IMG/VR virus record: IMGVR_UViG_3300042519_002058
Span: 1 to 39,534 of that record
Strand: one strand, 5' to 3'
Length of the DNA: 39,534 nucleotides
Origin: a virus
The translations under genes were made by a program, and so were the position numbers. A model generated the notes under the pieces. The model was not told the DNA's origin. It did no database searches and saw only the letters and a program-made list of their open reading frames with translations. This document shows positions 1-39,534 of the stretch, piece after piece; position 1 is the first letter of the stretch; each line of letters begins with the position of its first letter.

Positions 1-1
1 A

Positions 2-37
2 TTGTATTTAATTGTAGAGGAATATAAAAAAAAATAA
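2..37 (+). CDS. Possible 3' end of an upstream gene (partial)
   Basis: One frame is open from the window edge and ends in TAA at 35-37, three bases before the ATG at 41. It would encode the last 11 residues (LYLIVEEYKKK) of a gene starting outside the window. The tight spacing matches the junctions elsewhere here. Another frame stays open to 27, so the frame choice is weak and no function can be given. Confidence 0.35.
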   Translation: MYLIVEEYKKK

Positions 38-40
38 TTA

Positions 41-616
41 ATGAAAAGATCACAACTAGTAAAGTTAATAAAAGAAGAAATTAACATACAGGATAACGGA
101 CCAGAAGAAGCACAGTTTGATACAGAGTTAATGTCAACTGCTAACGGTATTGCAGCAGCTATAGGTACAGAATTAAAGAATAAAAAACAACAGAACGAAG
201 GTCAGTTAGATGAAGCAATTGTAGCAACTGTAATTGTAGGAGTTTTAACAGGAAATGCACTTATAGGGTTTATTTCTAAAATGGCTGCTAGACTGTTAAA
301 GAAACTTAACTGGAAAAAAGGAGAAGACTTTGCAGAAAAAATACACCACTGGGCACATGATAATGAAAAAGCTTTTCAATCTCCAATTAAAAGAGTGTTA
401 GGGTTTTTTATAAAAGATCCAAATACATTAGAAACAACAACTAAAGCTATCTATGCAATTGTTATTGCAAGTATGGCAGCAGGATATGGAGCAGAAGCAG
501 TAAGCGGATTATCAAAAGCAGATTGGTTTCAAGGAGCATTATCTTCTTTAAAAACAGTAGCCAAAGCAGATGAAGCAATACTAAATGCATACCCAGCAAT
601 TAAATCAATACTATAA
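41..616 (+). CDS. Tagged hypothetical protein with hydrophobic Gly/Ala helices
   Basis: 191 residues of unknown function. Residues 1-14 (MKRSQLVKLIKEEI) are the short basic amphipathic tag seen on many proteins here, resembling a T4 capsid-targeting sequence ending near an I-x-E site. About residues 58-88 form a hydrophobic segment containing VIVGVLTGNALIGF, and about 137-157 form a second one. The first segment, followed by a basic stretch and FAEKI, recalls in layout the Gly/Ala-rich repeats of the scaffold protein at 20041. Two membrane-seeking helices plus the tag suggest a head-packaged membrane-active protein, but a holin-like or plain structural protein is also possible. The gene looks complete; the next gene starts 11 bases downstream. 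Confidence 0.75.
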   Translation: MKRSQLVKLIKEEINIQDNGPEEAQFDTELMSTANGIAAAIGTELKNKKQQNEGQLDEAIVATVIVGVLTGNALIGFISKMAARLLKKLNWKKGEDFAEKIHHWAHDNEKAFQSPIKRVLGFFIKDPNTLETTTKAIYAIVIASMAAGYGAEAVSGLSKADWFQGALSSLKTVAKADEAILNAYPAIKSIL

Positions 617-626
617 AACATATATA

Positions 627-1061
627 ATGAAAAAATCTGAATTAAAAAGAATTATTCAAGAAGAATTAAAAGGGTATTCAAAGTATGCTCCAGAAGGAGA
701 AACTAAAGGAGGTACTACAGATGACTTTAGAAACATCTTAACAACAATTGCTAAAAGTGTTCCTAAAGAAGATTCAGAAGAGAAAACTGTTTCTGAAAAT
801 TCAATAAACTTTAATGAAGAAGAGATTAAAGCACAATTTCCTGATCTAGATCTTAGCTACGGTTTTAAAGGAGAAAATATGCATGAAATTAGATCAATAA
901 GAAAACGAAATCTAACAAAAGAGGAGTTTGAAAGTATAATTTCATTTTTAGAAGATAGAGGATATACTGTTTTGCGTAATAAATCTACTATGGATCTTGA
1001 TGATGATGGTGACAGGTGGTACTACCCTTCTATCATATTTACAGCACCTACTGAAGCTTAA
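627..1061 (+). CDS. Tagged hypothetical protein, 144 aa
   Basis: Function unknown. I place the start at the ATG at 627, giving MKKSELKRIIQEELKGYSK, because this matches the recurring tag exactly at its N-terminus. A longer frame from 585 would overlap the preceding gene and add 14 unrelated residues. After the tag comes a polar low-complexity linker (about 20-60). A compact C-terminal region (about 65-140) follows, with predicted helix-strand character (KEEFESIISFLEDRGYTVL, then an acidic DLDDDGD turn). The tag suggests packaging in the prohead core and possible trimming after I-I-Q-E by the gp21-like protease. The C-terminal domain was not recognised. Confidence 0.75.
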   Translation: MKKSELKRIIQEELKGYSKYAPEGETKGGTTDDFRNILTTIAKSVPKEDSEEKTVSENSINFNEEEIKAQFPDLDLSYGFKGENMHEIRSIRKRNLTKEEFESIISFLEDRGYTVLRNKSTMDLDDDGDRWYYPSIIFTAPTEA

Positions 1062-1067
1062 AAAACG

Positions 1068-1511
1068 GTGATTAGTATTTATAAGATATTAAAAGAGGTA
1101 ATTACGCCCTCTCAAGAGTACCAAGAACTTGTTAACAATATTGTTGATGAAGGAGGAGAGTATTTAGGAGAAGGAGATTATGGAGCAGTATTCTTAGTAG
1201 GAAATAAAGTAAAAAAAGTAACTACTGATTCAGAAGAATTGGAAGATGCACAACAAATAAAAGGACAAAAAACTAAATACTTTGTATACATATACGATGT
1301 AGAAGTTAGAAATCCAAAACTAGGAATCATCACAATGGATAATCTAGAACCTTTTACAGGGTCTGAGAAAGATGTTCCAATTGATGATATAATGGAAGAA
1401 GCAGAAATGCTAGGAATATATCCGGACTTAGAAGGACCAGGAGGTTCAATTAAAATGGATAACCTAATGCAAGATAGGTATTACGGTAATATAAAGGTAA
1501 TAGACGTATAA
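1068..1511 (+). CDS. Minimal protein-kinase-like protein (GTG start)
   Basis: 147 residues beginning at GTG (1068), six bases after the previous stop; no nearby ATG would keep the tag-like N-terminus MISIYKILKEVI. Residues 33-41 (LGEGDYGAV) fit the glycine-rich loop of protein kinases, followed by a beta-strand with lysines 49-50. Residues 87-96 (IITMDNLEPF) look like a kinase hinge. Near the C-terminus MDNLMQ (130-135) and IKVIDV (142-147) resemble the metal-binding Asn and the DFG Asp of phage and aminoglycoside-type kinases. The protein ends at that point, so the rest of the C-lobe is missing. It may be a pseudokinase or a very reduced kinase. The fold call rests on motifs only. Confidence 0.55.
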   Translation: MISIYKILKEVITPSQEYQELVNNIVDEGGEYLGEGDYGAVFLVGNKVKKVTTDSEELEDAQQIKGQKTKYFVYIYDVEVRNPKLGIITMDNLEPFTGSEKDVPIDDIMEEAEMLGIYPDLEGPGGSIKMDNLMQDRYYGNIKVIDV

Positions 1512-1525
1512 AATAATTAAAGAAA

Positions 1526-1549
1526 GGCTTGTTTATTCAAGTCTTTTTT
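1526..1549 (+). terminator. Intrinsic terminator after the kinase-like gene
   Basis: A six-pair stem (GGCTTG at 1526-1531 with CAAGTC at 1538-1543, one G-T wobble) is followed by a T run at 1543-1549. It lies between the 1511 stop and the primase start at 1584. The T run leads directly into TTCGTATCTTA, a near copy of the promoter-like element at 3330. Confidence 0.65.
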
Positions 1550-1583
1550 CGTATCTTAAGATGTCAATCGGTTATGTACATAT

Positions 1584-2504
1584 ATGAGTAGTAATATATT
1601 ATTAGGTTTTATAGAGAACGTTTTAGGAAAATCCCACAAAAGAGCTAGGGAGAACTATGCCTTTACCTGTCCAAAATGTAATCATCATAAGCCAAAGCTG
1701 GAAGTAAACCTGTATACTAATGAAAAAGGTGAGAATCCTTTCGAATGCTGGGTATGTGGCTTTAAAGGGCGTACAATTAAGTCTTTACTTAAACAACTAC
1801 AAGTACCTGCCGAACAAGCGTATGAAATACTTAAATACGTAAGAAAAGGTGATGAAATAGGGTATGCACCTACATCTTCCGTAGAACTTCCTAAAGAGTT
1901 TCAAGCTCTGTATACAGCATCAACCACATCTATTATAGCAAATAAAGTAAGGAAATACCTCTATAAAAGAGGATTTACCGATAGAGACTTCTTAAAATAC
2001 AACATAGGTTACTGTACTTCAGGAGAATACACAGGAAGAGTGATTGTTCCGTCATATAACGAGAACAACCAGTTAAACTTCTTTGTAGGTAGGACATTCG
2101 AAGATGCTTACCATAAATACAGAAATCCAGAGTGCTCTAAGGATATAATAGGGTTTGAGAACCTAATCAATTGGTCACAACCTATAATCCTGGTAGAAGG
2201 GGTATTTGATGCAATAGCAGTAAAAAGAAACGCAGTACCAATACTCGGTAAGTCTTTATCAAAATCTTTGATAAAAAAGATAGTATCAAGTCAGGTAGAA
2301 GATATATACGTAGCCCTAGACAGGGATGCATTTAAAAAAGCACTCTCATACACAGAACAGTTTCTGAATATGGGAAAGAAAGTATATCTAGTAGATATGC
2401 AAGATAAGGATCCAAGCGATATGGGCTTTGCAAGCTTCACTCGTTATGTACAACAGGCAGAGGAAATGGACTTCGGAAAGTTACTCCGCTACAAACTATC
2501 ATAA
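1584..2504 (+). CDS. DNA primase, DnaG/gp61 type
   Basis: 306 residues. It should synthesise RNA primers for lagging-strand replication alongside a phage helicase. The N-terminus has a CHC2-like zinc-binding region: C29-x2-C32, His34/35, then C55-x2-C58 (FECWVCGFKG). A TOPRIM domain occupies the C-terminal half: ILVEGVFDA around Glu206, the acidic pair in ALDRDA (Asp247, Asp249), and KDPSD at 276-280. It is about the size of T4 gp61 (342 aa) and has no fused helicase domain. It follows an intrinsic terminator and shares a tight junction with the nuclease downstream (next ATG at 2506, one base after the stop), suggesting a replication operon. Assignment is strong; the T4 gene number is by analogy. 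Confidence 0.9.
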   Translation: MSSNILLGFIENVLGKSHKRARENYAFTCPKCNHHKPKLEVNLYTNEKGENPFECWVCGFKGRTIKSLLKQLQVPAEQAYEILKYVRKGDEIGYAPTSSVELPKEFQALYTASTTSIIANKVRKYLYKRGFTDRDFLKYNIGYCTSGEYTGRVIVPSYNENNQLNFFVGRTFEDAYHKYRNPECSKDIIGFENLINWSQPIILVEGVFDAIAVKRNAVPILGKSLSKSLIKKIVSSQVEDIYVALDRDAFKKALSYTEQFLNMGKKVYLVDMQDKDPSDMGFASFTRYVQQAEEMDFGKLLRYKLS

Positions 2505-2505
2505 T

Positions 2506-3288
2506 ATGATACAAAAAGGACAGAATGTTTTGTCAGAACATGCTAAGAAGAGGTTAGATTTTAAACCTGAACTTAAGCAAATTAACTTCCTTGATAGGAG
2601 GGTTTATCAACGATCAGAAGGAGTATACTATCCTTCAGTTACTTCAATCTTACAGTACATGCCAAAGAATAAGTTCTTTGAAAGCTGGTTGAAAGATGTA
2701 GGACACAATTCAGACATTATAATGAGAAGAGCCGGAGATGAAGGTACTCAAACTCATAATGCAATTGAAGAGCTATTAGAAGGTAAAGAACTTACCTGGA
2801 TGGATGATTACGGTAATGCCCGTTACAATGAATTGGTATGGGGAATGATTATGAAGTTTAAAGAGTTCTGGGATGTAGCAAAACCCGTACTACTCTTTAC
2901 AGAAGAGTTTACCTACTCAGATACTCACAAGTATGCCGGAACTGCCGATATAGTTGTATCGATGAATGGAGAGAATTGGCTTATTGACTTTAAGACATCA
3001 AATCATTTACATAAATCATATGACTTACAACTAGCAGCTTATGCTAAATCAATCGAAGAAACAAAAGGTATTAAAATTGATAGAACAGCTATTCTTTGGT
3101 TGAAAGCATCAACTCGAGGAGCTGATAAAGCCGGGAAGAAGTTACAAGGTAAAGGATGGGAGTTAAAAGTGATTGATGATATAGAAAAGAACTTTGAATT
3201 ATTCAAATTGATCTATAAATTATATGAACTTGAGCATCCAACAACAGAGCCGAAGTTTACATCATATCCAACCACTATCAAACTTTAG
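2506..3288 (+). CDS. RecB/Cas4-type PD-(D/E)XK exonuclease
   Basis: 260 residues from the ATG at 2506, chosen because an upstream TTG frame would overlap the primase by 77 bases. All motifs of the RecB-like nuclease family are visible in order: G-x3-H (GTQTHNAIEEL, His84), an acidic strand (FTEEFTY, Glu133/134), GTADIVV (Asp148), LIDFKTS (Asp161, Lys163) and the Q-x3-Y motif in YDLQLAAYA (Gln175, Tyr179). Members are metal-dependent DNA exonucleases used in recombination and end processing. There are no iron-sulfur cysteines of the Cas4 type. Coupling to the primase suggests a role in replication or recombination of phage DNA. Confidence 0.85.
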   Translation: MIQKGQNVLSEHAKKRLDFKPELKQINFLDRRVYQRSEGVYYPSVTSILQYMPKNKFFESWLKDVGHNSDIIMRRAGDEGTQTHNAIEELLEGKELTWMDDYGNARYNELVWGMIMKFKEFWDVAKPVLLFTEEFTYSDTHKYAGTADIVVSMNGENWLIDFKTSNHLHKSYDLQLAAYAKSIEETKGIKIDRTAILWLKASTRGADKAGKKLQGKGWELKVIDDIEKNFELFKLIYKLYELEHPTTEPKFTSYPTTIKL

Positions 3289-3290
3289 TA

Positions 3291-3300
3291 CTATTTATTT
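3291..3300 (+). promoter_or_regulatory. CTATTTAT promoter-like element
   Basis: CTATTTATTT lies just after the nuclease stop. The same octamer CTATTTAT recurs at 8163, 9925, 12523, 15100, 16982 and 24799, always between genes. Here it is 58 nt from the next ATG, so the element at 3330 may be the closer promoter. Confidence 0.4.
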
Positions 3301-3329
3301 AATATAATCGTTGGATAATCGAAAGAATA

Positions 3330-3341
3330 TTCGTATATTTA
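3330..3341 (+). promoter_or_regulatory. TTCGTATATTTA promoter-like element
   Basis: The exact 12-mer TTCGTATATTTA ends 17 nt before the ATG at 3359. Identical copies lie at 23142 and 24066, each in a gap before a new gene cluster. The TATATTTA core is one base from the Bacteroidota TAnnTTTG -7 consensus. No transcription data support it. Confidence 0.5.
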
Positions 3342-3358
3342 GGTAAATAAAAAGTATA

Positions 3359-4267
3359 ATGGGAGGAAACGTATTCGATAGTACAGCACCGATAAAAAAA
3401 GAGCATATTAAACCAACTCTATTAGAGTTCTTTAAGCAGTTCAAAACTATATTTCCAAAAGCAGAACCATTCTTTAGAGAGATGAAAACTCTAGGATCTG
3501 TAGGGAAAAAAGATTACTCAGGGGATATTGACCTAGCACTTGCCGGGTCATCCTTTGATAATGTAGAGGATTGGGGTCTAGATGAGAAACACGTTCAAGA
3601 CCTATTTGTAGGGTTTAAGAAAAGAGCTAGAACATCTTCTGATGATCAGCTAATGAAAAGAGCTGTAATTGTAGCAATAGCACAAAAGATAGCAGAAGCA
3701 GATACAGAGATTATAGCAGATGTAAAAGGATCTTCTGCAGGAGCTTTATTTCTTCTATTTCCTCAATACGATGAGAATAACGAAGTAGTAGGACAAAACG
3801 TTCAAATAGATGTAAATGTAGGAGATGTAGATTGGTTACAATTTGCATACCACTCAGCCACTTACTCAGGAAACGTAAAAGGGTTACATAGAACACAATT
3901 ACTTGTATCTTTATTCTCTCAGAAAGGATATACATTCTCTCACAATTATGGAGTAAAGGAGAAAGAATCACAAGAGATTGTAGCAAACACACCACAACAA
4001 GCAATAGACCTTCTAAATAAGTCATATGGCTTAAATTTAGATAGAGATACAATAGGAGATTATTTTAAATTGATAGAAGTACTAGAAGCAGGACTATCCC
4101 CACAGGATTTAAACGCTGTATATGATACTTATCTTAAGATATTAGATAGCACTAGAGCAGATATACCAGAAGATCTACAGGCTTATTGGATAAAAAATCA
4201 AGAAAGATTAGGGTTAAAAGGTAAATTCTTACCGGATAATTCAAATTTAACACAATATAAAGTATAA
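3359..4267 (+). CDS. Pol-beta-superfamily nucleotidyltransferase-like protein
   Basis: 302 residues. The signature of the nucleotidyltransferase fold is present: TLGSVGKKDYSGDIDLAL, with Gly46-Ser47 followed by Asp56-x-Asp58. A third carboxylate candidate is Asp151 in QIDVNVGD. Such enzymes move NMP from NTP to RNA, protein, sugar or antibiotic substrates; the substrate here is unknown. The C-terminal half (about 160-302) is mainly helical. The next gene begins one base after the stop and carries a second nucleotidyltransferase domain, so the two may work as a pair or derive from duplication. No clear N-terminal tag is seen, but LLEFFKQF could be a variant. CCA-adding or poly(A) polymerase function is less likely because their extra motifs are absent. 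Confidence 0.75.
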   Translation: MGGNVFDSTAPIKKEHIKPTLLEFFKQFKTIFPKAEPFFREMKTLGSVGKKDYSGDIDLALAGSSFDNVEDWGLDEKHVQDLFVGFKKRARTSSDDQLMKRAVIVAIAQKIAEADTEIIADVKGSSAGALFLLFPQYDENNEVVGQNVQIDVNVGDVDWLQFAYHSATYSGNVKGLHRTQLLVSLFSQKGYTFSHNYGVKEKESQEIVANTPQQAIDLLNKSYGLNLDRDTIGDYFKLIEVLEAGLSPQDLNAVYDTYLKILDSTRADIPEDLQAYWIKNQERLGLKGKFLPDNSNLTQYKV

Positions 4268-4268
4268 T

Positions 4269-6989
4269 ATGTCAGGAGTAGCAGGAGGAAATAGAATAGA
4301 AAGAGGGGATGTACATAATACATTCAACAAATACGTAGAAGAAGTTCTAAGTAAAGTACCAGGCTTCAAGAAAGCTTCTCTATCTGGATCTGTAAAAGCA
4401 GGAACAAAAGCTGACTTTGGAGACTTAGATATTATTGTTTGGTTTGAAGGAGATGATAAGAGAGAGGTTAAACAAAGACTTATCGATGCAGCTCTAGCTC
4501 TTCCACAAAACATAATTGTACCTTTTAAATCAGAAAAATATACCGGAAGAAGGTATTATAACTCAGGTGAACTAATCTCAGTACTCTATCCAATTGTAGG
4601 AAAGGAAGATCAATATATTCAGGTTGATAATATTATATCTCTTACAGAAGAAGAACATGCCTTTAAAGGATCATTCTTAGACCTACCAGCTGAAAAGCAA
4701 GGACTGTTAATAGGGCTAGCAAAAGTAATTTTACTTGAGCAAGACCCACAAGATGTATTCAGAAGAATGGGTATTTCAAATGTACCTAATCTAGAAAAAG
4801 GTGAAGAGTTTGAATTTAACCTATCATCGGTAAAACTATCTTTAAGAAAAGTAAAACTAGAAAACTTTAGAGAAATAGCAAGAGAAGAGGTATGGTCAAC
4901 AACAGCTTGGGGTACTATTAAGATACTATTTAAAGGATTTAATATAGACGGTTCTTTCGAAGACCTATTAGATGATGTTGCTAAAAAACTTACAAATGCT
5001 AGATCTAAAAATAGAATAGCAGGTATTTTTAAATCAATGGTATCTGTTAAATCAGGAGAAGTTGGAACAGCTAAAGGAAAAGGTAAAGAAGATGCATTAG
5101 AAAAAGTAGCACAAACACTTGCAGAAGCATTGGATGATGGATCCGAAGTAGTAGCTTTATATGCTGGAGGATTCAAACCACCACACCTTGCTCACTTTGA
5201 AAATGCCAAATTTCTATCTACTAAAGCAGACAAAATTGTAATATTTATCGGACCTAAGATCAGAGAAGGTGTAAAAATTACAGCAGAACAATCAAAAGCT
5301 ATTTGGGAAATCTATGCAAAATACATAAACGTACCAATGGAGATTGTAATCAGTAAAGTAACTCCAATATTAGATACATATGAATGGATTGATGCAAATC
5401 AAGACAAAGTAACAAGCATTATTACAGGAGCTATGGCTGATGAAATGGGTAAATTCTCTGGAATAGAAAAGAGAAAAGAAAAAGGTGAGTATAAGAATGT
5501 AGAAGTAAAAGAACTACCTGTTATTACAAATAAAGAAGACGATAAATTCTCAGCAACTGATATTAGAAAGTCAGAAAAGTTCTTATTAGAAGGCAAATGG
5601 ATGCCAAAAGTAGTATCAAAAGAAGATAAGCAAGCAATCCTAGATATTATAACTCCTCAAAAAGAAGATTCAGTAGAAGATAAAATGCTAACTGCAGTAG
5701 ATAACGTATTTGAAAGTTTCTTTCCAAAGAAAACTAAAAAAGAAGTAATACAAGAAGGGTCAGCAGGAACACCTATACAGCCATCAGGAGCTATTCCATC
5801 AAAGGATAGAGAAAACTTAATACACCTCTTTAGCCAACTAAAATCAACTATTAATTCAGAAAAGTATACAGTAGTATTTGAGCAAGATAGAATAGGAGTA
5901 TACATAAAAACGTATGCAGATGTAAGCTTTGACCAAACACCTCAACAAAAAACACTACCAGAAGGAGCAGAGCAAGAAAAATTCGACTACACACCTTACA
6001 TAGGATCTCTTTTAGAGTATATGTTAGATGAGAAGATGAATATTACACCGTTACCGGAAGTAAAAATCAGATATGACGAAGAACAAGCAAACGACTTCTT
6101 CGGTAAAACAGCTTACTATGATCCAAATAAGCAAGAAGTAGTATTATATGTAATGAATAGACATCCAAAAGATGTCTGTAGATCATTCTCTCATGAAATG
6201 ATTCACCATATGCAAAATATGGAAGGAAGACTTGAAGGATTAGCAGCTACTACTAATACAAATGAAGACGATTACTTACAGGAAATAGAAAAAGAAGCTT
6301 ACCTAAAGGGTAATATTACATTTAGAAACTGGGAAGACGGATTAAAAAGTAATAAAGAGGTTATGGCAGAAGGAAGATACGATAAAATTAGTAATCAAGC
6401 ATCATCAGACTTGTTTAGAGGCTGGAAAGAAGCATTTAATGCAGGAGAAAAGAGTATAGGATTTGAAGAAACTTATTCAAATGGTGATGTAGAATTCGAC
6501 GTAGAAGGTACTTTAGTACTAACACCAGGAACCGGTAAAATGGAAGTCTTAGAAAGTACAGGAGCAGGCTTTGACGAAGATGGAGATTTTATTATAGTAG
6601 ATATCGCTATTGATCCAGAACTATTACCAGGCTTTTGGGAAGAGATTTCAATGACTTTAAAAGATCTTTTCAGACATGAAATTGAACACCTAACACATAA
6701 TAAAGGAGGAGTATCTACAAATCCTTCTAAAATAATGAGAGGTGATTTAGCAAAAAGAGATAAGATAAGAGCAGGAGAAAAGCCAATAGGAGATTATTTT
6801 AAACTTAAAAAAGAAATAGATGCAAACCTACAGGGAATGTATTTTAGAGCTAAAAAAGAAAAAAGACCATTTGCAGATGTTGTAAATAGTTACTTAGATG
6901 CTCAAGATATTACACCTCAAGAAAGAGAGGAAATACTTACATTATGGCGTAACAGACTTCCTGCATTAGGATTAAAACAAACATTATAA
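4269..6989 (+). CDS. Multidomain nucleotidyltransferase / NMNAT-like / double metalloprotease polyprotein
   Basis: 906 residues with four domains in order. (1) A Pol-beta-type nucleotidyltransferase: Gly40-Ser41, GDLDIIV with Asp52/Asp54, and Asp120 in YIQVDN. (2) A cytidylyltransferase/NMN-adenylyltransferase-like Rossmann domain from about 293: GGFKPPHLAHF at 300-310 is a HxxH nucleotide-binding motif and FSATDIR at 427-433 is the equivalent of ISSTxIR. (3) A zinc metallopeptidase-like domain: SHEMIHH at 641-647, with EIEKEAY near 672 as likely third ligand. (4) A second one: RHEIEHLTH at 802-810, with KEIDA near 848. Junctions carry (L/I/V)-x-x-E-G or tag-like sequences, such as KKEVIQEG at 490-497, TLAEALDDG near 285 and EVMAEGRYD near 697. 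These could be prohead-protease sites. The domains may be separated on maturation and delivered with the DNA. No frameshift is seen. Confidence 0.8.
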   Translation: MSGVAGGNRIERGDVHNTFNKYVEEVLSKVPGFKKASLSGSVKAGTKADFGDLDIIVWFEGDDKREVKQRLIDAALALPQNIIVPFKSEKYTGRRYYNSGELISVLYPIVGKEDQYIQVDNIISLTEEEHAFKGSFLDLPAEKQGLLIGLAKVILLEQDPQDVFRRMGISNVPNLEKGEEFEFNLSSVKLSLRKVKLENFREIAREEVWSTTAWGTIKILFKGFNIDGSFEDLLDDVAKKLTNARSKNRIAGIFKSMVSVKSGEVGTAKGKGKEDALEKVAQTLAEALDDGSEVVALYAGGFKPPHLAHFENAKFLSTKADKIVIFIGPKIREGVKITAEQSKAIWEIYAKYINVPMEIVISKVTPILDTYEWIDANQDKVTSIITGAMADEMGKFSGIEKRKEKGEYKNVEVKELPVITNKEDDKFSATDIRKSEKFLLEGKWMPKVVSKEDKQAILDIITPQKEDSVEDKMLTAVDNVFESFFPKKTKKEVIQEGSAGTPIQPSGAIPSKDRENLIHLFSQLKSTINSEKYTVVFEQDRIGVYIKTYADVSFDQTPQQKTLPEGAEQEKFDYTPYIGSLLEYMLDEKMNITPLPEVKIRYDEEQANDFFGKTAYYDPNKQEVVLYVMNRHPKDVCRSFSHEMIHHMQNMEGRLEGLAATTNTNEDDYLQEIEKEAYLKGNITFRNWEDGLKSNKEVMAEGRYDKISNQASSDLFRGWKEAFNAGEKSIGFEETYSNGDVEFDVEGTLVLTPGTGKMEVLESTGAGFDEDGDFIIVDIAIDPELLPGFWEEISMTLKDLFRHEIEHLTHNKGGVSTNPSKIMRGDLAKRDKIRAGEKPIGDYFKLKKEIDANLQGMYFRAKKEKRPFADVVNSYLDAQDITPQEREEILTLWRNRLPALGLKQTL

Positions 6990-7002
6990 AAATAAAAAGG
7001 TT

Positions 7003-7590
7003 ATGGGAAAATTAGCAGACTTATTACTAGAAGAATCAGACTTCATGCCTAAATATCAGATATATTGTGATATGGATGGAGTATTAACAGACTTTGAAAA
7101 GAGATTTGTTACATTATTACAACAAGAAGGTCCAAAGTACTATTCAAAAGCGACAATTGCTCAAGTAACAAGGCCTAAACACTTTGATAAACTAGAAGGA
7201 ACAGAAGAGTTTTGGAAGTTTATTGATCAGTATATTGGATTAGAGTTCTGGTCAGAAATGGAATGGATGCCAAATGGTAGAGAGTTATGGAACTTTATAC
7301 AACCATACGGACCAAAACTTTTAACATCTCCTTCCAGAGACAATACCTCAAGACTTGGTAAAAGATTATGGGTAAAAGAAAACCTAGTACCTGCCCCTGA
7401 AGTCTTATTTAGGTTTGGAGATGCTAAGTCGGATTTTGCAAATGAAAATGCTATATTAATAGACGATAAGCCTTCCAACCTCGCTGCATTTTCTGCTAAA
7501 GGAGGAATAGCAATAGAGGTAAAAGACGGAGAAATACAATCGGTTATTAATAAATTAAAACAACTTGGTTATGGGCGAGAGCTTACTTAA
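7003..7590 (+). CDS. HAD-superfamily 5'-nucleotidase-like phosphatase, tagged
   Basis: 195 residues. HAD motifs are complete: DMDGVLTDF with the nucleophile Asp23 and acid Asp25, the motif II threonine in LLTSPS (Thr108), and AILIDDKPSN with the metal-binding Asp154-Asp155. The arrangement resembles 5'(3')-deoxyribonucleotidases (NT5C family), which release phosphate from nucleoside monophosphates. The catalytic domain starts at about residue 16; the first 14 residues (MGKLADLLLEESDF) are an extra tag-like helix ending in L-L-E-E, suggesting head packaging and trimming. In the cell it could adjust nucleotide pools or act on host nucleotides after injection. The last 20 bases overlap the next gene. 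Confidence 0.8.
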   Translation: MGKLADLLLEESDFMPKYQIYCDMDGVLTDFEKRFVTLLQQEGPKYYSKATIAQVTRPKHFDKLEGTEEFWKFIDQYIGLEFWSEMEWMPNGRELWNFIQPYGPKLLTSPSRDNTSRLGKRLWVKENLVPAPEVLFRFGDAKSDFANENAILIDDKPSNLAAFSAKGGIAIEVKDGEIQSVINKLKQLGYGRELT

Positions 7591-8149
7591 AAAAGAATTC
7601 AAATCAAAAGACGTAAATAGAGCTAGAAATTTAGTTAAAAAAGACTTCTCAGCAAAGACTGTAGACGGTGTTGGATACTCTAAAGCACAGGTTGCTTATA
7701 AAGAGGGAGACATTTGGGAAGAGAATGGAAGAAACTGGACTATTAAAGATGGATTAAGACAAAATATTACAAAACTAGACTCAGCAAAAAAAGCTTTACA
7801 AATACCTTTAGCATGTCCAAAATGTAAAGGATCTATGAATTATTATCTCAGTCATAAAATGTATAAGATACATAAGATGTGCTTTGATTGTGTAATTGAT
7901 TATGAAGCAGAATTAAGAAAAGCAGGTCTATATGAATCATATGAAAAGAATATGATGCAAGGAAGTCTTAAAGCTTTTGCAAGAGATATTGAACAATGGG
8001 TATTGGATACATTAGAGACAACTAATAGCTTTGTAACAGAACAAGGAGACTTAGAAGACTGGAATAGTAATGATTCGAAATTTAAAGAACAAATAAACAG
8101 TAATCTTCAAGAATATTTAAAGCATATAAAAAGTCATATAGAAGAGTAA
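7571..8149 (+). CDS. Zinc-ribbon-containing conserved phage protein
   Basis: 192 residues from the ATG at 7571, overlapping the upstream gene by 20 bases; an in-frame TTG at 7565 is less likely. A single treble-clef-like zinc site is formed by CPKC near residue 84 and CFDC near 108. Around these is a small basic region (SHKMYKIHKM). The N-terminal third (about 5-60) is basic, with KEFKSKDVNRARNLVKKDF, and contains a GDIWEENGRNWTIKDG strand pair. The C-terminus is helical and acidic. It could bind nucleic acid or serve structurally. The family was not recognised with certainty and no catalytic motif is visible. Confidence 0.65.
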   Translation: MGESLLKKEFKSKDVNRARNLVKKDFSAKTVDGVGYSKAQVAYKEGDIWEENGRNWTIKDGLRQNITKLDSAKKALQIPLACPKCKGSMNYYLSHKMYKIHKMCFDCVIDYEAELRKAGLYESYEKNMMQGSLKAFARDIEQWVLDTLETTNSFVTEQGDLEDWNSNDSKFKEQINSNLQEYLKHIKSHIEE

Positions 8150-8161
8150 TAAGTTTTTGTT

Positions 8162-8188
8162 ACTATTTATTTTTAAACAGTAAATAGT
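8162..8188. repeat. Inverted repeat around a CTATTTAT element
   Basis: ACTATTTA at 8162-8169 and TAAATAGT at 8181-8188 are perfect 8-base inverted arms separated by 11 bases. They lie in the gap before the 45-residue gene. The left arm is part of CTATTTAT (8163-8170), which recurs before other gene clusters. The pair could be a two-way promoter, a binding site or a weak hairpin. Confidence 0.5.
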
Positions 8189-8197
8189 ATTTGACTT

Positions 8198-8335
8198 ATG
8201 GCAAAAGCAGCACAATCTTCCGTTAAAATAGAGAGACCTAAAGTATCTAGACCTGGAGTTCATGCAAAATCTAAAACTTCAAAATTGAAGAGTTCTAAGA
8301 ACTATAAAAAACTTTACAATGGACAAGGGAAGTAG
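8198..8335 (+). CDS. Small basic conserved phage protein, 45 aa
   Basis: A 46-codon frame (ATG 8198, TAG 8333) encodes a very basic peptide: MAKAAQSSVKIERPKVSRPG, then VHAKSKTSKLKSSKNYKKLYNGQGK. It follows a CTATTTAT element by 27 nt and overlaps the next ORF by 17 bases in another frame. I recall similar short Lys/Ser-rich ORFs (RPGVHAK... NYKK..GQG) in other T4-like aquatic phages, which supports its being real; that recollection is not a search result. Charge suggests binding to DNA or to acidic scaffold, but function is unknown. Confidence 0.65.
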   Translation: MAKAAQSSVKIERPKVSRPGVHAKSKTSKLKSSKNYKKLYNGQGK

Positions 8336-8558
8336 TAAAAAATTAAAACAATTACTACAAGAAGCAGATAACCCTCAAGCAGGTAAAGCAGCACCTTATG
8401 GTTCAGGATATGCAAAGGTAAAACAAGCAATTCATGAACTTGTAAAAGAAGTTCTTTCAGAAAAAGTAAAAGGCGTTGACGGTAAAGCTTGTTGGAAGGG
8501 ATACAGGTATGCTGGTACTAAAGATGGAAAAGACATCTGTGTAAAAATTACAAAATAA
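8319..8558 (+). CDS. Small tagged protein with KACWKGYRYAGT motif
   Basis: 79 residues. Two tag-like helices are present, SSKKLKQLLQEAD (about 5-17) and AIHELVKEVLSEK (about 37-49), each ending at an L-x-E site. They would leave a short C-terminal module, GVDGKACWKGYRYAGTKDG plus KDICVKITK, with two cysteines that could pair. This C-terminal pattern looks like a recurrent small module in marine phage proteins, from memory. The start overlaps the 45-residue gene by 17 bases and the next gene begins one base after the stop. Function unknown; the tags suggest a packaged internal peptide. Confidence 0.65.
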   Translation: MDKGSSKKLKQLLQEADNPQAGKAAPYGSGYAKVKQAIHELVKEVLSEKVKGVDGKACWKGYRYAGTKDGKDICVKITK

Positions 8559-8559
8559 T

Positions 8560-8874
8560 ATGAAGCTACTACAACTATTAAAAGAAGCAAAAGAGGTATT
8601 AGAAGACTTCGCTAAAACCAGAGGAGAAGGTGCAGCTAAAATAGCATCAAATGCTCAAGAAAAAGGAGGACTTGCTTTGCTAACCTGGCATCATTTCAAA
8701 GTAAAAGCTCCGTATTATAAAAAAGCTTCTGAAGGAAAGCTTGATATGGAACAAGCAAAGAAAGAGTACGAAGAGACTTATAAAAAGATCTCTCTAGATA
8801 TGACTCAAATTGAATTTCAAAGAGAGGTAGGAAGACTAGAAGTACTAGGAGAATTGCTAATAAAGAATAAATAA
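8560..8874 (+). CDS. Small helical hypothetical protein, tagged
   Basis: 104 residues. The N-terminus MKLLQLLKEAKEVLEDF is tag-like, with L-L-K-E and V-L-E-D sites. It is followed by a Gly/Ala-rich segment (GEGAAKIASNAQEKGGLALL), a TWHHFKVKAPYYKKA stretch and a long charged C-terminal helix (about 62-104). A pair of histidines sits in TWHHFKVK, but no zinc motif is formed. The stop overlaps the next start (TAATG). No function can be assigned; context suggests an internal head protein. Confidence 0.65.
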   Translation: MKLLQLLKEAKEVLEDFAKTRGEGAAKIASNAQEKGGLALLTWHHFKVKAPYYKKASEGKLDMEQAKKEYEETYKKISLDMTQIEFQREVGRLEVLGELLIKNK

Positions 8875-9518
8875 TGTCAACACTAAATACATCTATACCT
8901 CACTTCTATGCTAAGATGAGAATAGAACACCTCTACCAGCATGACGGGAGAGAAGGTATGCAAGATGTAATAGTATTTGGAGCACAATCTGTAGGAGGTA
9001 GAGCTCTTACCTTCCATATAATGACTGATGAAGGAGCTGTTAGATCAAGAGTTCCAATTCATATGCTTGCCTGGAAAGATGATGCACCAAAAATGGCTTT
9101 AGACCATTTACAACTATGGGATTGTTTTGGACATGAAGTATCATGTACAGCATACGATTACTTACTCCAATCAAGAGTAAAGGCAATATTTAAAGACGGT
9201 AGTAAAGAGTGGGGAAATTATATTATGACCTTTGATTGGTTTAATAATCCATATTCTAACGAACCAACACAATACAAGGCAGCACATCTAATTAAATTAG
9301 ATAACGGAAATTTTACTCTTCAGCCTAATAATAGATTAATGTGGAGAGATATGTCTTTTGTAACTCAACCATTTCCTGAAAAACCGGATTGGATGATTGA
9401 TAATAAAGAGTGGTTTTGCGAATCAGTTTCCGATAAATGGACAATGGAAAAAGGTAATGAAAATATTTACTACTACACTTTAGAAAATGAAAAAAAGTCA
9501 ACTAAAAAAGATAATTAA
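8874..9518 (+). CDS. Conserved phage protein of unknown function, 214 aa
   Basis: A globular-looking protein of mixed strands and helices, without membrane segments or tag. Aromatic- and His-rich stretches include IPHFYAKMRIEHLYQHDG, VPIHMLAWKDD and DHLQLWDCFGHEVSC. A later block reads ETPTQ-like strands around NGNFTLQPNNRLMWRDMSF. The order resembles a protein I recall as frequent beside head genes in aquatic T4-like phages, but its activity is not known to me. It overlaps the upstream stop by one base and the downstream tagged gene by 32 bases, so the three are probably translated together. The C-terminus is lysine-rich (NEKKSTKKDN). Confidence 0.7.
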   Translation: MSTLNTSIPHFYAKMRIEHLYQHDGREGMQDVIVFGAQSVGGRALTFHIMTDEGAVRSRVPIHMLAWKDDAPKMALDHLQLWDCFGHEVSCTAYDYLLQSRVKAIFKDGSKEWGNYIMTFDWFNNPYSNEPTQYKAAHLIKLDNGNFTLQPNNRLMWRDMSFVTQPFPEKPDWMIDNKEWFCESVSDKWTMEKGNENIYYYTLENEKKSTKKDN

Positions 9519-9915
9519 AGAGGTATTAGATGCTTCAACACCTGCTCCTAGTGAAATACCGGGAGGACTAGCACAGTTTGCTACTATTGGAGATTTAGCT
9601 ACAATGCATAATCTTCCTTTAGATCAAATCATAAAGCAGATAGTAAAAGGAGTAAAGACAGAATCAGAACATACAACAGATTTAGATATTGCTATGGAAA
9701 TAGCTTTTGACCATGTATATGAAGATCCTAAATATTACGATAAATTATCCAACATAGAAGAAGGTAAACATGACCCAGTAGAACCGGGTATTTTAAAAAA
9801 AAGGTTAGGTAAACTTACCTGTTCAAAAGTAAGAGCAGAAAGAAGTAAATTAGAAGACAAGGGTACTCATTATGCAAAAGCATTGCAGAGATACTTAAAT
9901 TACCATTGTCAGTAA
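9487..9915 (+). CDS. Tagged DUF5661-like protein
   Basis: 142 residues. Residues 1-17 (MKKSQLKKIIKEVLDAS) are the clearest form of the recurring tag. The middle region, KGVKTESEHTTDLDIAMEIA then FDHVYEDPKYYDKL, matches my recollection of the DUF5661 pattern (E-H-T, A-x-x-I-A, D-H, E-D-P-x-Y-Y), a family of unknown function. The C-terminus is a basic module, GILKKRLGKLTCSKVRAERS followed by YAKALQRYLNYHC, with two cysteines. The gene starts inside the preceding gene (32-base overlap), and the tag falls in the overlap. A prohead-packaged, possibly DNA-binding protein is the best reading. Confidence 0.75.
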   Translation: MKKSQLKKIIKEVLDASTPAPSEIPGGLAQFATIGDLATMHNLPLDQIIKQIVKGVKTESEHTTDLDIAMEIAFDHVYEDPKYYDKLSNIEEGKHDPVEPGILKKRLGKLTCSKVRAERSKLEDKGTHYAKALQRYLNYHCQ

Positions 9916-9924
9916 AATAATTTA

Positions 9925-9932
9925 CTATTTAT
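9925..9932 (+). promoter_or_regulatory. CTATTTAT promoter-like element
   Basis: CTATTTAT in the 59-base gap before the gene at 9975, 42 nt from its ATG. It is preceded by TTTA and followed by an AT-rich leader. The call rests on recurrence of the octamer in other intergenic gaps. Confidence 0.4.
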
Positions 9933-9974
9933 TTGTATATATGATTAAAAATAACTATCTTTAGATATTATAAT

Positions 9975-11537
9975 ATGAAGAAATTAGTAAGAATAGTAGA
10001 AGCAGGAGAAAAGACAGCATTTATCCAAACAGCTAGAGGAGAAAAGAAGACGATCGAATATAAAAAAGACGATGAACTTACAGGTTTGAAAGATAATCAG
10101 GATATTGCAAAAATTGATACTGCAGATGGTAAGAGAATAAAAGAAGAAGTACGAAAATATACTGCTCAAGAATCAGCAGCTGTAGGAAAAGCAGTAGCTA
10201 AATCTCTTGTAAAAGTTCTTAGAGCTCAAGGAGATGAAATCTCAAAACTAAGACTTACAGGAATAGGAGTTGATAGATTTAATATCCACGTTGAATATGG
10301 AAATGAAAAAGGAGTAGATACTTTTAAATTTGACCTAAACCCACAAGGTACTGCTATCATATTAGACTTAGGAAACGAACCATTAGAGCTAGTAGACTTC
10401 GTGATAACACAAGGTAATACTGTTTCTCTACCTACTCCTGAGTTAGAAGATAAACTAGGTGATGCAATGAAAAAGTATGTGGGAGAACCTACAGATGCTG
10501 AATATGATAATATGGCAGCAATGCAAGAGCCGACAGATCCTTCTCAATTTGCAAAAGAATTAAACGAAGATGATTGGAAACAATCAGACGACGAATCTAC
10601 AATGGCAAAAGCACAGTTAAAATCTATTCAATCCAATGCAAGTAAGTTGATGAATATAATAGGAGATAACGAGCAATTAGATGCATGGGTTCAAGCCAAG
10701 CTAACAAAAGCAGAAGATTATTTAGACTCAGCAGCAGGATACCTAGAATCAGAAGAAGATGAAGAGGGTCATCAACCTGTAGCACTTGCAATAGCTTTAA
10801 ATGAAAAGAAAGCTACATATTGCGGAAGATGTGGACATACCCATGTTAAGGGTACACCTTGTCCAAGACCTTTTAAAAATGAAGCATTAGATGCAGTTGG
10901 AAAAGAGGATGACGATATTAATAATGATGGAAAAGTCGATAAGACTGATAAATACTTAAAAAACAGAAGAAATACTATCTCTAAAAAGATAACTAAAGAA
11001 GAACTGAGAGAATTAATGCTTGAAGCATATATCGAAGTTCTTAAAGAAGAAGAAGGAGCAGTATTAGAGACATCTACAGATGAAATACTAGGAAAATTTC
11101 CTACAGTAAAGAAAGCAATAACATCTCTATTTACAAAAGAATATCCAGAATTTGTAACAGATATAAGATGGGTAGCACCAAAACCTTCCACATTTGCAGT
11201 TGATCTTAAAAACGGTCAATCATTTAACTTAAAATGGATGGGTAAAGGATTTGAAGCACAAATAGAAGGTAAAAAATACTACTTAGATACTTTACAAGAC
11301 TATCAACAAGCTTTAGATAAGATAAACGATATACTTAAGAACGGACCAATCACACAAGGTGAAGAACCAGGTGGAGAAGAATTCGGAGCAGATCCAGCAG
11401 CACCAGCAGGTGGAGGAGGAGGAGATTTTCCAGGTGGAGAAGCTGGAGGAGAGCCAGCAGCTGAATTTGGAGCAGAAGAAGCACCAGCAGGGGAAGAAGA
11501 AGCAGGAGCAGAACCAGAAACACCAGAAGCACTTTAA
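9975..11537 (+). CDS. Composite internal head protein with zinc and EF-hand-like modules
   Basis: 520 residues that look like small modules joined end to end. The N-terminus [14 protein letters not shown] is tag-like (I-V-E-A). A mixed domain follows (about 50-190). Residues 208-249 are a helical module ([20 protein letters not shown], then [20 protein letters not shown]). A zinc-ribbon-like knuckle lies at 282-300 (C283, C286, H288/H290, C296). An EF-hand/dockerin-like loop lies at 312-326 ([15 protein letters not shown]). A second tag-like helix is at 336-358 ([20 protein letters not shown]). A small alpha/beta domain spans about 365-455, and the last 60 residues are a Gly/Ala/Glu tail. The stop overlaps the next start (TAATG). 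A prohead-core component or packaged polyprotein is inferred; no enzyme motif is seen. Confidence 0.75.
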
Positions 11538-12511
11538 TGAGCGTAATAGATAAAATAGTTGCAGAATGGGCTTTCCGTTGTAAAAAAGGATACCCGGATA
11601 TGAATAATCCTAGCGATATAAAAATATTGAAAGAGATTTATTCAGAATATGGGGTAGTCTTGGAAGAGGAAAAACCAGAAAAAAAGAAAGAGGATGGAGT
11701 AACTCAAGAAGATCTAGCAGTATTAAGAAGTGCTTTTGAAAATATAAAAGTACCTTACTCAAAGTACTTATCTATCTTTAATTATTTTGATCCAAATTCT
11801 TTAGGAACAATCTCAGAAGTATTATTAACAAAGTTACTTAATACCGTAGACAATGTACAAGCTCAACACGTTGGAGGAGCTCAAGGACTTGCAGATATAA
11901 TAATAAACGGGCATCATATTTCACTGAAAACAACTGCAAAAGGAAAACCTATAGGATTAGGTTCGGATGAAGTAAATATAAGTCCTTCTGATTCTAAAGA
12001 AGTAGTAAGTACTTTAAATGCATTATACAAGCAAGACCCTACACTAAAAAATCTTTCTATAAGTGAACTACAGGGTAAGATTCCTGACGAAACATATAAT
12101 AATATTAATAAACGATTATCCTCTATTGCTAAAAAAATAGCAGGAGAGTTAAATAAAGAGGTTTTTGTGTGGATAGAAAAGATATATAAACAGAAACTTC
12201 TTACAGGAATTGTTATCCATGTGGTAAAGTATGATCTTAATAAAGCGTTAAATACTTTCCTACAAAGTAAAATATCAGTAACAGAAAAAGCTTGGGGAGT
12301 AGTGGATGCAGCAGGTAAAGCAATAATTAGTGCAGATACCTCAGGAAAACACCTCAATATTACACCAGAATTTGTGTATAGTAGTTCAAGAGGTACTAAT
12401 ACAGCTATTGACTTAGAAGTAAATTTAAAATATTCATCAGAAGAAGTACAACAAAAAGTATCAGATAAAGTGTTTAAGGCTCTTAATACAATATACTCTG
12501 AACTTTTTTAG
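11537..12511 (+). CDS. Putative PD-(D/E)XK restriction-like endonuclease
   Basis: 324 residues. The N-terminus ([20 protein letters not shown], about 1-40) is a small helical module also familiar to me from phage nuclease-like ORFs. A charged linker covers 41-56. Candidate catalytic residues are Glu94 in TISEVLLTKL, Asp120 in GLADIIINGHHISL and Lys131 in ISLKTT, giving E...D-x(8)-S-x-K spacing typical of restriction-type PD-(D/E)XK nucleases. The C-terminal half carries VFVWIEKIYKQKLLTGIVIH and an Ig-like strand pattern. It might degrade host DNA after delivery, help DNA processing, or be inactive. It is coupled to the upstream gene by TAATG. Motif spacing is convincing, but specificity is unknown. 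Confidence 0.6.
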   Translation: MSVIDKIVAEWAFRCKKGYPDMNNPSDIKILKEIYSEYGVVLEEEKPEKKKEDGVTQEDLAVLRSAFENIKVPYSKYLSIFNYFDPNSLGTISEVLLTKLLNTVDNVQAQHVGGAQGLADIIINGHHISLKTTAKGKPIGLGSDEVNISPSDSKEVVSTLNALYKQDPTLKNLSISELQGKIPDETYNNINKRLSSIAKKIAGELNKEVFVWIEKIYKQKLLTGIVIHVVKYDLNKALNTFLQSKISVTEKAWGVVDAAGKAIISADTSGKHLNITPEFVYSSSRGTNTAIDLEVNLKYSSEEVQQKVSDKVFKALNTIYSELF

Positions 12512-12522
12512 TTAAAAACAAA

Positions 12523-12531
12523 CTATTTATA
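12523..12531 (+). promoter_or_regulatory. CTATTTATA promoter-like element
   Basis: CTATTTATA ends 17 nt before the ATG at 12549. The same nonamer with 16-17 nt spacing precedes the genes at 15125, 17008 and 24824, which is the main reason to call it a promoter. Confidence 0.55.
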
Positions 12532-12548
12532 AACAAAAATAAAACACA

Positions 12549-13439
12549 ATGGCAGATAATTTCAACTTAAGAACATTCTTAACAGAGAATAAACTTACTA
12601 AAAATGCACAGCTTCTTTCAGAAGGAATAGAGTTTAACGGTAAACCGGTAAACGTTGGATCGGTAGAAATCGATGGAATAGATACAGAAGATTACCCAGA
12701 CTTTGTAGATGCATATATTGCAGCAGCAGAATACGAAGACGGTACTCCATTAACAGACGAAGAATTAGTACAGTTTCAAGAAGAAAATTACGATTTAGTA
12801 AGCCAAATGATTCACGATGATCAGCTATACTTAGAAGCAAAGAAAGAAGATGGTATGGAAGAAGCATCTAGCGAGGATATGGCTTATACTGAAAAAGTTG
12901 ACGAAGCTTTAGCAGAAAGTAAATTAACTGCTAAAGAAAGACGTTTAGTAGAAATGGTTCAAAATGCTTTAGGAGAAGAAAATGTAGATTATACAATGGG
13001 ACGTCAAGACGATCCAAATCAACTACCAAACCCAGCACCAGAACTTAACATACCAGAAGGAGAAGCTAATATAGAAGAAGCAAAACCTCTTCCAAAATAT
13101 GAATCAATTGAAGAATTGATGAAAGAGATTGAACACGGTACTAACGAAGCAGCTCACAAATACAAAATGGATGAGATGAAAAGAGTTTACGAGGCTTTAG
13201 AGGCTAAAGTAGGGTCTTTAGAAGAAGGAGAGCATGCTGAGCATATCGATCAAAAAGCTGTTAAGCAAATGCGTAAAGATATTGCAACATTAAGAAAAGC
13301 AGAAGAGAAATTAAGAAAAGAATTTGATAAAAAATTCTCAGGTAAAGAAAAGAAAGAAACTCCAGCTAAAGAAAAAGCAGTAGAAGCTTTACAAGAAGGA
13401 TTCAACTTAAGAAAATTCTTAGCAGAAAACAGAAAATAA
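12549..13439 (+). CDS. Acidic coiled-coil head-core-like protein with tags at both ends
   Basis: 296 residues, acidic and mostly helical, with a long charged helix at about 185-270 (DQKAVKQMRKDIATLRKAEE and following). The N-terminus has NFNLRTFLTEN (4-14), then NAQLLSEG; the C-terminus ends in EGFNLRKFLAENRK. The near-identical FNLR-x-FL-x-EN motif at both ends is encoded by a 30-base direct repeat. Both ends carry L-x-E sites, so the ends could be removed by the gp21-like protease. Its size and character fit a prohead core or assembly protein, as in T4 gp68/IP-type proteins; no enzyme motif is present. It sits just before an intrinsic terminator and the terminase gene. Confidence 0.7.
   Translation: MADNFNLRTFLTENKLTKNAQLLSEGIEFNGKPVNVGSVEIDGIDTEDYPDFVDAYIAAAEYEDGTPLTDEELVQFQEENYDLVSQMIHDDQLYLEAKKEDGMEEASSEDMAYTEKVDEALAESKLTAKERRLVEMVQNALGEENVDYTMGRQDDPNQLPNPAPELNIPEGEANIEEAKPLPKYESIEELMKEIEHGTNEAAHKYKMDEMKRVYEALEAKVGSLEEGEHAEHIDQKAVKQMRKDIATLRKAEEKLRKEFDKKFSGKEKKETPAKEKAVEALQEGFNLRKFLAENRK
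12561..12590 (+). repeat. 30-bp direct repeat, copy 1
   Basis: Starts TTCAACTTAAGAACATTCTT and matches 26 of 30 bases at 13401-13430. It encodes FNLRTFLTEN at the N-terminus of the 296-residue protein. Confidence 0.75.
13401..13430 (+). repeat. 30-bp direct repeat, copy 2
   Basis: Starts TTCAACTTAAGAAAATTCTT, in the same reading frame as copy 1, and encodes FNLRKFLAEN at the C-terminus of the same protein. Four mismatches to copy 1; three leave the protein motif conservative or unchanged. Confidence 0.75.
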
Positions 13440-13460
13440 GATTACTCAATAGTAAACAAG

Positions 13461-13486
13461 CCCACTCCTTAAAGGTGGGTTTTTTT
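13461..13486 (+). terminator. Intrinsic terminator before the terminase gene
   Basis: CCCAC (13461-13465) pairs with GTGGG (13475-13479), followed by seven T at 13480-13486. It separates the cargo-like locus from the head operon. A very similar CCCACC/GGTGGG hairpin ends the next transcription unit at 19891. Confidence 0.8.
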
Positions 13487-13494
13487 ATATACAC

Positions 13495-13503
13495 ATATTT
13501 ATA
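13495..13503 (+). promoter_or_regulatory. ATATTTATA promoter-like element
   Basis: ATATTTATA ends 17 nt before the terminase ATG at 13521, right after the terminator at 13461. It differs from CTATTTATA only in the first base and keeps the same spacing to the start. Confidence 0.5.
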
Positions 13504-13520
13504 ATATATAAGTATATAAT

Positions 13521-15095
13521 ATGTCACAAGCAGATATAAAACAAATAGTAGCACAGGAGTACATAAAGTGTGCAAAAGATCCGGCTTACTTCATGAAGAA
13601 GTATTGCTACATACAGCATCCAACAAGAGGTAGAATCTTATTTAACCTCTACCCATTCCAGGAAGGAGTATTACATTTATTCAGAGATGAAAAGATGTTG
13701 ATAACTCTAAAATCAAGACAGTTAGGAATCTCTACATTAGCCTCGGCCTACGCTTTATGGTTAATGATCTTTCATAAAGATAAGAACGTACTGGCATTAG
13801 CAATTACTCAAGCAACAGCTAGAAACCTTGTAACTAAGACGATTTTCATGTATGAGAATCTACCAAAATGGTTACAGTTGCCCTTTACAGAGAAGAATAA
13901 ATTATCTCTTAGACTTAAAAACGGTTCTAAAATCACAGCTAAATCATCTAATGCAGATGCTGCTCGTTCAGAAGCGGTATCGTTACTGCTAATAGATGAG
14001 GCTGCTTTCATTGATAATATTGAAGAAACATTTACTGCAGCACAACAAACACTTGCTACAGGGGGTCAATGTATGGCTCTTTCTACTCCAAATGGTGTAG
14101 GAAACTGGTTCCATAAAACATGGGAAAAAGCTGAAGCAGGAGAGAATGGGTTTGTACCAGTTAAATTAAAATGGGATGTGCATCCTGAAAGAGCACAAGA
14201 CTGGAGAGATGAACAATCAAGACAATTAGGAGAGAAACATGCCGCTCAAGAGTGTGACTGTGACTTCCTATCATCTGGAGATTCAGTAATTGAGGTTGAA
14301 AATATGGCTTTTTACGAAGAGACATATGTAAAAGAGCCGATGGAAAAGAGAGGCGTAGATGGAAATCTTTGGATATGGGAATCACCTGACTATCAAAAGT
14401 CTTATATGGTTGTTGCCGATGTCGCTAGAGGGGACTCTACTGACTACTCTGGCTTCCATGTCTTTGATATCGAAAGCTGTACACAAGTGGCAGAATATAA
14501 AGGTAAGATATCACCTAAAGAATACGGAAACGTATTGGTAGGAATAGCAACAGAGTACTGTGATGCACTTCTAGTAATAGAGAATGCCAATATTGGATGG
14601 TCAACCATTGAACAAGTACTATCCAGAGAGTATAAAAACCTATACTATTCATCAAGATCAGATAATGAGACAGTTGAATCGTATATGGCTAAGTACGAAA
14701 GAGATAAATTAGTACCTGGATTCACAATGTCTCTTAAAACAAGACCTCTGGTAATAGCTAAAATGACTGAATACATACGGGAAAGATCGGTTATAGTGCA
14801 ATCTAAGAGGTTATTAGCCGAAATGAGAGTATTCATATGGAGAAATGGTAAAGCACAGGCACAATCGGGGTATAACGACGATTTAATTATGGCTTTTGCA
14901 ACAGCTTTATATGTTAGAGATACAGCTATTCGTATGAGACAACAAGGAATGGATCTTTCAAGAGCTACAATGAATGCTTTTGTTGGATTGAATCAAAGAG
15001 ATCCTGGCGTATATAACGTTGCTCCTATGCAGAATAATCCTTATCTTATGGAAACGCCATATGGTCAAGAGGACTTAACCTGGCTAATAAGATAA
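13521..15095 (+). CDS. Terminase large subunit (gp17-like)
   Basis: 524 residues. It packages DNA into the prohead through the portal and cuts it. The N-terminal ATPase has a Walker A-like loop (LKSRQLGIST, 63-72), the classic variant of T4-type terminases. Walker B is SLLLIDEAAF with Asp159-Glu160, followed by a LSTPNG coupling motif near 188. The C-terminal RNase H-like nuclease has VADVARGDSTDYS with Asp300, VIENANIG with Glu354, and GYNDDLIMAF with Asp453/Asp454. It is somewhat shorter than T4 gp17 (610 aa), missing mainly N-terminal sequence. No small terminase subunit was recognised nearby. The portal gene follows immediately. Confidence 0.95.
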   Translation: MSQADIKQIVAQEYIKCAKDPAYFMKKYCYIQHPTRGRILFNLYPFQEGVLHLFRDEKMLITLKSRQLGISTLASAYALWLMIFHKDKNVLALAITQATARNLVTKTIFMYENLPKWLQLPFTEKNKLSLRLKNGSKITAKSSNADAARSEAVSLLLIDEAAFIDNIEETFTAAQQTLATGGQCMALSTPNGVGNWFHKTWEKAEAGENGFVPVKLKWDVHPERAQDWRDEQSRQLGEKHAAQECDCDFLSSGDSVIEVENMAFYEETYVKEPMEKRGVDGNLWIWESPDYQKSYMVVADVARGDSTDYSGFHVFDIESCTQVAEYKGKISPKEYGNVLVGIATEYCDALLVIENANIGWSTIEQVLSREYKNLYYSSRSDNETVESYMAKYERDKLVPGFTMSLKTRPLVIAKMTEYIRERSVIVQSKRLLAEMRVFIWRNGKAQAQSGYNDDLIMAFATALYVRDTAIRMRQQGMDLSRATMNAFVGLNQRDPGVYNVAPMQNNPYLMETPYGQEDLTWLIR

Positions 15096-15099
15096 GTTA

Positions 15100-15108
15100 C
15101 TATTTATA
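15100..15108 (+). promoter_or_regulatory. CTATTTATA promoter-like element
   Basis: CTATTTATA, extended here to the palindrome TATTTATAAATA, ends 16 nt before the portal ATG at 15125. Confidence 0.55.
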
Positions 15109-15124
15109 AATAAAACATTTTAAA

Positions 15125-16978
15125 ATGGCAGAAAGAAATTTATTTAACTCTCTCCAGAGATTATTCTCGACTGATATATTAGTTAGAAACGTAGGAGGGG
15201 ATGAGTTGAAGATTGCTGATATTAATCACATACAATCAACAGGGAAATATCAAACCAATTCACTATTGGATAGATTCTCTCGTCTATATATTTACAATAA
15301 TAAAAATATATTTAACCCAAACCTTAATTACCAGACATTAAGGATACAACTTTACTCAGACTATGAAGCAATGGATTCAGATCCACTTATTGCTTCCACT
15401 CTAGATATACTAGCAGATGAGTCTACACTAAAGAGTGCAATGGGAGAGGTTCTTTCTATTAAATCTACAGACGAAAACATACAAAGAGTCCTTTATAATT
15501 TATATTACGATGTATTGAACATCGAATTTAACCTATGGTCATGGGTTAGAAATATGTGTAAGTACGGGGACTTCTTTTTAAAATTAGAAATATCAGAAAA
15601 ATTTGGTGTTTATAATGTTCTTCCTTATACAGTTTACCATATGGTAAGACATGAAGGGATGGATAAAGAAGATCCAACTAAAGTAACATTCTCAATCGAT
15701 CCAGACGGATTAGCTTCTTCATCAGATCCAAACTATATTCCAAATAATAGTAAGTCAGTTATCGCTTTAGATAATTACGAAGTAGCCCATTTCAGATTAC
15801 TATCAGATACAAACTACCTTCCTTATGGTAGAGCTTATATTGAACCAGCTAGAAAAATTTACAAGCAATTGACTTTAATGGAGGATGCAATGTTGATTCA
15901 CAGAATCATGAGAGCTCCTGAGAAGAGAATGTTCTACATTAACGTAGGATCTATTCCACCAAACGAAGTTGAGCAGTTCATGCAAAAAACAATTAACAAT
16001 ATTAAGAAAACTCCATATGTAGATCCACAAACAGGTCAATATAACTTGAAATTCAACATGCAAAACATGATGGAGGATTTCTACTTACCGGTTAGAGGAG
16101 GAGATACATCTACAAGAATTGAGACTACTAAAGGATTGGAGTATGATGGTACAAACGATATCGAATACTTAAGAGATAAGATGTTTGCAGCACTAAAAGT
16201 GCCAAAAGCATATTTTGGATTTGAAAAAGACCTTACAGGTAAAGCAACTCTTGCAGCAGAAGATATTCGTTTTGCTAGAACAGTAGAAAGAATTCAAAGA
16301 ATTGTAGAAAGTGAATTAACTAAAATTGGTTTAGTACATTTATACTCGCAAGGATTCGACAAAGAGTCTTTAGTAAACTTTGAAATTAAATTAACTACTC
16401 CTTCTATCATTTATGAACAAGAAAAAGTAGCTCTTTGGAAAGAGAAAGTTGACTTAGCAACTCAAATGCAAGCAACCAAACTATTCTCTTCAGACTATAT
16501 CTACGATATGTTATTTGATATCTCAGAAGATAAGTATAACGAAATGAGAGAACTTATTAGAGAGGATGCTAAAAGAGAGTTTAGAATATCTCAAATTGAA
16601 AACGAAGGAAATGATCCAGTAGCTACAGGACAGTCTTTTGGAACACCTCACGATTTAGCTTCAATATACGGAAGAGAACAAGGAGAATTACCAGCAGGGT
16701 ATGACGAAACTAAACCTGGAAGACCTAGAGAGAAAATGTCTATACTAGGCACAAATGCAGACCCTGTAGGAGGAAGAGATAGACTAGGAGTTCAAGGAAT
16801 GAAAGGCGGCTTTCCAAGTGATAATGAAAATGTAAAAGAAAACATAAACAATACAATGTCAGTTTTTCTTAGAAACAAGAATATATTTATTCCTAAAAAG
16901 CAAAATATCTTTGAAGAAGAAGCAGAGAAAGAATCGGATCTCTTAAATGAAGAGAATATTAAAGATTTAGATAATTAA
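15125..16978 (+). CDS. Portal protein (gp20-like)
   Basis: 617 residues. The portal forms the dodecameric ring at one head vertex through which DNA is packed and ejected. Recognisable gp20-type features are the N-terminal YEAMDSDPLIASTLDILADE block (about 79-98), VRNMCKYGDFFLKLEI (about 139), the FRLLSDTNYLPYGRAYIEPA clip/stem region (about 222-241), RIMRAPEKRMFYINVG and the LTGKATLAAEDIRFARTVER segment (about 374-393). The C-terminal 100 residues are charged and low-complexity, ending in acidic Glu/Asp-rich sequence. Position right after the terminase and two genes before the scaffold/protease group is as expected, except that tail sheath and tube genes, which lie between 17 and 20 in T4, are absent. 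Confidence 0.92.
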   Translation: MAERNLFNSLQRLFSTDILVRNVGGDELKIADINHIQSTGKYQTNSLLDRFSRLYIYNNKNIFNPNLNYQTLRIQLYSDYEAMDSDPLIASTLDILADESTLKSAMGEVLSIKSTDENIQRVLYNLYYDVLNIEFNLWSWVRNMCKYGDFFLKLEISEKFGVYNVLPYTVYHMVRHEGMDKEDPTKVTFSIDPDGLASSSDPNYIPNNSKSVIALDNYEVAHFRLLSDTNYLPYGRAYIEPARKIYKQLTLMEDAMLIHRIMRAPEKRMFYINVGSIPPNEVEQFMQKTINNIKKTPYVDPQTGQYNLKFNMQNMMEDFYLPVRGGDTSTRIETTKGLEYDGTNDIEYLRDKMFAALKVPKAYFGFEKDLTGKATLAAEDIRFARTVERIQRIVESELTKIGLVHLYSQGFDKESLVNFEIKLTTPSIIYEQEKVALWKEKVDLATQMQATKLFSSDYIYDMLFDISEDKYNEMRELIREDAKREFRISQIENEGNDPVATGQSFGTPHDLASIYGREQGELPAGYDETKPGRPREKMSILGTNADPVGGRDRLGVQGMKGGFPSDNENVKENINNTMSVFLRNKNIFIPKKQNIFEEEAEKESDLLNEENIKDLDN

Positions 16979-16981
16979 GCA

Positions 16982-16990
16982 CTATTTATA
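16982..16990 (+). promoter_or_regulatory. CTATTTATA promoter-like element
   Basis: CTATTTATA begins three bases after the portal stop and ends 17 nt before the ATG at 17008. Confidence 0.55.
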
Positions 16991-17007
16991 ACAAAGACAT
17001 ACCTAAG

Positions 17008-17862
17008 ATGCGTATTAAACACAGTAAGTATAAAAACACAGGCTTAATATTTGAACTATTAGTAAAGCAAATAGCAGCGGATACCTTATCTAAAAGAGAT
17101 TCCCCGGCATTGACAGTACTAAGAAAATTTTATACAGGAAACACAACACTAGTAAGAGAGTTTAAATTATACGATTTTGTACTAAAAAATAAAGGCATTG
17201 GCCCTAAAAAAGCAGAATCAATACTAAGCACCATTGTAGAGATTTCTAGAAAACTAGATGCAAAATCTCTTAGTAAGCAAAAATATGAGCTTATAAAAGA
17301 ACTTAAGAGTCATTACGATTTAGAGGAGTTCTTTTCTATTAAGGTAGAAGCATATAAGCCTCTAGCAGCTTTATATTGTTTAATGGAAGCACAAAATGCA
17401 GCAGAACTTGTAGACCTAGATGTATTTGTTGACAATAAAACTACAATACTTGAGCACTTAACTCAAAGTAAAACAGCAGCCGGTCAAGTAAAAAATGCTT
17501 TAATTGAAGAGTATTCTAAATATGATAAAGATTTAAGACTTTTAACATATAAAATATTACTAGAGAAATTTAATCACCAATATAAAGATTTACTTCCAGA
17601 ACAGAAAAACATCTTGAAGGAATTTATAGTATCAGTTAACTCTTCTACAAGACTAAGAAACGTAGTAAATGAAGAAATGACTAAATTACAAGTAGAGATT
17701 TCTAAATTAAAAAAGAATATTACTGATAAAGTAGTAAAAATTAAATTAGAAGAGATTCAAAAAGTAATTATTCCTATAAAAAATACACAAAAAGTAGATG
17801 ATAATCATTTAGTTTCATTAATGCAGTACTATGAATTAGTAAATGAATTAAGAAATCTATGA
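17008..17862 (+). CDS. Conserved head-operon protein of unknown function, 284 aa
   Basis: A highly helical, Lys/Leu-rich protein. The start MRIKHSKYKNTGLIFELLVK (1-20) is a pattern I recall downstream of portal genes in aquatic T4-like phages. The middle is a series of helices (KKAESILSTIVEISRKL and KQKYELIKELKSHYDLEEFF) and the C-terminus contains a coiled-coil-like stretch (about 225-270, EEMTKLQVEISKLKKNITDK). No enzyme or membrane motif is seen. The last codons overlap the next start (ATGA). Being between portal and protease, it may be a head assembly or chaperone-like factor; this is positional inference only. Confidence 0.7.
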   Translation: MRIKHSKYKNTGLIFELLVKQIAADTLSKRDSPALTVLRKFYTGNTTLVREFKLYDFVLKNKGIGPKKAESILSTIVEISRKLDAKSLSKQKYELIKELKSHYDLEEFFSIKVEAYKPLAALYCLMEAQNAAELVDLDVFVDNKTTILEHLTQSKTAAGQVKNALIEEYSKYDKDLRLLTYKILLEKFNHQYKDLLPEQKNILKEFIVSVNSSTRLRNVVNEEMTKLQVEISKLKKNITDKVVKIKLEEIQKVIIPIKNTQKVDDNHLVSLMQYYELVNELRNL

Positions 17863-18080
17863 AAAGATCAGAAGTACTAAAAGCAATACAGGAAGTATTG
17901 GCAGAAATGTCAACAACAGCAGGTATGGCAGTACCATCAACTCCATTTGCTTTTTCTAAAAAAGGACAAGGTAAAAATACAGCTACTAAAACAGCTGAAA
18001 AATTAGGTTATAAAACAGTTGAAAGACCTAAACGTCCTTCACACACAAAAATGTTTGATTACTTAGACGAAAATAAATAA
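17859..18080 (+). CDS. Small tagged prohead-core-like protein, 73 aa
   Basis: Residues 1-17 (MKRSEVLKAIQEVLAEM) are the recurring tag, ending with I-Q-E and L-A-E sites. The remainder is basic and Pro/Thr-rich: TTAGMAVPSTPFAFSKKGQG followed by TATKTAEKLGYKTVERPK. It overlaps the upstream stop by four bases and lies one base from the next gene. In T4, small prohead core proteins gp67 and gp68 lie between gp20 and gp21, so position and tag suggest an analogous core protein that is cleaved on maturation. No sequence similarity to those is claimed. Confidence 0.7.
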   Translation: MKRSEVLKAIQEVLAEMSTTAGMAVPSTPFAFSKKGQGKNTATKTAEKLGYKTVERPKRPSHTKMFDYLDENK

Positions 18081-18081
18081 T

Positions 18082-19059
18082 ATGAGAACTTTACAAGAAA
18101 AATATAACGGAATTCAAGAGGGAAAATTCTCTAAAGAACATTTCTTAGCTGAAGCTAGAATGCAACTTCCAAACTTAATAACTCGTTTCAATGGATACGA
18201 TGATGCTGTTCAGATTTTAAAGAACAGAGGAATGATTCAGGAAGCTAGAGTAGAAGAAGCTAGACTTACTAAAAACAATCTAACAGATTACAGATTCAAA
18301 CCAACTAACGAAATGGATAAGTATCCATACGAACAGATTCTTAGAGGAATCAGAGTTGAGTTAGAGGTAGCAGGGGTTCTTGGAACACCAACAGCAGAAG
18401 AATATTCAAAAGCATTAGTAAAAGTATCTAAAAACTTAGCAAAAGATTCTATATTCTATACAAACCAGTTAGCAGGAGTTAATCCAAAAGTGGATCTTCA
18501 TGATAAAATGGTACCTGTAACAGCAAAAAACACTGTAGATGTTTTTAACGGTATGAAAAAAGCTGAATTAAAAGAAGGCTTTAAAAAACTAATTAAAAAA
18601 GTATTATCTGAAGAGGTAATGGATGTTGAAAGCTATAAAGAAGACGAAGTATACGAAATGTACGGAGAAGATGAAGCAGATGACATTCCACATCCAAGAG
18701 GATACGAAGACCAAGACGAAATCGACTACGATGACGAAAACTTCTCAGATCCTTTCATTGATGACCCAGATTTTCAATTTGAATCAACAGATACTGAAGC
18801 TGACAAAGATATGGTTCGTAAATTAATGACCATGTACGAAACAGAGCCTTCTAAATTTGAAAAATTACACAAGCAAGCACAAACTCAAGCATCTACTTCT
18901 AAAGATATTAAATTTAAACATTTATTATCTCTAATTGATAGAGCTAAAGCAGGAGCTTTACAGAGTTTATCTAATCAAGATAAAGCACAAGCTGATAGTG
19001 AAGGAATGGATGAAGATCTTTACAAAGGAAAAAAATCGTTATCTGAATTATTAAAATAA
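18082..19059 (+). CDS. Prohead core-like protein with multiple tag-like segments
   Basis: 325 residues. The N-terminus MRTLQEKYNGIQEGKFSKEH, then FLAEARMQLPNLITRFNGYD, is rich in I-Q-E, F-L-A-E and M-I-Q-E sites. A compact segment (about 60-165, YPYEQILRGIRVELEVAGVL) is followed by a further tag (LKEGFKKLIKKVLSEEVMD, about 163-181). Next come an acidic low-complexity block (about 185-240, Asp/Glu-rich) and a helical C-terminus ending in KKSLSELLK. Acid-rich helical proteins beside the protease are typical of prohead core constituents. It may correspond in role to T4 gp68 or internal proteins. No catalytic motif is present. Confidence 0.7.
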   Translation: MRTLQEKYNGIQEGKFSKEHFLAEARMQLPNLITRFNGYDDAVQILKNRGMIQEARVEEARLTKNNLTDYRFKPTNEMDKYPYEQILRGIRVELEVAGVLGTPTAEEYSKALVKVSKNLAKDSIFYTNQLAGVNPKVDLHDKMVPVTAKNTVDVFNGMKKAELKEGFKKLIKKVLSEEVMDVESYKEDEVYEMYGEDEADDIPHPRGYEDQDEIDYDDENFSDPFIDDPDFQFESTDTEADKDMVRKLMTMYETEPSKFEKLHKQAQTQASTSKDIKFKHLLSLIDRAKAGALQSLSNQDKAQADSEGMDEDLYKGKKSLSELLK

Positions 19060-19064
19060 GAAAG

Positions 19065-19643
19065 ATGAACAATTTATTAGTAAATGTAACTCCTTTCAAA
19101 GGAATGCTTACCGAATCAAAGGCTAAACCCGGAGTATTCGAAGTAACAGGCATTATGCAGAGAGCAGGAGCTAAGAATCAAAACGGAAGAATCTACAAAA
19201 GAGAAATTCTTGAAGAAGAAGTAAAAAATTATGTAGAGAATTTTGTTAAGATAGGAAATGCATACGGAGAATTAGATCATCCAGAATCAGCAATTGTCTC
19301 TTTAAAAAACGCATCACACGTTGTAAAAGACTTATGGTGGGATGGAGATGACTTGATGGGTAAAGTTGAATTACTAAATACACCCTCAGGAAATATCGTA
19401 AAAGAAATATTAAGAGGAGGACATACAATTGGAATCTCTTCAAGAGGAACAGGATCAGTATCACAAACCAATGAAGGAACTTTAATGGTACAGGATGATT
19501 TTGAATTAGTATGTTGGGATTTCGTTTCTAATCCATCAACACAAGGAGCTTTTATGAATCCAATTTCACTAAACGAAGGAAAACAATCAGTAGGAAAATA
19601 CGATAGATTAGATTCTATTATTAACAATATATTAAGAGCATAA
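19065..19643 (+). CDS. Prohead maturation protease (gp21-like, family S77)
   Basis: 192 residues. The protease cuts scaffold, capsid and internal proteins inside the prohead, in T4 after (L/I)-x-E. The family pattern is complete: GELDHPES with His72, ASHVVKDLWWDGDDLMGKVE, GISSRGTGS with Ser125/Ser126, and FELVCWDFVSNPSTQGAF with Asp152. It is close in size to T4 gp21 (212 aa). Its own N-terminus (FKGMLTESK) and C-terminus (ISLNEGKQ) carry candidate self-cleavage sites. It overlaps the next gene at TAATG. This enzyme is the key to the tag hypothesis, since its specificity would decide which tagged proteins are trimmed. Confidence 0.93.
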   Translation: MNNLLVNVTPFKGMLTESKAKPGVFEVTGIMQRAGAKNQNGRIYKREILEEEVKNYVENFVKIGNAYGELDHPESAIVSLKNASHVVKDLWWDGDDLMGKVELLNTPSGNIVKEILRGGHTIGISSRGTGSVSQTNEGTLMVQDDFELVCWDFVSNPSTQGAFMNPISLNEGKQSVGKYDRLDSIINNILRA

Positions 19644-19882
19644 TGGAAAATAATTTCGACATACACAATTGGCAAGCTAAACACTTGACAAAATTACTAA
19701 AAGAAAATACAGTGCAAGAAGGAGGAGGATACGTAGAAGTGATGGGACCTCGTTTTGATGAAGCAATAGAAGCAATACAATTAGCTTGGGAAGAATGGAA
19801 AAACGGACCTATGACAGAGCCAGAAGATATTCCTCAAGCAAAGCAAGACATATTAGACTACATAGTAAGTCTTTTAAAATAA
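19643..19882 (+). CDS. Small conserved head-operon protein, 79 aa
   Basis: Two parts are visible. The N-terminus (about 1-29: NNFDIHNWQAKHLTKLLKEN, then TVQEGGGYVEV) is tag-like with L-K-E and V-Q-E-G sites. The C-terminal module (about 34-79: GPRFDEAIEAIQLAWEEWKN, then GPMTEPEDIPQAKQDILDYI) is a compact helical motif I recall as common in aquatic phage proteins. It starts inside the protease stop (TAATG) and ends just before a strong terminator. It is probably a core or internal head protein; function is not known. Confidence 0.7.
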   Translation: MENNFDIHNWQAKHLTKLLKENTVQEGGGYVEVMGPRFDEAIEAIQLAWEEWKNGPMTEPEDIPQAKQDILDYIVSLLK

Positions 19883-19890
19883 AAACACAG

Positions 19891-19915
19891 CCCACCCCAT
19901 AAAGGTGGGTTTTTT
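19891..19915 (+). terminator. Intrinsic terminator before the scaffold gene
   Basis: CCCACC (19891-19896) and GGTGGG (19904-19909) form a six-pair GC-rich stem with a seven-base loop, followed by six T. It ends the unit containing portal to protease and separates it from the scaffold-capsid unit. Confidence 0.85.
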
Positions 19916-19932
19916 ATGTTTTAAAAATATAT

Positions 19933-20040
19933 GTATATTTATTTAAGAATATATCACGATCCTTATGTGATATCTACTACAAAGTAAAACATTATTACGC
20001 TACTACTTAATAAGCGTACGACAAACAAACACAAATTAAA
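19933..20040 (+). promoter_or_regulatory. Structured leader of the scaffold-capsid unit
   Basis: The gap before the scaffold ATG holds a GTATATTTAT element (19933-19942) that could be the promoter. Two short inverted repeats follow: ATATCAC/GTGATAT (19951-19957 and 19967-19973) and TACGCT/AGCGTA (19996-20001 and 20013-20018). Then comes an A-rich run up to the start at 20041. With the promoter at 19933 the leader would be about 90 nt, much longer than elsewhere here. The hairpins may stabilise an abundant mRNA or bind a regulator. Confidence 0.45.
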
Positions 20041-21429
20041 ATGTCAAACAAAGATTTATTAAAGCAAGCTATTGCTGAAGCGAAAACTATTCGTGAAGCT
20101 GCAATTGCCAACGCTAAAGAAGCTTTAGAAGAAACATTAACTCCACACTTAAAAGAAATGCTTGCTCAAAAGTTGCAAGAAATGGAAGATAAAGAAGATG
20201 AGGTAGTTGAAGAAAACATCTATGAAGCTGAAGAAGAAGAGGTAGAAGCAGGAGAAGGAGAAGAAGGAGCTGAAGAAGAAGCTGGTGAAGAAGAAGAAGG
20301 TAACGAAGAAGAAGAATTAGAAATCGAAGATATGTCTGTTGAAGACTTGAAAGATCTAATTAGAGATATCGTTGCACAAGAAGTAGGTCATGACGAATCA
20401 GAAGAAGAATTACCAGGCGAAGAAGCTCCAGCAGGAGAAGAAGATATGGTAAGTATGGATGGTGATTCAGAAGAGATCGATATTAACGAATTATTAGCAG
20501 AATTGGACGAAATGGACAAGGAAGAGGTTAAAGAAGAGAACATAAACGAAATGGGACCGGAGTATATCGAAGGAGCAGCACAGCTTGTTGAAATGTTTCC
20601 ATTCTTAACTATGCAAACCGCATCATTAGTTATAGGAGCACTTGGTGCAGCAGGTCTAGCAGGATTTTCTGCAATTGCTGCTAAAGTAATGGATATGGCC
20701 CTAGCAGGTAAATTTGGAACAACAGGTAAAGCTTTTGCTGAAAAATTACAAGCAGCAGGTGGTGCAGCAGCCAAAGTTACCCAAAACAGAGAAGGTGTTG
20801 AAGCAGTAAATGAAGAAGAAAATATAGATGAAAATATCGATATTATCTATCAACTTATTGATGCTTTCCCATTCTTAACTAACCAAACTGCACAATTAGT
20901 AGTTGGAGCTTTAGGAGCAGCAGGTCTTACAGGATTATCTGCTATCATGGCTAAAGTACACGAAATGGCTAAAAACGGAGTTTTTGGTGAAAAAGGAAAA
21001 CAAATCGGAGATAAATTATCCGATGTTGGTAGTGCAGCAGCAGGAGCAAGAAACGTATCTGAAGAGTCTGAAGAATTAAACGAAGCTTTAAAGACAGTTA
21101 AAATCTTAAGAAACCAACTTCAAGAAGTTAATCTTCTAAATGCAAAATTACTTTATGTAAATAAAGTATTCAAATCAACTAACTTATCTGAAGGTCAAAA
21201 AGTAAATGTTATCGCAGCATTTGACAAAGCCGAAACAGTTAAGGAAGTAAAATTAGTTTTCGAAACAGTTTCTAAAAATGTAGTTACTAAACCAGCCGCA
21301 TTAAAAGAGCACAGATCTTTTGCTTCTAAAGCAACAGGTAACGCAAACACAACTGCACCAAAAGAAATCTTATCAGAAGTATCTGAGCAAGTATCAAGAT
21401 GGCAGAAGTTAGCAGGAATTATTAAATAA
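20041..21429 (+). CDS. Scaffold / prohead core protein (gp22-like) with tandem hydrophobic repeats
   Basis: 462 residues, immediately upstream of the capsid gene as gp22 is in T4. Residues 1-50 are a charged helix (MSNKDLLKQAIAEAKTIREA and following), 52-172 are strongly acidic, and about 344-440 are helical again with alternating charges. Unusually, two tandem copies of a Gly/Ala-rich hydrophobic segment lie at about 178-241 and 268-331. They align at 90-residue offset: QLVEMFPFLT and QLIDAFPFLT, then LVIGALGAAGLAG and LVVGALGAAGLTG. The C-terminus VSEQVSRWQKLAGIIK resembles a tail motif seen in other phage internal proteins. The scaffold role is from position and composition; the repeats are unexplained. 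It may be processed into peptides, as T4 gp22 is. Confidence 0.8.
   Translation: MSNKDLLKQAIAEAKTIREAAIANAKEALEETLTPHLKEMLAQKLQEMEDKEDEVVEENIYEAEEEEVEAGEGEEGAEEEAGEEEEGNEEEELEIEDMSVEDLKDLIRDIVAQEVGHDESEEELPGEEAPAGEEDMVSMDGDSEEIDINELLAELDEMDKEEVKEENINEMGPEYIEGAAQLVEMFPFLTMQTASLVIGALGAAGLAGFSAIAAKVMDMALAGKFGTTGKAFAEKLQAAGGAAAKVTQNREGVEAVNEEENIDENIDIIYQLIDAFPFLTNQTAQLVVGALGAAGLTGLSAIMAKVHEMAKNGVFGEKGKQIGDKLSDVGSAAAGARNVSEESEELNEALKTVKILRNQLQEVNLLNAKLLYVNKVFKSTNLSEGQKVNVIAAFDKAETVKEVKLVFETVSKNVVTKPAALKEHRSFASKATGNANTTAPKEILSEVSEQVSRWQKLAGIIK
20572..20763 (+). repeat. Intragenic repeat unit 1 (Gly/Ala hydrophobic segment)
   Basis: Codes for residues 178-241 of the scaffold, including FPFLTMQTASLVIGALGAAG and KAFAEKLQ. 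It pairs with 20842-21033 at a 270-base offset; the protein identity is plain by eye while the DNA has diverged. Confidence 0.75.
20842..21033 (+). repeat. Intragenic repeat unit 2 (Gly/Ala hydrophobic segment)
   Basis: Codes for residues 268-331, including FPFLTNQTAQLVVGALGAAG and KQIGDKLS, aligned with unit 1 without gaps over the core. Confidence 0.75.
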
Positions 21430-21455
21430 AAAAATAAAAAACACAAAAAACCACA

Positions 21456-23081
21456 ATGGAATTAAATCAATTATTCGAAGGGGCGAACAACTATAAGACT
21501 TTACAAGCTGATGCAGCTCGTTTGTCTGGTAAATGGGCCAAATCAGGTTTGTTAGAAGGAATTTCTAACGAAATCGAAAGAAACAACATGGCTATGATTC
21601 TTGAGAATCAAGCAAAACAAATCGTATCAGAAAATACTACAGGTACAGGTGCAATGGGTACTTCTACAGGTGGTGCTGAGCAATGGGCTGGAGTAGCTTT
21701 ACCATTAGTACGTAAAGTATTCGCTCAAATCGCAGCTAAAGATTTCGTTTCTGTACAACCAATGAACTTACCTTCAGGACTTGTATTTTACTTAGACTTT
21801 AAATACGGTACAAACGCAGTAGGTAGAACAGACGGGGATAACCTTTACGGTAACGTTTCTACAGCTAACTCTAAAATTGGAGTAGATGTTGATCCATCAG
21901 GAGGTTTATACGGAGCAGGTCAATTTGGTTACTCAATCAACTCTGCATCTTCTGCAGGAGTTTACAGTACTACTGGATCAGCAGTATCTTCTTCTATCGC
22001 ATACCAAGATGGAATAAATCCTTCAAACTATTTTACATTAGCATTCGGAACAGGAAGTATCGCAGGATTCGATCCTAAAGGTGTTAGAGCATTCAGACTT
22101 TACTCTGCTTCAGTAGATGTAACTTCTAACCCAGAACTTACTTTCTTATCTTCTTCTGCAGCAGGAGAATATGTGAAATTCGTAGGATTAGCATCAGGAA
22201 TCACTACAGGATCTTTCACAGCTACTGTAAAATACCAAATGCAACCAACTGACAGATCAAGAGGTGACTTCGAAGACGGAGGAACTAACCCAGCAGGAAA
22301 CAACAACGGAACTATTAAAATTCCTGAAATCAACGTATCATTAGCTTCTGAAGCTATCGTTGCTAAAACAAGAAAATTAAAAGCACAATGGACTCCAGAG
22401 TTCGCACAAGATCTTAACTCTTACCATTCAATTGATGCTGAAGCAGAATTAACTTCATTATTATCAGAGTACATCTCTATGGAGATTGACTTAGAGTTAA
22501 TGGATATGTTAATCCAAGATGCAGCTACAACTGAAAGATGGTCAGCAGTTAACAACAAAAACTGGAACCCATCAACTAATGCTTGGGAAACAGGTACATT
22601 CAATGCAGGAACTAGTTTCTACAACACTCAAGGTCAATGGTTCGGAACTTTAGGTACTAAAGTACAAAAAGTATCTAACAAAATTCACCAAAAAACTTTA
22701 AGAGGTGGAGCTAACTTCTTAGTATGTTCTCCAACTGTAGCTACAATCTTAGAATCAATTCCAGGATATGCAGCAGATACAAACGGTGACAAAATGGACT
22801 TTGCAATGGGAGTTCAGAAAGTAGGTAACTTGAATTCTCGTTTCAGAGTTTACAAAAACCCTTACATGACTGAAAACGTAATCTTATTAGGTTACAGAGG
22901 ATCTCAATTCTTGGAAACTGGTGCAGTTTATGCTCCATATATTCCATTAATCATGACTCCATTAGTGTACAATCCAGAAACCTTTACACCAGTAAAAGGT
23001 ATCATGACTCGTTACGCTAAGAAAATGATCAGACCAGAATTCTACGGTAAAATCTTCGTTAGCGATATCGCTACTGTATAA
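21456..23081 (+). CDS. Major capsid protein (gp23-like)
   Basis: 541 residues forming the hexamers of the head. The N-terminal region (MELNQLFEGANNYKTLQADA, then LLEGISNEIERNNMAMILEN) is the expected pro-domain with L-L-E and V-S-E candidate cleavage sites, the latter in QIVSENTTG near residue 60. The core begins at WAGVALPLVRKVFAQIAAKD, then FVSVQPMNLPSGLVFYLDFK, which corresponds to the T4 gp23 VQPM-P-G-VF block. Later landmarks are the E-loop-like insertion about 120-250, LKAQWTPEFAQDLNSYH, GGANFLVCSPTVATILES and the C-terminal FTPVKGIMTRYAKKMIRPEF. Length matches T4 gp23 (521 aa). No separate vertex protein (gp24) gene is seen next to it. Confidence 0.95.
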   Translation: MELNQLFEGANNYKTLQADAARLSGKWAKSGLLEGISNEIERNNMAMILENQAKQIVSENTTGTGAMGTSTGGAEQWAGVALPLVRKVFAQIAAKDFVSVQPMNLPSGLVFYLDFKYGTNAVGRTDGDNLYGNVSTANSKIGVDVDPSGGLYGAGQFGYSINSASSAGVYSTTGSAVSSSIAYQDGINPSNYFTLAFGTGSIAGFDPKGVRAFRLYSASVDVTSNPELTFLSSSAAGEYVKFVGLASGITTGSFTATVKYQMQPTDRSRGDFEDGGTNPAGNNNGTIKIPEINVSLASEAIVAKTRKLKAQWTPEFAQDLNSYHSIDAEAELTSLLSEYISMEIDLELMDMLIQDAATTERWSAVNNKNWNPSTNAWETGTFNAGTSFYNTQGQWFGTLGTKVQKVSNKIHQKTLRGGANFLVCSPTVATILESIPGYAADTNGDKMDFAMGVQKVGNLNSRFRVYKNPYMTENVILLGYRGSQFLETGAVYAPYIPLIMTPLVYNPETFTPVKGIMTRYAKKMIRPEFYGKIFVSDIATV

Positions 23082-23105
23082 TTTACTACAGAATAATAAA
23101 TTAAA

Positions 23106-23130
23106 GAGAGCTAAAAGCTCTCTTTTTTTT
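23106..23130 (+). terminator. Intrinsic terminator after the capsid gene
   Basis: GAGAGCT (23106-23112) and AGCTCTC (23116-23122) form a perfect seven-pair stem with a three-base loop, followed by eight T. It lies 25 bases after the capsid stop. Confidence 0.85.
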
Positions 23131-23141
23131 TATAAGATAAT

Positions 23142-23155
23142 TTCGTATATTTATA
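23142..23155 (+). promoter_or_regulatory. TTCGTATATTTATA promoter-like element
   Basis: An exact copy of the 12-mer TTCGTATATTTA, 13-15 nt upstream of the ATG at 23169 and just after the capsid terminator. Confidence 0.55.
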
Positions 23156-23168
23156 TAAAATAGATAAT

Positions 23169-23768
23169 ATGATTGTAGGAGAATTAACCTGGCAGCAATT
23201 TAGGTCTTTAGATTCAATAAGAAACTTAGACGAAAACAGGCAAATGCAGCATTACCATGAATACCTGGTATCACTTAACGAATGGACTATTCATCAAAAT
23301 AAAGGTCCTATACCTTCAGCAATATCTAATTGCTTAAGTTCTTTGGAGTTTATAGTACAGTATAATGATGAATTGGGAGAATGCCCGGGAGGGCACAGCT
23401 GTGATGCAGCAACTTTTTACTTAAGAGCAAATACAACAACAGTAGGTACAGTCTATTTAAGTAATACAGGTGGAGTAACAGATCAATTTAACTACCCGCC
23501 AGGAGAAACATCTGGACCTAATCGATATAACGTACTAACACTAACACCAGAGCAAGTTCAAGAAATAGCAACAACATCAGAAGACAGTAACATATCTCTA
23601 TCTCTAATATGTGCTACCCCTATTGATGTAGACTATGGATGGGGATTAGGAGGATGTCACTCTAATGTAACATGGGTTACATTAAAACTAGACGGAACAG
23701 AGGTCTACAGCGGATGTCCAGAAAATAACTTTTTAACAATAAATCCTTGTACAGGAGTAGTAATATAG
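23169..23768 (+). CDS. Cysteine-rich hypothetical protein after the capsid gene
   Basis: 199 residues. Residues 1-50 are helical and charged (WQQFRSLDSIRNLDENRQMQ). The remainder is a strand-rich domain with seven cysteines, at NCLSS, GECPGGHSCD, LICATP, GGCHSN, SGCPEN and NPCTG, which might form disulfides or bind metal. No signal peptide or membrane segment is present. With its own promoter-like element just after the capsid terminator, it is a candidate head-decoration or other surface-exposed virion protein. I do not recognise the family. Confidence 0.65.
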   Translation: MIVGELTWQQFRSLDSIRNLDENRQMQHYHEYLVSLNEWTIHQNKGPIPSAISNCLSSLEFIVQYNDELGECPGGHSCDAATFYLRANTTTVGTVYLSNTGGVTDQFNYPPGETSGPNRYNVLTLTPEQVQEIATTSEDSNISLSLICATPIDVDYGWGLGGCHSNVTWVTLKLDGTEVYSGCPENNFLTINPCTGVVI

Positions 23769-23772
23769 TAAT

Positions 23773-24033
23773 ATGGGAAGACAAGCATCATACACTTTAG
23801 AAAACCGTACAATCAATCTAGGAGACATATTTAATGTAGAAGGAACTAGAATGATGGTCAAAGAAATATTTACACTAAATAATCAAACATATATTAGTTA
23901 CGATATTGAAAAACAAGAAGGATTGTCTATTGAATTAATAGATAAATTTATAGAAGATAAGTTTAATTACTTTAACACAGTAATTCCAAATCCAATTGCA
24001 GATACAGTCTGCGGATTAGGAGAAAAGAAATAA
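23773..24033 (+). CDS. Small hypothetical protein, 86 aa
   Basis: Four bases after the previous stop. The first 60 residues are mainly strands (RTINLGDIFNVEGTRMMVKE and QTYISYDIEK), resembling a small SH3-like barrel. The rest is a helix (IELIDKFIEDKFNYFNTVI) and a short tail with one cysteine. No known motif. It is followed by an intrinsic terminator, so it and the cysteine-rich gene form a two-gene unit. Confidence 0.6.
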   Translation: MGRQASYTLENRTINLGDIFNVEGTRMMVKEIFTLNNQTYISYDIEKQEGLSIELIDKFIEDKFNYFNTVIPNPIADTVCGLGEKK

Positions 24034-24043
24034 ACAACAGAGA

Positions 24044-24067
24044 GCCTAGTTTTTACTAGGCTTTTTT
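24044..24067 (+). terminator. Intrinsic terminator before phoH
   Basis: GCCTAGT (24044-24050) and ACTAGGC (24055-24061) form a perfect seven-pair stem with a TTTT loop, followed by six T. The T run flows into the next promoter-like element. Confidence 0.85.
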
Positions 24068-24077
24068 CGTATATTTA
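24066..24077 (+). promoter_or_regulatory. TTCGTATATTTA promoter-like element
   Basis: Third exact copy of the 12-mer, overlapping the end of the terminator T run and 25 nt upstream of the phoH ATG at 24103. Confidence 0.5.
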
Positions 24078-24102
24078 TTGTAAACAAATACAGTTTATAT
24101 TT

Positions 24103-24789
24103 ATGGCTTCTAACCATCACACCGATGAGGTTTTTACTCCAAAGAGAAAACCAAAAAACCCAATTAAGTTTCAACTCCAACTTAATGACGAACAAAAATT
24201 AGCAAAAGCACTTATCGTAGAAAATCCAGTAGTCGTTCTAAAAGGAATGGCAGGTTCAGGAAAGACTTTAGTAGCAGTACAAGCAGCTCTAGATATGTTA
24301 TTCTGTAAAGAGGTAGAGAAGATTGTTATCACAAGACCTACAGTGGCTAAGGAAGAATTAGGCTTTTTACCAGGCGATCTTAAAGAAAAGATGGATCCGT
24401 GGTTAGCACCAATATACCACAACCTTTATATGCTATACGGAAAAGATAAAGTAGATAAAGAATTGGAATACGGAAATATTGAAATTGTACCATTTGCATT
24501 TATGAGAGGTAGAACATTTGTTAACTCTTTTGTAATTGTAGATGAGGCACAAAACGTTACTCAAGATCAAATGGAAACAGTATTGGGGAGACTTGGTAAA
24601 AATTCTAAAATGGTAATCTGCGGGGATTTAGCTCAAATAGATTTAAAAGTAAAGAAAGAAACAGGATTTTCTTTTCTTACAAGAATTGAAGAGCAAGTAA
24701 AAGGTTTTAGAGTATTTGCTTTAAAAGCTAATCACAGACATGAGATTGTAGCACCTATACTAAAGGTATATCAAGATTTTAGGGATTAA
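24103..24789 (+). CDS. phoH: PhoH-like ATPase
   Basis: 228 residues. The PhoH domain is an RNA-helicase-like P-loop ATPase, linked to phosphate stress in bacteria but of unclear role in phages. Visible motifs are Walker A GMAGSGKT (48-55), TRPTVAKEELGFLPGDLKEK (78-97), which is the PhoH signature, Walker B SFVIVDEAQN (Asp147-Glu148), and VICGDLAQIDL (about 202). The length fits the short phage form without KH or PIN domain. It has its own terminator and promoter-like boundary upstream and lies between capsid and neck genes, a location seen in many marine T4-like phages. Confidence 0.93.
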   Translation: MASNHHTDEVFTPKRKPKNPIKFQLQLNDEQKLAKALIVENPVVVLKGMAGSGKTLVAVQAALDMLFCKEVEKIVITRPTVAKEELGFLPGDLKEKMDPWLAPIYHNLYMLYGKDKVDKELEYGNIEIVPFAFMRGRTFVNSFVIVDEAQNVTQDQMETVLGRLGKNSKMVICGDLAQIDLKVKKETGFSFLTRIEEQVKGFRVFALKANHRHEIVAPILKVYQDFRD

Positions 24790-24798
24790 AGTAAGTCG

Positions 24799-24807
24799 CT
24801 ATTTATA
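24799..24807 (+). promoter_or_regulatory. CTATTTATA promoter-like element
   Basis: CTATTTATA, extended to the palindrome TATTTATAAATA, ends 16 nt before the ATG at 24824. It is the fourth exact nonamer at this spacing. Confidence 0.55.
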
Positions 24808-24823
24808 AATAAACTATTTGGTA

Positions 24824-25243
24824 ATGGCAAAATTTACATACTTTATACGAGAAAGACTTAAATTAAACGGAGTTGAAAGAGGTACAAACTTTGAAACATC
24901 TATAACAGGTGTTAACTATGCAGATAGCAGAGTAATGTCAGTACCTTCAGGATCAATGACTGAGATTATTAACTTAGCAGCACTTCCAGGAGCAGGTACT
25001 TTTGTATCAAGCAGTGTAAGGTATGCTAGAATTTCAAATCTTTCAACAGGATCTGTTAATTTACAACTATCTGGTTCAACACATCAATTCAACTTCCTAC
25101 TTCGAGGAAGCGGTAGCTTTATATTTAATTCAGAATACGTAAGCGGTCAGTTTAATAACTTTACATATGGAGATTTAAGATCAGTAAAAGCTTCTCCAGT
25201 TGACTCAGAAGCTACTATTGGATACTTAGTAGTAACTACTTAA
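24824..25243 (+). CDS. Hypothetical virion-type beta protein, 139 aa
   Basis: I use the ATG at 24824 (MAKFTYFIRERLKLNGVERG) because it lies 16 nt after the CTATTTATA element; an in-frame TTG at 24818 is less likely. The protein is rich in Ser, Gly, Thr and Asn with alternating strands (SGSMTEIINLAALPGAGTFV, SNLSTGSVNLQLSGSTHQF). It suggests a small all-beta fold such as a decoration or tail protein. It heads the unit carrying the neck genes. Not recognised as a known family. Confidence 0.6.
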   Translation: MAKFTYFIRERLKLNGVERGTNFETSITGVNYADSRVMSVPSGSMTEIINLAALPGAGTFVSSSVRYARISNLSTGSVNLQLSGSTHQFNFLLRGSGSFIFNSEYVSGQFNNFTYGDLRSVKASPVDSEATIGYLVVTT

Positions 25244-25255
25244 ACTTTTTAAAAC

Positions 25256-26458
25256 ATGGCAAATATTCAAATCTGGGATGGTAGTACAAACTTCATAGCA
25301 GGGGAATCAACTCCCTTTGGCTTTTATGATGATGACTTATCTTTCCAAGAAGATGCACCTAAGGTAGCACGTTATTGTGCTGAGAAATTAGGATGGCCGG
25401 TACTAGATATAGAATTACACGAAAGACAACTTTACGCAGCTTTTGAAGAAGCAGTTACTGCTTACGGAAAAGAAGTAATAGAAGCTATAACTGCAGAGAC
25501 ATTATCTTCCCAATTAGGAGGAAGTGCTGGAGGTTCAGCTGTAAATCAAACTATATTTAGACCTAGTTTACAGAATGTAATTCTAACAAGTGCACAATAC
25601 GGAACAGAAGCAGGAGTAGGAGGACCAGTTACCCTAAGAACAGCAATGATTGATCTTGTAGCAAACCAACAAGACTATAACCTTACAACTCTAATAGGAC
25701 AAGGAGCAATTGAAATACGAAAAGTATTTTACGAAGCACCTCCTGCTATTATGAGATACTTTGACCCATATGCAGGAACAGGAACAGGTATTCAGTCTCT
25801 TATGGATGCATTTGATTTTGGATCATTCTCACCAGGGGTAAACTTCTTATTGATGCCAGCATCTTATGATGTATTAAAAACACAAGCAATTGAGTTTAAC
25901 GATCAAATAAGAAAATCAACTTACTCTTTTGAGATTCATAATAATATATTAACTTTATTTCCAGTACCAGCAAAAGCCGGTAAATTAAAAGTACAGTATT
26001 ATATACTCAGTGAAAAAACAGGTCAATACATAAGTGATACTATTTCATTTGCAGCTTCTGCAAATTCTTCTGGAGCAATAACAGGAACAGGAGGAAGTAG
26101 TTCAACAACAGGTGTAACAACCAATATGTCAAATGCTAATGCACAAAATTTAGTATACTCTGAAATAAACGCAATAGGACGTCAGTGGATATTCAAGTAT
26201 GCAGCAGCTACCTGTAAAGAGATATTAGCATACGTTAGAGGTAAGTACGAAACAGTACCAGTACCAGGATCAGAAGTTAGGTTAAATGCAGCAGATTTAT
26301 TAGCAGATGCAAGAACAGAGAAAGCTACTTTGGTAGAATCTTTAAAAGCAACAATGCAAACAGCATCTCTAACAAACCAGCTTTCCTTACAAGCAACACA
26401 AACACAATATATCAATGATGCTTTATCTAAAGTACCAATGTTAATATACGTAGGATAA
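25256..26458 (+). CDS. Putative neck protein (gp13-like)
   Basis: 400 residues. T4 gp13 (309 aa) joins head and tail. The likely core includes YCAEKLGWPVLDIELHERQL (about 39-58), a helical AFEEAVTAYGKEVIEAI, the VANQQDYNL strand near 140, and IEIRKVFYEAPPAIMRYFDP. The C-terminus is helical (AATCKEILAYVRGKYETVPV and LLADARTEKATLVESLKATM). Extra Gly/Ser-rich stretches (about 85-95 and 265-290) account for its greater length. The position before the gp15-like gene supports the call, but it rests on pattern memory and no diagnostic motif exists. The stop overlaps the next start (TAATG). Confidence 0.65.
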   Translation: MANIQIWDGSTNFIAGESTPFGFYDDDLSFQEDAPKVARYCAEKLGWPVLDIELHERQLYAAFEEAVTAYGKEVIEAITAETLSSQLGGSAGGSAVNQTIFRPSLQNVILTSAQYGTEAGVGGPVTLRTAMIDLVANQQDYNLTTLIGQGAIEIRKVFYEAPPAIMRYFDPYAGTGTGIQSLMDAFDFGSFSPGVNFLLMPASYDVLKTQAIEFNDQIRKSTYSFEIHNNILTLFPVPAKAGKLKVQYYILSEKTGQYISDTISFAASANSSGAITGTGGSSSTTGVTTNMSNANAQNLVYSEINAIGRQWIFKYAAATCKEILAYVRGKYETVPVPGSEVRLNAADLLADARTEKATLVESLKATMQTASLTNQLSLQATQTQYINDALSKVPMLIYVG

Positions 26459-26757
26459 TGAGAAAACTAATAAACGAAGTAACTTTTGGAATATACCAAG
26501 GCCTTATCAGGGTTGGTCACAAAGATGAAATTACAGCTTCAGAGGTTGCAGATTTCGTTAGAGCTATGCCAGGTGTTACAAGAGTTACAGCTATTGATTC
26601 AGATGAAGATAGAAATATAGTTGTACTAAAAGTAAAAATATTAACTGCCAAACCAGGTCCAGTTGTATTTGAAAAGTTAAAAAAAGATACATTTAAGTTA
26701 GTACCTAATATTAAAAAGGTAGACTTGTCTTTAAAATCAATTGAAAAAATAGAATAA
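26458..26757 (+). CDS. Small hypothetical neck-region protein, 99 aa
   Basis: Coupled to both neighbours by TAATG overlaps. The alternation of helix and strand (ASEVADFVRAMPGVTRVTAI, then NIVVLKVKI, then VFEKLKKDTFKLVPNIKKVD) suggests a ferredoxin-like beta-alpha-beta fold. Residues 1-8 (MRKLINEV) faintly resemble the tag with L-I-N-E. No functional motif. Coupling to neck genes implies a structural or assembly role in the connector. Confidence 0.6.
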   Translation: MRKLINEVTFGIYQGLIRVGHKDEITASEVADFVRAMPGVTRVTAIDSDEDRNIVVLKVKILTAKPGPVVFEKLKKDTFKLVPNIKKVDLSLKSIEKIE

Positions 26758-27305
26758 TGATATTCGGAAGCCAAAGAGATTTTAATCTACTTATAAAGAT
26801 AAACAGAGAGTTATTATCAGATGTAATAGAACAAGAAATTCTCTATTACAAAATGTCTTTGGAAGAAACTCAAGCAAACATATACGGAGAAGCTCAGGAA
26901 AAAGTTTATTGGTCACCAGTAAAAGTTAATTGTCTTATTGATAGAGGAGAGCCAGGAATGTCTGTAGATGATTTTGGACCTGATAGAGGAAGATCTACAA
27001 GTTTTAAATTTTTAAGAGAAGATTTAAAAGATGTAAATACTGTACCTGAAGTAGGGGATATTATACAGTGGCAAGAAGATTACTACGAAGTAGATAACAC
27101 TGTAGAGAACCAGCTATTTGTAGGTAGAGACGAGAATTATAACCTAACTGACTACGGACCAGACTATGCAGGAACACTTTCTATTATATGTGTATGCCAT
27201 TTAACAAGAGCAGATAAAGTTGGAATAGTTTCAAGATATGAAGCAACACCAATAGACTCTAATTCAATTACAACGGCAACTACACAAGCAAATACAATAT
27301 TATAA
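26757..27305 (+). CDS. Putative head-tail connector protein (gp14-like)
   Basis: 182 residues. Shared with neck proteins of aquatic T4-like phages, as I recall them, are LEETQANIYGEAQEKVYWSP and VKVNCLIDRGEP in the first half, and VGDIIQWQEDYYEVDNTVEN followed by GRDENYNL in the second. It is shorter than T4 gp14 (256 aa). Position between the gp13-like and gp15-like genes is the strongest support, since T4 has the order 13-14-15. It overlaps both neighbours by TAATG. An alternative is another head-completion protein. Confidence 0.55.
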   Translation: MIFGSQRDFNLLIKINRELLSDVIEQEILYYKMSLEETQANIYGEAQEKVYWSPVKVNCLIDRGEPGMSVDDFGPDRGRSTSFKFLREDLKDVNTVPEVGDIIQWQEDYYEVDNTVENQLFVGRDENYNLTDYGPDYAGTLSIICVCHLTRADKVGIVSRYEATPIDSNSITTATTQANTIL

Positions 27306-28531
27306 TGGCATTAACAAGAAAACCTGTACCGAAATCACAAGTCGAATTGTCTCAAGAGACTATTCAACCTTACTTAAGTCAAGGTAAATCTCTTGTACCT
27401 GCTAATAAAAAAAGAGAGAATCAAAGAACTGTAAAAGGAGATGATGTAAAGCAGTTTCAAGTAGGATTAAAAGATGTAGATGAATCTATATTCTACTACT
27501 TCAACAATATAATTAGACCATCAGTAATTCAGAACAGCATAAAAGTAAACGTTCCGGTTATTTATGGATCACCAGAAAGATGGGCAGCAATGCAAAAAGA
27601 TGGATTTTACAGAGATAAAAACGGTAAGATTCAAACACCTCTTATAATGGTTAAAAGAGATTCTATTGAAAAGAATAGATCACTTGGAAATAAAATGGAT
27701 GCAAATAATCCTGTACATTTTGGAGTATTTCAAAAAAAATATTCACAAAAAAATGTATACGATAGATTTTCTACTTTAAATAATAGAGAACCTGTTAAAG
27801 AATATTACGGAGTTATTATGCCGGACTATGTAAACCTGGTTTACTCATGTGTTATTTTTACAGAATACGTAGAGCAAATGAATAAGATAGTAGAGTCAGT
27901 GAACTTTGCATCAGATTCATACTGGGGAGATCCAGAAAGATTTAAGTTTAGAGCAGCAATTGATAACTATTCAACAACAACTGAATTAGTTGAAGGAGGA
28001 GACAGAACAGTAAAGACTTCTTTTCAAATTAAAATAGCAGGGTATATTGTATCGGATGCAATTAATACAAATGTAGGTAATCCAAATAAGTTTTTCTCCA
28101 AAGCTGCAGTAAGTTTTGGAATAGAAACAGCAACTAGTAGCACCTCCCTACAGAGACAAGCTACAACCTCAACTAAAGCAGGTTCAACAAGGTTTTATGA
28201 TCAACTCCCAGTAACTATAGTACAGGATAATAGTATGACAACAGCACAGATAGAATTTATCTCACTTAACAACACTGAAGTAGTAACCGGTACAAGTATT
28301 GTAAGTGGGGATACAGCAGTATTTTCAGGTAAAGCATTTGCAATACCTCCACCTGGCTTCACAATAACTCAGGAATCTTTTGCTATTTATATAAACAGTA
28401 CCTATATTCCAAATAGTCAGAGAACAGTTTCTCAAGAAAGTGGGGATATAGTGGTAGTATTCGATACCGCTAGCATCAAGTATACTCTTTCAGGAGCAGA
28501 CGAAATAGTGATAGTAGGAAAATTTAATTAG
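27305..28531 (+). CDS. Putative tail terminator / sheath stabiliser (gp15-like)
   Basis: 408 residues. The N-terminal 270 residues contain segments reminiscent of T4 gp15: VNVPVIYGSPERW (about 80-92, compare the gp15 VPITYAS block) and VNLVYSCVIFTEYVEQMNKI then VESVNF (about 179-204, compare IYELSIFTRYEDDMFQIVEQ). KTSFQIKIAGYIV follows near 238. In T4, gp15 caps the tail tube and sheath. The C-terminal 130 residues (about 275-408) look like an added beta-sandwich domain not found in T4 gp15 (272 aa). It ends the connector unit; fibre genes follow. Confidence 0.65.
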   Translation: MALTRKPVPKSQVELSQETIQPYLSQGKSLVPANKKRENQRTVKGDDVKQFQVGLKDVDESIFYYFNNIIRPSVIQNSIKVNVPVIYGSPERWAAMQKDGFYRDKNGKIQTPLIMVKRDSIEKNRSLGNKMDANNPVHFGVFQKKYSQKNVYDRFSTLNNREPVKEYYGVIMPDYVNLVYSCVIFTEYVEQMNKIVESVNFASDSYWGDPERFKFRAAIDNYSTTTELVEGGDRTVKTSFQIKIAGYIVSDAINTNVGNPNKFFSKAAVSFGIETATSSTSLQRQATTSTKAGSTRFYDQLPVTIVQDNSMTTAQIEFISLNNTEVVTGTSIVSGDTAVFSGKAFAIPPPGFTITQESFAIYINSTYIPNSQRTVSQESGDIVVVFDTASIKYTLSGADEIVIVGKFN

Positions 28532-28536
28532 AAGAA

Positions 28537-28902
28537 ATGGCATTAATACGATGGAAACAGTTAACAGGTGACTTAAACGGAGCACCTGTATTTACCGGAT
28601 CACTCCAGATATCTGGATCTATTGTACTGAACGGAATTGATTTATCTATCAATCAAAGTATTTTTAGACAAACAGGGTCCTATTGGAATACAACAAGAAA
28701 TATAGGAATAACAGGATCTTTTCAACTTAATCTTAGTGAAGTAGGTCAGTATTTTGCAATATCAGTTGGAGGAAATGAAAAGATAAAAGTGAATACAGAA
28801 GGAACTTTGCAATTAGCACCACAGAGCGTAACACCGACAGCAGTAACAGGGGGTATCTTTTATAGTTCAAGTGATGCTTTCTTCTTAGGGTTCAATAATT
28901 AG
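28537..28902 (+). CDS. Small fibre-associated structural protein, 121 aa
   Basis: Starts five bases after the gp15-like stop. The N-terminus (MALIRWKQLTGDLNGAPVFT) and the TGSLQISGSIVLNG block resemble the start of phage fibre proteins here (SGS and TGSL motifs). The rest is strands with Gly/Ser turns (GITGSFQLNLSEVG, ISVGGNEKIKVNTEGTL). It might be a short fibre or fibre adaptor. No known domain was recognised. Confidence 0.55.
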   Translation: MALIRWKQLTGDLNGAPVFTGSLQISGSIVLNGIDLSINQSIFRQTGSYWNTTRNIGITGSFQLNLSEVGQYFAISVGGNEKIKVNTEGTLQLAPQSVTPTAVTGGIFYSSSDAFFLGFNN

Positions 28903-28903
28903 A

Positions 28904-28913
28904 GATATTTATT
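28904..28913 (+). promoter_or_regulatory. GATATTTATT promoter-like element
   Basis: GATATTTATT lies 21 nt before the fibre ATG at 28935 and is a weaker variant of the CTATTTATA element. The same GATATTTAT recurs at 30511. Confidence 0.35.
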
Positions 28914-28934
28914 AATAAAATAAAACAATAAAAC

Positions 28935-30005
28935 ATGGCAAATTGGAAAAAAGTCATTGTCAGCGGCTCGTCAGCGCACTTACTAAGTGTAACAGCTTCT
29001 AACTTAACAGATGACAACTTAGTAATAGCAGGTGCAGGAGGAGCATTAGAAAGCAGCGGACTTACCTACAATGGAACTTTATTAAACCTAGGAACTGCTC
29101 AAGTACAAGCAGCAGGATTCTCAGGATCATTCTCTGGATCTTTTCAAGGGAATGGAGCAAACCTAACAGGAATTGTAGCAACAGGTACATCTTTACAAAA
29201 CGCTATAGCAAGCGGAGAAGGTATTGCACCATTTAGCTATACAAATATAGCACCAGTTTCAGTAGCAGTATCTGGAGCAATAGATTTAACAGATAACGCT
29301 ATTACAAAATGGGATAACGATGCAGGTAAGTTTCAAACTTCTTCTTTACTTGATAATGGTATTGAAATTACAGGTGTTACTTCAATTCAGTTAACAGGAG
29401 GTGCTTCAAATCTTTCTGGATCTTTTTCAGGATCATTCTCAGGAGATGGAGCAAACTTAACAGGATTAGTTTCTACTCTAAACGTATCTGGCTCAGCAGG
29501 TAATGGAGCAGTTGACCTAAAAACTCAAACGTTTACTATTGCAGGTACCTCTCTAGAGGTTGAGACATCAATGTCAGGTCAAACTCTTACAATTGGTTTA
29601 CCAAGTGATGTTACAATTGGAAATAATTTAACAGTAACAGGAGATTTATTTGTAAATGGTACAACTACTCAGGTAAACACAACTGACTTGTATGTAGAAG
29701 ATAAATTCATTATCTTAGCATCAGGATCAGCTTCAGCAGGAGATGCAGGTATTATTATTGATAGAGGATCAGATGCAGCAGGAAATATTGCTTTTGGATA
29801 CGATGTAGATACAGATAGATGGGGATTCCAAAACGGATTAACAGATACACAAAATGCTATTACAATCGGTACAAACGGTAATAGTGCATTTGTAGGATAT
29901 GTATTCACAGAAGCAGCTCACGTATCAGCACCAACAACAGGAGAATTTGTAGCAGCAGGAGCAATATACACAGCAACATCAGGAGATATTTTTATATATT
30001 CATAA
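28935..30005 (+). CDS. Tail fibre protein, 356 aa
   Basis: The N-terminus MANWKKVIVSGSSAHLLSV matches that of the giant fibre at 30589 ([18 protein letters not shown]), so both probably dock to the same tail partner. Residues about 62-80 and 161-180 are internal repeats, GFSGSFSGSFQGNGANLTGI and LSGSFSGSFSGDGANLTGL. The C-terminal half has VTGDLFVNGTTTQVNTTDLY, then VEDKFIILASGSASAGDAGI, a pattern I recall from marine phage tail fibres. The protein is strand-rich, consistent with a trimeric beta fibre. No chaperone or enzymatic domain is visible. Confidence 0.75.
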   Translation: MANWKKVIVSGSSAHLLSVTASNLTDDNLVIAGAGGALESSGLTYNGTLLNLGTAQVQAAGFSGSFSGSFQGNGANLTGIVATGTSLQNAIASGEGIAPFSYTNIAPVSVAVSGAIDLTDNAITKWDNDAGKFQTSSLLDNGIEITGVTSIQLTGGASNLSGSFSGSFSGDGANLTGLVSTLNVSGSAGNGAVDLKTQTFTIAGTSLEVETSMSGQTLTIGLPSDVTIGNNLTVTGDLFVNGTTTQVNTTDLYVEDKFIILASGSASAGDAGIIIDRGSDAAGNIAFGYDVDTDRWGFQNGLTDTQNAITIGTNGNSAFVGYVFTEAAHVSAPTTGEFVAAGAIYTATSGDIFIYS

Positions 30006-30030
30006 TAGTTATTAAATAAAAAAAGTTATA

Positions 30031-30213
30031 ATGGGATTAATAGACAAGATTAGGCCTCAACTAAAACAAGAAGAGACTGAAAGTTTTACAGCAGAAGAGT
30101 TAAAGTTTTTACTCTTAAAATTGAGATCGGCAACCTACACAGGACATGAATTTGAGACGTTTTACAATATATGGGTTAAGGTAACAAAAGAATTAGAAAG
30201 ATTAGAAAAATAA
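30031..30213 (+). CDS. Small hypothetical protein, 60 aa
   Basis: A short, almost wholly helical protein: MGLIDKIRPQLKQEETESFT, then AEELKFLLLKLRSATYTGHE. It lies between two fibre genes and is followed by an intrinsic terminator. Its charged helix could be a fibre-assembly chaperone or a structural adaptor. Sequence of this kind recurs near fibre genes in aquatic phages, as far as I recall, but no function is known to me. Confidence 0.6.
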   Translation: MGLIDKIRPQLKQEETESFTAEELKFLLLKLRSATYTGHEFETFYNIWVKVTKELERLEK

Positions 30214-30216
30214 ACA

Positions 30217-30237
30217 AGAGCCTTAGGGCTCTTTTTT
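30217..30237 (+). terminator. Intrinsic terminator between fibre genes
   Basis: AGAGCC (30217-30222) and GGCTCT (30227-30232) form a six-pair stem with a four-base loop, followed by a T run to 30237. Confidence 0.8.
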
Positions 30238-30285
30238 GTTAGTTGATTCTTTAAAAAAAATCTCATAACTTAAAAAGAAAAACAT

Positions 30286-30510
30286 ATGAACTTATTTAGC
30301 ATAGATAACTTATCCTTAGAAGAAATAAACCTCCTAAGACAATCACTTAACGTAATCGAAATAAAAGGGGCTTCGGCTATCTTTGTAGCTACTCTTCAAG
30401 TAAAACTAGATCAAGAGATTTCTCAAATCCGTACTATGATTGAGGAAGAAGAGAAAAAAAAGCAAGCAGGTATTCTAAAGATAGAAAAAGCTGCTAAAGC
30501 AGAACTATAA
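30286..30510 (+). CDS. Small helical hypothetical protein, 74 aa
   Basis: Strongly helical and acidic to basic in pattern: MNLFSIDNLSLEEINLLRQS, then a second long helix around LQVKLDQEISQIRTMIEEEE followed by KKKQAGIL. Heptad-like spacing suggests a coiled coil. It starts 49 bases after a terminator. Located just before the giant fibre, it could be a fibre chaperone or an adaptor; no known family was recognised. Confidence 0.6.
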   Translation: MNLFSIDNLSLEEINLLRQSLNVIEIKGASAIFVATLQVKLDQEISQIRTMIEEEEKKKQAGILKIEKAAKAEL

Positions 30511-30588
30511 GATATTTATATTATATATTATAGACCTGAAGAAGGAAGTGGGCCGGCAATCCGGTAACCAATCGTAATAATACTTAAT
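30511..30588 (+). promoter_or_regulatory. Leader of the giant fibre gene with GC-rich island
   Basis: GATATTTATA (30511-30520) is a promoter-like element just after the previous stop. About 20 bases on comes an island (about 30536-30569) with GGGCCGGCAATCCGGTAACC, the most GC-rich non-coding stretch in the window. It can form a short CCGG/CCGG hairpin with a CAAT loop. A 20-base AT-rich run then leads to the ATG at 30589. It may be an untranslated structured leader. Confidence 0.4.
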
Positions 30589-35573
<4,985 letters not shown>

Positions 35574-35574
<1 letters not shown>

Positions 35575-36308
35575 TGGCTGAGATTCATGGACCAAGACAT
35601 AATAAAGTTTCAGACGTAAGAGGTCCTTCAGGTTTTTATTCAATAAAACTTGGAGGGGAATACGTTACTGTATATGTAGACCAGGAGTATGATGGCGGTG
35701 GTTGGATATGTGTTTTAGCCAATAGAATTAATACAGGAGGTATGTCAAATTTAACATACTCAAATGCTGTAAATACAAGTAACTATAGAACTGGAGGTTC
35801 TACAAATACAGCAGGACCGGTAGTAGACCCGTATTCACCTCTATCAGGATTATCAAATTATAATATTTGGATAGGAACCAAATATTGGGAATTATTAGGA
35901 AAAAGAGCAAATTCAAGCTATGTAACAGTAGTAAATTTTGTATCAACAACAACAGGTGCGGCATTAGGATCAACTGGATTACATACAAAAAGGTATAGAT
36001 GGAGATTTAATAACTTTACTTCGACATATGCATTTAGCGGTGCAGCAGCCATAAGTGATGAGACATCAACAGGATCACCAGGTATGTACTCCTATCATGC
36101 TCTTAATGGATTTAGTCTAACAACATACGATGGTGATCAAGATGCAAACGGGGATGGAAACTGTTCAACATATTACAACAATAACCCATTCTGGTATGGA
36201 TATTGCTGGTCAGGAAACTGGTTCGCAGGAGGAGGGTATCAAGATACATCTTATTGGGATAGTTCTACTACAGATTATCATAATTACGGAGCAGTTTATA
36301 TAAAATAA
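35574..36308 (+). CDS. Fibrinogen-like domain protein (putative receptor-binding tip)
   Basis: 244 residues, mostly one fibrinogen-related domain (about 18-244). Support is GFYSIKLGGEYVTVYVDQEY then DGGGWICVLANRI (about 20-53), equivalent to the fibrinogen Y-CDM-x-GGGW start. The C-terminal block FSLTTYDGDQDANGDGNCST, then NNPFWYGYCWSGNWFAGGGY (about 179-221), matches the calcium-site DxDxD/N and WW-x-x-C pattern of fibrinogen domains. Known members bind acetylated sugars. It starts in the TAATG of the collagen-like fibre, so the two are co-translated. Together they resemble a ficolin split over two chains. Confidence 0.7.
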
Positions 36309-36310
36309 TT

Positions 36311-36532
36311 ATGCCAGCAAATACAGAATTAAAACCTATGAAATTAATACTCACTCAAGGAGAGGGTACATGGGATAAAGTAATTACAGATTTAGAAGGA
36401 AATATAATCTTTGAACAAAGAGGATTGATTTTATCTGAAGAAAATACTAATAAAGAATACTTCGACGGATGGGAAACTCAATTAAAAGGATTACCATTTT
36501 GGAACATAGTAGAAGTAGAAAGATTTATATAA
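36311..36532 (+). CDS. Small hypothetical protein, 73 aa
   Basis: Two bases after the fibrinogen-like gene and one base before the next gene, so part of the adhesin unit. Strands dominate the first half (MKLILTQGEGTWDKVITDLE, GNIIFEQRGLIL), with a WETQLKGLPFWNIVEVERF end. It may be a fibre chaperone or connector. No family recognised. Confidence 0.6.
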   Translation: MPANTELKPMKLILTQGEGTWDKVITDLEGNIIFEQRGLILSEENTNKEYFDGWETQLKGLPFWNIVEVERFI

Positions 36533-36533
36533 T

Positions 36534-37652
36534 ATGCCAGTAGCAGGAGGACCAAATACATTAGGAGAAAATAATTTAGTATTCGCTTACGATACAGGTG
36601 ATGTGAAGAATTCGTACAAAGGACAACCTACCACTAATCTAGCAAATACAAATTCAGCTAGAACTATGTTTTTACATTACGGTTCTCACGCTATGACTTT
36701 TGCAGACGCACCTGAAAGAGGAGATGGTTGGAAAAAAGTTACAGTAACAACTGTTAACGGCGATAATAATAGATTATCACAGTTTCCGTACATAACAAGT
36801 GCGATAGGTCAAAGAACATACTCAGTAGAGTATGATGTAGGGGCACTCACTACATACAGTTGGAAACTAGACGGTTCAGGAGGGTATGAAATTATTCCTA
36901 TTACAGGTCAAGGAAAATTCCAGTTTACAGTAACACATGGTTCGGTAGGATCTTTTGCTCTTTTTTTAATAAATGGGACAGCAGCAACAGGACTAAACCA
37001 TGTAATATATTATAGATATTATCAAGTAGAAGATAAACCCACAGCTACTCCTTTCACAGCAGGTACTCGATCAGCAACACAAGGACTTCTTCCAGTAATA
37101 GGTACTAGTTCAATAGATTTAACAAATGTATCTTTTGATTCAAATGCTAAAATGGTATTTGATGGTACAAATGATTATATGGTTACATCGACAGCAATTC
37201 CATGTAACTTTGGTACAGGAGATTTTACAGTAGAGGTATTAATATATCCAGAATCGTTTGCAAGTTATGCACACATGGTAGCATTACCGAACCAAAGTAC
37301 TTTTGCATTAAAAGCTAATATAAGCGACGGAGTAATATACTACTACGACCCAGCTTTTTCAACATATGGATCAACATCTGGATGGACATTAACATTAAAC
37401 CAGTGGAACCATGTTATCTTAACTAGATCAGGAAACGTAGCATATGCATATTTGAATGGAGTACCAAAAGGATCTAAAACTGGATTCAATACAAACTTTT
37501 CATCAACTCAAATAGTGAATGTAGGAAACGGAGGTGTAACTGAGTACACACAGAAAAAAATAGACGTAGTAAAAATATACAACAGAGCATTAACAGCCCA
37601 AGAAGTAAAACAAAACTCCCAACAATACAAAACACGTTTTAATTTAAGTTAA
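36534..37652 (+). CDS. LamG-like adhesin, paralogue A
   Basis: 372 residues. The C-terminal domain (about 195-365) is a laminin-G/concanavalin-like sandwich. Its start is MVFDGTNDYMVTSTAIPCNF, with TGDFTVEVLIYPESF, LNQWNHVILTRSGNVAYAYL, NGVPKGSKTGF and the closing VVKIYNRALTAQEVKQNSQQ. Such domains usually bind sugars or proteins, which fits a tail tip. Residues 1-160 form a separate strand-rich domain starting with NLVFAYDTGDVKNSYKGQP. It is a paralogue of the next gene; both share this start, the FDSNA-x-M-x-FDGTNDY block and the YKTRFNLS end. They were likely produced by tandem duplication. Confidence 0.8.
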   Translation: MPVAGGPNTLGENNLVFAYDTGDVKNSYKGQPTTNLANTNSARTMFLHYGSHAMTFADAPERGDGWKKVTVTTVNGDNNRLSQFPYITSAIGQRTYSVEYDVGALTTYSWKLDGSGGYEIIPITGQGKFQFTVTHGSVGSFALFLINGTAATGLNHVIYYRYYQVEDKPTATPFTAGTRSATQGLLPVIGTSSIDLTNVSFDSNAKMVFDGTNDYMVTSTAIPCNFGTGDFTVEVLIYPESFASYAHMVALPNQSTFALKANISDGVIYYYDPAFSTYGSTSGWTLTLNQWNHVILTRSGNVAYAYLNGVPKGSKTGFNTNFSSTQIVNVGNGGVTEYTQKKIDVVKIYNRALTAQEVKQNSQQYKTRFNLS

Positions 37653-37653
37653 T

Positions 37654-38898
37654 ATGGCAGTAGCACAAGGATATGGAAAAACAGTCACATCAGGATCGGT
37701 GTTTGCTTATGATGTAGCAGATTTTAGAAATTCATATAAAGGAAAACCAGGTTACAATGTAACAGGAACACCAGCAGCTTGGGTGGGGAACAATAACACC
37801 TCTGACTTTAAGACAACTATAGGAACTACTACGGTAAATATACCTGCTATAGGAACTAGAGAAGTATCTTTTGTGGATATATGGAATACAGGAGCTTCGA
37901 ACTGCTGTCCATCATTATTTAGATACGGGGATTGGGGCATAACAGCTGGAGTAGTAGGAAGTACATTATATACATATTCTATAATATATAAAACTAAATC
38001 AGGATATACGCATCCTAATTTTATGTATCGATACGAATATAACGGAGGAAGTTATATTACAGAAGTTGGAGTATTTGATACAGCTAAAAGAATAGACTTA
38101 GGAGATGGCTGGTATCAGGCATATAATACATTTACCACAAATGCATCTACAAACGTAATGTATTTAGGGATGTGGTATTATCAATATAATGTATACGATA
38201 CAGTTTACTTATACAAAGCATCACTCACACAAGGTACTCATACATTTCCACCAGAACAAATTATACCACCATATACAACCCGTTCTTCAACACAAGGACT
38301 TGTCCCGTTGGTAGGAAATTCAACAATAGATTTAACAAATGTATCTTTTGATTCAAATGCTCAAATGACTTTTGACGGTACGAATGATTATATTGCTGCA
38401 GGAAATCCTACAGCCTATAGAATGGGTACGAGTAATTTTACATTAGAATGTGTAATGAAGCAATCAAAAACTTCTGGGCATTGCTTACTAGAGTCTAGGG
38501 GAGATAGTTTAGCAGGGTATCTGTGGGTACATAATTACGGAACAACAGGACGAGGATCTCTTTTCCTGAATTACGGAGGTAATCAGTATGTATATCTTCA
38601 AGATGGAGGATATGTTGCAACAACAACTACGCAATACTACCACATGGCGGTTATAGCTAATAGGTCAGCAGGAACTCTTTCCTTTTTTGTTAATGGAAAT
38701 AAAGTAGGAAACGATGTATCGATTCACAGTAATTCGATTACACCTACAGGAGGAGACAGGTACTGGGTAGGAGCAGATTTAGGAGGAAGTCCATGGCAGG
38801 GAGAGATACCCGTATTTAAACACTACAACAGAATACTTTCAGCATCTGAGTTAAGACAGAATTATTTACATTATAAAACAAGATTCAACTTAAGTTAA
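37654..38898 (+). CDS. LamG-like adhesin, paralogue B
   Basis: 414 residues, one base after paralogue A. The N-terminal region starts VFAYDVADFRNSYKGKPGYN and has FVDIWNTGASNCCPSLFRYG, with adjacent cysteines, plus an aromatic-rich stretch. The LamG-like domain begins at MTFDGTNDYIAAGNPTAYRM (about 230) and closes with VFKHYNRILSASELRQNYLH, then YKTRFNLS. The N-terminal domains differ from paralogue A while the LamG region is shared, so the N-terminal part may be swapped or diverging in response to host receptors. Enzyme motifs are not seen. Confidence 0.8.
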   Translation: MAVAQGYGKTVTSGSVFAYDVADFRNSYKGKPGYNVTGTPAAWVGNNNTSDFKTTIGTTTVNIPAIGTREVSFVDIWNTGASNCCPSLFRYGDWGITAGVVGSTLYTYSIIYKTKSGYTHPNFMYRYEYNGGSYITEVGVFDTAKRIDLGDGWYQAYNTFTTNASTNVMYLGMWYYQYNVYDTVYLYKASLTQGTHTFPPEQIIPPYTTRSSTQGLVPLVGNSTIDLTNVSFDSNAQMTFDGTNDYIAAGNPTAYRMGTSNFTLECVMKQSKTSGHCLLESRGDSLAGYLWVHNYGTTGRGSLFLNYGGNQYVYLQDGGYVATTTTQYYHMAVIANRSAGTLSFFVNGNKVGNDVSIHSNSITPTGGDRYWVGADLGGSPWQGEIPVFKHYNRILSASELRQNYLHYKTRFNLS

Positions 38899-38910
38899 TA
38901 TTTATTATAT

Positions 38911-39252
38911 ATGAGTACACAATTTCCAAATAGAAGATGGTTGATAATACCAACCACAGTAACAGGATCAATTGATTTCAATCAAGTATTAGAATCATCA
39001 CCAGAGAGTTTAAGACTATCTGTAGATGGAACTAAAACTTTTATTAAATATGAAATTATAGAAGTACCAGTTACATGTCAAACTGAATTTGTAAATGCAG
39101 AAACAGGAGAACCTGAAGTATGTACTACAGAAGCAGGAGTGTACGGAAGACCGGATATTTACCAGGAAGGTGATACAGAGTATAATCATGAAGAAATTCT
39201 TCATATATTATCAACTGAAGAGTGGTCAAAACCTCTACAAACTTTAGACTAA
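38911..39252 (+). CDS. Hypothetical protein in adhesin unit, 113 aa
   Basis: 12 bases after paralogue B, with a TATTTATT only four bases before the start, which is too close for a normal promoter. Mixed strands (RRWLIIPTTVTGSIDFNQVL, TKTFIKYEIIEVPVTCQTEF) and two cysteines (CQTE and VCTTE). The acidic C-terminus ends with HEEILHILSTEEWSKPLQTL. A structural or chaperone role in the tail is possible; the family is unknown. Confidence 0.6.
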   Translation: MSTQFPNRRWLIIPTTVTGSIDFNQVLESSPESLRLSVDGTKTFIKYEIIEVPVTCQTEFVNAETGEPEVCTTEAGVYGRPDIYQEGDTEYNHEEILHILSTEEWSKPLQTLD

Positions 39253-39253
39253 G

Positions 39254-39534
39254 ATGCCAGATATTAGAATAGTACCCGGAAATGCAATAATGAGCTTTAC
39301 AAGTTCATTAAATTACATAGAAAGAATAACACAAGATCCTTCTGGATCTCTAAACCTGTACGGTTCAGGGTCAACAGGAAGAACAGATTTACTTTCAATA
39401 GACGGAAATAACGGAAGATTATTTACAGTATCTGACGACTTATCTGATTCTTTATTCTCAGTAAATACTATAGCAGGACTTCCAGTAATAGAAGCTTTTG
39501 CCGATAATAGAGTAAACATAGGACAGTACGGAGC
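39254..39534 (+). CDS. Tail fibre protein, 5' end only (partial)
   Basis: ATG at 39254, open to the end of the window (93 codons). It begins MPDIRIVPGNAIMSFTSSLN and contains NNGRLFTVSDDLSDSLFSVN, then TIAGLPVIEAFADNRVNIGQ. This motif (LF-V-DDLSDSLFSVN-I-G-PV-E-F-D) is one I recall as frequent in marine phage fibre and structural proteins. It starts one base after the preceding stop. The 3' end, and so the rest of the protein, lies outside the window. Confidence 0.7.
   Translation, partial: MPDIRIVPGNAIMSFTSSLNYIERITQDPSGSLNLYGSGSTGRTDLLSIDGNNGRLFTVSDDLSDSLFSVNTIAGLPVIEAFADNRVNIGQYG

Follow-up and report, generated by a model that had tools for sequence, protein, structure and literature searches.

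Interchangeable N-terminal leaders of an immuto-like phage as putative prohead-core targeting peptides

Do the short peptides that open several otherwise unrelated genes of this DNA direct their proteins into the phage head? The window, i.e., the whole stretch of 39,534 nt analysed here, shares about 88% identity with Flavobacterium phage immuto (host Flavobacterium sp. LMO8), and a first-pass annotation had proposed that at least eight of its genes start with one recurring tag comparable to the capsid-targeting sequences of phage T4. In T4 the protease gp21 has the specificity L/I-x-E, the internal proteins copurify with gp22, which is itself cut into fragments by gp21, and IPIII needs its first 10 residues for incorporation (PMC9026906). 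T4 Ip1-3 are described as sharing no homology beyond a common leader, and at least 10 Ips with a characteristic N-terminal signal are reported in related phages (PMC12373910). Using profile scans of the window, of immuto and of related loci, we find that the starts and copies cited by the annotation are all present where it placed them and that the tag is real, but that several had been lumped: no fewer than three motifs, A, B and C, differ in sequence, and D may be a fourth. All window features given below lie on the plus strand.

Motif A (consensus MKKSxLxxIIKEEL) begins the genes at 41, 627, 9487 and 17859. Its leaders are MKRSQLVKLIKEEI on the 191-aa protein encoded at 41-616 (41..82; 39.2 bits, z 11.1), MKKSELKRIIQEEL (627..668; 37.2 bits, z 11.6), MKKSQLKKIIKEVL on a DUF5661 protein (9487..9528; 43.2 bits, z 11.9; DUF5661 E 1.1e-11) and MKRSEVLKAIQEVL on a 73-aa protein encoded between the portal and gp21 genes (17859..17900; 35.8 bits, z 9.9); for these scores the four window strings were left out of the profile, yet the profile had been seeded from them. 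The second of these genes was listed as an ORF from 585, in which 627 is the second in-frame start and agrees with the annotated start of the immuto counterpart, 102880. The 17859 cluster comprises 47 distinct A-tagged bodies, and an A profile built from this family exceeds the shuffle maximum for 92 of the 95 A bodies outside it, the ORFs having been preselected by the A, B and C profiles. The protein at 41-616 carries a second conserved LxE site, GQLDE (200..214), which precedes its hydrophobic part; the Glu of this site, Glu58, is invariant in an alignment of 17 sequences that sets the window protein beside others with 16-92% identity to it. Searches of solved-structure sequences with this protein and with that at 4269 gave no match, and the AlphaFold model of the 41 family (all helical, mean pLDDT 47) was poor and was not used.

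Internal copies had also been claimed in the proteins at 9975 and 18082; these are A-like but weak. The 15-residue segment at 10986..11030, in the protein encoded at 9975-11537, falls within chance by score because its immuto counterpart reaches 12.6 bits against a maximum of 14.7 in shuffled proteomes, and MKKAELKEGFKKLI (18553..18594, within 18082-19059) reaches 16.0 bits in immuto and relatives. In the relatives G003, G006 and G010 the domain behind the first segment is encoded by an ORF of its own, which begins with an A leader.

Motif B, unrelated to A, is represented by MADNFNLRTFLTENKLT (12549..12599; 42.3 bits, z 13.4, the window string not having been removed from the profile). Its cluster holds 36 B-tagged entries, and a B profile built from the 12549 family exceeds the shuffle maximum in all 65 other B bodies (again among ORFs preselected by the A, B and C profiles). 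A truncated copy, FNLRKFLAEN, was located by sequence at the C-terminus of the same protein (13401..13430 in 12549-13439), and in some relatives a complete internal B copy leads into a second module. The peptides at 12549 and 19643 had been taken for further copies of a single tag; the former is motif B and the latter, MENNFDIHNWQAKHLTKLLKEN (19643..19708), is a degenerate B-like start below the profile threshold. The domain behind it is similar to a portion of an A-tagged G002 protein (49% over 47 residues, E 1.9e-11).

Motif C ties the leaders to the scaffold. A scaffold candidate in the gp22 position (20041..21429), with conserved ends and a variable centre, ends in SEQVSRWQKLAGII (RMQKLAGI; 21382..21423; 26.0 bits, z 7.6), a copy that the earlier annotation had overlooked. 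Motif C is thus N-terminal on cargo and C-terminal on the scaffold. The scaffold C-terminus carries it in 12 of 13 records scanned, and the tail is seen in 58 of 81 loci, the remaining 23 not having been gone through singly. Conversely, a profile of scaffold C-termini places all 147 C-tagged ORFs above the shuffle maximum, these ORFs having likewise been preselected by the A, B and C profiles. Of the 91 C-pattern matches listed, ten sit more than 44 residues into their ORF; at least one of these, L158, is a scaffold tail, whereas L179 and L215 appear to be chance matches. L169 stands at the start of a 745-aa ORF but is without the flank seen in the others. The scaffold centre consists of tandem modules of different kinds, for which neither blastp nor an iterated profile of one module found homology to tagged proteins. 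Because C is also the scaffold's C-terminal tail, C-tagged cargo probably docks at the docking site of that tail.

The profile for motif D was taken from the N-terminus of the major capsid protein, MELNQLFEGA (21456..21485). The profile of capsid N-termini gives 13.7 bits (z 4.3; null maximum 9.5) to MKLLQLLKEA at 8560..8589, a start that scores weakly as A as well (14.3 bits, z 4.8), and 7.9 bits (z 5.1) to KKLKQLLQEA at 8337..8366 in the protein encoded at 8319-8558. In L279 and L292 the body of the 8319 protein begins with MKLLQLLKEA, the same ten residues as at 8560. Another start seen in the 41 family (L065-L081), MKLxxIIxE(N/S)DE and similar forms, has the look of a capsid start but failed the capsid-derived profile; since it did so, and since the profile also caught minus-strand ORFs, D is weakly supported.

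The profile check of the claimed starts is strong for A at four genes (z 9.9-11.9) and weak for D at 8560, and the starts at 1068, 7003 and 9975 find no profile support, though each has an (I/L)xE. The start at 7003, MGKLADLLLEES (7003..7038), belongs to an NT5C-like protein and has an LxE; no A, B, C or D profile exceeds z 4 there, and in relatives this start is exchanged for others, many of them LLxE-like. This bears on the proposal that the tagged set includes enzymes, which loses the NT5C-like protein as a profile-supported member and keeps 2 of 150 tagged representatives that match GNAT acetyltransferase models in Pfam. The survey scanned 150 of 157 representatives, after exclusion from 177 families of 15 whose bodies are shorter than 70 aa, 3 that lack a usable locus and 2 unlisted for length. 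Enzyme cargo is, on these sequence matches, a weakly supported suggestion.

Motifs A, B and C recur well above chance. Among the 239 annotated proteins of immuto, leave-one-out scores are 30-37 bits in 4 proteins for A, 33-48 bits in 4 for B and 30-38 bits in 3 for C, against maxima of 14.7, 20.0 and 12.4 bits, respectively, in five shuffled proteomes. Among 15,272 distinct ORFs of the loci listed, the profiles match 145 (A), 101 (B) and 147 (C), and three shuffles and the reversed sequences of these ORFs give zero matches; the loci of the DNA-pattern scan were selected for motif C and are a lower bound, so that the count of C against those of A and B does not measure abundance. Another scan comprised the best 80 of 231. 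When short A, B and C leader peptides were compared with a phage collection by tblastn, only the four immuto records matched, which may reflect short queries or few isolates. Scanning with a member of the 41 family that bears motif C returned two loci only.

The genes around the leaders supply a plausible protease. The gp21-like enzyme recognised earlier at 19065 is confirmed as a gp21-type prohead protease (19065..19643; Pfam Peptidase_S77, E 2.5e-35; PHROG head maturation protease, E 5.9e-52), T4 gp21 and gp23 match related loci by tblastn, and the annotation of the corresponding immuto region gives the head-module order terminase, portal, gp21, scaffold and gp23-like capsid protein. For 130 of 134 A strings, all 95 B strings and 143 of 145 C strings, an (I/L)xE lies inside the tag or in the next 12 residues, counts to be read knowing that the profiles reward the Glu and that C was partly gathered with a DNA pattern requiring it. 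In immuto, where the limits of the head module (102294-126896) were drawn after the tags had been seen, so that the enrichment tests are favoured, an (I/L)xE within residues 6-18 is found in 20 of 30 head-module proteins, where shuffles lead one to expect 4.6, and in 31 of the remaining 209 (p 8e-9), and the head module holds 8 of the 10 A-, B- or C-tagged proteins (p 9e-7), or 8 of 11 if the A-like start of protein 81525 is counted. The (I/L)xE sites that the earlier annotation placed at the leaders are supported by sequence. The ten tagged immuto genes are those at 1803, 25061, 102294, 102880, 103806, 111675, 113188, 117631, 118632 and 123355, of which the first two lie outside the module. 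The motif TATTTATAAA, with at most one mismatch, is enriched ahead of structural genes (17/53 vs 9/149). It also stands before 2 of the 4 genes with a tag or tag-like start that lie beyond the head module (p 0.026), but it was picked from many motifs, and its role as a late promoter is no more than a suggestion.

We propose, with a probability of roughly three in four, that the A, B and C leaders, perhaps with D, are prohead-core targeting peptides that are cut off by the gp21-type protease; the A-like start beside baseplate genes and the module limits drawn after the fact lower this estimate slightly. In this T4-like group the leaders would bring proteins that are otherwise unrelated into the prohead core, and as the head matures the protease would cut at the leader's (I/L)xE and free the body within. 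Related bodies are found behind A, B or C depending on the phage, so that the leaders look exchangeable as addresses. Release of the bodies into the next host would follow, with a function there that may, by analogy with T4 Ip1-Ip3, be anti-restriction. We infer packaging, cleavage, docking site, release and function from the comparisons described here; a literature search found no virion proteomics for this phage group.

The tagged proteins might instead be parts of the core assembly, degraded with the core and leaving the head, with no cargo delivered. T4 gp22, gp67 and gp68 are cut to fragments that mostly leave the head (PMC9026906), and the 17859 family and the scaffold are probably core proteins. 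Set against this, the motifs A, B and C stand in relatives before up to 177 body families, a figure from single-linkage clustering, which may separate remote relatives and in some clusters joins modules of different kinds; these families mostly lack recognised domains and look like accessory cargo, and we consider the core-part explanation unlikely.

It is still less easy to see the tags as the conserved N-termini of paralogous families that arose by duplication, the remainder having diverged, with no role in targeting. B-tagged genes can cluster, five within about 4.5 kb in G009, as duplication would give, and the codon diversity of B is slightly below expectation. Divergence of bodies behind one leader does not, however, give related bodies with unrelated leaders, and in six body families different phages have different leaders. 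In the family of the protein at 41, A, B and C leaders all occur, and five further families show B/C swaps with body alignments of z 19-82, the weakest of which spans 68 residues; the alignments start 0-35 residues past the tag. Two of eight families initially scored as mixed were downgraded on inspection, one because its match was domain-level, behind an internal B copy, and the other because A and C stood within one ORF and the B match was domain-level. The first-pass claim that otherwise unrelated proteins of the head module share leaders is therefore strengthened by leaders swapped between related bodies. The paralogue account also leaves C on the N-terminus of cargo and the C-terminus of the scaffold, and we hold it to be improbable.

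The leaders could, as amphipathic basic helices, bind the host membrane or another host site rather than the prohead core. Motif A is basic and amphipathic, T4 proheads leave the membrane at maturation (PMC9026906), and an A-like start occurs beside baseplate genes as well: immuto protein 81525, which adjoins an annotated baseplate gene, scores 19.2 bits and its relative in G011, of the same family, 28.9 bits, which suggests either that heads are not the only destination of A or that this protein too is cargo. Yet B and C, which are different in character, substitute for A on related bodies, C doubles as the scaffold tail, and the (I/L)xE enrichment and gene location point to the core, so that we give membrane binding little credence. 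Finally, a nucleotide-level signal (a translation start or recombination site) that incidentally encodes a conserved peptide is scarcely credible, for although the leaders are A-rich and located at gene starts, C also lies at a C-terminus and A and B also lie internally, and same-residue codon pairs differ at frequencies of 0.43, 0.36 and 0.50 in A, B and C leaders against 0.47, 0.46 and 0.47 expected from the bodies, a synonymous variation close enough to expectation to make the peptide the level of selection.

The targeting reading is best judged beside known systems. The likeness to T4 IpI-III and Alt lies in a short N-terminal leader on unrelated bodies, an L/I-x-E cut site and an S77-type protease; the comparison with T4 capsid targeting made earlier stands to this extent, but no similarity to the T4 leader MKTYQEFIAEA could be detected. 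T4 bases 5001-168903 contain no A, B or C match of at least 14 bits, and the T4 internal proteins are absent from the top 12 scorers of the profile scan. Unlike T4, the present phages have several interchangeable leaders and many more bodies, the tagged genes of immuto lie mostly within the head module, and one leader matches the scaffold's C-terminal tail. The gene order gp21, scaffold, capsid protein is shared with T4 gp22, whereas here a tag-like motif closes the scaffold, whose variable centre is made of tandem modules. In P1 DarB the first 30 residues suffice to carry a reporter into the head, although the leader is described there for one 250-kDa protein (PMC9024508). SPN3US and its giant relatives have N-terminal propeptides, likely head-targeting, that a gp21-related protease removes, but several exceed 100 residues; one paralogue pair, gp53/gp54, has identical first 15 residues, and the account given of these proteins does not bring up leader swapping (PMC5694885). 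Overall, the leader system recalls T4 capsid targeting, yet looks larger and more modular.

Beyond targeting as such, we tentatively suggest, at somewhat less than even odds, that several addresses arose from docking segments of core proteins and are exchanged among accessory genes, so that packaged and injected repertoires turn over fast. C would come from the scaffold tail, D from the capsid N-terminus, A from the small protein encoded between portal and gp21 and B from the 12549 protein; fused multi-tag proteins would be separable by gp21, and the scaffold would bear exchangeable peptide cassettes.

Candidate head-packaged proteins can be listed from sequence alone in these phages. If the targeting reading is true, short signatures would single out, among phage genes of unknown function, those whose products are packed into heads and reach the host, and more than 100 body families, mostly lacking recognised domains, would become candidates for early host takeover or anti-defence in immuto-like aquatic phages. 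The prohead docking site would be open to direct test, and the leaders would offer new means of loading proteins into phage heads. Capsid targeting would then rest on a set of addresses that can evolve, one or more of them shared with the scaffold, rather than on one conserved peptide as in T4.

The window, 39,534 bases long, is a viral fragment, and Flavobacterium phage immuto (NC_055915) matches its first 25 kb at 88.3% identity with 83% of the query covered. By annotation, the counterpart region of immuto carries the terminase, gp20 portal, prohead protease, a scaffold-position gene and the major capsid protein, and the window protein at 19065-19643 matches Pfam Peptidase_S77, the T4 gp21 protease family (E 2.5e-35). 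Elsewhere, the window encodes a very long protein with many collagen-like repeats (30589-35574) and an EF-hand-like loop (10914-10970) in a region that matches several PHROGs, one labelled cytidyltransferase.

The 239 annotated immuto proteins were translated and all of their 14-residue windows compared, with no motif assumed beforehand. Three segments recurred among the top-scoring pairs from proteins with no other relationship to each other: A (MKKSxLxxIIKEEL), B (NFDLKKFLVENKLTxNSxL) and C (SEQFxRMQxLAGII), found in four, four and three immuto proteins, respectively, with leave-one-out profile scores far over shuffles. In a profile scan of the window, A was strong at 41, 627, 9487 and 17859, B occurred at 12549, the scaffold candidate carried C at its C-terminal end, and a weakly supported fourth pattern, D (MKLLQLLKEA, profiled from the major capsid protein N-terminus), was seen at 8560; no motif passed the scan at 1068, at 7003 or at the start of 9975. 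The first-pass annotation had proposed one recurring N-terminal tag on 41, 627, 1068, 7003, 8560, 9487, 9975 and 17859; the recurrence is real in both window and immuto profiles, but several motifs had been merged, and profile support extends to A at 41, 627, 9487 and 17859 and D at 8560, not to 1068, 7003 and 9975. Over 15,272 distinct ORFs the profiles gave 145 A, 101 B and 147 C matches, against zero in three shuffles or the reversed sequences of that set.

Loci of relatives came from a protease-based scan (the best 80 of 231 relatives) and a scan with the 7003 protein (62 loci). A begins the small protein encoded between the portal and protease genes, with 47 distinct bodies (the protein minus its leader) behind it, and the scaffold ends in C in 12 of 13 records scanned and 58 of 81 loci. 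Searched as a DNA pattern, MQxLAGI(hydrophobic)xE matched at least 120 stretches; 80 translated loci among those listed held 91 C-pattern matches, 81 of them within 44 residues of an open-frame start and preceding very different sequences, with two or three matches per locus in eight. Among the matches listed, a head gene of window or T4 type was present in 34 of 120 C-pattern loci.

By sequence, cargo and scaffold share a single C motif: with a profile built from scaffold C-termini alone, none of the 147 C-tagged ORFs falls below 17.3 bits, whereas 3,000 shuffled ORFs reach 14.5 at most. On all ORFs this profile found 148 N-terminal non-scaffold, 48 scaffold C-terminal and 15 other C-terminal matches, and 10 in other places. 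Built on the 17859 family alone, an A profile picks up 92 of 95 other A bodies; its B equivalent, built on the 12549 family, picks up all 65 other B bodies. We infer that C-tagged cargo would dock at the scaffold-tail site; alternatively, tagged proteins may act in the core, with no delivery of cargo. The scaffold candidate (20041-21429, the gp22 position) is conserved at both ends but hypervariable in the centre, which contains up to three tandem small modules, their kinds differing between phages (one is present three times in L040, another twice in immuto) and often flanked by NE or LxE; these are possibly exchangeable internal peptides.

Clustering of bodies after tag removal yielded 177 families: C was the only tag in 105, B in 38 and A in 26, and eight were mixed. 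Six of the mixed families proved on inspection to be swaps; two were rejected as domain-level matches or as having both tags within one ORF. The window-41 family carries A in the window, immuto, G009, G013 and L269, B in G002, G008, G016 and L284, and C in L203 and L207, window 41 (A) and L284 (B) sharing 116 of 169 residues (z 89.6). The five further families are all B/C, with identities that include 82/109 (L061 and L218), 116/155 (L217 and L162) and, in the weakest, 26/68 (z 19). Rearrangements of tagged domains agree with leader swapping: the 9975 domain behind an internal A-like segment is a separate A-tagged ORF in G003, G006 and G010, part of an A-tagged G002 protein is similar to the domain after the B-like start of window 19643 and immuto 125241 (49% and 43% over about 50 residues), and G004 joins two B-tagged modules as one ORF. 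Were the tags conserved parts of duplicated genes, these leader swaps would be left unexplained. Nor does a conserved nucleotide-level signal account for the leaders: same-residue codon pairs differ at 0.43, 0.36 and 0.50 in A, B and C, close to the body-based expectation of 0.47, 0.46 and 0.47, and therefore selection acts on the tag peptide. Adjacent tagged genes have merged in certain phages, as at G004 36303 (a 543-aa ORF) and G005 69539, which joins the bodies of 8319 and 9487 with an ITE-containing junction in place of the A leader; ORFs of L153, L199 and L270 open with a C leader and contain an A motif farther inside, like two addresses in series.

T4 gp21 cuts after L/I-x-E, according to PMC9026906. 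Within residues 6-18 of immuto proteins, (I/L)xE occurs in 20 of 30 head-module proteins and 31 of 209 others (p 8e-9; module limits set after the tags were seen), with 4.6 expected from shuffled head N-termini. Of the tag strings, 97% (A), 100% (B) and 96% (C) retain the Glu, figures obtained with profiles that reward Glu and a C pattern that required it. All 17 aligned 41-family sequences, regardless of leader, share a second Glu (58), the residue two before it being I or L in 14, V in two and A in one. When the window capsid protein is aligned with T4 gp23, the IVSE Glu coincides with T4 Glu65, the end of the 65-residue propeptide (PMC5694885). The leader sites, Glu 58 and IVSE are putative cut sites.

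Some observations speak against strict head specificity. Immuto 81525 and its relatives, adjoining an annotated baseplate gene, begin with an A-like helix, a fifth such start in immuto (19.2 bits; shuffled maximum 14.7), and the G011 relative (3992) reaches up to 28.9 bits. The amphipathic start of this conserved protein reads MKLDLLKKLIKEAV in immuto and MKINQLRKIIKEEV in G011. Two of the tagged immuto genes, 1803 and 25061, are distant from the head module. A TATTTATAATAAA-like element upstream of many immuto structural genes may be a late promoter; TATTTATAAA with one mismatch stands before 17/53 structural genes versus 9/149, and the element also precedes 25061 and 60009, two genes, tagged or tag-like, that do not belong to the head module.

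Among 150 tagged representatives, Pfam recognised little, placing GNAT acetyltransferase models in two and other models in one member each; PHROGs matched 12 families, one member each, four labelled acetyltransferase. The 7003 protein, NT5C-like by domain match, had been counted as a tagged enzyme; the profile scan found no A, B, C or D leader on it or on 4269. The latter (4269-6989, 906 aa; immuto counterpart annotated NadR) has two HExxH-like stretches, and by sequence it matches none of the solved structures at E 0.01. Since immuto 18607-37015 is annotated with QueC, QueD, QueE, FolE, QueF-type and DpdA genes, which suggest 7-deazaguanine DNA modification, and T4 Ip1-Ip3 are described as blocking Type IV GmrSD restriction enzymes (PMC12373910), an anti-restriction role for tagged proteins is a fair guess, no more.

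No A, B or C match of at least 14 bits was found in T4 bases 5001-168903, or in 40 kb each of a marine T4-like virus and Lak-A1; 40 kb of a cyanophage gave two marginal matches. A simple N-terminus comparison in T4 returned the IpII/IpIII leader as its top pair. In openly available literature we found no virion proteomics for the immuto group, and of 15 papers there that use the phrase capsid targeting sequence none is, judging by title, about Bacteroidota phages. With common leaders, a cut-site motif and a protease, the system looks like T4 capsid targeting in function, but the A, B and C profiles give no support for placing it in the T4 family by sequence, and it would be another form of the same kind of system. 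That the T4 leader may allow T4-like phages to take in various proteins has already been suggested (PMC9026906).
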